Assembly (NCBI GenBank): GCA_963693305.1
Contig: OY855903.1
Coordinates: 24,270,455-24,334,454 of the forward strand
Length of the DNA: 64,000 nucleotides
Direction: 5' to 3'
From: Meandrina meandrites
Taxonomy: Eukaryota > Cnidaria > Anthozoa > Scleractinia > Meandrinidae
Below, in pieces: positions 1 through 64,000 of this stretch. The position numbers and the translations under genes are program-made. The notes below the pieces were generated by a model. It saw only the letters and a list, made by a program, of their open reading frames with translations, searched no databases and was not told where the DNA came from. How positions within the stretch are numbered: position 1 is the first letter of the stretch; every line of letters starts with the position of its first letter.

Positions 1-350
1 CAAATAACCATAAAATACGATCATTTTGATTTACCTTTTATATTTGAATATATTTATTAAAAGTCAGTAAATAAGGCACTGTCCATTGTTTGTTCGGAAT
101 TTAAGTTCTGAAAACAACAACTGACATGAAGTAACACGCACGCTAAAGAGCGCTTTTTCAGCAAAGCCTACAAACGTATCATCTCTGGTTCATGTTTTCT
201 CTGCCTCTCAAGGTAGTGGGTACGAGCAAATTTGATCGGCTTAAATCGGAATGTTGCTGTTATGACTACAAACAACAATTTCATTTTATATTTCTACTAT
301 GAATTCTGATTAACAAATAAATTCCATTTTGCTGCGCGTCTGTTCACTTA
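1..350. other. AT-rich intergenic DNA, nothing recognised
   Basis: No supported reading frame or RNA gene is visible in this stretch. It ends at the TA target dinucleotide of the inverted-repeat element that begins at 351. The stretch from 435 to 895 is similar: AT-rich, with no gene that I can support. Confidence 0.5.
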
Positions 351-434
351 TAGATCACAGATGACGTCAAAATGTGGTAAGAACAAAAAAGTGGTCTGAT
401 GTTCTTACCACATTTTGACGTCTTCTGTGATCTA
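351..434. mobile_element. Small MITE-like inverted repeat
   Basis: Two arms of about 34 bases are near-perfect reverse complements: the left arm starts TAGATCACAGATGACGTC and the right arm ends with its complement. They surround a loop of about 15 bases. TA dinucleotides flank both ends (349-350 and 435-436), as expected for a Tc1/mariner- or pogo-type target duplication. Each arm carries a TGACGTC or near match, half of a CRE-like site. It codes for nothing. Confidence 0.75.
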
Positions 435-895
435 TAACAGTACAAACCAACGGCAAAATGAAATCTATTGTTTTTAAAAATAACAGAACAGTTCAGTACA
501 CTTCAAAGCAAATGCCGCTACTTGTAGCTATAGGGTTAAGTTGTTTTCCTTTCACGATAAAGTTTTCCGTAATAACAAAGCACCTTTACACCGATTAATA
601 AACAAAATGATGGAAAATTAAAACGTCAAGGTAAAATACTAACCTTTTTTTCCATTTGGAAAGTTGTTCAACTTTGTAGCTTTAACTTTAGCGTTCAACT
701 GCCATTCATGGTTTTCCCGTGATGTCGTCAAACTACTTTCGAATCAGTTACTGTCAACTTCAAGCCTGTTTAGCCCAGTTAAATGTCTCGAAAGGTGAAC
801 GATATTTGGTGGATTGTTTCTTACTGTAGATTTATGTATAATTAAGCAGAATTTCTCTTTTTGTTTTGGCCCCGAGTTTTTAAAAACTGACTTGG

Positions 896-1105
896 ACTAT
901 GAACTCAAGATCACGCGCGAGTCACAACACGCAGTGACGTCATCTGTGTGTCTGTACGCTAATAAACTATGAACTCAAGATCATGCCCGGGTCACAACGC
1001 GCAGTTACGTCATCTGCGTGTCTGTACTCTAATAGACTGTGAACTCAAGATCACGCGCGAGTCACAACACGCAGTGACGTCATCTGTATGTCTGTACTCT
1101 AATAG
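896..1105. repeat. Three tandem 70-bp repeats with CRE-like sites
   Basis: Three head-to-tail copies start at 896, 966 and 1036 with the words ACTATGAACTCAAGATCA or ACTGTGAACTCAAGATCA, giving a period of 70 bases. Copies 1 and 3 contain CAGTGACGTCATCTG, a full palindromic CRE/ATF-type octamer TGACGTCA; copy 2 has TTACGTCA at the same place. The array lies about 1.2 kb upstream of copy A of the FPDFF-box family. A regulatory role is possible but is inference only. Confidence 0.8.
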
Positions 1106-2050
1106 ATGACAGGCTTTAACCAATCAAACTGCGCGTAGTATTTCGGTTTTTGTACAATTTTACTTATCATCATTTTTGAAATTAAACACTACCAATCTTT
1201 TTTAGAATTAATCAAACATAATTCTTATTTTATTATAGTATATAATTTATTGCTACAAACTTACAATAGTTGAAACATGAAGTTCATATGCAGTTCACAA
1301 CACAAGTCCATCAAGTCAAACTAATGGCCATGATTTAAGTTTGAATCATAGTTGAACAGTACACTTTCACCAATTCAGGTTGTGTGATATTTTTTTATGC
1401 CGCTTGCCTGACTTTTTTTCCACATGGCTCCCCTTGCAAGATTTTTTCAGCCATTTTTCTGTGCAGGATTTTTTTTTGGAAATTCGTCAACTCCTCCCTC
1501 CTCAAAATAATAATGGTCCGTCCCTAAGAAGGCACATTTGTGTATTAGCCAAACTGGTCTGAAATACTTGGCTCATATATTCATCACCTGACCGTCACTA
1601 TCGAGTATCATTATTTCAAGCAAAGAAGCCAGTATTTTTCAGTCGTGCCTAAACAACAGATTTAGTTGAGCCGCTCATTCGGTGTAAATTCTTCTTTAGT
1701 CATTCAACTTTACCTGGTTCTCTAGTATGATAAAAGTTACAAGTATCATCATGTTTTTAAATAAAGAAGATGACAAAGACTACGACGACGTGTTTGGAAC
1801 TTCAAATTTCATTTGACGATATGGTGAACGAAATATGGTCAGAATATAAAGACAATATCTAGTGAGTTGACGATTGTTATCATTCTTTTTGGCATCAACA
1901 TGTCAATGTTATATGTGGTCATTGGTTAATTCTTTGTCAAGGTGGGTGCAATCTGTGCGATTTTATTATTTCAGCAGCGTGGAAAGACAAGATCAAGCAG
2001 CGTCAAACTATTGTTATGCTAAAATGTAGACATTGACATCTTTTGACTTT
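1106..2050. other. Intergenic, no gene seen
   Basis: AT-rich DNA between the 70-bp repeats and the promoter of copy A. The short frames here start at non-ATG codons and resemble nothing I know. Confidence 0.5.
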
Positions 2051-2052
2051 TC

Positions 2053-2120
2053 GCCAATGACAGAACGATATTTAATCACTCTGTTCAAATGGAAGAAGCA
2101 TCTTAGATGAAAATATATAA
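2053..2120 (+). promoter_or_regulatory. Putative promoter of copy A (CCAAT and TATA)
   Basis: A GCCAATGA element near 2053-2060 is followed by a good TATA box (ATATATAA, about 2113-2120). This layout recurs upstream of copies B, C and D, where GCCAATGAGATCGAATC or a relative precedes a TTTAAATA-type box. Transcription would start near 2145. The leader would then contain upstream ATGs at about 2191-2205 before the family ATG at 2351, so a leader intron is possible. Confidence 0.45.
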
Positions 2121-2350
2121 ACCGACACATTTGCTAATTGTTCTTTTGTGCGTGTTTGCAGCGTATATCAACATCACTAAGATTTGCCGTCATGTTCACG
2201 CCATGATGCTGTTTCTATTTATAGTTTTGAAACATCACTTCAATTAGACCGCTACGCAGGAGATAGAAAAATAGAAACTATAACTGTCAACAACCAAAAT
2301 CACAGGGAAAGAGGGACGTTAATCGGCAGAACAAAATTCTAAAACACAGC

Positions 2351-2683
2351 ATGGAAATACCAGTGACACATGTACAGAACGTCTTTCATGGACATATCGT
2401 GTCATGCAAAAGCCCTCGTACAAAACGCAGGTTGAGCAAATCTGAAAGAACACGGCAAAACCAGGAGATGTTTTGCCGAAAAGGTTCCAAAATACTACCC
2501 GATTTTTTCCCGCCTGACAAATAAAAGAAGGAAATTGTCAATCGTCAAATCAGTCTTTCAACCAAAAAGATTAACCTAGTGGAACAGTATTCCTGGGAAA
2601 GTGACGAAAACGGACATTCTGAAGCTCAAACGATCGCTGAATCGTGGATGACGTACTTTGGTCTCGAAGCCTGGGATAATTAG
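2351..2683 (+). pseudogene. FPDFF-box family copy A, one in-frame stop
   Basis: The ATG at 2351 opens a frame of 110 codons ending at TAG 2681-2683, broken once by TAA at 2522-2524 (codon 58). The part before the stop has the basic stretch TKRRLSKSERTRQNQE, then MFCRKGSKILPDFFPPD. The part after the stop stays in frame and keeps the family tail (YSWES, SEAQTIAESWMTYFGLE). No frameshift is needed, so the gene is either recently inactivated, read through at the stop, or makes a 57-residue protein without its tail. Function unknown. The family assignment is firm from the many residues shared with copies B-D. Confidence 0.85.
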
Positions 2684-4730
2684 TACTTCTTAGGGACTGA
2701 GTGTATACCATAACTGAAAGAAAATCGTCTGCTAAGGACTTATAGACATTGTTTTTACCCAACATAAACAAAACAAATTCACGCAATGTATGTTAATCTT
2801 GAAGAATTGTAATATAGTTTTCTTGCTTGTACTTTAAAGGTTCATATTATAGGCTGTATAAATTTTCTTGCTGCCACGTCCATGCTGTTATTCAGATTTC
2901 AGAGAGTGTATTGAAAACAATTTATTTCTTGGCCGGAACTACACAGATTTTGACATTAATTTAACAGATAATCTTACATCTACTTAGATAAAATATCTTT
3001 TTTGGGCAAAATCATTATCAGTTCTTTAATTTAACCCTATAGGATTGCACCACAAGAATGTCCTTTTAAAAACGAAAATAACTATATATGTGAATAATAA
3101 TTAGGGAATCAGATTTTGATACGTTATTTCTGTATATTAAAATAAAAAGTAAACATATGGAAATCTCATAGAAACGATAATATTAAGCGCGCTTGTCAGT
3201 AAATATTAAATGTATCCTTAGTAACAAAACCGAATTTTCCTATATTTTGTGTCGTGGTTTTTTGTTGATTCTTTTGAACAGTTTCAGTGAGTTTATTTTA
3301 TTTTATTTTTTTTTTCAGAAAATCTTGCTAAGTTTGATTAAAAGATCAGAAGATCGAGAAAAATTAAATATATTACATGCCAGTTCAGTATGACGACAAC
3401 TTGTTTTCATTTTTAACACACCGGGTGACTAGACATGAAAATGATTCAACACAAAAGTCATCCGTGGCCATATGTTTTGTGACGAATATTCTTATGCCTA
3501 TTAGGATTTTAGCTACAATGTTGAATTCTGCTTGTTTGGGACATTGTTATAGCATCATTTCTTCCACTGCAGTACGTTGTCCTTTGGGAATCTAACGTAA
3601 ATAAGCTACATACTCTATGAATGGTGGTTCCGTGCTGGTTTGTTTTGTTTGTCTTTGGACTAGAGATATCGCGTGGTTACTTTGGGTTGTGATTATGAAA
3701 TGACGACTCGGCTATCAGCATCATAAAAAGAGATAATTTTAAGTGACTTTTAAAAACGATTTCCGTTACTGGATCGGTTATCCCGGAACATTCACTTTCA
3801 ATTTTACTTCTGATCCATTTATGCGATCCCTATGTTCTCTCGGGCCTTGTTTATTTTGAGGTTCTGTTCTTAGGAACCCGTAGTAATTCTGTAGTATTTT
3901 TTTTTGAAAGGAAAATGAAACTGAAAATAAACAAGCTTCGAATTCATGGTTCTGATGTTCTCTTTTATTACATCTTGCACATAATTTTCACCCGATAGCT
4001 ATTTTACAATGAGGGTCAAAACCACCTCACTGTCTTTGCAAAAACTCCTAAAATAAAATAATTTATACACTTTCTAATAAGAATGGCAGAATGGAAAGGA
4101 CCATGTTATAGAAGATCAAGGCTACGAAGAATTGGTAGAGGCCACGAAAACTATTTCATAAACCGGTAGCTGTTGGTAGTCTTCTGTTTTACATCATTTA
4201 ACACCCACAGAGCTATTTGGACCACAGATGGCTAACGCTGTTTATTGATTGGGTTGCAACAATAGATCCTGCTTGTTCAGTTTATTAAAGAAAAATTACA
4301 GAAGCCTTATGACGATCTACTTTTCGACTTTTAAAAACAATAAAAAACAGCTTCGTCGTTAAGTCACGTCCAAAGTTTCATCATGCAAGACTTCATGCTG
4401 TGAGTGAAGACAAAGCCATCAAAACCATTCGCGATTACACGCCACAGTAGTGTAAGATGACATGAAGCAATTATGTATTGCGTTCAGTATTTAAAGTCGC
4501 GATTTCTCTTGAAAGCAACACTACTAAAGAAATGTTAGAATATATACCACTCGTTGGAGAGTTTGCAGTCAGATCTCGAGTGACCGAGTGAAGTCATTGG
4601 CTCATTTGAGTTTCCCAGGTGGCAGTATTCTATCAATTCTATTCTCTCAAACGAACGTAACGAAACAGCATGAAAGACGTAACGTTATGCGTATTTATTT
4701 ATTCATGCAGTCATTTACGATTTCTCACTT
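2684..4730. other. 3' flank of copy A and intergenic DNA
   Basis: The first part is a 3' flank. A stretch near 2930-2990 (ATTTATTTCTTGGCCGG and following) recurs downstream of copy D near 9985, so the flank was duplicated with the gene. A polyadenylation-like AATAAA lies near 3141-3146. No further gene is supported up to the promoter of copy B. Confidence 0.45.
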
Positions 4731-4732
4731 TC

Positions 4733-4766
4733 AGCCAATGAGATCGAATCGCTACATGTTTAAATA
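4733..4766 (+). promoter_or_regulatory. Putative promoter of copy B
   Basis: CAGCCAATGAGATCGAATC is followed about 10 bases later by ATGTTTAAATAC, a CCAAT box plus TATA-like pair. The same block recurs upstream of copy C (near 5993-6022) and copy D (near 8870-8900). It sits about 235 bases upstream of the ATG of B. Conservation between duplicates may reflect recent shared descent as much as function. Confidence 0.4.
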
Positions 4767-5000
4767 CAAGCAGAATCAAATATGAAAATAGTTTGTGTTA
4801 AAGGTTGTATAAGACTACGCGTCTGTTACATTTATCGTAAAGTTTTGGGCATTTGGTATTGGTAGTTATACCTGAAACATCATTTGAGTAAGGGAACCAC
4901 ACCTGGAGATTTGTTGTACATCAAGCGACTGGCAATCAACAGGCAAATGACGGGAAACAAAGACAACACTCTATTTCAAGGAAACGAAGAGTTAAAAGAT

Positions 5001-5327
5001 ATGGAAACGTCGTCAACACAGAAAGTGTTCTATGGTCATTCAGTGCCAGCTAACAGCTCATGAGGCAAACACAGGTTAAGCAAATCTGAGCGTACTCGGA
5101 AGAGCCGAGAGATGTTCTGTCGAAAAGGTTCCAGAATACTTCCAGACTTTTTCCCGCCTGACGCGACAACGACGAAAATACTTAATGATCAAAACATTCT
5201 TTCTGTCAAAAGTACGAGTATGGCGAAGCAATATTCCTGGGAAAACGAACAAGACGGAGAATCTGAAGCTCAAGTGATTGCTGAATCATGGATGATGTAC
5301 TTTGGCCTCGAGGCCAACAATAGTTGA
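5001..5327 (+). pseudogene. FPDFF-box family copy B, early nonsense codon
   Basis: The family frame starts at ATG 5001 (METSSTQKVFYGHSV) and reaches TGA 5325-5327, but codon 21 is TGA (5061-5063) where copy C has CGA. This looks like a CpG-type C-to-T change. An in-frame ATG at 5112 (MFCRKGSRILPDFFPPD) leaves a 71-residue open frame that keeps the core and the tail (SEAQVIAESWMMYFGLE). A short protein could therefore still be made by reinitiation or leaky scanning. Apart from the stop it is the most complete of the A-D group. Function unknown. Confidence 0.85.
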
Positions 5328-5992
5328 TGTTGTTTAGAGACTGAATAGATGCCATATTTGTGTTCACACGAGTGCATGCATGATTTCAGTTTCTATTAAA
5401 TACAACAAAGGAAATGGTCAACTAGGAGAAAAGTGTAATTTTGATGTTACATTACATTTTTACAAGAAACGTTAAGGAAATAGAAGTGTAAAGATAAAAA
5501 TATGGTATAAGTTTTTTACTGATTTGGCCCTGCTCATTTGTCGGTAACGGTACAGGTATTTGAAATTTTGTTTCCAGATTTCCCAGTCTCCCGGCGATAG
5601 CAAACTAGATTTCGACGTAACGGGAACAGTAATAGCTTTCAACTTGGCGATATAACCACAAGATATTCTCTCGTCATAAAACGGAACATTTGATATATGG
5701 AGAAGACGATACTTATTCTAAAGACTGCTTTTCATTTTTTTGAGGGCCCACAACTTTCTCCCCAGTAATGGATAATAAAAAAATACACCTATTCTCGATA
5801 CTTAGTAGCCCAGGCCCTCTGGGCCTTACACGCACTTTTGATAGCGTGACTTTCGTCGAAAATGTTTGGGCTGCGAAGTAATGTTCATCCGCTTAAACGC
5901 CGATTCATTCTCCAAACCCTTTTGCTGAATTGCCATTTGCTAAGTTTCACGTTCATTATAAGTAAAGATACATTTACGGTTTCTCACTTCCG
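5328..5992. other. 3' flank of B running into the duplicated 5' block of C
   Basis: The first ~130 bases match the 3' flank of copy D, so 3' flanks were duplicated along with the genes. From about 5590 to 5960 the sequence matches the block upstream of copy D (about 8485-8860) and again about 13905-14115: all share a GGGAACAGTAATA word or its relative, GGCCCTCTGG, and TTTGGGCTGCG. No coding potential is apparent. Confidence 0.55.
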
Positions 5993-6249
5993 GCCAACGA
6001 GATCGAATCACTGCATGTTTAACTGACAAGCAGAATTAAATGGGAAAAATTAAAATAGATGGTTTGTTCTCAAGGACGTATTAGACTGCGCGTCTGTTTC
6101 ATTTTATTATAAAGTTTTGGGCATTTCTGATTTTGTATTGATAGTAATACTGAAAAAGCATTTAAGAAAAGGAACCAAACCAAGTGACTGACTATCAGCA
6201 GGGAAATTAACTGCAAGAAAGACATCACCCTATTTCAAGAAAACCAGGC

Positions 6250-6534
6250 ATGGAAATGTCGTCAGCACAGACAGTGTTCTATGATCATTCAGTGCCATCT
6301 AACAGCTCACGAGGCAAACACAGATTAAGTGCATCTGAGCGAAGTCGGAAGAGCCGAGAGATGTTTTGTCGAAAAGGTTCCAAAATACTTCCAGACGTTT
6401 TCCCGCCAACGAGGAAAATACTTAATGACAAAAACATTCTTCTTGTCAAAAACTTAAATTTACTAAAAAGCAACGTTGAAAACAATCTAGTTTCCATGAT
6501 TGAAGCCGGACTCATCATTTACTGCAAAGTGTAA
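6250..6534 (+). CDS. FPDFF-box family copy C, family tail replaced
   Basis: An intact frame of 94 residues starts at a true ATG (MEMSSAQTVFYDHSVPS) that aligns with the start of copy B. It has the basic segment GKHRLSASERSRKSRE and MFCRKGSKILPDVFPP at about residues 38-53. The core phenylalanine is changed to valine (PDVFPP). After KNILLVKN (about residue 68) the family sequence stops and 26 unrelated residues follow. The DNA encoding these also occurs, non-coding, at 10335-10400. The SWMMYFG tail is therefore lost, probably by a deletion that fused the gene to downstream DNA. It may be a pseudogene with a fortuitously open end. Function unknown. Confidence 0.7.
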   Translation: MEMSSAQTVFYDHSVPSNSSRGKHRLSASERSRKSREMFCRKGSKILPDVFPPTRKILNDKNILLVKNLNLLKSNVENNLVSMIEAGLIIYCKV

Positions 6535-6700
6535 ACTTAATATCGATATTTTTTCGTACAAAACGTCATAGCATTTGAACAATGGAGCAGCTGAAATATT
6601 ACGTATAAAAGCAATATAAGAAGAGAATTATTAATTTTGTCAATTTAAACTAATGCCCGTACACGAACAAAGATTTTTGGGTCCGCCAGTTGGGCTTAAT

Positions 6701-6773
6701 TAACAATTAGACCCGTAGCCCGCAAGGGCTACGGGTCAATAGCCCATGAGGCGAAGCCGAATGGGCTATTGAC

Positions 6774-6807
<34 letters not shown>

Positions 6808-6956
6808 TAGTATCACCCAACTAGTCGGACAGAAAAAGCAATAACAAAGTTAGCAAATGCAAGTTGAAAAAAAAAAAGATTTATTTGGGAATAAAACGAA
6901 AGTAAGCGTCACGAATTTCTCTACTCGATGACTATTACTAATAGTCCTCTAGTAGC

Positions 6957-6994
<38 letters not shown>

Positions 6995-7010
6995 GTTGGG
7001 TGATACTAAT
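6701..7010. mobile_element. Composite hairpin/MITE insertion with a paralogous empty site
   Basis: The duplicate segment near 10565-10572 lacks this 310-base block, so its ends are defined by comparison. The left part (about 6703-6807) folds into nested hairpins built on CAATTAGACCCGTAGCCC and its complement. The right part is bounded by TAGTATCACCCAACTAGT (about 6819) and its complement at about 6990-7008. It appears to be two adjacent non-autonomous elements, or one with a strongly folded end. No coding sequence. Confidence 0.7.
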
Positions 7011-8869
7011 TACACATAGTTACCAGTAATGACCCCTACACAGAATTATCGTGCTGCACTTCTAAAATGAGAAACGTTTCACGAAATCCAGGCACTTAGT
7101 CAATCTGGGATGAAAGAAGATTGAAGTTGTTATTACAACGTTAAAACAAAGTCTACGGGCGTTTCAATTATCACTAAAACTAAAGTTTTGTTAAGTTGTT
7201 TAGACATGTCAATTTATTTATTTCTTTGCCAAGTTTTGTTTGTCTCGGGAAATTCAATGCTCTTTAATAGCGTTATAAAGGCTGTACTATGTTTTCAGTG
7301 CCTAATATATTCGGCAGTTCGAAGCGTGGATAAGACTGTCGTTGAATCAGACTGAACTACAACGTTGTTGGCATTGTTATTTTGTTGTCACCCTTAAGAA
7401 TAACAGTTGATCATTTACCTGATTCCATAAATAAACACTTTCAATGTATGTAGACTATTATTATATTCCAAACTTTGGATTGCAGTTTCTAAAACTACGT
7501 TTTTTTTTCATTTTGTGTCTGTGTTCAATACGTTATGCCATTGTAAATTACTTCACCACTCCATATTTCCGATGGACTTAAATTTCTTAGTGTCTCGTTC
7601 TCCTCGTTATTATTTTAATTATTTTCTTGCCTTTTAACAAAATAAGAAAGCATCACTGGTTTTAAACAAAACGAACATCTTTACATAAACCTTATTCTGC
7701 AAAGTTTATCACTATGGTCATCTCTACAAGGAATGATCCCATTCCACCCACGGTGTTTTATCAGTTTTATCTGTTTTCTTTTTTCATTGACAGGAAAATG
7801 CATTGCAAAATCCAGCTTTTCAATTTATTTCAACACATGTACATAATTTATATTTTTTTTGCTTAGCTTCCGTGCATGTCAACCACGTTTATAAATCGTC
7901 AGATTTCGTTTGCTACGAATAAATGTTTGTTTTTCCCATTCTTCACTCTTGTCTTTACTCAAGAGAATATGCTTTCAGTTACTTTACTTTGTCTCTTTTT
8001 GAAGCTTTGTCATATATGTTTTTTCCAAGAAATGAACGGTGTTGCTTATGTTATTTACATTAGCCTTTCGTTTAAAATCGACCTCTGTGGTCCGTTATCT
8101 TTACACCGTTGGACAGTTGGATACCACTCTCTCCTTAGCAGGGTGAAAACCGATGGATTTCAACGTTTAGCCACGGAACATTTTTTCTGTCCTTGTAACA
8201 CAGACCATTTTGTAATTGGAAAACACGATACTCCTAACAGTTCCGCGGGCCTTTAACTGAAAGCAGAAAAAAAACTGTTATTTAGACAGGAAAGCAGACT
8301 AGATATAAAAATATACTCTCTTGTTTTATTAAGGCTCTTTTCAACATTTTGTCGTAGACTTTCCCGGAAAGCTGTGCGGTAAGTCTTTGTAATTATACTG
8401 GCTGTTTGTTTAGGAATCAAGAGTATGGAAATCAATAAATTTCATTTACACTGAAAAAACGGTAAACGCATTTCATGCTAGTCTTTCACCAGCGGGAACA
8501 GTAATAATCTTGGCGATACAACCACAGGATATTCTCTCGTAATATCAAACGGAAAATTTGATATATGAAGAACACGAGACTTATCGTACAGGCAGCTTTT
8601 TATCTTTTGAGCACCCACAACTTTCTCCCCAGTGATGGATAATAAAAAAAGACACCTATTCTTGATAGCCTTGATACTTAGTAGCCCAGGCCCTCTGGGC
8701 CTTTCACAAACTTTTGATAGCGTGACTTTCGTCGACAATGTTTGGGCTGCGAAGTAATGTTCATCCGTTTAAACGCCGATTCATTTCCCAAACCTTTTTC
8801 CTGAATTGTCATTTGCTAAGTACACGTTCACTAAAAGTAAAGATACATTTACGGTTTCTCACTTTCGAC

Positions 8870-8900
8870 AAATGAGATCGAATCACTGCATGTTTAAATA
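8870..8900 (+). promoter_or_regulatory. Putative promoter of copy D, unusually close to the ATG
   Basis: The GAGATCGAATCACTGCATG block and the TATA-like TGTTTAAATA (8891-8900) match the promoters of B and C, but the CCAAT word is changed to ACAAAT. Because of a deletion in copy D the first ATG (8914) is only about 14 bases after this box. A start site at the usual distance would fall downstream of that ATG. Confidence 0.4.
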
Positions 8901-8913
8901 CCAGTAGAATCAA

Positions 8914-9189
8914 ATGGGAAAAGTTAATATAGATAGGTTAAGCAAACCTGAGCGAACAAGGAAGAGCCGAGAGATGTATTGTCGAAAAGGTTCCAAAATA
9001 CTTCCAGACTTTTTCCCGCCTGACGCGCCAACGACGAAAATACTTAATGACAAAAACATTCTTCTTGTCAAAAACACAAGTATGGCGAAGCGATATTCCT
9101 GGGAAAATGAAGGAAACAGAGAATCTGAAGCTCAAATGATTGCTGAATCGTGGATGATGTACTTTGGTCTTGAGACCTACAATGCTTGA
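8914..9189 (+). CDS. FPDFF-box family copy D, N-terminus truncated
   Basis: An intact frame of 91 residues has MYCRKGSKILPDFFPPD at 21-37, then TTKILNDKNILLVKN, YSWEN at 61-65, SEAQMIAESWMMYFGLE at 71-87 and a stop after TYNA. Compared with C, about 260 bases covering the old leader, the start and some 20 codons are missing. The ATG at 8914 comes from what was 5' flank (AATGGGAAAAGTTAATATAGAT matches about 6041-6062). If transcription starts at the normal distance from the TATA-like box, the first usable ATG would be 8974 (codon 21), giving a 71-residue protein like that of copy B. It is the only A-D member with both core and tail in one unbroken frame from an ATG. Function unknown. Confidence 0.75.
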   Translation: MGKVNIDRLSKPERTRKSREMYCRKGSKILPDFFPPDAPTTKILNDKNILLVKNTSMAKRYSWENEGNRESEAQMIAESWMMYFGLETYNA

Positions 9190-9335
9190 TGTTTTTATAG
9201 AGACTGAATGGATGTCATTCGCGATCACGAGTGATTTCAGTTTCAGTTGTATACAATAATAGAAATAGTCGACTAGGAGAGAATTTGTTCTGATTTTCCG
9301 ATACTTTTTTCTCACAGGAAAATCTGAAGAGTTAA

Positions 9336-9891
9336 CCCTTTCACTTGCAAACGCGCATTTAGGCGCTATTTGGAGGAGCGGTCATTGAACCACTTGTGAC
9401 GTCATCAATTTGAAACGTCAGTGGATTTTTGTGATGATCAGCTGATAGAGCTAGGATTGACCTTTCTACAGAGCTGTTCATTTTGAATATCGGTTGCATT
9501 TTGACAGAGCTAATCAAAGAAAAACGCGATCCATTTTGAGTGCTAAATCGGTGCTCAAACAGGCCAATACACCTGTAATTGATCATGGTCTCCTTTTCAG
9601 GGTTTTTCAACGATTTGGTCCAAACTTTTTCGGCCAGAAGGAAGGACGTAAAGAGTAGAAAGAAACGAAGATAAGAAATCCAAAGAAAAAGGAAGGAAAA
9701 GGAGCAAGAAAAAAATTCGAAAACGTTCAGCAAAAAAAAAAAGTCCAAATTTTGGCTTATGCGCATGCACCAAAGTGAAATATTGTGCATTTTTACATGG
9801 AATCTCTGTCAAATTTAGGATCTTGACACCAAAAATTCAGTTTAACGGTTGAAAAAACGCCTTTTTTAGCGAAATGTTGCGCGTGAAAGGG
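9336..9891. mobile_element. piggyBac-like non-autonomous element
   Basis: The block is bounded by TTAA on both sides (9332-9335 and 9892-9895), with inverted ends CCCTTTCACTTGCAAA and the complement of GCGCGTGAAAGGG. TTAA target duplication with CCC-type ends is the piggyBac signature. It sits about 140 bases after copy D. The frames inside are low-complexity and do not resemble a transposase. A CRE-like TGACGTCAT occurs near 9400. Confidence 0.7.
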
Positions 9892-9895
9892 TTAA

Positions 9896-10334
9896 ATATA
9901 TAAGATGTGACGTTCCTTAATTGACCCTGCTCTGTTGTCAGTAAAGGTTTTTGTTTTGTTGTTCAAATTTTTCTCCAAACCTTCAACATTATTTTATTTC
10001 TTGACCGGTTCTAACTAGACTTCGACGATAATCACAAAATGAGATTGATGGAAAAATCAAGATCAGTTACTTATAATCGGCCAATAAGATTGCATAGAAA
10101 GCATTTTCATCAACAACCGGAAAACAGAGTGAGTGTTTGCAAATAATTATTAGGGGAGTGGTTTATTTTTCTTTTTATTATTTCAGATGGATAAAAAAAC
10201 AGAAATGTTACAAAAAGCTAAGAAATTTGGAATCCATTCAGTCACATGTTCTTCTCTGACTTGCGCGTTTGATTGTTACTCTGTGTTAAACTCACATTGC
10301 AATCGATACCAAAGAGCTTCCTTTAAACGTTACT
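9896..10334. other. Rest of the 3' flank of copy D
   Basis: After the TTAA element the 3' flank resumes with similarity to the flanks of A and B (TTTATTTCTTGACCGG near 9990, ACTAGACTTCGACG near 10013). No gene is seen before the second duplicated segment begins at about 10335. Confidence 0.4.
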
Positions 10335-13300
10335 AACAAGCAACGTTGAAAAACAATCTAGTTTCATCGAAGCCGGACTTCATCATTTACTGCAAAGTGT
10401 AAGCGTAATATCTATATTTTTCGTGAAAACCTCATAGCACTTTGAACTATGGAGCAGCTGAAATATTACACCTTAAAAGTAATTTTAGAAGAGAAATTAT
10501 TAATTTTGTCAATTTGAACTTTGCCCGTACATGGTCAAAGTTTTTTGAGTCGGTTAGTTGAACTTTATTACACATAGTTACCAGCAATGCCCCCTACACA
10601 GAATTATCGTGCCGCACTTGATCTAAAACGAGAAACGTTTTATGTCATCCAGGCATTTGGTCAACTGATCTGGGATGCATATGAAAGTTGTTATTACAAA
10701 GTTAAAATGATGTCTAGCAGCGTTTTAATTATAGCTTAAAAATAAAGTTTTGATAAGGTGTTTAGACATGTCAATTTATATATTACTTTGCCAAGTTTCG
10801 TCTCGGGAATTTCAATGCCCTGTGCTTTTGAGGCTGAACTATGTTTTCAATGCCTAATATTTGACAGTTCGACAGTACGATTTCGACATCGTACGTTGTT
10901 ATTATTGTTATCATACAGTAAAGCTTGACTTAAGAATAACAGTTGATTATTACCAGAAATCCGTAAGGGTTGAAACGTGTTTGCACATGCGATCCATATT
11001 TGGAAAATCATGAGAAAAAAATCAACCAATCAAAATTGCAACATTTGGATTAAATTCACAGCGCGCGCTAGCTCGCGCTAAATAGCGTAATCTTGTTTTT
11101 GAACAAGCTTGGTTGAATAAGAAATTCATTAAGTGTATCCAAGTAAACTTCTCCCGACTACTGAATAAGGATGAAACGGAAAAATTCAACCAAATCTAAA
11201 AGTTTCTGTAAGCAATTTACGGCGTTTAGGTCAGAATTCAAGTAACTTACCGCAAAACCAAAACTTTTATTGCGTGTGTCGTTACGCGTAAAAAGCACTT
11301 GCGTACAAATTCTTCGTCCTTCCAAATATGGAAGGACATATTGCCCTCGGAATCAAGGGCGATTCCTTCCAGACGAATTGTAGTCAACAAAACTGAATAT
11401 TCAAACGCTGTGAGCGCGCGTTACACGTTTCAACACCTTAGAAGTTTCTGTTATTACCTGAATCCATAAATGCACACTTTCAATGTTCAATGTATGTAAA
11501 CCATAATAAGATTCCAAATACGTTTTGTTTTCATTTTGTGTGTGATTAGATCCAACATATGGAGCTATTTAGTACGTCGTGGCACTTCCTATCAATTACG
11601 TCACCAGCACAGATGGACTTAAATTTCTGTAAATCTTTCTACTATTTATTCTTTATATCTTTTAACCACATAAGAAACCATCCTTGACTTTAAGCAAAAC
11701 TAGCATTTTCTTTATGTTTATCTCTATTCTTTCAAGGAAGGATCCCATTCCGCCCACGCAAAAAGTCCCTGTCATGATCAACGAGGAAGTTAATAAGGCA
11801 AAATCAGTTTCTCTTTTTATTTTTGCTTTACTTTAACAACTTACTAAAACACTTCAACAATCTTGCTTCTTTTCACATTTTGGTTCGCAGTTTTATCTTT
11901 TTTACTGTAGACCGTTCTATGCTTGTTGGGTTCTTCTCGAGAGCAAATGCATATATGGTTTTGCTAAGCTAAGCATAATCCCACGGAACATTTTTCTTAC
12001 GGATTACAGCAAGTTTGTTTTCCCAAGCGCGTGATAAACCTTATTAAATTCTGATTCTTCCCTAACGCTGTGTGTTAGTTGAGGCTACCAAACAGTCAAC
12101 TTGATATCATCATTGTGGTCGACCGGACGTTTTGATTAAAAAAATGAAACCCCCTTGGGCCTACTCTGACGTTCATTTGGTATCGTGAGTTTCTTCGACA
12201 ATATTAGGTTCTTCATAAAAAAAACACGGAAATTACCGAAGATTGTAAATTTTGCAACACTGAACAGCACTGGTATACCGTGCAACATCCTGTATGAATC
12301 AAGCTTTCATGTGAATGACAGGCATATTCGTGGTTTAAAACGTGTTAGCAAGTTGAAATTTTAAAAAAGATAATGCTATACACAGAGTTGCAGAATACTA
12401 TGAACTTTGCCGTATGACTTAAAGAGACAAGTGCTTTTGACTAAATTAAAGGTCATAGTTTTAACCCCATTATACAGCTATTTCGAGAAAAAAGCACCAA
12501 AGTGCAAGCGACAAGACTGAAATTATTGCATATTGGCCTAAAGGAAGTGAACAAGTCTGTGTTTTTGCACATGAAAAATTTGTTTTTCCTCTCAGCAGGA
12601 CTTTATCTGAAGCTTTTCTTTTACTGTTCCATGTCTTTGAGTTAAAATTCTGCGTAGCTAAATGCACCTTTTTCCACATGTTTGAAGAGAAAGAAAATGT
12701 GCAAATTTGCATTTGTCTCGTGCAGTAGCTCAATACTACCTTTCGGTCTTGTCGCGTGCACTTGTATGCTTTTTTCCAACAATCTTTCCCAAAATAACTG
12801 TATTTATAAATATACCTGTCTTAATTTTCATTGTAAATTACACATAGTGGGATAAAAAACAACTTAATGTTTTATACTAAGGATTGCCGGTTGTTTAGGC
12901 ATCTATTTGTGTTTTCTATCGTCAGATTGAACGTGTTAAGACATAAAAATATTTCTACCATACGTTTACTGAATATTCTCTACCATAGTGAACATCATGT
13001 ATAATGTCCAATTCATTTATTTAGAGCCGTAGGTACGTTTTGGAAAATTCCATCGAGCGCAATTCATTTCATAAGATGATGTTAATTTCTAAGCGATGTT
13101 AATTTCAAATGACTCAGAGCTACACGACAACAGCTTGTTATTTATTTTTTTTTTTCAGTAAAGGCTTCAGCCCAGCCAAGCCACCCATTCAGCCTTGGCT
13201 TAGTGCAGCGTTTTTGACGTCATAGGTAAGAAGTACGCCGCACACTTAAGACTTACAACTCAACAATAACTTCTTTAACGCATGATTTAAGATTTACTCT

Positions 13301-14117
13301 CTTCTTAGCTTCCATACCTGTAAACCATATTCGAAGCATCAGATTTCTTTTTCTAAGAATAAATGAACGGTGTGACCCTCAAGAATCGACTTGTCTTTAC
13401 ACCGTTGTATTACTACTTCTCAGCAGGAAGAACACCGATGGATTTCAACGATTAACCACGGGACCTTTTTTTAGTCATCGCAACAAAGACCATTTGTACT
13501 TTGGAGAACATGAAACTTCTAACAGTTACAGCTTTAATTTAGACAGAAAAGTAGACGAATACGTATAGTTCATTTATTTCACTTAGTCAAGAGAATATTG
13601 TTTTATTTATTTAGGCTCTTTTTTACATTTTGTCATGGACTTTTCCGGATACCTTTGCGATACGTTTTTGTTATTATATTAGCCCTTTGGTTAGGATTCA
13701 GCCTGTGGGACATCAATTAATTTTATGCACATCGAGAACAGCACGAACAGCAGTGGCTTTGAATTTTGCGGTAAACCAGAGGAAATTTTTCTGTCCTCCC
13801 AAAATGGCACATCTGACACCACGGAGAACATTATACTTATTCTATAAGCTACGTTTTATTTTAAAATTGTTTATTACTTGGGAGTAAAATTGTGGCAATC
13901 GGATTGCCCACAATTTTTCTCCCAAGTAATAATCAATAAGAAGCACCTAGAGTTAATACTAAGTATCCAAGGCCCTCTGGCTTTACCGATATCGTGACTT
14001 TCATCGACAGTGTTTGGGCTGCGTAAGTAATGTTCATCTCTTCAAACGATACCGCCGTTTTAATACCCACACCATTTTTTTCTGGATTGAAATTACCCAA
14101 GTACACGTTCACTATAC
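10335..14117. repeat. Segmental duplication, second copy
   Basis: Paralogue of 6462-8905, stretched by a hAT-like insertion (10954-11450) and other extra sequence between about 11700 and 13300. It ends with a degenerate copy of the family's upstream block (about 13905-14115, including GGCCCTCTGG and GTGTTTGGGCTGCG). No FPDFF-box frame follows, so the gene expected here is absent or beyond recognition. A further partial copy of the upstream block may lie near 12080-12215. No gene is supported inside. Confidence 0.7.
10954..11450. mobile_element. hAT-like MITE with target duplication
   Basis: Inverted ends CAGAAATCCGTAAGGGTTGA (left) and the complement of CAACACCTTAGAAGTTTCTG (right) enclose about 500 bases. 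TTATTAC(C) is repeated at 10947-10954 and 11451-11458, a 7-8 base target duplication, and the ends begin with CAG; both are typical of hAT elements. The paralogous segment near 7410 has a single uninterrupted target. Internally there is a further hairpin around CCATATTTGGAA. No transposase. Confidence 0.75.
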
Positions 14118-15890
14118 TTTGTCTCAAGTGAATTGCGTACCGAGAATAAAGCAGCCTTGAAAACTTTTGAAAGTTCCATTATTTCAACTTCATAACTTCA
14201 CACTGATACTGGCGTTTTGACGACATACTATGCATTGTTTTCTCAACAACATTACGTCTTGCATGTCAAGATCAAAGGAGTTCAGTTTGTTTTCACTTGG
14301 TTGTTAAGGTATACATGTATTTTGTTTAAAACGATTTCAAAGATTTGATTCTCAAAAACAAAATTATGGGAGAGAAGGAGAAAAAATCTCTGAACCAGAG
14401 AGTTGACGATCTTTTTCCTTTGCCTCTTTGCCAAACCTGTTAAACCTTTTTCACGCGCCCTTTGTGATTGGTGCCTGAGGCTTTCGCGGTCGGTTAATGT
14501 ATTCTGCTATTCTCCCCCACTTCAATGAATAACTTATATCTTTCTATTGAACATCAACATTTACGTCCGACATCTGCCTAAAGCGTATTAAACACCCTGT
14601 TTTTCATTCTTATCCTAAAGGTTTGTTAGAGTCGTGACTCTTTCAAACAAGTTTTTCTTCTCCTCTAAGATATATTAGCAACGTTTTATGTTAGGGAGCC
14701 ATCATTTTGGTTACTTCTGTGGTTATTTCATCTGCTGAATGAGCCACTTCCGTAAACATTCGGATATTAAAAAGTGATCCGATATGATATTTTCTAATCG
14801 CGTCACGCTATTTGTTGTTATCAGAAAGCCATGGTCCTGTGTTATGAAAACACTGCTGAGCAACCAAATTTGAGGGAATATTCTTTTCACGCTGTGTCCG
14901 ACGATTATTTAGCAAGATTCATCGAATTCGTGCCACAGAAATATCATTAGTATTCAGAGTTGACATACCGCTAGCACGAATTAGTAGCATTTTGACTTTA
15001 ATCTTGAAATTGAGGAAATCGTAAAGAGTTGCATTGCTTCTTATGGTTTTGAATGATTCTTTTCGACCAATTGCAAAAATCTGTCTTAAGAAATATGGCT
15101 TTGAGACCAAATAAATGAAGGTACTTGTCCCTTCTATTGCTCGCCCTCCGGCATTCATATTATTCAAACTTTTACGACAGCTCTTTACATTTATTTTTCT
15201 CCTCTTTTTTAAGATACGCTAAATACGTACTATAGGGGTAAATACTGGTGCCTGAATCACTTTAAACCGACTGTTTTATAGAAGCTGATAAAAATAACTC
15301 CCACACGAAGGCGGCTCTTTTACTTTGTTTGTGCGTACTCTGTAAGGCCTCGGAGACGCCAACTTTATTTACCTTGAAATTTAACGAGTATAAGTCTAAA
15401 AACATATCTTTGTCCGTAAACTGCGTAAACGACATTTAGACGTAAAAGATGACACCCCTTAACAAAGAAATGAAAAAATTGGAGTAAACATTGCCATCAT
15501 CATGACGGGCAATGTAAGTGTTGTTTTTCCAGCTGCGCAGATAATTTTGTAGCACGTTTCAGGACTTTTTTTTTTAGAAAAATATATTGACTGGCCAATA
15601 TTAAACGATCAAAACTTTCCATAAAGCATTCAGAAAGCACTACGTTGGCCGTCGTCAGGTTTCAAACGAAAATTGTTTTTCGCCGGATAAGGCAAATCCC
15701 ACGCACGTCAGAGCGTTTCGTCAACAGGCCATGTTTTCATTGCTCATAACGCAGGTGTGTATATCGCGTGCAACGTCAGCCGACGCTTTGTGGGATTTAC
15801 GAAATTGGAAAAGAGATTTGCTGTCAGGGCGTACGTTAGCGGCGGATAACAATGTGTTCTAGAAGTTCTTATTTTTAAACAAAGGAGCTC
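14118..15890. other. Intergenic, upstream of copy E
   Basis: No gene supported. The last few hundred bases are less AT-rich and lead into the promoter of copy E. Confidence 0.45.
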
Positions 15891-15896
15891 CGGGGG

Positions 15897-15905
15897 ATAA
15901 ATAGC
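15897..15905 (+). promoter_or_regulatory. TATA box of copy E
   Basis: GATAAATAG lies 120 bases before the ATG at 16025, placing a start site near 15930. There is no ATG between that point and 16025, so the first ATG of the predicted transcript opens the long frame. Confidence 0.5.
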
Positions 15906-16024
15906 TTGCATCTAAATAGAAGCAGGTTAGATCCACCACGACTAAGCGACACAACAAGGAACAAGTACTGGTGTTTCACTAAATCGAAAGTAGGAAAGAG
16001 AGAGCACATCAGTCGAGCTAAACG

Positions 16025-16495
16025 ATGAAGCAAAATGTTCCGTTTCTACCAAGACTTAAAATGACACGACACCTTAGCACGATCGTGGAAGGGAGAGAAG
16101 AAAACGAAGAGGTCAGTGATGCTAGCGGGCTGCTTGGCAGACCGGGTGAAAATAGACACAAGAGATTCAATCGAAGGGTGCACTCGTGTAGTGACATCCC
16201 TGTAGCTAGGGATAGGAACAAAGAACACGATGCTTTAATTCTTCCTCCGTTGACAAATCCTGAGAAAACTCAGAGACAAACCACATATGGTAGCGTGAAA
16301 GGGCCAAGAGGGAATCAGAAAATGGTTGGCAGTACTGACAATATATTCCCGGATTTTAGACCTCCTGATAGAACTAGGAGTATTATGGACATTAAGGTTT
16401 CGAAATATTCCTCGCGATCAAAATCGAACGCTGAAGACAGTTTTACTCAAAACAAGGAGAACATTGTTGCCTCGTGGCTTCAATTCTTTGGATAA
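16025..16495 (+). CDS. FPDFF-box family copy E, intact, 156 residues
   Basis: A single uninterrupted frame starts at a true ATG, the first after a TATA box. It has the acidic N-terminal box TRHLSTIVEGREENEE (14-29), a basic stretch HKRFNRRVHSCSD (45-57), the core NIFPDFRPPD (106-115), a KEN tripeptide at 144-146 and the terminal tail ASWLQFFG (149-156). The tail resembles copy J (NWMQFFG) and copies A-D (ESWMMYFG). No signal peptide or membrane segment is visible; the sequence is rich in charged and polar residues and looks largely disordered, so an intracellular protein is likely. It is an isolated, intact copy 7 kb from the damaged A-D group. Function unknown; I do not recognise the family. 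Confidence 0.8.
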   Translation: MKQNVPFLPRLKMTRHLSTIVEGREENEEVSDASGLLGRPGENRHKRFNRRVHSCSDIPVARDRNKEHDALILPPLTNPEKTQRQTTYGSVKGPRGNQKMVGSTDNIFPDFRPPDRTRSIMDIKVSKYSSRSKSNAEDSFTQNKENIVASWLQFFG

Positions 16496-19245
16496 TCATC
16501 ATCTAGTGCATGGAAGGATCTGCACAACGATCACAGCCCAGGGGTGCAATACAAAGAGACATCCTGGCCGTTCTCTGAGAATCATGGAAAAACAAGAACG
16601 TGCTACAGATGCAAACTTTCAACGCCCATTTAAGTGGTTCGCAAGAATTAAATTGATAAGAGCGCTGCTGTGATTTACTTGTTCACTGCGCTCACGTTTA
16701 TGTCTCAGTACAGTGAGAATAGTCTCTGTCTATATATTATTTGTAACATCGTGCGAAATTGAGGAAAACAAAGAATAGAGAAGTTGACATTAGCAGAAAT
16801 TAAATGCCTCTATTTTAAAAAGGAAAAATATATTTTTTGTATTAAAGGATAATATTTCCACTCATTTTTGTTCATTTTATACGCTTGTATGTTGAATTGT
16901 TTTTCTTCGCGTATGACGCTTTCTGTCACTTGGTTTTGCCATATACCTACTAACCAAAATAATATGGTTGTTCCAATTTATGACTTTGGCTATCGTATCT
17001 ACCAGGAGTACCCAATGTTTGGATTATATTCCTATTATTGTATAACTTATATTATATTTTACAAAATATAGTATGCAAATTTTTGGTATTAATTTTGAAA
17101 TATTGAGCTCGTGATATCCTGCGTTTTTCTCTCGAAACGCGTTTTCAGTCCATATTGAAATTTTCTTTTTCATTCATCATTTTCATTTCCCAAGATAGTT
17201 GATATCTGCCAACGATGCCTTGAGCGCGCACTCGTTAGTTAGTTGATTTACAGCTGTAGCTGTCTTGACCGACCTTACAAATTGATGCTGCACGTACACG
17301 GAACCTAGAGAACAATTCAATTTGAGGGCTTTGTGAAAGCATCAGCAGGAGTGTTTTCGTGCTTGCAGTTATCTGACAAATAAGACATGAAAAAGTATAC
17401 TTTTCTACCATCCATCAAAAAAAGATCACAGTACAGTAGAAGATTTACAAAATTATTTTGGGGAGAATCTCTACAAAGATAAAGAAAATCATTGTAACGG
17501 TATTACTTCAGCAAACCTTTTACCATATACTTAAAATAATCAGATAATTTTTTCTAATGTTGAATACATCTCTCATTATAATACGGCAGGACTCTTGTTG
17601 TGCGAGGCTAATTGTATAACTAAAGTGGCTTAGTAATATTATTTCGAAAAAGACCTACTATCCTCCAGACGTTTCTATTGTTAAGGCTAAGCTTGGAGCC
17701 AAATGTTTGAATGTTTGCGAGGAAACGATCAGACACCATATGTATTTCGCAATCCAACCACCGGAAAATATATTTGTTTAATTGTCTCGCTTGTCGATAA
17801 AAATGTTTAAAACTAAAACTTATCAGTTATTTTTGGATGGATAATTTCCACAAATTCAATATTTGCTAGTGCGCGTGAATATAGAAATCCTCTTCGTTAA
17901 TTTTGTAATTTACAATGCAAATAAACTGGACGTTTTGCGTATTTTGACCGGCGTTCTCACTTCCTGTGAGAAGGAAAACCTTTTTATATATCATACAGAA
18001 TTTTGTTAGAATTATGAGGTAATTTTTCCCATGAGAGACGGCTGCATTCATCATTCATCATTTATCAACTAGATTTCAGTTAGAAATCTAGATCTGAGTC
18101 GAAATTAAGGCAGCGGGTCCTCACATGCTTCGCTCATATAAGTGAAAGAAAGCCCGCCATCATGGGTTTAAAAATGCCATATGTCAGTTTCAATTTGGGC
18201 CCTTCAATTATCTGTTGAAAGTAAAACTGTGGTCACCGTTTCTAACTTGACAGGTGGATGCATTTTGAGATGTGTCCGTTGGTAGTTGAATTATTTCGAC
18301 AGTTGTCTTTTAAGGCCCGGTTGTCAGATCCTTTTGATATTCCGGTAATGATTTATCAGTTTAAATTAAATATTATAAGCTTTACAAACGTACTGTTTTT
18401 TTTTGTTGTTGTTTTTTTTTCAAGTAAGAATTTAAAATGTGTTTTAGGGCCATCTTACCGCTCTTACACTTCGAAATACATGTAATGTCTAATATATATT
18501 TTTCATTTCTTGGGAATCATATATTCAGCTCGTCGAATGACTATGTTCTAGCCAGTACGTGGTTTTCTGTTTATTTTAAATTATTCTGTATTTCACCTCG
18601 CGGGTAATCATAAAGATAATTTGCTGGCCAAGTTCCACTATATTTCGTATGGATATTAATTCACGAACGACAGAGCTATGAAACCATTTATAACTTTAAA
18701 TGAATGGAGTAGTTTTAGGCAAAGGTCACGCAACTGCTGTGCAAGCTTTGTGTTGACCATAAATAACAGGAACCAACTGGCCTTGCGTTCGTTTCTCATC
18801 TCCCATCCACTTCCCGTCACTTCCTCCTCCCTCCCCTCCCCTCTCCCCGCCTATTCTCGAGCGAAAGCTGATGCCTAAATAGTTGACAGTGATTTATATC
18901 TGCGGTACTCTCTTTATTGCTTTTTAAGATGTCTGATGAAATGTTCTCTTGACATCGATAACAATAATGTGTCCATTGATAAAGCGCTACCGTAACTTTG
19001 ATCTAAGCAATACATGAAGTTTTCTTCAGACAACGGAGTCGAGTTGAAAATATTTGTATTGGGCTGGACAATGTAATGGGCAACCAATTCAGGAATATTA
19101 ATTTAGTTTAAAAATGCTTTTTATATTTTTTCCTAATTTGCCATGTTTTTATTATCATGATGGAGAAATAACTTAAAATGGTACCTTTACAGGTTAGGTA
19201 CAAGATGTCGAAATTAAGGTACAACCGATCTCTTGCGTCTTACAA
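16496..19245. other. 3' flank of E and intergenic DNA
   Basis: The 3' flank of E is AT-rich, with a run of T- and A-rich words near 16800-16860 where polyadenylation is plausible. A small hairpin lies near 18070-18095 (TAGATTTCAGTTAGAAATCTA). Nothing else is supported. Confidence 0.45.
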
Positions 19246-19454
19246 TAGACCATTTTACAATTGTCTGCTTGGAGTTGACCTTGAATTGATACATACCTCA
19301 CTGCTTTTGTTTTGCAAATCAAGCTGTTCTGATGCTAACTAGTTTCATTTATAGGAGGAAAAAAGCAGAGAGGTTTGTATCAATGCAAGGTCAACTCCAG
19401 CCTCGCTACCAATCACAGGCCAGGTCACTAAGCAGACAACTGTAAAATGGCCTA
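19246..19454. mobile_element. MITE with long inverted arms
   Basis: The left end TAGACCATTTTACAATTGTC and the right end, its near complement (GACAACTGTAAAATGGCCTA), enclose about 210 bases. A second complementary pair lies inside (GGAGTTGACCTTGAATTGAT against ATCAATGCAAGGTCAACTCC), so the whole element can fold back. It is non-coding. A run of 13 G lies just beyond it at 19481-19493. Confidence 0.75.
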
Positions 19455-19493
19455 TTCTTTCAGTGGCAACTGGCTGGGGTGGGGGGGGGGGGG

Positions 19494-20091
19494 ATTACCG
19501 TGCGGGGACCCTGCACGCGGGTATGTTAAGATGTAGCGTTAGGTATCAGCTTGAGTCCAAGCTAAGTCATAAACCAATTAAACGATGAATTTAAATACAT
19601 CCAAACGTACTGATTAAAAGGTAAATAAAGGCATGGGCAAAAATATCTACAACGCATGACTATTTAGATCACAGCACTTGGAGATTTATGCCTTTATTTA
19701 CCAGTATTTATTAAGGAACTCGATCATGCAAAAAGAGGAAACTTTCGACAATTTAACAGAGCGCACAGAGCTTCGTGGAAATAAACTCCCACCGAACGCA
19801 GGGAAATAACATTTAGATAAAATATAAAGTAGTTACCATTTCAAGAATTACCCTGCAAAAGTCATGAACTAAGCCTTATTTCACTTCAAGAGTCTTCCAT
19901 GAATTCTTACAATAAGAAAAGTCTTCGACAAATTTAATCTTAAGCCTTATAGCCTGGTACCTATAACCGAGTATCTTCGTATCGTTCCGTTTATTTGTGA
20001 ACACAGGTCCTCCAAATGTCCTGATTCTGGTCTTTCTCGGAATCAAAGATCTGTCCTCCGTTCATTTATTATATATACTCTTCTTAATTGG
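19494..20091. other. Intergenic, 3' of copy F
   Basis: No gene supported. It would contain the 3' untranslated region of copy F, which is transcribed leftward. Confidence 0.45.
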
Positions 20092-20361
20092 CTATTTTAT
20101 CCCAAATTCACTCTTGTACCAGTCTTCAATGCCACGTGGGCTATTTTCGGTTTCACCCTCACTGATCGTTCTTTCACGCTGAACGTTCTTGTGGCGTATG
20201 TCACACGGGTGAAAGAAATCTGGAAAAATTGCCATGGCACTTGTTAAATCATCACCATCAAAACTGTTCTGCACTGAATTCTTTAAACTTTCTGATGTTT
20301 TTGAGAAGAAAGACGCAGAAACAGCATCGGGTGTAGACGGCGCTTTGACGTATCTATTCAT
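20092..20361 (-). CDS. FPDFF-box family copy F, intact, 89 residues
   Basis: A short uninterrupted frame starts at a true ATG (complement of 20359-20361). It contains DDLTSAMAIFPDFFHP (37-52), the family core in its - strand form with an aspartate and an alanine before it, as in G, H and I. It ends DWYKSEFGIK (80-89), matching EWVRKEYGM of copy G. The middle is polar. A TATA-like GATATATAAG (complement of 20452-20461) predicts a start near 20425, and no ATG lies between that and 20361, which supports the chosen start. It is the smallest complete member. Function unknown. Confidence 0.7.
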   Translation of the reverse strand: MNRYVKAPSTPDAVSASFFSKTSESLKNSVQNSFDGDDLTSAMAIFPDFFHPCDIRHKNVQRERTISEGETENSPRGIEDWYKSEFGIK

Positions 20362-20451
20362 GTTAACTTTGTTTCCCTGCCGAGGTGTGCTTGATAGTTC
20401 CTCCCTTCAAAGGCAAAGTGATAACTGGCTTAATCGTTGCCAATATTCTTC

Positions 20452-20461
20452 TTATATATCT
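20452..20461 (-). promoter_or_regulatory. TATA box of copy F
   Basis: GATATATAAG on the - strand lies about 90 bases before the start of copy F. An ATTGG (CCAAT complement) follows a few bases downstream rather than upstream, so only the TATA box is scored. Confidence 0.4.
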
Positions 20462-20469
20462 TGTAAAAT

Positions 20470-21597
20470 ATTCTTTGCGTTGCGTTGAGGGGAGTCGTGC
20501 TTCAATCAATGCTGTTTTGGCAAGTGCATCTCTTTTAAGAAATAGCAGGAATATTGGTACTTATAAGCTCTTTAAATTAGATCACGTATCATTCCTTTTT
20601 GTAAATAGATGTGGTAACATAAGAGACAAAAAGGTTTTAATAATTTGTTTTGTAGCTCTATCATTTGCTTATTCTAATGTAAACAACTATAAGGAAACTA
20701 GTTACGCGCTTGTCTTATTTGTGATAACAGCTTGATATCTAATAGTTTTCCGGCCTGTTCAATTACAACTTCAGCAAGTCATTGTAGTTCGATTTCAATA
20801 CTTAAATATAGCATAGAATATTGGGCTCAATGAATTGTTTATCCATTCAATATTTTTTTCCTTTTTCAATTTAAAAAGATAATTAATACCATTCGAATGA
20901 AAAGCGACACGGTATGGGTCTTATCTGCACCCATCAGTATAATAGCCTTACCATAGGATATAAGGCACTATCACGAGCTCGCTGTCACCTTTGTTTGTAC
21001 AATCGTACAATAGAAAGTGTACGTGGAGAAAGCCCTGTAATATATTCAATTTACATTTGAAATCGATCATTGTGTTTAGCTATGAAATGTAAATTACTTC
21101 ATTTCATTTTTATTAAGGATCGGTCACGTCTATAAGTTTCAAAATTAATGGAATTGAGTATTTTGTTGTTTCTCACCAGGGTTTCAGGTTTTCCGGTATC
21201 CCTCCAGCTGTCCATCCACAAAACCAACATCTTTTAATTTATTTAATATGTATCGGAGGGCCACAGGTTTGCTTATGTTAAATTACACAGTTCTATAAGA
21301 GTATTCGATTTTGAGCAATATAAAGTTTCTGTTTATGGGAGTATTTGAAGATAAACCCGGGTCAGATCAGTTCTGACCGCAAATCTGATGGTGTAATCAC
21401 AGCCTACGTGCGGATTTCCAAATGTTTTGTTTTGGAATAATAGAATTCATTATTGCATTTTTCAGTTGCATTTAATTCTGGCCTCCCTCGTTCAAGACGT
21501 GCATATCCCATCGCACCTGAAAGTGTTTTGCATGGCTGGTTGGAAAACATGGATTCCCGGATTCCGGAACCGGAATACTGGGAATTCTCGGAATACA
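20470..21597. other. Intergenic, no gene seen
   Basis: AT-rich DNA between the promoter of copy F and the inverted-repeat element at 21.6 kb. No frame is supported. Confidence 0.45.
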
Positions 21598-21795
21598 GAA
21601 AATATTTAAGACGGAATCCACCAGGACGTCGAGTAATATTTATTTAAGTTGGACAAAAATCGAGTACCAGAATAATTTAAATCCTATTGCGTTATTTTCT
21701 ACCCTAAATAAAAGGTAAAGATGTAAGTAATTATCCCTGATAACACCGACAACAACTTCTTATCAGAGTCTTAGAAAATGAATTTCAAAGTTCAC

Positions 21796-23212
21796 AAGTT
21801 AGTTAGTTAGTTCTCTTCACGCCATGAGGCGCATAAGGCTGTAACTGTCTCTCGACAACTAGCCCTGTCTTGCGCTGCGCCCCTGACTTCCGACCAGCTG
21901 GACCATCTCTTTTGCCTGGATTCTTTTGCCACTGTCCTTCTCCATGTGGTTTTGGGTCGTCCCACTTTTCTCTTCCCTTCAGGTTGCCACTCCATTGCCA
22001 CTATGCAGTCATCATTCCTCTCCTTTCTGAGCACGTGGCCAATCCGATTCCATCTTCTCCTTCGGATTTCATCGCTGATCTTCTTTACGCCTGTTATTTG
22101 TGAAATTGTGTCGTTTCGGATGCGTTGCGGCCACCAAATTCTTAGAATCCGTCTCAGGCACATGAACTGAAATCTATCCAGTTTCTTCTCCTCAGCAGCT
22201 GTTAGTTTCCATGCTTCGCACCCATACAAAAGAACTGGTCGTACTAAGGTCTTAAACAGTTTGATTTTTGTATTCCGACCAATGCTCCGTGTGTTCCAGA
22301 TGTTCATCAAGTTGAAAAATGCTCCTTGCGCCTTACTTAGATGTTTCTTGATGTCTTCTGTGCCACCACCCTCTTTTGTCACAGTCGCACCCAGATATAC
22401 AAACTCTTCGACGTCTTCTACTTCCTCTCTTCCAATCATTACTTTGTCTTCTCTTCGTGAATTCATTCTCATAACTTTGCATTTTTGAGCATTCAGTTTC
22501 AGGCCAACTCTTCCTGCGTTATCTACCAGTCGGTTGGTCTTGTTCTGTACGTGTTCGTATTTTGATGAAATTAGGACTATATCGTCAGCAAAGTCGAGGT
22601 CTTCAAGTGTACTTGTGAAATTCCATCTGATGCCATTTCTATGGGTTTCTGTTGTTCTGCGCATTGTCCAGTCAACAGTAAGCAGGAACAGGAAGCCTGA
22701 CATGACGCATCCTTGTTTAACGCCAGTGGTGATCTTAAACCATCTTGTTTGCTCTCCCTCGTCCAGTACAGAACACTCAAAGTCGTCATACATGATCTTC
22801 ACCATTGTTATCAGCTTGTCAGGGATGCCATAGGCTTTCATGATTCTCCACAGTCCTTCGCGGTGTACAGAGTCGAAAGCTTTTTCGAAGTCGACAGAGT
22901 GTGCATAGAATGTTGCCTGCCACTCATTGACCTGTTCTATGATGTTACGGAGGATGAATATTTGATCGACTGTGCTCTTATTCTTTCGAAATCCAGCTTG
23001 TTCTTTTCTGAGTACATGATCTACTCCGTTTTGTATTCTCTCAATGATGACTCTCCCCATTACTTTGCTTGCCACAGGTAACAATGTCACACCACGCCAA
23101 TTCTTGCACTCTTTCAAATCTCCTCGTTTTGGTATTTTCACTATCAAGCCTTTCTTCCATTGGTCAGGTACACAAGGTATAGGCAAATTCTCACGTGCAG
23201 CCATTTTGTAAA
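21796..23212 (-). CDS. LINE reverse transcriptase, 5'-truncated
   Basis: The open frame runs from 23204 down to 21807 (465 residues). It covers most of a non-LTR reverse transcriptase: VDFEKAFDSV (104-113, palm aspartate), TTGVKQGC (159-166), LDFADDIVL (203-211, an FADD form of the YADD box), then VYLGATVTKEG, and C-terminal RRRRWNRIGHVLR and GRPKTTWRR. The endonuclease and everything upstream of the finger region are missing, so it is a dead 5'-truncated copy. The sequence ends in a short TAAC repeat (21796-21810) typical of LINE 3' tails. The domain style resembles RTE-type or related clades; the clade is inference. The ATG at 23204 is simply the first within the truncated frame. Confidence 0.9.
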
Positions 23213-23575
23213 ATCGTCTTTAAGCGATTCAGTGGAATTCAGTGGGAAATTCGAAATTTGTTTTCGGTGTTTGGTGTTGTTAGAAAAGATTTCTTTTGAT
23301 AAGATATTTGAAGCAGCAACACAAAAGTTTGCAATAAGGTGTAAATAAGTTTGGTACAACAATTTCTTATCAGAGCCTGAGAAAATGAAATTCAAAGTTC
23401 ACAAGCTATAGGCAAAAGCTCACGTCTTTTAAGCGATTTAGTGGAATTCAGCGGAACTTCGAAATCGGTTTTCGATGTTTGGTGTTGTTAGAAAAGATTT
23501 CTTTTGATAAGATATTTGAAGCAGTAACACAAAAGTTTGCAATAAGGTGTAAATAATTTTGGTACATAATTTTGT
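23211..23575. repeat. Tandem duplication at the LINE edge
   Basis: The block at about 23211-23350 (TTTAAGCGATTCAGTGGAAT through GCAATAAGGTGTAAATAA) is repeated at about 23428-23565. Between them, 23355-23406 (TTCTTATCAGAGCCTGAGAA through TTCACAAG) copies the DNA flanking the 3' end of the LINE at 21750-21795. It is followed by only about 20 bases of the LINE 5' end (CTATAGGCAAAAGCTCACGT). The second copy therefore looks like flank-LINE-flank with the LINE body removed at the shared word CACAAG. Confidence 0.7.
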
Positions 23576-23703
23576 CCAATAACTACTCGAAGTCCTGGCG
23601 GATTCCGTCTTAAAATATTACTCTAATTAATAAGTAATCGCTTATTAGTTATTAATATATTAAATATTATATTATATTAATATTATATTGTATTAGTTAA
23701 TTA

Positions 23704-24485
23704 TTTTCAACACAAAAATAAGCGAAATTAACAAACAACGTTTCGACATCTTCAAGATGTCATTGTCAAGTTAAATAAATTAGTTAGTTCATGCGTTATA
23801 TAAATATGCGATGTACAAATTATGCTGAAAAGGTGTTACAAGTGAAAAGCCACACCATTAGCCATGATGAAAGTGTTTTCACCCGAATCGTACTACCGTT
23901 CAAAGATCAAAAATCAGCTGACATCGTCAGAAGACAGCTAAGAGACTTGAGCATTAAAATTGGAAAAACCCTTCAACCGGTCTTCATTAGTAGAAAAATT
24001 GAGAATGATGTTAAGATCCAAGAGAAAAAGCCTCCATTAATCAACCAACAAAGCGTTGTTTATCGATTCAAATGTGGCTTGTGCGATGCAAGCTATGTCG
24101 GCTTCACACGCCGACACTTATATCAACGCGTGGCTGAACACCAGAGCTCAACTATCGGGAACCATCTAAAGACCGAACACAATATCGAGCCTAGGAATCT
24201 TGAGGACAGGTTTACCATCCTAAGGAAATGCAAGACGAAACTTGACTGCCTGATATACGAAAGGCTGTATATCAGAGATCTCAAACCAAATCTTAACACC
24301 CAATCAGACTCGATCCGAGCAAAACTATTTTGCAATTCACACGTTTCTTTGACTTTTCACTTGTAACACCTTTTCAGCATAATTTGTACATCGCATATTT
24401 ATATAACGCATGAACTAACTAATTTATTTACCTGAAGATGTCGAAACGTTGTTTGTTAATTTCGCTTATTTTTGTGTTGAAAATA
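23704..24485 (+). mobile_element. Truncated Penelope-like element with inverted arms
   Basis: Two arms are reverse complements of each other: 23704-23849 and 24352-24485, both including ATGCGTTATATAAATATGCG (or its complement) and AACAAACAACGTTTCGACAT. They enclose the 3' part of a Penelope-like element. Inverted partial copies are a known feature of such elements. The left arm carries about 13 bases (around CAATGACAT) missing from the right arm. The right arm reads CCTGAAGATGTCGAAACG. The flanking DNA is strongly AT-rich (AATTATTATAAT words). Confidence 0.8.
23791..24366 (+). CDS. Penelope-like element, GIY-YIG endonuclease end
   Basis: A frame of 191 residues. Residues 1-22 come from the inverted arm and are probably not original coding sequence. 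From about residue 30 (TRIVLPFKDQKSADIVRRQL) it matches the thumb/linker end of Penelope-like reverse transcriptases. A GIY-YIG domain follows: VVYRFKC (89-95) with CGLC (95-98), SYVGFTRRHLYQRVAEH (101-117), GNHLKTEH (123-130), LIYERLYIRDLKPNLN (154-169). The expected catalytic tyrosines, arginine, glutamate and asparagine are present. The reverse transcriptase proper is absent, so the copy cannot move by itself. Such elements insert by target-primed reverse transcription. Confidence 0.85.
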   Translation: MRYINMRCTNYAEKVLQVKSHTISHDESVFTRIVLPFKDQKSADIVRRQLRDLSIKIGKTLQPVFISRKIENDVKIQEKKPPLINQQSVVYRFKCGLCDASYVGFTRRHLYQRVAEHQSSTIGNHLKTEHNIEPRNLEDRFTILRKCKTKLDCLIYERLYIRDLKPNLNTQSDSIRAKLFCNSHVSLTFHL

Positions 24486-25863
24486 TACCCACAAGCTCTA
24501 CTTATCCGCTAGTTAATTATTATAATATTAATATTAATTATATTATCAATATTATAATATCATTCATTAATATATTAATTATTATAATTAATATTATTAC
24601 ATTATTATTACTGAAGTGATAAATTTTAAAACGAGTGACTATATGTTACTTTATTAACATTCAACTATTATTAAAATAATAATAATTGACAAAAATAATA
24701 AATAACATTCTAGTAAATATATTTTTTTGATTTTATTATTAATGGTTTAATTTAGTTTATTTATTAATTCAATAATAACATAAAAATTATATTGGTTACT
24801 GACCAAGCTTGCTCGGGCGTATATGTTTCATACTCGCTGGAAAATTCTCTCAGAAAAATAGTTTCCTCTTGCCCCCTTGGGCCAATCGAGAGACACTGTT
24901 TTGAAACATGTCCGCATGTCCACGCGGGACATTAAAGAAGGGATTGAAAAGAGAAAATTAGTTTTAAAAAACCAACAGACAGTTTACCCCAACTTGAGGG
25001 CACTCAAGGTTTTCGGGGACTAGTTTCCCCAAAACATAGAAAAAAAGTAACCAAAAAATTTACAAAACATCCTAAAACATAGATGCATGAGATGAACAGA
25101 GTGTTTTTAAATTTCTTGAAATGTTAAAGAGATATTTCTAGTTAAGTGACGGGAAAATTCATGTGTACTCTCGCCTTAACAAACAAAGAAGCCTATTATT
25201 ATGCCTGAACCATAACGAAAATTTGCAAATGTAAGAGAAAATTGGCAAACATGAGCTATAGGTAAGAGTTTTGTACATTTCTCGTGTGTTCTTAACAATC
25301 TGGAGTGTTTTGTAACAGTTTATTACATGATGTTGGCCTTTCCATATGCTTTGTATTTATATATTTTATTATAAATGTACCTTTTGAACAGCCAAAATAT
25401 ATACTTGTGAAATAGAGAACCTAAAGATAATGGCCATTTTTATTACAAATTGCTATATTTGCGCACTGAAACTGTTAACAAGCGTCTTTGGCTTCGGATG
25501 GCTTGGATGGAAGTGGATTGCAACTTGAAAAATTGAGGCTAAACTTTTCAAGTTGTTTCCGCACATCTTTAAAAAGTAGATGTTTATAGCCGTGGTTTGA
25601 TTTTTCTCCACAAATTATGATTATATCTTTCTCTAGATGTTCAAAGATATCGTTTTTCGTGGTTTAAGTTGCTACCACCAATTTCAGAATAGTTCAGACC
25701 AAGTATCTAATAGCACTTTCACCACACGTTTTGTTCATCTTTAATGTCAGTTCAGTGTAGAATACAATAATCCTAGAGTAATACTTACAATATTACTTAT
25801 TATAAAGAAAGTTTCATTTGACCAAACATGTAAGCGTCCTAATTTCTTAGAGTATGTCATCAA
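24486..25863. other. AT-rich spacer, no gene
   Basis: 24490-24790 is low-complexity AAT/ATT sequence. The rest shows no supported frame. It includes the 3' flank of copy G, transcribed leftward. Confidence 0.5.
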
Positions 25864-26268
25864 CTACATTCCATACTCCTTCCTTACCCACTCAACAATG
25901 TCTTTAGAATTCTTAAGGTGTTCTGTAAATTTATGATTTGCTCCACTGTTAGGGAAAAAGCCTTCCTTGGTGTTCATCTGCCTCTTTTCGTTGTCACACA
26001 AAGATCCTGGTCGCCAGTCTTTGTAGGTATCTTGCAAAAGAAATTCTGGAAAGAGTGTCAAAGCCATATTAAAGTCTTTGCTATTTGAAGAAGGGTCGTG
26101 GGCGTTTTGCTTATCGTCTGAGGGATGCGAACGGGTAGTTACGTTGTTGGTGGAAGTTTGGAGATAGGTGTCGTCTTGCTTACTTGTGTCCGTTTCCAAA
26201 GCAAGTGGCTTCCTGTATGTTGTCTGTGTCTCGCTTGAGCATTTAGAACATGCCTGGGTTTGGCTCAT
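25864..26268 (-). CDS. FPDFF-box family copy G, intact but divergent, 134 residues
   Basis: An uninterrupted frame from a true ATG (complement of 26266-26268). The N-terminal half is Ser/Thr/Asn/Gln-rich and looks disordered. KDFNMALTLFPEFLLQDTYKD (64-84) is the family core in the form shared with F, H and I, with glutamate for the usual aspartate and leucine for the second phenylalanine. It ends DIVEWVRKEYGM (123-134), equivalent to the tail of copy F. No signal peptide or membrane segment. A possible TATA-like TTTTAAAA lies at about 26405 on the - strand. It is the most diverged core in the set, so membership rests on core plus tail together. Function unknown. Confidence 0.65.
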   Translation of the reverse strand: MSQTQACSKCSSETQTTYRKPLALETDTSKQDDTYLQTSTNNVTTRSHPSDDKQNAHDPSSNSKDFNMALTLFPEFLLQDTYKDWRPGSLCDNEKRQMNTKEGFFPNSGANHKFTEHLKNSKDIVEWVRKEYGM

Positions 26269-26419
26269 TGATTTTAGACGGTAAACTTATACGGCGACAC
26301 CTTGCTTACAAGGCTGACTCCTCCTCAAATAGCAGTCTTAAATTGTAGATGGACAAGCTAGTGAAGAACTGTTAACTCTTCCGACGATTTTTGTATGCCT
26401 CGGCTTTTAAAAATGAACA

Positions 26420-29400
26420 AGAGCATTGTAATATATAATATAGATATACGTGGTCCTAATCCTAGAGTATGTGATCGTTATACGTAATTTCAAGCGCACA
26501 TTTCGTCATCCTTCATGGACTCACGTAGTCGCCACTTGACACGTTTTGCTTTATACAATAGATAGTTTAATTTAAGACCATTTCTAATGTAAACTGTTTC
26601 TTTACTGCATTAAAGCTTCCAAAGCAACTGAAACAACATGCTCCTGCATGCTATCTCATATCAGTATAAACCTAAACGAAAACTAGGCAAGCAATAAGGA
26701 TTCTCGTTGGATTATGCAAATAATAGAAAACACTAGTACAAGTTTTTAGATGTTTCCGTGATTTGTTCAGGGTCCATAGTTGATCTGTTCCGGTTGTTAA
26801 TACGGCAGGTTGCGGCCTTACGTTTGATGGTGTTTCATTGTGTTTAACTTTCCTCACAAAAAAGGGTTTTTCAAGTTTAACGATTGGTACAGAAACTTTG
26901 TAACACAACCCAAAAATTCACGTTTGCCCACTTTCTTTTTTAATTTTTCATGAAGCTCCTTTCTTCTTTAATTTGAAAACAGGCGTTTCGAGTTTAAGTA
27001 GTTATTCGTCTTGTTAATTGCAGCAGGAGTGATAGATTACGTCTAGTGTTGATAGAATTTCGACATCGCTATCTACATTGTGCAATTCAAGGCATTCATC
27101 AAATGTTGAGAAAAGAAGGGCTCATACTAACTTCAGCCTGAGAATAGAAATCCTGGAACATATCCCTGTGTTACCACAAGTAATCTCTGAGTACTCGACT
27201 GCCATGTTTCTATCTTTTAATAAATAAGTTAAACTCCATTTATGCAGGATAGCCCATTCAGCTCGTAGGCCGGAACCATTAACGGCGCTGCATTTCAAAA
27301 ATTTACATGAAATTTAAAAAGATAACAAAATACTATGCTAGTTACAATGCTAAAAGGCTAAAACAAACCTGGCTAAAATATTATGATAAAAAGAAATGTT
27401 TCGCTAGGCCGGCAAAAAGTCTGTATATTATAGGCGTTTTGCTATATTTACAGGGAGTTCGTTAAACATTTTTCGAATCTTTCGTTAAATACTCTTCGAA
27501 ACGCCTGAAATTGCAAGTGGTGGAAATTTGATCATAGTAGCACTTTAATACGTACTCTGCCTGGTAACATAATTATGAATGTTTCTAGATCTAGTAAAAT
27601 ATGGTATAAAATAACTAACTAAGCTGGAATTGTGTTTTCGTGGACCAACAAAATACGGTTTGTTCCAGTAATCTGTTTAAATATGACATTAATTCCCCGG
27701 TGCTAAATCATTTGAATTTTATGATGTCTGATGTCTGAAATCTTTTTTTGTCCACTTTTAACATTTGCTTAGTCTTTCGAAAATCAACATTCGCTTTATT
27801 TTGCCACTTTTTTATAGCCTAGCTTAAAAGGAATGATATTTTTTTACTGTCATGTAGATACGGTGGATCAATATGTGTTATCTAGAAATGGGTAAATCGC
27901 CGGGGCAAACTGCAGCAAAGGATATGATAATAAGTCAGACAATCACATCAAACAAGTGGTTGGATAAGATTGGCTATTCCACTGTTCAACCCCCTCCTCC
28001 CCCCCTAAAAGCTCCCTCTATTGATTGCTCTTCGCAAAATGTTACTGATGGGCGAGAAGTGCATATATATAGTTAACAGCCATCCCTATCCATCTACCGG
28101 TTTTACTTTCTTTGTGTAAAAGTTTTTTACATCAAATATTCAAAGAACATTTGTGTACTCCACCAGCTGGTTTCTGATTTGAAATCACCCTCTCCCCGTC
28201 AGCTTCATTTGGGCTTACCCTCAATTAAAAGGCCGAGCCTCACGAGTTTATAAGTCTCCCCTGCGGCTAAATTGAATTTTTAAGGTAGACATAATAAAAA
28301 CGCGAATGGAATTATGTTTAAATCACCAAAAAGGGTAAGGCAGTCTTTCGTGTTTTACTGGCTCAGGGGTTTCCTTTTGATGAAACGCTTTCGAGTATTT
28401 GGGTCGTTCGCTGTACTTTCGTCGTTGGCTATAAATTAAAATGGCAATCATTTGAGAATTTTCATATCTAGCATTTATCTGTGGTGAACAACTCTGAGGT
28501 ACTTTTGTTTACGGTTAAACGACCCGCATATTAGCGCTTCAAAACAAAATTTCCGAGATATCACCATACATGCACTTACATCTTCTCTCACATTTGCCAA
28601 AAGAAAGAATGTGCTTTGTTTGTGATAAAGACGTTAGACAAAGCACATGTAACTGCTAAAAGGATTTCAATTGAAAGAGTACAATTACACTAATTCCCCT
28701 TTAACGCTTTTTTTTTTCACCAGGCAGAGAATGAAAGAGAATGCCCAAGATGAAACCACTGAGTCACCGGCCATTTAACCACTGACACGGTATAGTTGTG
28801 TACACCGCTGTAGTAACGTCGACTGAGCATTGCCTATTTATGTGTTCGTTCGTAAATATGTCTTGGGATAAAGTAACACCCTCTGCTGCCACCAAACGGA
28901 ATCTGCATATTTGACAGATGTTTAGTGCTTGTTTAGCATACATTTGACAAAATGGGATAAATTTAATGCATGTTATTTCATTTTAAACCGCTTTATTGCT
29001 TTTTATTTGAAAAAGATTGAGTTACTTCAGACAATTTTGTTTATATATATATATATATATAATATATGCAAGCCTATCATAAATGCCGCCTGGGTATGAT
29101 GTGAATTATTATTTCCCCGGTAAGATCATAAAATACAACAGTTTGCGGAAAAATATATGAATTCTAGTTTGCTATTCAAATTCGCATTGCTCACATAGAG
29201 CTTTATTAAGCCTGGAAACAAGTGACGTCGGGTTTTAGCACAATTTACAGTCAAACCTGCGCTCTTTGTCGCCTTCTGTTTCCACTGGAGAAAATGTGTC
29301 ATCTTGGTAAGATTTTGCTTTTACATCTGATATAGAATCTTTTTAAAACGGGCATAGGTCTGATGCATAACGACTTAGTTCTATCATCAGCTCAATCGTC

Positions 29401-29844
29401 GTAAAAATTGTTCTCCAATAACGTGCACCAACAACAAGGCCACACGCTCTAGCACACATGTAAGGCTAAAATAAAACAGTATACATTCATTTTATCAGGT
29501 TCAATTTGCAAGGCAAAATACTCTGATTTTCGTTATAGTCTCTCGACAATAATTTATCGGTAACATGTCATCACAAAATCAAAACAACACCAAACGTCGG
29601 AGAAAATATAACAAAACTGATCGATGATTCCTAAATACAGCAGTTTCAAAAGGAAAGGATCTAAATGTCCTGAGACGTTGTGTTTCTCGTTATATTAACA
29701 AAATTATACAAACTTTTATTCACCTATCCCTCCTGAGGGAGTCTGGAAATCTAAAACGAAATTGTCGTCAAATTACCGAGGGCGGGACAGGTTTCGCCGG
29801 TTTAAACCGAGCTCTCTTATCTGACCCACTCGTTGTCAATTTCC
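26420..29844. other. Intergenic, simple repeat, no gene
   Basis: No supported gene. It includes a (TA)n run of about 20 bases at 29041-29061 and a C/T-rich run near 27990. It also holds the 3' flank of copy H. Confidence 0.45.
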
Positions 29845-30378
29845 TTAGTTGTCAGTCAAGACTTCATGTCCTGAAAATATCTGTTCCAGTGTTGGGTGCA
29901 CTCGCAAGTAGTCATAACTGTCCTGCACTAGCTGGCGTGGGAAGAAGTCTGGAAAAAAAGCTTTGGCTGCAGTTATGTCTTTTTCTTTCCTTGTCTGCAA
30001 ATATGAGTTTCTTGTATTATTCTCCAGCAGCTCACGAGGAGAGTCATTCGAGACATAGACATTTTTGGCAAAATTATTTTGCACAGGGTTTTGAGTCTTC
30101 AAAACACTTCCGTTCCCCACCCTACTAGGGAGAGGTTTGACTCTAGCTTTTCCTGCATTGCCGTCATCCCCACTGGAATATTTTTGTGTGATCGCGAAAC
30201 TGCCTTGCTGCTGCAGGAGTAATTCGTTTGGGGTTTCTTCGTGCAAAGTACTTAACACTTTCCTTGCAGTCCTTCTTCTTTCCAGATGGGTTATCGCCAG
30301 CTTCTTATCCATAAACGCTTTCGATCTTCTATGTATATTGCCTACTCCATTGTTACATTCTTCAGGTGTCTGGTTCAT
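29845..30378 (-). CDS. FPDFF-box family copy H, intact, 177 residues
   Basis: The frame is open upstream to 30414 but only at a GTG directly after a stop. The first ATG is the complement of 30376-30378 (MNQTPEECNNG). A TATA box (GCTTTATAAAC, complement of about 30445-30455) predicts a start near 30420, so this ATG is the first in the transcript. Features: TARKVLSTLHEETPNE (37-52), the acidic N-terminal box also seen in E, I and J; DITAAKAFFPDFFPR (134-148), the core; HPTLEQIFSG (161-170), shared with copy I in place of the W-aromatic-G tail. Rich in Asn, Lys and Arg; no signal peptide. Intronless as far as can be seen. Function unknown. Confidence 0.75.
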   Translation of the reverse strand: MNQTPEECNNGVGNIHRRSKAFMDKKLAITHLERRRTARKVLSTLHEETPNELLLQQQGSFAITQKYSSGDDGNAGKARVKPLPSRVGNGSVLKTQNPVQNNFAKNVYVSNDSPRELLENNTRNSYLQTRKEKDITAAKAFFPDFFPRQLVQDSYDYLRVHPTLEQIFSGHEVLTDN

Positions 30379-30444
30379 TGTCAACCCTTCGTTATCCCAG
30401 GATTCTTCAAGCACAAGGTGTTATTCGTCTCCGTGCAATTCTCG

Positions 30445-30455
30445 TTTATAAAGCC
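30445..30455 (-). promoter_or_regulatory. TATA box of copy H
   Basis: GCTTTATAAAC on the - strand, about 70 bases before the ATG, decides the choice of start for copy H: the GTG-initiated extension would have to begin at or before the predicted transcription start. Confidence 0.5.
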
Positions 30456-30459
30456 ACTG

Positions 30460-32376
30460 ATGTACTACGTGCCATAAACTGTATGAGATGTAACTGAAAA
30501 CTGAAACCATGACCAAAACAGGGAAAGAAATGTCTGAATCGAAACTAAACTTGTCAGTCTGTTCAATTACAACTGTTACGTAAGCATGGTCACGTCACGA
30601 CCACCTTTGTTATCACGCACTGTGTTGTCGTCCCTAATAAATCTGCTATATGAGCTTATTGAAAAACGCGTGAAAAGCGTACTTTTCGACACTTATTCGT
30701 CCATGGTTAAAGTAGAAACGCAATTAAAAGTAACATAATCCCTCGTCTGCTTCGAATTCGGAATCTTGTGACCACACAGCAGGGAGAAGGCTCTAGGGTT
30801 CTCAATGAACTGTTTGTTTGTTTGTTTGTGCAGTATAGTGCATGGCGCTAACTCATCTTCCTCCTTTTCTGGGCTTGAAATTACGTTTCTTTTTATTGTT
30901 GGACAATAAATCCAGCAAATGGAAGATTGCTGGCTCCTTTCTTTTTTCCTGATCTTTCCATTTTTATAGTATAGAACGTATTTGTTTTGAAAACATGTTT
31001 GGTACTATATGGATTGTTCTCGATTATTGATTATGTAACGTAAGCCACGCATTGACAGTTTCATTTGGTTAAAAATGGCCATCTGAAGCTAGGCATCTGC
31101 TTGAAAAAGCAATAAAACCCTAAACTGGCACGCTGTTTGACGAACGCTGCCCGTACCAAAAACAAAAAAAAATTAACCTATAATATGGCAAAAAAGCCGG
31201 AAAGACACATTTATATGTATGCCTTTCAGTGAAATTGGATTCTCCTCATTACAATTCAAACTGCCCAATGACAAAACTTGTTAACTGGTTTTACTGGCGG
31301 ACATGCTGTCTCGTTTGTTAATAAATGCGTACTTTATATACTTGAAAACTCATGTGTTATCTGGAAGAAATAAATTTTTAATGCAAGACTTATTATGTGC
31401 ATTAAACAAATTTCAGTACTTTTTTTTGACAGTTCAGTTCCAGTTTCTGCTTGATATGATGAAGTAAGGTTATTAAAAAACCTAGACATTAGTTGGCCTG
31501 CGATCATGAAACCAGATACTCTAAAAGCTTTAGAAAGCTATAGCCTAAAATAACAATTAATTTCAACAGTCACAAAGGTCTAGAAAAACTCATTATGGTG
31601 ATGCAGCGCTGACGTTTTTTTTGGTTCATTCAAAGAAAAATAAACAAGAAAACATTGATAACCTGAACCTATGAGGGCACAGCAAGCAAAGAAGGGGACT
31701 GAGGTTCTGTGGGATTTTATATCGGAATCAGTTTCAGGTTAAATGCCATATTCTCTTGATTAAACGCCGGAGGCGTTTATTTAAAACCCAGCGTTCATTT
31801 CAACACAGCATTTATTCGGTAAAACTCAAGTGGTGGCTGTTGGGCTCCGGGCGCACATTTACTGAATCCACGAGAATTAAGCAATTGGATAATTGTCGAC
31901 ACGATTTTTCATTCGGGGATCGTTTGAAATATTACTTTATTAACGTCAGTACAAAATGTAAAGTTGCCAAGTTTATTACAATCTGTTCAACATTTGAAGA
32001 AGATTATCTAGACCGAACAGATTAAGACCCTTTATATGACCACGTATTTTTGTTGATTCAATCTAAATGCTAGCTTCTATGATTTTACATCATAACACGA
32101 ATGTACTTGAAATTAATTTTATCTCTCTCATGCATTGCCACTATCGCACAATCGAAACTGCGTGCAAGCATCCAGCCAGTCATATTACAAAAAGACTCAA
32201 AACCTACATAATGTTGACAGTTAGATTTTATTACAATCTTCATAATGAGAACCATTTTCATGGGTTCAGTTTATCAATGTCTTTTTTGTTTATTTTTCTT
32301 TGACGTCTCCTTTCATTGTTCAGGCGTTCATAAAAAACATGCTGAATTCCCACTGATCATGACCATTGCTATAAAG
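30460..32376. other. Intergenic, no gene seen
   Basis: Holds a short (TTTG)n run near 30808-30827 and the 3' flank of copy I. The short frames here show no support. Confidence 0.45.
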
Positions 32377-32919
32377 CTAAAAAGATAACTGATATATTTT
32401 CCAGTATTCAAAGTTCGTATCATGATGCAGTCCGGATTTCACTGAAAGCAGAGCATTGTGTTGTCCTGAAAATATCTCTTCCATTGTTGGTCTTGCTTTC
32501 CACGAGCTTTCTTCACAAGTCTCCTGTAATGCTACTTGTGGAAAGAAATCAGGAAAAAGAACTTTCGCTTCATTCATATCTTTCTGCTTCTCAGTCTGAA
32601 CAAATAGCTTTGGCATTCTCTGTTGATGCTCTGCACACAGAGGGCATCGATCATCTGTAAATGTGTCGTCGAGATGGCGGAATAAGACAGTTTTTCTTTC
32701 AGTTTCTTGGCACTGCATAACTCCTTTATTCCGTGTGGTTGAATGACTGCACTTGTCAATAGATGTCTTTAGTTGGATTATTTTTGCTTCATTTTCTTCA
32801 GTTTTTACAAGTCTTTTCTGTAAAGGTGCATCTTCCACTTCTTCTGATATAGTAGGCAACAAATGCCGTACGGGTTTTTTGCCACCATGTAAACAGCTTA
32901 TAATTAGTTGTTTTTCCAT
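32377..32919 (-). CDS. FPDFF-box family copy I, intact, 180 residues
   Basis: The frame extends to 32955 only through a GTG after an in-frame stop. The first ATG is the complement of 32917-32919 (MEKQLIISCLHGGKK), and a TATA box (TATAAA, complement of 33024-33029) about 105 bases upstream has no intervening ATG. Features: VRHLLPTISEEVED (17-30), the acidic N-terminal box; DDRCPLCAEH (89-98), a CxxC pair not seen in relatives; DMNEAKVLFPDFFPQ (113-127), the core; RPTMEEIFSG (143-152), shared with H. After that comes an extra 28-residue end. H and I are 2.5 kb apart, on the same strand, and are clearly sister copies despite low overall identity. Function unknown. Confidence 0.75.
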   Translation of the reverse strand: MEKQLIISCLHGGKKPVRHLLPTISEEVEDAPLQKRLVKTEENEAKIIQLKTSIDKCSHSTTRNKGVMQCQETERKTVLFRHLDDTFTDDRCPLCAEHQQRMPKLFVQTEKQKDMNEAKVLFPDFFPQVALQETCEESSWKARPTMEEIFSGQHNALLSVKSGLHHDTNFEYWKIYQLSF

Positions 32920-33023
32920 TCCTGTGAAATCAAATGTTCGCCTTCGGGTTCTCACTTCTCGTAAAGTTTGGTCGTCCTTTTAATGCTCTGTCTTTGGAAT
33001 ACTCAGCGTTTGCTCAGCTCTAG

Positions 33024-33029
33024 TTTATA
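33024..33029 (-). promoter_or_regulatory. TATA box of copy I
   Basis: ACTATAAACTAG on the - strand. Its spacing puts a start site near 33000 and makes 32919 the first ATG, which decides the start over the longer GTG frame. Confidence 0.5.
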
Positions 33030-33039
33030 GTGCTTCAGC

Positions 33040-34619
33040 GATAAATGCTCGAACAATCTTAATGAAGAGGTTACGTGTTCAGTGCTAATATGCGGGTCGG
33101 CCCCTTCTGAAAAAGCAAATATTTTGAAAATAAGAAGTCACGTAGTGTGCCTCAGGAGTAATTGTTTTTTTGTCACGCGTTCAAAAAAAGGTCAGATTAT
33201 TAAAAAAAACTTCACTTCATGGAAAAATATCTCAATACAGGGTCCCCTTAAAATTGTAGTTAGTACACTTGGAATGTTTTCCATGGCAGTCATATTTCTG
33301 AACCGCTGCTGTTTCCCGACGAAAACTAATATCGAACTGACCTGTAAATAATTATCATATGCTAGAAATAATTTATTCTAGTAACATCGGCTGTATTTAC
33401 CCAGAACGTTCTATATTTTGATCTACGTCGGTGGAAATCCCATTTGAGAGTCAATATTGTTTTTCACCGAAGCCCGCACGATAACTTCGGGGAATTTTGG
33501 TAACTTCCTTGATTTCTCCAGAATCGAGATAATTTTAAGGGTAAAATTGTGACCTAATTGCAACTCCAATGAATTTATTCATCTCGTTTTATCGAAGGTA
33601 CAATAGGAAAGATTTTCTCAGTAAAGTACGTAGTATTTTTTAAGACTGGATCGTCTTCCATAAGTCCGCTCCATGTATAAATGGGCAAATTTTGCTTTCC
33701 TTCGACGGAGAAGAGATTTTAGTTCGTAACGAGAAATTGTAACCTATTTGCATTTTTATCAAAGATGTTATTAATTTACCGCCATGAGATAAGAGTTATT
33801 AACAAAAACAATTATATTCACTGCTATATTAAGCAGAGAACTCAGGTTAGGACAAATATGTTTGGTATTTTCTATAGGTCAAGGTGACATCTGATATCGA
33901 AAGTGCTGATAATGAACGTCACTTTTAAGTTTCGAACCTCCCATTTCCGACAAGGAGAGATATTGGTCCCTTTCCAATTGTACCCAAAAATTAAACAATT
34001 TCACTTTTGCTGTGATTACTTTTTTAGTCCAGCTGAAGTTAGTCAATTAACAAGGAAACTCAACAAGATTAAAGAACTGGCTTTTTGCTGGAGTTTGTTC
34101 CTGAAGAAACCATTAATTATTAGACGAATAACTTCCGTGGTACATAAGTTGATTGCGCGGATTTTCAGACATATATTTATTGTGAGTAGCAGTCTTTCTA
34201 GCTAGATAGGTCATATGTAATATGTGATAGATCGGAATTCAACCGCTCCTGTGAGTCTGTTCCTCGTTCCTTCTCCGAACAACGCCGGCTAGTCATCGAA
34301 ACTAAGTACGTGATTGACAATTTCGTGCACGGACGTACTTGTCAATATGCCACGTGAAGACATGGCAATTTTTTTCACAAAATAATCCGAGAAAGTAAAA
34401 AAGTTTATGTTGAACTAGAAAACAGTCCTAAGAAAATATGCGCGCTGAGTGGTTAAAAATTGTGCTTCTATAACTCGATAGAAACACAGATCTAGCACGA
34501 GCTGTTGACGTGATGATGGCGCGAGCAAAGAGAATTTACATTTTGATAGTCAAAGTTAACAATTTGTTTTCGCTTTTTTCGTCGCGGTGTTTTCTAAAAG
34601 AAATAGAAAACATGTTTTT
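33040..34619. other. Intergenic, no gene seen
   Basis: No supported gene between the promoter of copy I and the inverted-repeat element at 34.6 kb. Confidence 0.45.
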
Positions 34620-34768
34620 CGTGTTTCTACCGAGTGATAGAAACACTCGTGAAAGTTTGGGAGAACTCGAAAAAGCTGTGGAAACACTCGCCTATCGGTT
34701 CGTGTTCCCACAACATTTCTCGTTCTCCCAAACTTCCACTCGTGCTTCTATAACTCGATAGAAACACG
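34620..34768. mobile_element. MITE-like inverted repeat
   Basis: Starts CGTGTTTCTACCGAGTGATA and ends with a close complement (TATAACTCGATAGAAACACG). Inner arms AGTTTGGGAGAAC and GTTCTCCCAAACT are also complementary. A related short piece (CTTCTATAACTCGATAGAAA) lies at 34466-34487. Non-coding. Confidence 0.7.
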
Positions 34769-37700
34769 GTACATGTTTTATATTTCTTAAACATTGTTGC
34801 ATGAGAACATTTGATGGACCAGTTCCTGCCTTGTTATTTAAAGGGATCATAGCCAATCCGAGCCGATCTGCACGTTAAACCCTGGGTAACTTTTAATATC
34901 GGATAAGCAGGCTTTTTGCAAACACCCACGCTCTGTCGTATATATGTTAATTCTTCGCCAATTAGAAAGTCCGCATATTCATACTGTGTTGTTCTCCTTT
35001 TTCCTTCTTTTGGTTTCATAAAAGTACCGACGATTTCATTCCAGTTTTTGTAAGTTGTCAATTCCAAGTTTTTTTTTTTTTTGCATTTGTACGGCACGAA
35101 CTTCGTGTGCCTGGCAGTTTGAAAGGCAAGCTGATCACGTTTGTTGTACGTAGATAAGCTTAATGGCGCTGCTACACTCATGTTTCGTGCAACTTGTCTC
35201 GTAACCTTTTAGCTTGCAAACGGATCCCTATACACGCCCTATACACCACCAGGGAGCATGTTCGCAGGCTCAACTGTCCTTGTACACAATGTACCGGGGG
35301 GACTCTCATATGGAAGGGACGGGGATTCTCGCCGGAAAATATGAATCCAACCGCCTGAAGTTGACCAATCTCGGCGTGGATCAAGCTTTTTTGACCTCTA
35401 AAAGATGCAATTTTAAAACACAGTGAAATCGCTTTTCAGTTCTATACCTTGAACGAGATCAGGCCAGGGTTGTTCAAAGAACGATTACGCTAATCCAGGA
35501 TTAACGTGAATTTTGATTTCAGTTTTTTAATTTTCAATGAGGCGTTCTGTTTTGTTTTTTTTTGTCCTCCAGTTTAAACGTCGAATAATCTCAAACTCCA
35601 CAAAACGTAAGCAATAAACAAAATTTAATACAAGAGAAATTAAACTAGGTAGGTAGGTGTTAATCAGCTTTCGAACAAACCCGGACCTGAAGCCTAAGAA
35701 TATTGCTACATTGTCCTGAACACTCTAAGTGAGACCAAAATCCATAAAAGGCTTCCCTAAGTGAGACGACGAGCGTCCTTGTCGTTTCCATACAGGAGTG
35801 TCTTCCCGGGTAAGCATCTGTTGTACGATTACCACAATAAAGTCAGTTGCGCATGCTACCCTTATGCCACTGACATATCCCGTTACTCATCGGTTTTGCG
35901 ACAGAAAAAGCGCTACCTTCGACAACTATCACTTGACTTTTTGTCGTTTGCTTCATATACCGGCCTAATTTGAACTGGGGCAAGTAACTTTTCTCATATA
36001 CTTTCAAGCAATTAAAATATCGCCAGCCCACAATGGTTGTTGTCAGAAGAAAACGTTTTTTTTGTAATGTTCGTATAATTATATTAAAAGCTTGCCAGTT
36101 CTTCCGGGCACAGCATCTTAAAAATTAGTGTCATTTCCTTCGTACGAAAGGTGTAACGGAAAACATGAATGATGCGTGGACTGGCAACATATAGTCCTAG
36201 GTAAGCGTGAAGAATGTCATGTACTATTATTAAGTGTAATGTTTATATAGCATTATATACTAGTAAAGAAGAGTCACCATACGGTCTCAAAACATAATTA
36301 TGCCAAAATTACACGAAATCGATCACCTGGATTTTTATTTTTTGCTGTTCTTCAAATTTTGCCCATGGACTAGCCAGCACTCTAACCCCAATAATGTTTG
36401 CGTTGACTGTTTCTCTTAGTTTCTTGGTTCAAACCTGGGCTGGTGAAAATGAAAGAGAAATATTGGAACAAAACGCTGCATCAGTCTTGTTTAATCGATC
36501 CGGTCTCAATACTCGCAATCAACGAGACATTTTAATTTTTAATGTTCCGTTAATGCTTGTCAGAATAATCATTTTCTGAGATTAAAGGATATCATCGATT
36601 TATGTGCTGAGTTTTGATGAATTTTAAATGTTTCGCCCGCAAAAATAAAAACGTTAAAAAATAGGAGATATTTGGTTATGTTCAACGATTCACTTTCGTC
36701 TTTCATATAGTCCGGCATTTATTTATACATAGAAATTGTGTTTACTCTGACTTGTTAATTTTCAATCAGTGACACCGGAGAAAAAAATTGCAATTTTTCT
36801 CAAGGTTGTGCGCGATTAGATTCTTATTTGTCATAGTGATACCATTCAGAGAGCTACTGTAGTACTAGTATGTCATAATGGTTGAACATTTGTATTTTAA
36901 ACCGCAAAAAATGCCAAGCCTTATTTTTTGGAATGAAAAAGACAAGCAGTAATATGTATATCACATGAGCAAAAGTCAGGGCACTCTACAGATTCAAGTC
37001 CCAAGGCTACACAAGTATAATTTTATACAGTATTCTATACTCTGTATTTAAAAGATTTTCAATTAATTAAACAAATAATTTTCATGGTGTTTCTCAGAAA
37101 TTTCACAATTTCTATCAATTTCACAATTTCTATCTATTTTGGCTACAAAATAAGAGTGGTTTTTTGTATGAGAACCTATTGTTCTTTGCCAGCCTAAATA
37201 GGTTCTTATATATTTGGGTATTAAAATGCCCAATGTCAGCGTGTAGGTTCTTAAATCACTAGGTTCTTATATTATACGCGGGTGTTTACTGTAGTCGTAG
37301 GGATGGGGTCCTTATCATGCCCTACTTGGCATGGTAAGCACTGTCATGAAAGAAAGACAGAGAAAGAAAGAACAAATTAAATCTGAGATTTTGTTTATTT
37401 TCCCCTCGTTTATGATTTTTCTGTAAATCCAGTTAATCCCACTGTATATTTTTTTGTACTTTTATCTCTATTATACAAATACTCTGAAATACGAAAACAA
37501 TAATCTTATAAGAACAATATCGCAAATAGAAGTACACTATGAACGTACTCACGTGAAAAACACGATATTTACAATACATTGTACGCTTATTTTCGTTTAT
37601 CTTCGTCGTTTATTTTACTACCTCTACAAGATAATAACAAATAATAGCGAATTTGTAGTAAATATTGCCAATAATACGGTGTTAATGAATATAGAAACAA

Positions 37701-38964
37701 ACTAGTAGAACATGAACATTTCTTGGTAAATAAGTAACAGTGTCAGGTAAACTATACTGAAAGATTTGTTGTTTTAATTTGAAAGTTATTTTGCGAGTGT
37801 TCAAATACCAGGACGGATTTTGTCACTTGAAACGCTAAAATTAGTTTTATCAGTTTATTGCATCCGTAAACTTTCAAGTTTTGAAAATCAGTGTTTTAAT
37901 GAGCATTCTGGCAGGAGCACGTAGCCTCTCACCTAGAAAGCTAAAATTAGCGAATGCATCCGCAGGCTTTGTAAATATTAATTTCTTCCACACGTGTGCG
38001 TGATCGTTGGCATCCTGAATTCTTATGAGAAGGAAAACGTTCTGAGTGTATTTTAGTTTTTCTGACGTTATCATGACGTCACATAATTTACGTTCCTCGT
38101 TAACCAGACAGAACATTTTGGGTATTTGTGGCTAAAATTCTTAACTATATCCAGATTAATTTTACGTTGCCAATTAGCCAATTTTATTTTGGGAAATCTC
38201 ATCCTAATGTCGTACTTCACAAGAAGTATTTTTTTAAAAAAGCACCACTTTCAAGAGTTGGCAATTAATTGCGATATACATCTTTTAATAATTGAGAACA
38301 CCGGGAGCTGACATGTAAACAACACTGCGCTGAATGTTTACTTAAGTGTTCAGAAAGAATAAAATGATCCCATCCCCAAAAGCTAAATGTCTATTAATTT
38401 TGTTTACTTTCTGTCATGGGAAATTTCATGGGGCTTAAATTTCTAGATCCTAGTGACAAGGACCAGCGAATTTCATTAGTGTAGATTCATTAATTTAGGA
38501 TAAACAATAACAAAAAGCAAGTTCTCCAATCCAGTTTCGAAAGAACATTTGAAATCATTCTTGAAAGCAATGAGAATTTTTCATGCTCTTAGCTTAATTT
38601 TTTTCTCAGGCTACACTGATAGCGGTAACAGAGTAAGAAAAAAAATCAATAGCAGCCTGATTTGAAAAATATATATAAAAACAGTGCGTGTGCGGACGGT
38701 CGTTTCATTTTATGATGTATTATTTAAGTTATTATTTCGGTGTTTCCTTTTTAAAGCATTTTTTAAATCTTTTCCAGCCTTGTAAATAGTTATTTTAACC
38801 TGATTTGAATTTTAAGCTTTAGCTATCGTTGTCCATGCTGGCAGCCGACCGGCTTTTCCGGCGTCCAACCAGATAAACCTGATAAGTTTTCTGAAGATTG
38901 ATATTAAGCTGGCGCTTTGGCTAGTAATATAATTTTTGGGAGTCTGGCCACGTGTTGAACCATA
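34769..38964. other. Intergenic, no supported gene
   Basis: Several short frames occur here. The longest with a real ATG is 115 residues on the - strand at 34834-35181 (MSVAAPLSLSTYNKRD). It has no recognisable motif or relative in the window, so it is not called. Near 37180-37270 the word TAGGTTCTTATA recurs in a repeat-like context. The rest is AT-rich and featureless to my reading. Confidence 0.4.
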
Positions 38965-39116
38965 CAGTTGAATCCCGATAACTCGAACCCTCAATAACTC
39001 GAACCTTTTTCGATTCCCCTCCAGGTAAGTTTCTTACTAATTTTGCCCTCGATAACTCGAACTCCCGATAACTCGAACCTTTTGCGATTTCCCTTGAAGG
39101 GATCGGGATTCAACTG
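38965..39116. mobile_element. pogo/Tigger-like MITE
   Basis: The ends CAGTTGAATCCCGAT and its complement ATCGGGATTCAACTG are flanked by TA on both sides (38963-38964 and 39117-39118). CGATAACTCGAAC-type words occur four times inside. At 152 bases it is far too short to code for a transposase. TA targets with CAGTTGAA-type ends suggest a pogo/Tigger-derived element. Confidence 0.8.
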
Positions 39117-40471
39117 TATTTGTACAGAAACCCTGGCGATTGTCTTTTAAGTTACAGCAGAGTAAAAATAACATCTAGCTGGCCAATGAAATTGAATAGC
39201 TTAATTTTTGTAATAATTAATTTTTTTTGACATAATGCTATAATGCTGGAGGTTGATTATGAAATGCAAAATAGGAATCCAGAATGGTTGCAAAACTGCA
39301 TGGAAATTGAGAAATCGTGTACGAATAATAAATAAACCGACGTAAGTTACAAGGGATGGAAAATTGATATTATTGCCTGTATACCGAGGTGACGGAATAT
39401 TTATTTTAGGTAAACAGAAATCATAAAAAAAGAAATGCATTTTGAGACGTTTGTGAAACGTGATCGCTGTCATTCAATTTCAAACAAATGTATACCATTT
39501 TGGAAAGTGAAGGAATTAATTTGGCAATGAAAACTGGCTTGACAAACTCTGAAAAGTAAAATGCGTTGTAATATTGATCTTAATTAATTTATTACATTTT
39601 TAAGAACGAAAGAGTTCAACACTTTTGAAAATTATTTAAGAGAATTAGCGGAGTGTGGTGTTGTTCGACGGCTTATTTACAGAACACTGACAGTTAGCTA
39701 TTATTTTGTGCCTCTAGGCAGCTTGGCTTCCCGCCAAGATTATCTAATACACCTGCCCGCTCTTGGGCTCGCATTGGAGCATTCAAACCTGATCTTGTCA
39801 TTTTGCTTCTCAAATAAACCGCAAATGTCGCCACGATATAATAGGGATAAAACCCATTTCGTTATCTTATAAAATTTTTTGTCTTCGCCATAACAAACGA
39901 TATGACAGCATCGTTTCCCCTCCCCCTCTGCCAATTTGAATTGAGGCCAAAATTAGATTTTTAAAGTTAATAAAAAAAACCCGGTCATTGTTGCGAAACG
40001 CTTGGATGTAAGAGTGCTGATAAATTCATTTAAGCGCCTTTCCGAGGACAAAACAATCTTTGCTTTTGCAGAGTTCACGAATTGAGACGTGATGTGCATG
40101 TAGTTATCTTGAAAAAGTAGAAAAACAAGGTATAGCGGAACCAATCACGGAAAACGTCGTACTGAACAACAAGTTGGCGGAAAGAGGTTATTTTTAAACT
40201 CGTTCGATACGTGGGTTGGTGGCTTAGCGTATATTTCTACGAGGTGCTAAAAACACACACATATCTTGGCTAATTGTAGCGAGTTTGAAGACTGTTTCTC
40301 CGCATTTAATGACTGTGTGACCATGGAAATTGTGCAACCGCAGTGGCTGGCGTGATGACTTTTACCATCGTGTGGAGCACTGCAATTGAAACATTTTGAA
40401 CCTGATTCGCAACACTGAAATTACAGGTGCGTTGAAGTATTGTCAGAAAAACGACTGCGCCACATAGAAAA
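39117..40471. other. Intergenic, upstream of copy J
   Basis: No gene supported. A TATA-like ATTAAATAAATAA at about 40471-40483 lies 30-40 bases before the ATG of copy J, rather close, so another start site further upstream is possible. Confidence 0.4.
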
Positions 40472-40509
40472 TTAAATAAATAACGGATCACGTTTTTTAT
40501 GCAATTGAC

Positions 40510-41112
40510 ATGACAATCTATCGTCAGGAGGGAAGCCGAGGCGCCAAGAGAAACCCAAGAAGCGCAAAATTTCCTTCACTTTCAAGAAAGAGAAATTCTT
40601 TGAAAAGTTTGCCGCCAATTTACGAGATCGACGAAGAGTGCGAAGAAACTTCCTTTTCAGATGCCAAAGACAAGCAAAATCTTCAAGCAGGAAGATTAGG
40701 AAATATTTGTCATGACTATAAGGACAAATGCTTTCAACAAAACGCCAATCTACCTAATGAAGAACGTTGGGAGGGAAACAAAACGTGCAAACAGCAGCAG
40801 AAATATCGGGAGTTTCCCGCAGAAGACAAAAAGGAGACTTGCGGTTATCTTAAGCGAAATCTTGGGCGCAATTCATCTGTTACCTCGCACGCCGAAGGAA
40901 ACAATCAGATGGTGTTTCCAGACTTTTTTCCTCCGGGGATGCACGTTCACTGCGCGCAAAACGCACTTCCAGAAGCCAGCAAAGGACTGTATATGAAAAT
41001 TATGCAAGGTGAGGCTGAGATGATGCACGATAAGAATGTCTGCAAAACGAACAAGGCAACGAGCAATAATTCCAGTACTAAACAGCAGAATTGGATGCAG
41101 TTTTTTGGTTAG
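40510..41112 (+). CDS. FPDFF-box family copy J, intact, 200 residues
   Basis: The longest member: one open frame from a true ATG (40510) to TAG 41110-41112. Features: a basic N-terminus (GSRGAKRNPRSAKFPSLSRK), the box NSLKSLPPIYEIDEECEE (29-46) related to the acidic box of E, H and I, a long polar middle rich in Lys, Asn and Gln, the core NQMVFPDFFPP (132-142), and the terminal tail QNWMQFFG (193-200) like copy E. No signal peptide, membrane segment or known domain. A polyadenylation signal AATAAA at 41209-41214 gives a short 3' end of about 100 bases, supporting a compact intronless gene. Function unknown. Confidence 0.8.
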   Translation: MTIYRQEGSRGAKRNPRSAKFPSLSRKRNSLKSLPPIYEIDEECEETSFSDAKDKQNLQAGRLGNICHDYKDKCFQQNANLPNEERWEGNKTCKQQQKYREFPAEDKKETCGYLKRNLGRNSSVTSHAEGNNQMVFPDFFPPGMHVHCAQNALPEASKGLYMKIMQGEAEMMHDKNVCKTNKATSNNSSTKQQNWMQFFG

Positions 41113-41208
41113 AAAATGAAGACCACAGCGAAAATTGATTGGCCGTCAATTTGTTCAAAGTATTTATTATTGTCTTTGTATGAAAGCCGCCTTTTTTTTC
41201 TGTTTTTA

Positions 41209-41214
41209 AATAAA
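41209..41214 (+). terminator. Polyadenylation signal of copy J
   Basis: A canonical AATAAA lies about 97 bases after the stop codon of copy J, followed by T- and A-rich sequence. Confidence 0.5.
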
Positions 41215-42522
41215 AAGCAAAACATTCAAGATTGAACCCAGACGAGAATTAGCAGCGAGGCAAACAAAGAATGAACGGGAAGTTTGTCTCCACTCCAACA
41301 AATGTAAATAACGAAAAGAAAAAATCTTTTGAATTTGCCGATGTTTCTATAATCGCTTTTATTTGTAAATAATCTCGAATTTGAATAATATTGAATAATC
41401 GCTTGAAAAGATCTTTTTATATGCGAGAAACAGTGTTTTATCTGTACGGTTCTACATTTCTTACGTATAGCTCTATCTCCCACCACTATTTAATCAACTG
41501 GTAATGGAAAGATCAGTTTATGATCAGTTTATCAGAAATAGCTTTCTATGTACAATGTAATGTATATTCATATAAATGTGTTTGTAAGATTAGAAAATGT
41601 GCACAGTTGAGCTGGTCCTAATTAATTCTTAAATAAGCGCAACGCGGCAGAGTTATCTGGCTATCCACACCTGCTATCTGTGTGTTTATTTCTGGGAAAT
41701 GTTTATGATTTGCTAGAATGCTTTAGTGAATTGCTAGAATGGTCTGCGAGTATACCGCGCATGGTCATGCGTTACCATAATGTAGACAACACTAAAAATA
41801 AAACATTGAAATTATCAAAGTCGCTTCATGCGACTTAAAGCAGACCTTGATGAGCCACTAGCAAGAACAAACTCCTGTTGACTGTCCCCTCCCCACCCCC
41901 GAGCGTCAGCCGGTTGTTCAAAAAATGTTTCCACGTAATGATTAAAGGCAGTGACAACCAGAAAAAGCCTGGATTGGCTAAACAAAGCTAAACATTATAT
42001 GGCAATTGGCCGTATTTGGCAAACGTTTGGGCCGGAACAAAATACTGCTAATGAGTAAACTAAACTACCAAAATTAATAAAAATTCGTTTAAATCAGTAG
42101 TTTTAAAGAGTGCTACAAATGTGGTTCGCACAAGAAGGTTTACTGACTTAGATCACTGATAAAGGCATTTACATGGGAAAAAAATTGGATTTTTTTTAAT
42201 CGGACAATTAATAGTTGAAATTCCTGCGCGAAATTTTCCTGAAAAACCTGGTCATGCAAACCGAGTCCGCACAAGAAGTGTTTGCATGTCTCGGCAACAA
42301 TTCAGTTTTTCCATGCATTTATGAGCGGTCTTCAATAACAGTGCAGGGTATTGGGGAAAGGTCAAGGTTTATATCACGGGAAAAATTTTTGGGTGATCAA
42401 TGGAGATTAAAAAAACTTTCAAGTGCAGGCATTAATTTTCCATAGTGAGCCTCCGAGTCCAAGAAAAGCGTTCATGCTGTGCGAGGAGATTCATTCAGCA
42501 CTTTCCTCCTATCCTCCTGTGA
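41215..42522. other. Intergenic, no gene seen
   Basis: AT-rich. GTCGCTTCATGCGACTTAAA near 41820 resembles part of the SINE body seen at 53.6 kb but is too short to call. Confidence 0.4.
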
Positions 42523-42652
42523 TGCCTCTTTCCACCCTAGTGGGTACCGGTGAATTTAATGCTGGGGGTTAATCTGCAATGGCTAGCATTCTTTCCAGGG
42601 AGGAGTAGAAATAAACCAAGCTGCTTCATGCAACTGGGATCGAAAAAGAGAG
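42523..42652 (+). mobile_element. SINE body fragment
   Basis: GCCTCTTTCCACCCTAGTGG, TGGGTACCGGTGAATTTAAT and GCTGCTTCATGCAACTGGGA follow the same order as the body of the tRNA-derived SINE at 53.54-53.66 kb, with many substitutions. The tRNA-like head and the tail are missing. An old, decayed copy. Confidence 0.7.
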
Positions 42653-43968
42653 AGAATTGTTATGATTGGCCACATGTTTGGAGTATGTACTTTATGTGGA
42701 CACAAATGTAAATTTTTTATCTAAGCATGAATTATTTTTGTATCTTGCTTCGAAACAAACAGTTTATTGACTTTATTATCTTCGCCAGTCGGAATCCGAA
42801 AAGTTTAGAGCTGTTACCTTTGTAATTCATTCAGTGGGCTGTAGTAATTCAGTGAAATTTTAAATCCAACCTCTTTTTAACACTTTTATTCTTATCAATT
42901 TCATGCAAGATAATAAAACCTTACGTCACTTTGCTCACGCCCGATTTCAATTCTTTCAATGGCGGAGATAACCCTCGCCTCCCGCTCGGCTCATCGAATC
43001 TAATTATTTGCAAGGAATCGAGTTGACAGTCATATACAGTCATTCACAGTTCACGCATCGGCTCTGTCTTGGCTCTATCTCACGTCAGATAAAAAAGAAG
43101 CTCAAATCCGAAAACAACCGAGTTTCTTGTTCCAGTTACGTATTTACTATTAATTAACGAACCACATACCACACAAGATTTTCTACCTCAGCAACTGATA
43201 AACATTAGTCTTACAGCAAGGAAAAATCAGGAGAAAAATGTACAAAATGTTACGTTTTCTGCTCCAAAGGCTAGAGAAATGCCCCCCCCCCCCCCCCCCC
43301 CCCGAAAAACGCATCTGTAAGCAATTCTATCGAAGATTGATTGTTACCTAGCCCAATTACGTAGGAAGACATAAGTCATAAAAAAAAACATCCCCGGAGC
43401 AATGTATTTATCACTGGACCACACCTACGGAATACACAGTAATAAAATCAACAGAAAGTAACTTTATTTCTCATTGTTCAGGCCTGCACTGAATTTGCAG
43501 AGTTAGTCAAACCTACTTTGCTACAGCGCTGAACAAAGGCAAACTTAGCGAGTACACTGTGGTGCTTCATTGTGCTACGCTGTCATTATAACGAACTTAA
43601 CCATTTTCAGCTTGACAGTGCTCAGTTCAGTTGGTTGCTGACTTAATATGATGTATTAAACAAAACAATTTCGGCAAGGACAAATCCAATCGCAAATTGA
43701 ACTGGAACAGTAATGATGGCACTGAAATTAGTCCTCGTCTGAACTACTTGAACAAAAAGCGCGGGAATAAAAAGCACGGGAACAAAGGCGTTTCCTCTCA
43801 TAATAAGGTTCTGACTCTGAAGAACTACAAAAGGAATGAATAGGAAAAGCAGGTAATATTCACTGGAGCCTCTATTTCTGTCGTCAATTATAACTATTAT
43901 AGTTTTCCAGGGCGAGATCGTTGTCTATTGCTTTTCGAGCCAACTTAATAGTTATCATGTCACGAGTG
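42653..43968. other. Possible distal part of the TRAF-like locus; poly-C run
   Basis: The last visible TRAF-like exon ends with a donor at 44261, so further exons of that - strand gene could lie here. I see none with confidence and no frame that looks like a MATH domain. A run of 22 C occurs at 43282-43303. Confidence 0.35.
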
Positions 43969-44040
43969 TGGGACGCGACGGGAATCGAACCCATGGCCCC
44001 CCAAACACCGGGCGGCTGCTCTATTCAGTTGTAAAACAGC
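43969..44040 (-). repeat. tRNA-like head of a SINE or tRNA relic
   Basis: On the - strand the sequence reads GAGCAGCCGCCCGG, then ATGGGTTCGATTCCCGTC. The second piece matches a pol III B box and T-arm (GGTTCGATTCC). The 3' acceptor strand has no matching 5' acceptor strand, so it is not a working tRNA. More likely a tRNA-derived SINE head or relic. Confidence 0.5.
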
Positions 44041-44261
44041 GGGATTATAACTGAGCATAAAGCGAACTAATTTTACTCCTCCTGGCACACATCTCAATTT
44101 TTTTAAGGCTTTTTTTTACTAGCGTCTGTAGTGAGTGAAAGTAGTTTCCTAAACATTTATCAAAATAATATTGCACGTATATACAATGTTTCTAGAAATT
44201 AAATGGAGATTTCCCTAGGCTAAAGAAAAATAGAACCCTTGGCAACACTCCCAAATCTTAC

Positions 44262-44680
44262 CTGTTGTCAGTTTCCGGATCTTTTCTTTTCTGTTTGCTT
44301 TTAACAGGATTGCGACATCGGTCGTATTCGACAGCGGAAGCCTTCTTTGATTTACCAGTTGCATTCGGTCCTAGAACATGAGGTTTCATTAAACTGATCA
44401 TCTTTTGGTTTTCAGCTGCGGTGCGTTTTACCTCTTCAAGCTGTTTTTCCAGTTTTGTCACCTCTTTCTTCAACGTCTTGTTTTTCAAATCAAGCTTCTT
44501 CAGCGCGCTATGTTTCTTTTTCAGAGACCTTTTTAACCATGTTTTGTCTTCTTGTAATAGTCTTATGTCGTCTTCTACGTCCTCCAACACATTTGTTGTC
44601 TTCTGGAGCTTGGACCAAGTTTTGCTTAGGTGCTCCTCAGTAGAGGCTTCAAGATGGGTTTTCAAGTTACTCCTTTTGTC
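44262..44680 (-). CDS. TRAF-like exon 6: last finger and coiled coil
   Basis: 419 bases, acceptor cccaacttcag, donor GACAACAG/gtaaga. It begins DKRSNLKTHLEASTEEHL, supplying the closing histidines of the last finger. Heptad-like sequence follows (DDIRLLQEDKTWLKRSLKKK, then KEVTKLEKQLEEVKRTAAEN). It ends in a basic Lys/Arg-rich stretch (KSKQKRKDPETDN). Confidence 0.85.
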
Positions 44681-47600
44681 CTGAAGTTGGGAGAAACTCG
44701 GTATATAGTTATCCGCACGTAGCGTGGTAACCCATACAAGAAACATTTCTCTAGACTGCTAGCAGTTACTATTTAGATATTCGACGAATATGAGCCAAGC
44801 TTGATGATGATGAGACTGGAATGTGTGGTGACTGGAGCGCGTTATGTTATAATTATTGAGAAAAAATCTTACCATACATAACTTACATGAAAGATGCATC
44901 CTGCTTCCTTGTAAGGACAGGCAACCATCGTTAACAAACAATCGTTTTCTACATGGGTCTCCACCTGCAAAAGGACATAAATACGTATAGATGATCAAGT
45001 GGCTTTGTTACTGATTGATTTGATGGTTTAGCTGAAAGTGTCTGACAGCTTAGTGACCCTTAGTATACGTAATAATAACCACCTCATATATTCCACCTTG
45101 ACTGGCATGTTCGAATGGCGTGTTTTGAGAATCTAATCATTTTTAACTATAACTGGAAAAATTCTTATGCGCTTGCTGATTAAGAGCTTTGGTCGGGGAA
45201 GTGATCTTTCCCTCTGCAAAGCGCGCTTGATTTCGCACTTAACTGCTTCTCTAATTCATGACGACTTCAACACGGTCAAAGTGTGTCATTCAGCGAACCC
45301 CACAAAAGTGGGGTTCGTGCATATTTATGAGTCTTGTATCTTAGTAACGCTCAATGCTTTTTTACGTCACGTCCCATTGGGATTCTCAACTTGGGACAAA
45401 TTTTAAAAACCAGTTTTTGAGTTCCAAACATTGAAGATATTTCTAGTAGTAAGTTTCCGACGCTACTTTGAAAGCGCTTCAAAGAATAGACAGAAGCCAT
45501 TTTAATGCACGCTTAAGAATCGGTGCAAGAAGTTATCTTACACCGCAAGAATAAGCAAGCGGTCGAAAGACGGTAAACACAACTTTTTTTGCGGTTTACC
45601 TGTGAAAACTTCCAAAATGCAAGAACTTGAAAATCTAACCTCTACCGTTCGAAGAGAGTCTTGGAATGTTAGCAAAATCTTTCTGGCGCTGAGGTTTCCT
45701 TAACTGGCGGCGAATCTATACAGGCGCCCATGTGTAAACAATCGGTCGCGATCAGTGTTTCACGAATCTTCGTTTAGTCAAAGAATAATACAACGCTAAA
45801 ACTATTTGCAGCCGAAAGTCGCAAGAGAGAAAATGCCAATCAAGGGTAGTAAGGGAACTAGAATGCCTTGAACTAGAATGCTGAATGGTGAAGAAGGAAA
45901 TGCCTTTTTCCGCTCTGTTTACATTATCGTCGCCGTGAATGTAACACCGGCGGGTTGCCGATAAAATGCAAATACGTGCGAAGAGTGAATACCAGAATCT
46001 TTGAATTTGTCTGATGCATTCATTCGTGTTCAGCGAGTTAAGAAACAAACTTCTAATTCGTGCCTTTTCGTGACTGCTCATTATTATAAGCTAAGGGTGA
46101 AGATAGCCGGACACGCTGTCACACTCAAATGTTAAACAACTGGAAGAAGCCCGACATTTGCGTAATCACAACTCTGTCGGACATTTTGTTAAATGTTACT
46201 GAAAGATAAAACATTCCATGTGTATATTATTGTCATAGATTCCTCCATCTTATGTGAAACTTTCGTTTGATCATAACAAACCTTCACCAAGTTAACAAAC
46301 AACTTTAAATGCGTATATCTTTCCTTGACTGCACAATGGCTTTAGCGCGAACGGCCGGTCGGTAACTTGTTAAGACTGTTAAGTTTTTTGTTGTCTATAG
46401 ATTTTCATTGAAACGATAAGCCTTCTTTCAAAACGCTAATATTTTGGGGGTTTTGCGAGACCACAAGCTCTCTGAGAGTATGCAGAGTCTAAACAGTGTG
46501 GCAATTTGTCTTCGAGTAGCACATTCACGTGTGAGCAGATCGATCTTATCGGAGTCAAAACAGGTTTTTAGCGATCACTTGTTTTTTCGAACCTGCATTT
46601 AGTTGCTAGGATACTAAGTAGTGCCAAGTGTCCCTTGGGTAATTCTATCACTATGTTGCGCATGTGTGAAATGAAAACTGAATACATAATGAATGACACA
46701 CTTTGACCGTGTTGAAGTCCTAATGTGTTCAGTAAATTTCAATGATATTATTAACGAATGATTGGTAGCATCCTTTGATCAAGAATGGTCATGAATCTAC
46801 GCCTTGAAGAGGTCCTATTGATTGGAGCTGGGACAGCAGTCCGTTCCGGCCGGGAGCTGCAGTCCCTTCCACAGTGGGTGTAGCTACAGGTGGAGCTTGT
46901 TGGCTGTTCTTGCGCCTCGTTCTTAGCTCTTCTAAAGCCAGTCGTAGCTTCTTCTCTCCTCTGCGTAGGCTACGTGACAGCTCCTGTCTCCAGCGGGGGC
47001 GATCCTGGGCGAGGTCGTCCCACTGACGTCCATGTCTAGGGCCTTCTTACACACGTCTTTGAATCAGTGCTGGGGACGACCCCGAGGTCTCTTGCATGAT
47101 GCGAGCTTGCCGTGCATCATGTTCTTGGGGATCCTGCCGTCCTGCATCCTACAGACGTGACCGAGCCAACGAAGGCGGCGTTGTCGTAGGAGGGTGTACA
47201 TGCTGGGAACGTCAGCGCGTTGGTGATTCGGTCCGACAACGTGTTCCTTCGATCCGCCTCGAACCATACTTGCAAAACCAAGCGATGGTATAGCGAATTG
47301 GATCGCGAGTTTGCTATATAAAAATCAAGCACTGGGTCATTCATGAATGTACGCGGCTTACGTTATGAGTTTGAGCGCGCGCAATTTCTTTAACATTTTA
47401 TAAAAGAAATAAAAATTTGCTCCTCGTGCGTTGTTGAGTTATATAAGAACTTGGGAATTCTTTAATAACTGTGCCTCGTGTTTCTCTATGCGCTTCTCTC
47501 GTGTTCTAAAAATTCCCGCGTGCTCATATAACTCAACAATGCACTCGGACGCGTTTTTTTATAGTAACTAGTTTAACCGATGATATATGTTATTTGTTTA

Positions 47601-50600
47601 CCTCCTCTCGAGGTATTTCCCGCACTCCACATTGCTGAGGGCAATCAAGCGGAAAGCGTGGGCAATTGGTTCGGTGAATCTGTTGATTTCAATAAAACAT
47701 AAAGTTTGCGCGACAGTTTTCCAAATATATTTCCCATATTTGATTGTTTCGTTGAATGACAAATTGCAAACACACGACACGTATCATGTGGAAAAGAAGC
47801 CAAGCTGTTCCAGCTGTTCGTGGGAGCAGCACGAAAATCTGGATTACCACAAAGAACGCCCGTGCCCTTAATTTTTGCTCGTTGTTTTTCGCGCTGCCTG
47901 GAACATAAATTTCATGCAACAATTTTGAAATATAATCAGGGTAAGGCAAACGCTGCAATTCAGTTGCAACGTTAAGGTGTCACGGTCTCAATGCAGTTTT
48001 TATCTGGACCATACCTAACATTTTCAATTGGCCGTTTAGCAGACTTTCCGGACTCGGATCGATGTGAAATTAACACCAGATAAAGGAAGTGAAAAATTTA
48101 CCAAAAATTGCAATGGTAGTACCGTATGAAAACAAAGAATTTTCGGGATCGCGATAACGAAAATCAACAAAACTTTCACGGCGACGAAAGGTAAGTTAAA
48201 TACATACTTTGGCGTTATTTCGAAGTAGTTTCATCAACGCATTGTCAGCGTCTCGATCCACTTATCATTATCATTAAAAAGTATGGTTATATTTGCGATT
48301 AATTTGAAATCAAACATACAGAATTTTCTTATTAAAGAAGTAAAAAACGCGTCCGAGTGCATTGTTGAGTTATATAAGCACGCGGGAATTTTTAAGAACA
48401 CGAAGTGCATAGAATAGAGAAGCACCAGGCGCAGCAGAGTGCTTCTCCAACTTCTCAAGTATTCGTAAAAATTCCCAAGTGATTATATAACTCAGCAATG
48501 TACGAGGAGCAAGTTTTTTTATTTCTTTCGCTCAAACTCGTAACGTAAGCTGCGTGCATTATAACTGTGTTAGTGTTTTACGTCAAATCTGATTCGCGTA
48601 GAATTTAAGGTTAACTGATTTCTTGTTTTTCTGTTTAATGCTGCCATGAGAATGATGATTTTGCTAAAACATATATTACATCAATCCTCAATCCAAGTCC
48701 AATAACTGGTGTAAATCTCACAGCGATCCCTGTCCGCAAAGTCTGCTAAACGGCCAATTGAAAATGTTAGGTATGGTCCAGAAAAAACTGTATTGAGACA
48801 CCTTAACGGGTCGTTAACGTTGCACTGTGTCCGCCCCTTAAGGCTCTTTCAAGATACGACCGAGGAATGACACAACAGTTCTTTTATGAAAAGGGTGGCA
48901 GACAGTGTCAGGTTAGCATATGAAACATAAACACTCATGAGCACCACCGTCAACTTTTGTGCTGTCTCGAGAGTCATCCCATGCATCTGAGTGTCCATGT
49001 AGGGTGAACGTACATGAATACATGTACTGCTGGTCTGAAAAACCGCCGATCTTACACATGGTTCGTAAATATTGAGTAACCTCACCTCTGTGCACCGGAA
49101 AATAAATCTCCTTTCACAGTGTTCACATTGCACAATCCTGTCGAGACATTCTGAAGTTTTGTGTCGGTGCAAGAACCTTCGTTCCATACCTTCGTAACAG
49201 TCAGCACAAGCTTCATCTTCATATTGGCACATTTTGAAGTGTTCCTGGGAAAGAAAACACCAGTAGTTACTTCCCTCTTGCAACTCACATAGCATCCATA
49301 CCTGAGCTAGGCGGCGGTTTTTATCAACAATGAATGACAAAAGCGACGTAGCTAGCTGAAACGCCTTTCTAACGGCTTCTTTGATATAAAATATACGATA
49401 CACCAAAGACACGTGGCTTCATATAAAACAAGTTACCTCATAATCACGTAGTTGCTCAGTCCAGTTACATCCTCGTTCACTCCTCTTGCACTTGACGCGA
49501 AGAGAAAGTATCTCCCTCTCCCAGGCCACATCACTAAAGAACTGCGACAGGAATAAAATTTTATAACGACCTTCAGTAGGATTTCTGGGATGGATATTAA
49601 AGAACAACGGTACAACTGCAAAAGCTGGTATATAACCTGAAGTGTGTACCATTAGAAATGTGAAGGGCGGGAGGGGGGGGGGGGGGGGGGGGTAGGACTT
49701 TTCTTGAAAGGTATGTTATTTTTTTCACAACCAGCAGGAGTGCAAGAATTTTTTTTCAACCTTCAAAACCTTGCAAGATTTCCTTTGTTCAAAATGACTA
49801 CATATGCTGAAAAAAGACCAATGCTCAGTGACAGCCTTCAATTGTGATTTCACTTTGCTACCATATGCCTGTGGCCTATATAAAACGGCTATGTTAGATT
49901 ACGTTTTTATTAGCATGCAAAATTTATATTTGAAGGTTTTGCAAACTGAAGCACTCAGAATATTTTGTGTTAGTTTGAGTGAATAATATTCTTAATAGTT
50001 TCAAATACACTGTGATCTGCAATGTGATTGGTATTTCTGGGACATCTACTTTAGTTCATAGTTGTAAATACGTATTGTAAACCACCACCAACTCCATTAA
50101 CGTGTGTATGTTGTGGTTTACTTTTATATTTGGTTTAACTATTTCAAACCAGTTTGATTTTCATATTTCATTGTCTCATATTCATTATCACAATCAGAAA
50201 CAAAGGAAAATACAAATCAAACTGGTTTGAAAAATTTTAACCAAAGATAATGGGAAGCCATAAAGATCAAGAAGAGCATCAGAGTTGGTTCAAATTGAAA
50301 TCCCTAGTACCCTACGTACTGAAATTGTTTATGTAAAATGAGATGACTAAAATGGAGTTTAGGATGAATTAAGAAATTGGAGGAAAGGGCTTTCCTGTTG
50401 CAGATCACTGGTTTGTATATACATGTTGTGGTTCAATCTTATCCTTGGTTCAAATTTTATTTTCCTTTGTTTCGGGGTATGGTAATGTATGATAATGAGT
50501 TTAAAACAAAGGAAAATAAAATTTGAACCAAGGATAAAATTGAACCACAACATATACACAGTCACACTGGTTATCCATGGTTCCTTTACAATGCAGGATT

Positions 50601-51972
50601 TTTTTCTTAATTTTTTTTGCAGTATTCTTTTTGTTTTTGGACTCACCCCTCCCCCTCTTCACATTTCTAATGGTACACCCCTTCAAATTTCTTCCATATG
50701 TTCCTATTATGAAATCATGTAGCAGTGACTGTTCTTCCATTATAGTATCAAGCAGCCATGAATTCGTTTGTTCCCCCAAGAGCTGCAGCCAATACAATTC
50801 TCAAAACCTTGTGCAACGTACAAGTCAAGGTTGTTCCAATAAAACTTGATTGGCAATATGATTATACTACTTGAAAGTCCCCCATTTCTGTCATTGATTA
50901 CCCTGAAAGGGGTATACTGTATGCAAAATTCAGACATTTCAATTCAAATGCTGCAGATGTAAACAAAATGTTTGGTAATCGGTAATAGTTACACTGGGTG
51001 CCAGAGGGTTTTTTCTTTTTTGCAGAAGGAAGGACTATCTTTAGGGCTATCTTCATGCTCTACATACAGTTGAAGATAGCCCGGGTTTTAGCCTGTGTGC
51101 TGACTGCTGCATGCAGGGTACACGGGTTTAAAAGCAAAATTTACAGGTAGGAATTACCATTCTGCTGGACGTCACGCTTTCAAATTTTACAAGCTAAAAC
51201 AAATACTTCAGCAACAGAAGAATCATAATGACCAAAACCGATTTCGCTTCATTGTGCAGTTTATCACCCTAATCTGTTTTTCAGCCTGTTCCAATCCTAA
51301 AAATCAGACACTAATTTTTCTTAGTCTGATACCCGTTTGACAGAAAAAGTGTAAATTATTTAAAGTGACAAACATCCGTTTGAAATCGTCACGCAATGCT
51401 TCCTACCTCCATCTCTCAGCGTGGAGAAGCGTTGCGTGACGATCATAATGATGGCTGCGAAGAAGACCAACACACATAAGGATCCCTCCTAGTTCAATAA
51501 TTATTTATGATTTTGTTCAGCTCATGTTAGTTAGAACTTACTCCTCCATCTTCAGGAATATGATTTCTATCTTGTGGACAACGGTTGCCTCGCCTGAAGG
51601 GAAATAAATCACAAATTCAACGTTATGATTCGCATGTATGTTAGACCCTGACAATTTAACGTTCAAACATATGTGTTCAATAACTCAGTATTCAATGCGA
51701 ATACATCATGTTTGGACATACTGCATTTTCGTTTTGATTACCATTGTTAGAACTGAACATTTCACTGTTGACAGATTTTTAGGAGAACCGAACGCCAAGA
51801 TGTGAAGCATACAACACCTGATTGCCTTCAACAAGCATGTTTCGCAAAAGCGATGACCACACATAGTCTGCACTGGGTTCCGCATGGCAAGGAAACAAAT
51901 GGAGCAAGCTTGGCATGGAAGCAACTCGTCTACAAACTCAAAATCATAGCCTGCAGCTTCTTCCTCCATCAT
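44262..51972 (-). CDS. TRAF-like signalling adaptor, six exons, 3' end not found
   Basis: Six exons join with consistent phases: 51972-51818, 51593-51542, 49541-49437, 49244-49086, 44964-44887 and 44680-44262. They give about 322 residues: a C3HC3D RING (C23, C26, C38, H40, C43, C46, C57, D60), TRAF-type zinc fingers (about 87-205) and a long Lys/Glu-rich coiled coil (about 200-290). TRAF proteins pass signals from TNF-receptor and Toll/IL-1 type receptors to NF-kB and JNK pathways in the cytoplasm, often as ubiquitin ligases. The start is the first ATG of an MM pair; the longer frame begins with GTG. The last exon ends in phase 2 with CAG/gtaaga, so at least one more exon follows, but no MATH domain is visible down to 41 kb. 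It may be a truncated or MATH-less member, or the MATH exon may lie elsewhere. The exon model is inferred by eye. Confidence 0.85.
44887..44964 (-). CDS. TRAF-like exon 5: zinc finger
   Basis: 78 bases, phase 0, acceptor ccttttgcag, donor TTTCAT/gtaagt. In the correct frame it reads VETHVENDCLLTMVACPYKE then AGCIFH. Joined to exon 4 this continues the C-x-x-C ... H ... C ... V-x-C ... GC pattern. A different frame gives the longer but spurious open frame at this place. Confidence 0.85.
46770..47290 (-). mobile_element. LINE 3' relic in TRAF-like intron 4
   Basis: On the - strand the sequence encodes a non-LTR retrotransposon C-terminus: RRLRWLGHVCRMQDGRIPKN, GKLASCKRPRGRPQH, a stop (TGA), FKDVCKKALDMD, then after a frame change QWDDLAQDRPRWRQELSRSL and LRLALEELRTRRKNSQQ. 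At least one nonsense change and one frameshift separate these pieces, so it is long dead. It lies inside the fourth intron of the TRAF-like gene, on the same strand. Confidence 0.85.
47411..47562. mobile_element. MITE family a, first copy
   Basis: Own inverted ends: TTGCTCCTCGTGCGTTGTTG then GAGTTATATAAG at the left, CATATAACTCAACAATGCAC then TCGGACGCG at the right. A second copy in opposite orientation is at 48340-48525. About 60 bases of left flank (CGGCTTACGTTATGAGTTTG) are also shared, inverted, with 48526-48556. Confidence 0.7.
47965..48830. mobile_element. Inverted-repeat element b, interrupted by MITE a
   Basis: The left arm (about 47970-48085) carries GTTAAGGTGT and CATTTTCAATTGGCCGTTTA; the right arm (about 48700-48806) is its reverse complement. 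The element contains the second, inverted copy of MITE a (48340-48525). Non-coding. Lies in intron 4 of the TRAF-like gene. Confidence 0.7.
48340..48525. mobile_element. MITE family a, second copy, inverted
   Basis: Begins AAACGCGTCCGAGTGCATTG and ends ATGTACGAGGAGCAAG, the reverse orientation of 47411-47562. Its middle differs (a CTTCTCCAACTTCTC stretch), so it is an independent insertion, inside element b. Confidence 0.7.
49086..49244 (-). CDS. TRAF-like exon 4: zinc fingers
   Basis: 159 bases, phase 0, acceptor ctttcccag, donor ACAGAG/gtgagg. It encodes EHFKMCQYEDEACADCYEGM, then RHKTSECLDRIVQCEHCERR and FIFRCTE: alternating Cys and His in TRAF-type spacing. Confidence 0.9.
49437..49541 (-). 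CDS. TRAF-like exon 3: linker and first zinc finger strand
   Basis: 105 bases, phase 0 at both ends, acceptor ctgtcgcag, donor TATGAG/gtaact. It encodes FFSDVAWEREILSLRVKC followed by RGCNWTEQLRDYE, the classical RING-to-zinc-finger transition of TRAF proteins (REILSL-x-V-x-C, GC-x-W). Confidence 0.9.
49673..49692 (+). repeat. G homopolymer, 20 bases
   Basis: An uninterrupted G run in intron 2 of the TRAF-like gene, C-rich on the coding strand. Such runs are prone to length change and to assembly or read error. Confidence 0.9.
50110..50252. mobile_element. Decayed MITE, GTGGTT family
   Basis: TGGTTTAACTATTTCAAACC and its loose complement (GGTTTGAAAAATTTTAACCA) form a fold-back of about 140 bases that starts with GTTGTGGTTTA. 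It resembles the better preserved element at 50425-50551. In TRAF-like intron 2. Confidence 0.6.
50425..50551. mobile_element. MITE, GTGGTT family, well preserved
   Basis: Arms of about 50 bases: the left starts GTTGTGGTTCAATCTTATCC and the right ends GGATAAAATTGAACCACAAC. They are nearly perfect complements around a loop of about 25 bases. In TRAF-like intron 2. Confidence 0.8.
51542..51593 (-). CDS. TRAF-like exon 2: RING, last part
   Basis: A 52-base exon between acceptor ccttcag and donor GGAGGA/gtaagt. It reads RGNRCPQDRNHIPEDGG after the split arginine codon, supplying the last cysteine and the aspartate ligand (CPQD) of a TRAF-type RING. Too short for a frame scan to reveal. Confidence 0.85.
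51818..51972 (-). CDS. TRAF-like exon 1: RING, first part
   Basis: Encodes MMEEEAAGYDFEFVDELLP, then CSICFLAMRNPVQTMCGHRF and CETCLLKAI. The donor AATCAG/gtgttg is weak at position +4 but is required by the phase-2 join to the next exon, which restores the end of the RING. The exon extends upstream as leader. Confidence 0.85.
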
Positions 51973-52940
51973 GGAAAGCTTTCCTCTGGCGACTTTAGAG
52001 ATCACGGTCACAACAGGCAGCGGTCGACTGCTTTCAAACTAATGGCGCTCGGAACGATCGTCGCATTGGTCAGTGTTAAGTTTCCAAGCTTTGGACGGCC
52101 GCAAATGAGTGCGTTTTGGTTCACAGATGAGGTGGTAAATGGGAAAATATACACAAGAGTGTATTTCAAAGAGGTAAGACGCAATATTTTGTTTTACTGA
52201 TTAGTTCTAACTGAACTCCTCTGCCGGTGTGGGCGGAACTGCAAAGATCGGCTGGCGTTATTTAGAGTGCGCTCAGGTCAGGTTACAACAGCATGATTGG
52301 TTTTTATCTTGGCAGATGTCTTTGCCCAGAAGCTAACCAATCGGAATCCAAGCCCTGCCAAGCAATCGATATTTTACGGTCACAACTATTATGCAAGCAG
52401 TGGGAGCAAACATGACACATGGACTACGCAGGTTAAAAAAACTGAATTTACTCGACGTTTGATCGCATGCTACAGTACACATCTTCAGAAGAAACGTTGG
52501 CATGTTATTTCTTATTTAAAATATCACACAATTTTTGGGGGTAAAAACAATGGGCTTTATTTAACCATGCAAATGCCCTCGGGAGGGAGGGAGGGTAGCA
52601 AAATTACAGCTGTTTGTAACGCATGCAAACGCTCGATAAATGAAACTGACACACACGCATTCATACTATACATTGTAGATTCCTCGCATAACATAATTTC
52701 CTATCGCAAAGATAACGCCGGAATTTTAAACTACGATAAACAAAGTTTATCTACCACCAAATTGAGATTGCTAACACGCATGAGTGTTCGTGATTTTACA
52801 ATTTTCCAAAACCGGTAGGAAGATTTACTGAAACAACCTGTCATTCTCGTTGCTCAGGATGGATGTTAATTCAAACTGGTTTTTCACCGCTTCAAGCGCT
52901 GCTCTCTTTCTCTCTGAAACTGAATTATTGCATTTTAAAG
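51973..52940. other. 5' flank of the TRAF-like gene, no gene supported
   Basis: The region just upstream of the RING exon should hold its leader and promoter. A 173-codon frame on the + strand (52297-52818) opens only at TTG and shows no domain; I do not call it. CCAAT words occur near 52337-52343. Confidence 0.4.
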
Positions 52941-53338
52941 GTAAGGCCCAGTTCAGAAGTCGTGCTTCTGCCGTGCCGAACTAAATTCAGGAATTAAGTT
53001 CGCGGCAGAAGTACGGCATCTGAATCAAACTTAAAATTAAGTTCGGCAAAGCAATTAAGCTCGACAAGCTCTGCCGTGCTACACGACTCTGGCACGGCAG
53101 CGATTCAAACGTCGCGCTTCTGCCGTGCCAAACAAAATTCATAAATTATATTAAATGTATTTTGCGGGGGTAGTTACGGCGCCATTTTTGTTTGATCAAC
53201 GCTGACTAATTGTTACGTGACTTTAGTAAGTCCTGAATTTGGCACGACGTCTGCATCAGAGTCGTGTTTGTGCCGTGCTACAGTCGAACCTATTACAATT
53301 AAGTTCGGCACGGCAGAAGCACGACGTCTGAACTGGGC
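52941..53338. mobile_element. hAT-like MITE with 8-base target duplication
   Basis: TTTTAAAG flanks the element on both sides (52933-52940 and 53339-53346). The ends are inverted: GGCCCAGTTCAGAAGTCGTG at the left, and the right reads GCACGACGTCTGAACTGGGC. The interior repeats words such as TTCTGCCGTGCC in both orientations. About 398 bases, non-coding. The 8-base duplication suggests hAT. Confidence 0.8.
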
Positions 53339-53417
53339 TTTTAAAGTCCATTTGGATAATTTTCTCAAGCCAGCCGCCTCGCCTAATAATAATTTTCTGA
53401 GCGTTTTTTTTTTTGTG

Positions 53418-53723
53418 GGAGGCGCGGTGGCCTAATGGTTAGTGTGCTGGATCGGGCGGTCCGGGCTCGAGCCCTGGCCGGGGCACTGCGTTGTGTTCTT
53501 GGGCAAGATACTGTACTCTCATAGTGCCTCTCTCCACCCAGGTGTATAAATGGGTACCGGCAAATTTACTGCTGGGGGTAACCCTGCGATGGACTAGCAT
53601 CCCGTCCAGGGGGGAGTAATAATACTCCTAGTCGCTTCATGCTACGGAAACCGGGATAAACTCCGGCCTGATGGGTCCCTAGGCTCGCGTATACAGACTT
53701 TACCTTTTTTTACCTTTTTTTTT
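53418..53723 (+). mobile_element. tRNA-derived SINE
   Basis: The head reads GCGGTGGCCTAATGGTTAGT (pol III A-box-like) and GGTCCGGGCTCGAGCCCTGG (B-box-like). A body follows with TGGGTACCGGCAAATTTACT and TAGTCGCTTCATGCTACGGA, and a tail of TTTACCTTTTTT repeats. This is the layout of a tRNA-derived SINE, about 300 bases long. An old body fragment of the same family lies at 42523-42652. Confidence 0.85.
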
Positions 53724-54942
53724 GCGTTTTCGCGCGCTAAGAGTTATAGGTAAATGTACGTGACATCTTTTAGACTACAGTGGATTGAAAACCCTTTTAC
53801 GGACAGTCTCGTATGTAGCTATAGCATAACTGTGACGATGAGGCACTAGCAAATAAACATATTTCAGATATACATATTTCATTAAAGAAGTCATTATAGG
53901 CAGGAACGATCAACCAGTTTGTCCAAACGATCAGCACGAAATTCAAGCGGATGGTGGTGTAGGTATTATAAAGGCCTGCATCACGTGCTAATTGAACCAC
54001 TAGTATTAGTTAGACTTGGGACTCATATCCAGGTAGTGGATATTTTGCGAGCCACCGAGTACGGCAGTGATCTCTGCTTTACATCATCTTGGTATAACCA
54101 GACTCCAGGTGTCTTGCTTCAGTCTCCTTGTCAGCCTCGTTAGGCTTTAAGATTCTTCTACACTACTCTCAGGATCGTAACGAGGTCATGTGAGATCATA
54201 GATCAGAGTCCAGGCATCGGGATCACAGCGATAGGATCAGGGAACAAAGATGAAATCCGGGATCAAAACATCATTTTGAAGGTCAGTAGTTGCTGACTAC
54301 CAAAAGGTAAGGAAGGTCACGTTATAATTAATGGTAGTGACCACTGGTTACTGTTTTGTAGTCTTTTTGAGATGATATCTATTTGATCATCATATCGATC
54401 GGGTATCGCCTGCCTCCTTCGAAGGCGTTGCTTCTTGGTCGTGTGCGGTGTGCTTTGTGTTATGGGAATGATATGGCGTTGTGGGATCGCTCTCTAACCA
54501 TCTACCCCCACGCTTCCTGTTTCATCGCCTTTCCCAACTGGTCGACCTGCAACTGGGGACGCGGCAGGGGTATCGCCATCTTCGAGAGTGACTACGTTGC
54601 GATCTTCGATCTCAGATCTCAAGAAAGGAAACACCATAATCACCAGTAAGTGTTTATTAAGCCGAGCTATTGCTCTTATTTAAAATAGATGTAGTTTTGG
54701 AAAAAATATTATTCGATATTACTATGAAGTGCTTCTATTGATGCCCACTTGGAGGTTATCCCGGTATTGGTAGCACGAGGCGACTGAATTGCTACTTCCG
54801 TTGGATGGGATGCCAGACCACTGCAGGTTTTTGTTTTTGTTCCTTGAGCCATAAACATATTCCATAAACTTATTCTTTCTGAATAAAGACTAAGGGCAGC
54901 AGGACCGCTAAACATCGTCATCTAAGAAAGTTCCGTAGCCAT
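53724..54942. other. Intergenic, no gene supported
   Basis: Near 54410-54470 there is a stretch (GCTTCTTGGTCGTGTGCGGT, then TTGTGTTATGGGAATGATAT) loosely like 55960-56010, suggesting a small local duplication. No gene can be supported. Confidence 0.4.
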
Positions 54943-55083
54943 ATGGTGTCATCTAACATAGCTCGTGAAAAACGCAGATTTACAATAGAGCCCACGCGAA
55001 AGAGCCGGGCGAAGATGTTTTGGCGGAAAGGTCCTAAAATACTTCCAGATTTGGGAGATAGAGAGAGGGGTCTGGCTACCTGA
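54943..55083 (+). pseudogene. FPDFF-box family relic K
   Basis: An ATG at 54943 opens 46 codons: MVSSNIAREKRRFTIEPTRK then SRAKMFWRKGPKILPDLGD. SSNxxR, KRRF/KHRL, TRKSR, MF-x-RKG-x-KILPD are shared with copies A-D in the same order, but the match ends inside the core (PDLGD for PDFFP) and the tail is gone. It is 14 kb from copy J and beyond the TRAF-like gene, so the family once reached further right or a fragment was moved. A truncated relic; no function expected. Confidence 0.75.
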
Positions 55084-55779
55084 AATAACTAGACAGTTAA
55101 AAACGGAAGCCAGCCAGATTTACAAATATATTAATAGGTTTAAGTTTAGGTTGGTACACAGGACACACAGTGAGCACTAATGAAACACGAAAATTATAAT
55201 TATTGACGATTCCCTTTTCGACACTTGGCAAAAAATACACTGATCAGTGATGCTTCCCATAAGATAGTTTATAATTAATTAATAAATTTATCAAAAGCCA
55301 CATATTTAACAATTAATAATCAAGGAAATAACTGGCCAAATGGTCAAATTCTTAAAATTATTAACTTATTTATAGGTCAAGTAAATACCCTGGTCTCTCT
55401 CATGTGAAACAAACAAGGAAAATCCAACCCGGAATCCAAGGACAAACAGTCAATCATGTCGTTCAGTGAACACGGCTGAACATCATTTTGGCCATTTCCA
55501 AGATTGTTTTGCTCCTTAGTTCTCATTACGCTGCAAGGTCCGCTGGCAAATAAATTACGCTCACGGAATAATAAACATCTGACATGTCTGAGTTCCTTCT
55601 GTTGTCGATGTAACAGCATGTAATGAGCATATTATCGCACAAGTCCTCAGAGTAGTTTTCGCGTAAAAATTCTGTTCCAGATTTGCAATCGGATAATTTC
55701 CTCTTGTGCCTTTGGATCAAACCAGTCCATAAGACGGATTTCGCTTACAATACTTATAAAATTTGAAGTTTTCGGAAAC
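55084..55779. other. Intergenic, no gene seen
   Basis: AT-rich, with overlapping short frames on the - strand that do not start at supported ATGs or show any motif. Confidence 0.4.
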
Positions 55780-55789
55780 AAAAACGGCT

Positions 55790-55879
55790 CAACCTCGTTC
55801 CCAGGCTCTCTCTCCTTTTCTCCTTTTCCTCCCGTGTCGACAAGGGAGGAAAAGGAGAGAGAGCCTGGGAACGAGGTTG
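55790..55879. mobile_element. 90-bp palindromic MITE, 9-base target duplication
   Basis: AAAACGGCT occurs on both sides (55781-55789 and 55880-55888). The element starts CAACCTCGTTCCCAGGCTCT and ends with the exact complement; the arms are about 35-40 bases around GTGTCGAC. It has no coding capacity. Confidence 0.9.
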
Positions 55880-56042
55880 AAAACGGCTTTGTTTTCATTC
55901 CAGAATCATGACCACGTTCGCATACACTGTGCGTTTTTCCGCGATGCCCTCCTTCTTCGTCCTCAGGCGTCGCTCCTTGGTAGTGCGTGGTGAGCTTTAT
56001 GTTATGGGCTTCATAGTGTGTGGTTCGCTTGGCAACTAGGAA

Positions 56043-56547
56043 CTTAGGGTCTCTTCATATGAGCCCGGTAACGGGCTGAATCGGTTGCCGGGACGAATTT
56101 TGTCCTCTCGGAAATTTCAGCCTGGTGACCGGGACGAAATTCAAGAAACAAAACCAAAATGGGTCACTTAAACTTGTATCGCTCGCGACTATCATAGCTT
56201 TGTCGACTCTTGTAACTTTACTAACAAAGCTTATTCGAATACTTTTGAAGTGGAAATGTGCACAAGGAAAGTTTTGCCATTTTGGCCGCCTTGTTGCGAA
56301 AGCAAAGCTAATTTGTCAAAAAAGGCTTCGTTACGGTAACCGACTGAAGTGTTCATATGGGAAAATTTTTTTTATTCATCCCAGTTGCCGAGAGCTCTGT
56401 AGTCGTAGAAACCAAGATTTCGGTAAATGGGCTGGCCCGCCTTCTCATATGAACACGTCGACATTTTTACAGAGGAAGTAGGAATGAGGCGAGATCTCGG
56501 TAATCGGGCTAGCCTGTCAACCGGGCTCATATGAAGAGGCCCTTAAG
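56043..56547. mobile_element. MITE of about 500 bases
   Basis: The left end CTTAGGGTCTCTTCATATGA, then GCCCGGTAACGGGCT, is the near complement of the right end (CCGGGCTCATATGAAGAGGC then CCTTAAG). Words such as TTCATATG and GCCCGG recur inside. Frames within it are not supported as genes. Confidence 0.75.
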
Positions 56548-59104
56548 CACCAGACGTTTTATTTTAAGCGGCGACGGCAACCTGAAGGAAATTTTACTTC
56601 TGATAAACGTTTGCCGCCGACATGTTGAGCTGTCCCGACTCGGTGCCGATGTTACTTTGCCTATTTTGACGTTACCTGCATCTGTAAAACGCGAGTTTAA
56701 CCTTGTAATTATTGTGCTTTTATGTCACTTTGCTTTTACATTTCGCACGTATCCGATGCTTAAGTTATTGCCCTATGGCATTGGAGACTGTATTCCTGTA
56801 TTTCGAGCTTTTGGGATATTTGTTACAGTTCTGTTCAAAGCTTTTTAGATCATACCGTAAAGATGTCTAAAACAGTAAATTAGTACAAATGTGAGCAATG
56901 CAGTGCAAGTGTTGAAAGCATGTTGTTTATCAGGTGATTTGTCCTGTTAGACTGGTACTACCCGCTGCAATTGCCAGCTTATTATAATTCGTAAGCATTT
57001 TTTATCGATTTGTTAGATCTCAGCAGGGCCGTACCGAAAGCATGAGCGTCTAGGGGGAATCAGGGGATATATTTCCCCGGGGAATTTTGAAAAACCGAGT
57101 TGTTGAAGTTCACTTTTTCTGCATTCTGAGAGTCATTTTAACCCTCCCTCGAGATTAAGCGGTCCCTTGCGGCGCGTGAGGGGGTGAGGACGAGGCAGAT
57201 ATAGCTCTATGATACAAAGACCTGAGTAGTCAAATAATCATACCATTTTAATCAATCAATCAATTTATTTATTTACGTCACAAGGCGGGATGAGGTTGCC
57301 CTCCATATCCGGGCCAGAGGCTCATGTAAAAGGCGCATGACAATAATAAGCTTAAAATTAAATACAAAGATAAGACGAAGTTTAACCAAAATGATGGTAT
57401 TGTTTCTGGTTATTTATCCTTGAATTGACTTTGCTGAGAGTCAATTCTACTAGTTACATGTATATTGCTTTAAACCGTCCAGTAAAACCTGAATAGGTAG
57501 TGCTTGTAGCATGCCGTGCAAAAACATAGCTTAAGTGGGTATTAAACGTAAGTTTGACTGGCCACCGTAGTAACATGCGCTGTACGTTATATATAAAGAT
57601 CACTTGCGGCCCATTTTTGGAAGTCATTTGCGGTCCGGGATCATTTGCGGAGCTATACAAATTCTCGCACCCATAGCTGCCATCAGAAAAGAGGTTGGTT
57701 TACAAACATATGTTGCAATGAGTTTAATTTGTTTGAACGCCAAAAAAGTTTTACAGCCATCTCTCACTTTGACCACGAATGTTCGCCCAACAGCGCCTAC
57801 AAGCATTTGGTTGCCAAACACGTCAAGTTTGTTACCTATACTACTAAGTTCTTTTTCTTACGCCATGCAAATGTTTAAGTTTACTTTAGTTGCACCAACA
57901 GTAAGTCATGTGTGGAATATTTGAAGCTTAACTGATGATGACTTGATTACAGTCAACATGCTACCCATTTGTTTTGTTAACTAATACTATTCAGGGCGAA
58001 CACACTTCCCTGATCTGTCATTGCTAAAAACGTATTATATTATACTATACACTTGGCAGAAAATAAAAGCTGGTTTCAAAAGTTGTCAGAAGTTCATAAG
58101 CTCGAAGTCTACGTCTAGTATTTGGGAGCGTGCTATGTCGCGAGTAGGCTATCTTTATAACAAACGTGGACGTGCAATCATGGCGTTTACTTGCAATGAG
58201 ATTGTTGCAAACAAAATTTCGACCTTCGGTCGCGGTCGTAATTGGTTTGTGAGGGCCCTTTACAAAAGTTTTTCATCACGATTCCGAAGGTGTTTGTTGA
58301 TAGCGATGCTTCAAAGGGCAGTCAAGACAAAGGAGCTAATTAACCAGGTCTAACCGGACGGCAAGTGCTTCTCGCTACTGGTTCGCGGAAAAGCCGGTCT
58401 AAAATAGCCTGCTCGCGAAAGACATATCTCAAAGCCCATTACCAGAGATGTAGATTTCTAGCTTACGGACTTCTGAAGTTATATATGTTGTCAATCACAT
58501 CCCATATAGAAGTGGTGGGAAAAAATGTGCTTTTACTGTTACAACACCATTTTGTTGCCAAACGTTCAATAACTGAAGGTTGACCAAATATTAAGATTGG
58601 CGCTAAACTTGGTCCGCCGGATCTAGTCAGTTTCAAAAATCATGAAATCAGCTTCCAAGCAGGGCTTCTGTGGGGATTGATCTGTTGATCAGCCAAATAA
58701 ACAACAAGTGTAAGACTTTTTACAGCCCTTTTCAGTACATAGCGACTATCTTTGACATATTTTGAAACCAAGCCAGCGATGTGCAGTCCTTTGAAAGCTT
58801 ATAGATCGTAAACACAATGGATTTCAGAAAGTAAATTAGGAATGCTATGACTTTGTTCAGGCTTCCGATAGCTCGGGCAGCCGGGGAGGCGAGTCGCGAG
58901 GTTGTATTCTTGTTGTGTTGCGCTGAACGGGAAATGAGTGAAACGCCGCGAGATTTATCAAATCTGAGAGAGGTCAGCGCCAATTCGCATGGCAGTTATA
59001 GCGCTGAGATCATCTTTGCTACCAAAAGTAAGCCACTAAAACGTTAGTTGTGGTTTGATATGCTGTAAGAGAACTTTGTAGTTTATTAAAGATTCACACA
59101 GCTA
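56548..59104. other. Intergenic, no gene seen
   Basis: Includes (AATC)n and (ATTT)n simple repeats at about 57255-57275. Several frames of 60-110 codons overlap on both strands without any motif; none is called. Confidence 0.4.
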
Positions 59105-59125
59105 GTGATAATATTATTAATATTG

Positions 59126-59425
59126 GTTAGTAGTAGTAGTAGCAGTTGTAGTAGCAGTAGCAGTAGCAGTAGCAGTAGCAGTAGCAGTAGCAGTAGCAGT
59201 AGCAGTAGCAGTAGCAGTAGCAGTAGCAGTAGCAGTAGCAGTAGTAGTAGTAGCAGTAGTAGTAGTAGCAGTAGTAGTAGTAGCAGTAGTAGTAGTAGGA
59301 GCGGCAGCGGCAGGGGTAGTGGTAGTGGTAGTGGTAGTGGTAGTGGTAGTGGTAGTGGTAGTGGTAGTGGTAGTGGTAGTGGTAGTGGTAGTGGTAGTGG
59401 TAGTGGTAGTAGTAGTAGTAGTAGT
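59126..59425. repeat. Compound trinucleotide microsatellite, about 300 bp
   Basis: TAG-type trinucleotides in blocks: (AGTAGC)n, then (AGT)n mixed with AGC, then (GGTAGT)n, ending in (AGT)n. It translates as polyserine/glycine on one strand and polyleucine/proline on the other, producing two long but meaningless frames. Placed just beyond the presumed left end of the BEL/Pao element. Confidence 0.95.
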
Positions 59426-59469
59426 ACCATTAGAGTGTTTTTTTAATGCATGGTTATAATAATGTCAAT

Positions 59470-59792
59470 TATGTTTGGGATACTCGCCAATTGATATGTT
59501 CTCATCAGAACGCCGTCAAGAGAATGCCAAAACCCGTTTCTTGTGGCGTTTGGTCTCTTCCAGGTGTTTCAACGAGTCCGATTTAACTATTTTACGAATA
59601 TCGAATTGAAACGAAAATACGAAACGTAATCTACTTAGAACGACTAAGCCACTCTCTTCCCGCGAAAACGAATACTAATGTCTGTTTAAAACTAACACGA
59701 ATGTTTGAATACTAATGAGTTAAAGTCCGTGCGACTGATAACTAATTAGCCCCAATGGGGTTATAAACTATAAACAAACATTCGCCGCAACA
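59470..59792 (-). mobile_element. Probable 3' LTR of the BEL/Pao element
   Basis: Reading on the - strand, the stop of the polyprotein is followed about 30 bases later by a polypurine tract (CGAGGGGGAGAA, 59793-59804), then TGTTGCGGCG, the expected LTR start. The inner end at 59792 is therefore fairly secure; the outer end near 59470 is an estimate because the other LTR lies outside the window. Confidence 0.6.
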
Positions 59793-59837
59793 TTCTCCCC
59801 CTCGAACAGGGCTACAGTTCTGTTCCTTTTCTCTTTC

Positions 59838-62800
59838 TTAAAGTTCCAGTGGGCACAATTTCGTTATGGGTCTCACGTAATCCTTTCCCGCGGACCTGAC
59901 ACGTACAACTCTGACTTGACCATCAGGTCCTGGAAACACTTCTTGAATTCGTCCCAAAGGCCAATGCCCCTTTGGGTTACTGGTATCGACTAAGAGGACA
60001 ACATCTCCAGGTGCAACATTGCGTTTCTGATCAACCCATTTATTGCGAGTGTTCAGCGTTGAAAGGTACTCTTTCATCCATCTTCTCCAACACTTGTTAA
60101 TAAGATCTTGTACGAAACGCCAGCGATTTCTGGGATTGAATGCAATGTCGTCGATGACTCGTGGTGCGAGTTGACCTCCAACTTGGCCATAGAGGAAATG
60201 GTTAGGAGTTAAAACATGTTCGTCGTTTGGATCACTGCTACAATAGGTGAGTGGACGAGAATTCAAAATCCCCTCAACTTCGACAACAGCTGTTAAAAGT
60301 TCTTCATCTGTAACTTTGGTCTCTCCCAGAATTGCGCGCAAGGCTTTCTTTGCAGATTTGATTAGGGCTTCGAATATCCCTCCATGATGGGATCCGCCAG
60401 GGGGGTTAAATCGCCACTGAATTCCGTCATTGGTAGCCTGCTCTTTGATCTTCGTTTGATCCAGATTTGAAACAAGGTCGCGTAATTCTTTGTCGGCTGA
60501 AGTAAAGTTCGTGCCATTGTCACTGATCATTACATCCGGTTTGCCACGCCTTCGGACCATCCTGGAAAATGCGTTCAGGAAACTTGCTGTATCCAACGAA
60601 AAGGCTACCTCCAAATGAACTGCCCGTGAACTCGCACAAGTAAAGAGACACAAATAACGCTTCACGGTCACTTTTCTTGTCAGCTTGACAACGAATGGAC
60701 CAGCAAAATCGACTCCACAATGGGCGAAGCATCGCAACGATGTTCCCAGCCTGACATCTGGTAGGGGTGCCATAATTTGTTCCCCTCTGCGTTTTCTTTG
60801 AAGCTTACAAACCCAGTACTTCTCTGCATTCTTGATTTCCTCTGGTTCCAGGGTTTCTTTCAGGTTAGCGTTTGGCCAGACATTTTTCTCCTGGTTATCA
60901 CTTGACACATTTCTCTGCTCTTTCTTACACTTGGATATAAATCGCAGGACATACGCGGTGGTTCTTAATAATCTGAGCCAGGACGAAAACTTCTCGGCGT
61001 CAAGCAATGGAAGCGATTTCTTGCCTTGAAACGTGAAATTGATTTTCAACAATTCTTGTTTGCCTTCTTCAGTGCAATCAGTCTGACCAGGTCGACTTCC
61101 CGAGGGCCAAAATTCCTCCCCCTCGTGTAAAAAGGCAGGTCCGCGAAACCAACGGCTCTCAGCTGACAAGTCTCTAAGGTCAAGACCCCTCGTTGCGTCA
61201 TCAGCAGGGTTCTCTTCACTTGGCACGTGCCGCCATTGTGTTGGGCGCGATTTCCGTTGAATTTCTGCTACTCGATTAGCAACAAACGATTTCAGTCGTC
61301 TTGAATGACCCCGGATCCAGTAGATCACATCCATGCTGTCCGTCCACACGGTGTGTTGACTTAGCGGTATTTCTAGCTTCTCAGAGACCGTTTCAGCTAG
61401 ACGCACTCCAAGCACTGCCGCCATTAATTCAAGGCGCGGGATGCTCACAGCTTTGATCGGTGCTACTCTTGCTTTGGCTGTTACTAGGGCGGCGGAAATG
61501 TGACCACTCACATATCTGTATCTCGCGTAGCTGACTGCACCATACGCAAGTCTGGAAGCGTCTACGAATGTATGAAGCGATACTTGATCTACTTCCTCGT
61601 CGTGTCGATAGCAACGTGGTATTTTCACCTTTGGAGCTTCGGATAACTGTTCTACCCATTGCCGAGTGGACGCTTTCAAGTCGTCAGGAAACTCTTCATC
61701 CCAGTCAAGGCCTCTTAACCAAGATTCTTGTAATGCCATTTTAGCTCTGATGGTATACGGGGCTAGGAACTGGAGCGGATCAAACAGTGTGGCAATACGA
61801 CTCAACAGTCCTCGTTTCGTGTAGACGGGCAAGTTGATCTCCTTGACAATGAAACTAAACTCATCTTCATTTGCATTCCATTTAACGCCTAATGTTTTGA
61901 CACTCGGTAACTCTGATTCTTCAAACTTTACCCCAGTTGCTCGATCGTTCTCTGTAATCCCTTCTAGCACTTTCATTCGATTGCTACACCATTTTTGAGC
62001 GTGGAAGCCCGCGTCACTCAGGAGTTTAGTTAAGTCCTCACGCACGAGAATAGCATCTGTTTCTGAATCTTCTGAATCCAGAATGTCGTCCATGTACATA
62101 TCTTGAATCATAACCTGAGCTGCTACTGGGTACTTGTCTATGAAGTCTTGGGCGTGGCTGCGAACTACGAACTGCGCGAGGTAAGGGGAGGCTCGGTCTC
62201 CAAATACAAGGCGAACTGCTTCATAGACCTCAACAGGCTTTGTTACATCCAAGTCCCTCCATAACAGTCTGTGATACCTGCGGTCTTTTTCAGCGAGGAC
62301 AATTTGAGAGAACATCTCTTTAATGTCCGCTACTAGGGCAACAGGTTTCTGTCGAAAACGAAGGAGAATCTCCAGAACATCTCTCTGAAGCTTTGGCCCC
62401 GTAAGCATCGCGTCATTCAACGACTTTCCTTTACATTTCGCAGCCGAATCAAATACTATGCGTACTTTTGTTGTCTCTCTGTCCTCTCGGATGACTGGGA
62501 AGTGTGGAAGATACCAGCTTGGACCGTCATTCGCAACTTCACTCTCTAGCTTTCGGACATAGCCCTTGTCCACGTTCGCGTTCATTGCTTCCTTGTAACG
62601 CTGTGCAACCTCCGGCTTTTTGAGTAAACTCTTCTCAAGCGAGTACAGACGTTTCTCTGCCTCTTCTCTGTTATCAGGTAGAGAGGGTAATTCTTCCTTC
62701 CACGGAATTGCGACCTCGTAACGACCTCCGATCCATCGCCTTGACTTTTCCGCCTTTGTCATTGCTGAGATTTCTTCCTGACTTAATTGGTTAACGTCCG

Positions 62801-64000
62801 AATTTCGAACTCCGAGAGAGTCAATCTCCCACATTTCTCGCAATTGTTCATCAAGGCGTGTCTCGCGTAAGGTTTGCGTTCGGAAGGTTCTGGCGAAAGC
62901 AATTCTCTTAGCTGAAGGCAGGGCGGGTAAACGTCCAACACAGGTCCACCCTAAGGGCGTTTTCCTTGCCACTGGTGCTCCAATTGGCCCATAGCACTCT
63001 GACAAGGCTAAGGACAGTTCGGGATGGTCTGACCCAATGAGAATGTCAATCGTGTTCCTGCCAGGGGCTTTAGGGAATGTAATGTTCTTAAGATGATCCC
63101 ATTTGATCTTGTGTTGGTTCCAGTCTGGAATCGACAGGCCTTGACACATTTCTTGCAATGTCCACGCTTCAATGTTAGACTGGGTCTTGCCATCGAGGCT
63201 CTTTATTGTCAGCGTCACTTTCTTGCTTTTGAGAGGAACACAACTGTCAGTGAGAGTCGATAGTCTTAGGCTCCTTTCGTTAGCGACAAGGCCAAGGGCT
63301 GTAATGATGTCCTCTCGAACATAGGTCGAATCCGATCCGTCGTCTAAGAAGGCGTTGACTTTGATGGCTTGCCCGTCTAAGCCTTCAAGCCAAACTGGTA
63401 CCGTTCGCAACACAACATCTCCTGCCGAGTGAAATTCAGACTCACCGAAAGCACTTCGTGTTCCCACTGCAGCATCCACACGTTCAGGCGGATTAGGCGG
63501 ATTAGGACGCTGTTCAAAGTGCAGATGGAAGTGGTGGGTGCCTTTACAGTCATTAATACCACAACGATTGTTCTCCAGACAGTTCTTTCCTTGATGACCC
63601 GAACTCAAGCAACGATAACAAAGATCATTCTCTTTGGCTACTTCCCATCTATCTTTCACGGATGTTTCGCCCCACTTCTTGCACGATGTAATTTTGTGAG
63701 GACCATGACAGAGAGCACACTTGGGAGAGGGCTTGGTTGTAGTATTGTGGGCAGCTCCCTTCTTAGTTTTCTTCGACTCGACGCTATCTTCCTTCTTTTT
63801 CTTTGTTCTTTCTTTAACTTCTTCGACGTCCATGCGGTAAACAACTTGTTTCTGCAACCATTTCGAAAACGTGGTCAGTCCATCCTTTCTCGTTTTTCGG
63901 TGTAACCACTCTTGGTAAGAAACAAGAAGGGACTCTGGTATCTTTTGTTGTACTGATATGTAAAGCGCAGACACTCCAGTAAGCTCCTGATGCTGGTCAT
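59838..64000 (-). CDS. BEL/Pao retrotransposon polyprotein, partial, runs off the window
   Basis: One open frame from at least 63974 to 59838 (about 1378 residues in the window; gag probably begins beyond the right edge). In order: zinc knuckles (CALCHGPHKITSC, CYRCLSSGHQGKNC, about 86-131), aspartic protease (NAFLDDGSDSTYV, about 207-219), reverse transcriptase with YMDD (about 626), RNase H (TFVDASRLAYGAVSY, about 795-810), integrase core (CGVDFAGP near 1090, ISDNGTNF further on, GGIFEALIKSAKKAL) and a BEL-type C-terminal domain (WRFVQDLINKCWRRWMKEYL, GDVVLLVD, KLCPLEL). Between AEKYWV and CKLQRKRRGEQ (about 60812, residue 1053) the integrase zinc-binding HHCC region and its linker, usually more than 100 residues, are absent without breaking the frame. 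The element is therefore probably integrase-defective despite its open frame. Confidence 0.9.
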   Translation of the reverse strand, partial: DQHQELTGVSALYISVQQKIPESLLVSYQEWLHRKTRKDGLTTFSKWLQKQVVYRMDVEEVKERTKKKKEDSVESKKTKKGAAHNTTTKPSPKCALCHGPHKITSCKKWGETSVKDRWEVAKENDLCYRCLSSGHQGKNCLENNRCGINDCKGTHHFHLHFEQRPNPPNPPERVDAAVGTRSAFGESEFHSAGDVVLRTVPVWLEGLDGQAIKVNAFLDDGSDSTYVREDIITALGLVANERSLRLSTLTDSCVPLKSKKVTLTIKSLDGKTQSNIEAWTLQEMCQGLSIPDWNQHKIKWDHLKNITFPKAPGRNTIDILIGSDHPELSLALSECYGPIGAPVARKTPLGWTCVGRLPALPSAKRIAFARTFRTQTLRETRLDEQLREMWEIDSLGVRNSDVNQLSQEEISAMTKAEKSRRWIGGRYEVAIPWKEELPSLPDNREEAEKRLYSLEKSLLKKPEVAQRYKEAMNANVDKGYVRKLESEVANDGPSWYLPHFPVIREDRETTKVRIVFDSAAKCKGKSLNDAMLTGPKLQRDVLEILLRFRQKPVALVADIKEMFSQIVLAEKDRRYHRLLWRDLDVTKPVEVYEAVRLVFGDRASPYLAQFVVRSHAQDFIDKYPVAAQVMIQDMYMDDILDSEDSETDAILVREDLTKLLSDAGFHAQKWCSNRMKVLEGITENDRATGVKFEESELPSVKTLGVKWNANEDEFSFIVKEINLPVYTKRGLLSRIATLFDPLQFLAPYTIRAKMALQESWLRGLDWDEEFPDDLKASTRQWVEQLSEAPKVKIPRCYRHDEEVDQVSLHTFVDASRLAYGAVSYARYRYVSGHISAALVTAKARVAPIKAVSIPRLELMAAVLGVRLAETVSEKLEIPLSQHTVWTDSMDVIYWIRGHSRRLKSFVANRVAEIQRKSRPTQWRHVPSEENPADDATRGLDLRDLSAESRWFRGPAFLHEGEEFWPSGSRPGQTDCTEEGKQELLKINFTFQGKKSLPLLDAEKFSSWLRLLRTTAYVLRFISKCKKEQRNVSSDNQEKNVWPNANLKETLEPEEIKNAEKYWVCKLQRKRRGEQIMAPLPDVRLGTSLRCFAHCGVDFAGPFVVKLTRKVTVKRYLCLFTCASSRAVHLEVAFSLDTASFLNAFSRMVRRRGKPDVMISDNGTNFTSADKELRDLVSNLDQTKIKEQATNDGIQWRFNPPGGSHHGGIFEALIKSAKKALRAILGETKVTDEELLTAVVEVEGILNSRPLTYCSSDPNDEHVLTPNHFLYGQVGGQLAPRVIDDIAFNPRNRWRFVQDLINKCWRRWMKEYLSTLNTRNKWVDQKRNVAPGDVVLLVDTSNPKGHWPLGRIQEVFPGPDGQVRVVRVRSAGKDYVRPITKLCPLEL

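What the first reader, a model, noticed from the sequence alone, without database searches (positions are those of the whole stretch)
2351..55083. An apparently undescribed cluster of small intronless genes sharing an [FL]PDFF core
Seen directly: ten short frames and one relic share a core around [FL]-P-[DE]-F-[FLR], and most share a C-terminal W-aromatic-G tail, while the rest of the proteins is almost unalignable (56-200 residues). Core and tail have been kept in E-J while everything else drifted, the pattern of a real family under selection on short linear motifs. I cannot match it to any named family. The proteins are charged and polar, with no signal peptide, and look disordered, so an adaptor or docking-peptide role is my inference.
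Basis: partly seen in the sequence, partly recalled or inferred. Interest (0 to 1): 0.92.

Follow-up and report, generated by a model that had tools for sequence, protein, structure and literature searches.

The report
Coral gene cluster with phosphatase-docking motifs
Stony corals carry a tight cluster of small, fast-changing genes whose probably floppy proteins keep up to three short conserved motifs, one of which matches the known docking signal for the phosphatase PP2A-B56, so the cluster may be a coral-specific set of switches on a central signalling enzyme.

Summary
The ten core-bearing frames and the relic are there, and the array continues upstream: about 22 copies (16 with intact frames) over roughly 125 kb of one chromosome. 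Of 168 homologous proteins found, 163 are not identical to window frames; the only two with an organism name are stony corals ('hypothetical protein'). No Pfam family matches. Core and tail are conserved islands; dN/dS is below 1 in four usable paralogue pairs, lower over the motifs.

Eight of 16 intact members carry LxxIxE near the N-terminus and a ninth (H) the weaker LSTLHE, all with K/R-rich upstream and acidic downstream flanks: the published docking motif of PP2A-B56. Orthologues keep it (E 16 of 16, I 32 of 35, J 34 of 35). The same genome encodes B56 with the contact residues I could check. Low-confidence AlphaFold models fit disorder.

Best explanation: a coral family of disordered PP2A-B56 docking regulators, with core and tail holding an unknown second partner; seven intact members lack the docking motif. 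Binding, partner and expression are untested.

The parts
2351..2524 (+). copy A: core LPDFF (2495-2509), then in-frame TAA; the same frame continues to a W..FG tail (2645-2662)
5112..5327 (+). copy B: core LPDFF (5139-5153), tail WMMYFG (5289-5306); an in-frame TGA upstream of this ATG cuts off the N-terminal part
6250..6534 (+). copy C: core LPDVF (6388-6402), tail lost
8914..9189 (+). copy D (91 aa): core LPDFF (9001-9015), tail WMMYFG (9151-9168); no LxxIxE
16025..16495 (+). copy E (156 aa): LxxIxE LSTIVE (16073-16090), core FPDFR (16346-16360), C-terminal WLQFFG (16475-16492)
20092..20361 (-). copy F (89 aa): core FPDFF (20212-20226), tail WYKSEFG (20101-20121); no LxxIxE
25864..26268 (-). 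copy G (134 aa): core FPEFL (26038-26052), tail WVRKEYG (25870-25890); no LxxIxE
29845..30378 (-). copy H (177 aa): weak B56-type motif LSTLHE (30238-30255), core FPDFF (29941-29955), LEQIFSG; no W..FG tail
32377..32919 (-). copy I (180 aa): LxxIxE LPTISE (32842-32859), core FPDFF (32542-32556), MEEIFSG and C-terminal YWKIYQLSF
40510..41112 (+). copy J (200 aa): LxxIxE LPPIYE (40609-40626), core FPDFF (40915-40929), C-terminal WMQFFG (41092-41109)
54931..55083 (+). relic of an A-D-type copy, diverging just after ILPD
   Evidence: (85% over 41 aa to P0059, E 8e-20)

Best explanation
The array is a stony-coral family of small, single-ORF genes for intrinsically disordered regulators of the phosphatase PP2A-B56. 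In the full architecture (U2, U3, U6, U7, U8, E, J; I and H with altered or missing tails) a basic stretch plus LxxIxE near the N-terminus docks in the B56 groove. The [FLY]P[DE]FF-type core and the C-terminal W-aromatic-G tail hold a shared, still unknown second partner. The protein would bridge B56 to that partner, to dephosphorylate it or to keep B56 from other substrates. Members without the docking motif (A-D type, F, G, U1, U4, U5, U9) would compete for the partner without bringing phosphatase. Shown here: the motifs, their conservation, the array, and a B56 with the checked contact residues in the same genome. Inferred from published motif rules: LxxIxE docking. Inferred from low-confidence models and composition: disorder. 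Pure inference: the bridging step and the role of core and tail.
For: Strict LxxIxE in 8 of 16 intact members, all in the first 70 aa; 2,000 residue shuffles give a mean of 0.52 (max 4) anywhere and 0.24 (max 3) in the first 70 aa. Orthologues meet [LMFI]xx[ILV]xE: E 16 of 16, I 32 of 35, J 34 of 35; in I the P1, P4 and P6 columns are nearly fixed while P3 and P5 vary. All nine motifs, H included, have 3-6 K/R and at most one D/E in the preceding 12-15 residues and 2-5 D/E in the next 8; in orthologues an acidic residue at P2 or P7-9 occurs in 84 of 84 aligned motifs and two or more K/R upstream in 78 of 84. These are the published rules (PMC10970375 passages; PMC7108865 passages; Emi2 LSTLRE binds at 41 uM, cf. 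LSTLHE in H). Two B56 loci on contig C7; both encode the H187/R188 stretch and the acidic stretch of E310/D313/E316 (E316 is D in one), human gamma numbering. dN/dS 0.24-0.55 in four usable pairs, lower over motifs.
Against: No binding data; a short motif is never proof. 7 of 16 intact members lack it, so B56 docking cannot be the family's only job. U1 (MKTVLE) and U5 (FCVVEE) match the loose pattern but have neither preferred residue, and I discounted them. One I orthologue reads LPTISK (P0103). Only 12 of 16 E orthologues have two or more K/R upstream. P3 is T or P in all nine and P2 is constant in E, which the B56 rules do not ask for. In E and J the x positions are nearly as fixed as the anchors, so only I shows the anchor pattern cleanly. 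In the I model the LxxIxE block is no confidence peak. The second partner, expression and location are unknown.
Confidence: 0.6

Rival explanations
1. They are competitors rather than bridges: proteins that occupy the B56 groove and so lift B56 from its usual substrates. Core and tail serve stability, localisation or turnover (in U7, U8, E and J the tail ends in a free C-terminal Gly).
For: Small proteins with LxxIxE near the N-terminus and models that fit disorder. Repeated LxxIxE peptides are used as a specific B56 inhibitor (PMC10970375 passage).
Against: Core and tail are about as conserved as LxxIxE and persist in members without it, which suggests they bind something in their own right.
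Confidence: 0.22
2. The LxxIxE match is incidental: core and tail define a family of adaptors or a mini-fold with another partner and no link to PP2A-B56.
For: Core and tail are the most widespread features (core in 160 of 163 homologues) and 7 of 16 intact members lack LxxIxE. The I model has its best confidence at the core and EEIFSG, with a helix leading into the core.
Against: Eight strict motifs against 0.52 expected, all N-terminal, with the published flanks, kept in 82 of 86 orthologues.
Confidence: 0.13
3. The array is mostly decaying or non-coding sequence, or mobile-element ORFs.
For: A, B, C, U5b and the relic are broken; retroelements and a Polinton-like element lie in and beside the array.
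Against: dN/dS below 1 in four pairs; orthologues with the same motifs in other assemblies; D, J and I have no significant match outside the cluster, unlike dispersed elements.
Confidence: 0.03
4. A cnidarian form of vertebrate DEPP1, whose human protein, as I recall it, has an N-terminal LPTIRE and a DPLDWLFG stretch resembling the DPLxxSWLxLFG tail of U2, U3, U4 and U6.
For: Resemblance of two motifs from memory only.
Against: The Pfam DEPP model gives only one sub-threshold match in the whole genome (E 2.8, another contig), and no member scanned listed it. No [FL]PDFF core in DEPP1 as I recall it.
Confidence: 0.02

Closest known systems
LxxIxE-containing PP2A-B56 ligands (BUBR1, KIF4A, RepoMan, Emi2)
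   Same: LxxIxE-type motif; basic patch within about 15 residues N-terminal; acidic residues after it (rules from PMC10970375 and PMC7108865 passages)
   Different: Those belong to unrelated, mostly large proteins (recalled); here the motif sits in small paralogous proteins with two further private motifs, in a coral gene array
IEX-1 (IER3), an early-gene product reported to control B56-PP2A and ERK
   Same: A small protein acting on B56-PP2A (title of a reference seen in PMC10970375; ERK-B56 gamma link in the listing of PMC3660565)
   Different: No shared sequence is known to me; not compared here. Early-gene behaviour of the coral genes is untested
DEPP1 (Pfam PF15343)
   Same: Recalled only: LxxIxE-like N-terminus and a DPLDWLFG stretch
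   Different: Pfam DEPP model finds nothing over cut-off in this genome; no [FL]PDFF core recalled

Membership tests
PP2A-B56 LxxIxE ligands | [LMFI]xx[ILV]xE with Glu at position 6 and at least one of L1 or I4 | tested here: met
   9 of 16 intact members (8 strict plus H); orthologues E 16/16, I 32/35, J 34/35. Not met by D, F, G, U1, U4, U5, U9; among 60 D-type homologues 1 has a strict LxxIxE anywhere
PP2A-B56 LxxIxE ligands | Acidic or phosphorylatable flank (P2, P7-9) and basic patch N-terminal | tested here: met
   All 9 members; orthologues: acidic 84/84 aligned motifs, two or more K/R upstream E 12/16, I 32/34, J 34/34
PP2A-B56 LxxIxE ligands | A B56 with conserved contact residues in the same organism | tested here: met
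   Two loci on C7; H187/R188 and E310/D313/E316 stretches seen, one E316 reads D; E276 and the rest of the pocket not checked
PP2A-B56 LxxIxE ligands | Measured binding to B56 lost on mutating the motif | not testable with these tools
   Needs ITC or pull-down
DEPP (PF15343) | Match to the Pfam model | tested here: not met
   One sub-threshold match, E 2.8, on contig C9; not listed for 14 members
Any Pfam family | Match over gathering score | tested here: not met
   14 members (B-J and U5-U9; A and U1-U4 not scanned): best E 0.046, below cut-off. 34 J-group proteins: scattered weak hits, best E 0.0076 (DNase_NucA_NucB, 3 of 34), none listed for J itself

The most novel reading that the evidence does not exclude
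Stony corals have evolved a private PP2A-B56 control layer: a diversifying array of at least 16 intact disordered regulators that combine a classical B56-docking motif with two undescribed motifs ([FLY]P[DE]FF and W-aromatic-G) for a common partner, with paralogues lacking the docking motif acting as partner-only antagonists.
Probability: 0.45. Interest if true: 0.8.

Novelty: new variant of a known kind. Interest (0 to 1): 0.62.

Why it matters
A 'dark' coral gene family is given a testable molecular hypothesis: a named enzyme, a named pocket and single-residue controls. PP2A-B56 acts in ERK signalling and cell division in other animals (listings of PMC3660565, and PMC12357305), so an expanded, fast-evolving set of dedicated regulators in corals would be an unusual case of lineage-specific rewiring of a core phosphatase. 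It also offers two short linear motifs to match to a partner.

Tried and rejected
Known domain: Pfam gave nothing over cut-off for 14 members and only scattered weak hits in the J group. A PDB sequence search with the J profile listed 4 chance-level hits, best a ribosomal protein uL29 at E 0.37. DEPP: rejected. From recalled motif definitions I weighed and dropped AP2 FxDxF, PP4 FxxP, PP1 RVxF, LIR, COP1 VP-type, the YAP omega loop and the p27 LPEFYY element as the meaning of the core or tail: each fails in several members; reasoned by eye, no call. Literature, listings only: FPDFF/LPDFF/PDFFPP/DFFPP anywhere gave 27 papers, the 20 listed unrelated by title; LxxIxE with cnidarian or other terms (2,338 papers hold two of four terms, 15 listed), lineage-specific intronless coral genes (26, 12 listed), LxxIxE inhibitors (35, 12 listed) and coral with B56 (26, 8 listed) showed nothing describing this family. 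PMC13044578 (novel coral genes) and PMC11361356 (DEPP1) were seen as passages only. A promoter test was weak: TATA[AT]A at -150..-40 in 10 of 18 genes against an 11% background, but 6 of 18 in the reversed-orientation control, with the start of U2 mis-set in that run. The DNA pattern for the core was useless genome-wide (1,064 + 1,012 hits). Genome searches with U6 and with E did not complete. No fold search was made because the models are of low confidence. Orthologous DNA from other corals was not available, so dN/dS rests on paralogues.
Full report
What was checked. The core is not chance: 11 of 90 ORFs of 55 aa or more hold [FL]P[DE][FV][FLR] (one of the 11 is an LPDVR in a retroelement ORF), against a mean of 0.13 and a maximum of 2 in 30 dinucleotide shuffles, which held 63 such ORFs on average. 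Core plus tail occurs in 6 ORFs and in none of the shuffles. A and B are interrupted by in-frame stops, C has lost its tail, H has no tail, and I ends in W..YQLSF.

The array is bigger than the window. The window is G000:C1:24270455-24334454 of a 551-Mb genome. With the flanks 274 kb were read. Nine further intact members lie upstream; I call them U1-U9. A profile of the 16 intact members also found U5b, a frame-broken second copy of U5 at about 24228.3-24228.8 kb, and, at E 0.33 only, U0 at 24200.9 kb, which ends in NSWMQFFG but has no recognisable core. Total: about 22 copies over roughly 125 kb (116 kb without U0): 16 with intact frames (U1-U9, D-J), five broken (A, B, C, U5b, relic) and U0. 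Core variants among the 16 include YADFF (U7), FPDFR (E) and FPEFL (G); a W..[FY]G tail is in 14 of 16, missing in H and I. Whole-genome searches with D, J and I gave no significant match outside the cluster; but J found no paralogue at all and I only H, so such single-protein searches would miss distant members elsewhere. Searches with E and U6 did not complete.

Relatives. J, D and an alignment of E-I found 36, 62 and 70 proteins (168 in all). Five are identical to window frames, leaving 163 (two of these, P0099 and P0100, are 99% identical to I and E). The core is present in 160 of 163, and a W..[FY]G tail in 125 of 127 outside the I group, whose 36 members all lack it. The three core misses are FPDFM and FPDFS in two E-type proteins and one J-type protein with a different N-terminal half. 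The two records with an organism name are Desmophyllum pertusum and Oculina patagonica, both Scleractinia, so I read the window as a stony coral; no tool named it.

Selection. In the orthologue groups the motifs are conserved islands (mean majority fraction of motif against rest): E LxxIxE 0.99 vs 0.74, core 0.98 vs 0.75, tail 0.99 vs 0.74; I LxxIxE 0.81 vs 0.58, core 1.00 vs 0.58; J LxxIxE 0.94 vs 0.68, core 0.98 vs 0.68, tail 0.97 vs 0.68; F (5 sequences) core 0.96 and tail 1.00 vs 0.83. They are not the only islands: windows of the same length as high or higher number, for LxxIxE, 6 of 151 (E), 24 of 175 (I) and 20 of 195 (J), and for the core 15 of 152, 2 of 176 and 3 of 196. G is weaker in its tail (0.85 vs 0.72; 27 of 128). 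Nei-Gojobori dN/dS of paralogue pairs: D/U9 0.24, U2/U3 0.55, U1/U4 0.29, H/I 0.39; motif codons against the rest 0 vs 0.27, 0.39 vs 0.56, 0.07 vs 0.42, 0.13 vs 0.44. dS is 0.83-1.78, so the figures are rough; two further pairs (U3/U6, U7/U8) were saturated.

The third motif. E (LSTIVE), I (LPTISE), J (LPPIYE), U2 and U3 (LDTIME), U6 (LNTIME), U7 (LPTIYE) and U8 (LPTIFE) carry strict LxxIxE in the first 70 residues, and H has LSTLHE. Eight of 16 compares with 0.52 expected (max 4) in 2,000 shuffles, or 0.24 (max 3) within the first 70 residues. The published B56 rules are [LMFI]xx[ILV]xE with L preferred at position 1 and I at 4, at least one of them needed, Glu invariant, acidic or phosphorylated residues at positions 2 and 7-9 favourable, and a basic region within about 15 residues N-terminal (passages of PMC10970375, and PMC7108865). 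U1 (MKTVLE) and U5 (FCVVEE) match only the loose pattern with neither preferred residue and are not counted. Among orthologues other than the window's (P0099 and P0100 dropped with the window's own), the rule holds in E 16 of 16, I 32 of 35 and J 34 of 35. The four exceptions are one LPTISK, one different N-terminus and two with no residues there. Two or more K/R in the 15 residues upstream: E 12 of 16, I 32 of 34, J 34 of 34. In the I group P1, P4 and P6 are L 32, I 32 and E 32 of 34, while P3 (T 19, A 14, V 1) and P5 (S 24, A 6, T 3, L 1) vary: the anchor pattern that a B56 ligand predicts. In E and J nearly all six positions are fixed. The D type (60 homologues) has no such N-terminal motif: 14 of its 15 loose matches are the core region itself read as FFPLDE or FFPLVE, and 1 of 60 has a strict LxxIxE anywhere.

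The receptor. The genome holds two B56 loci on contig C7 (PF01603, 14 exon matches, best E 1.4e-18). Translated exon stretches of both contain LHRIYGKF, which on the gamma chain 2npp_B positions is H187/R188; the stretch with E310, D313 and E316 reads NELEEILDVIEP in one locus and GEIEEILDVIDP in the other (one stretch of each kind aligned to PDB chains, the other two read by eye). These are residues that PMC7108865 reports as contacting an acidic residue at position 2 of the ligand and as part of the acidic patch. The rest of the pocket was not checked.

Structure. AlphaFold models are of low confidence, as expected for disorder: J mean pLDDT 51.9, pTM 0.13, with block maxima at residues 31-40 (68), 131-150 (63, 71) and 191-200 (69), where the three motifs lie; I mean 54.8, pTM 0.23, with residues 111-130 around the core at 76-78, 141-150 around EEIFSG at 74 and a helix leading into the core, but no peak at LxxIxE (55).

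Mechanism. I commit to disordered docking regulators of PP2A-B56: LxxIxE in the B56 groove (inference from published rules), core and tail on a shared second partner (inference), paralogues without the motif as partner-only competitors (speculation). The main rival is a plain B56 competitor. A peptide-binding test would separate binding from coincidence at once.

Novelty. No family model over cut-off, no named function, and no paper in the listings or passages seen. The docking motif is known; the family, its array and the two other motifs appear undescribed. Hence a new variant of a known kind.

Noticed in passing
window 21807-23204 (-) and 23791-24366 (+): LINE-like reverse transcriptase ORF (RVT_1 E 3e-35) between F and G, followed by a GIY-YIG fragment (E 4e-7).
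   Followed up: partly
window 59838-63833 (-) and L018 2-1144 (-): Long retroelement polyprotein ORF, BEL/Pao-like by my reading; the adjoining frame in L018 matches DUF1759.
   Followed up: no
window 51706-51972 (-), 48849-49652 (-); L019 8446 (+): TRAF-type RING (TRAF3_RING E 6e-8) beside the cluster, zinc-finger-like frames by eye without a Pfam match, and another RING frame further downstream: possibly a small TRAF-like array.
   Followed up: partly
L016 and L017 (G000:C1, about 24250-24264 kb): Polinton-like element by my reading (ATPase-like and polymerase-like frames) between family members U7 and U8; only noted.
   Followed up: no
window about 59125-59430 (+): Long microsatellite (AGCAGT, then GGTAGT units), seen in the sequence.
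   Followed up: no
C-termini of U7, U8, E and J: These four members end exactly at the tail's Gly (FFG then stop), while the other tailed members run on by 1 to 10 residues; a C-terminal Gly can act as a degron (recalled).
   Followed up: no
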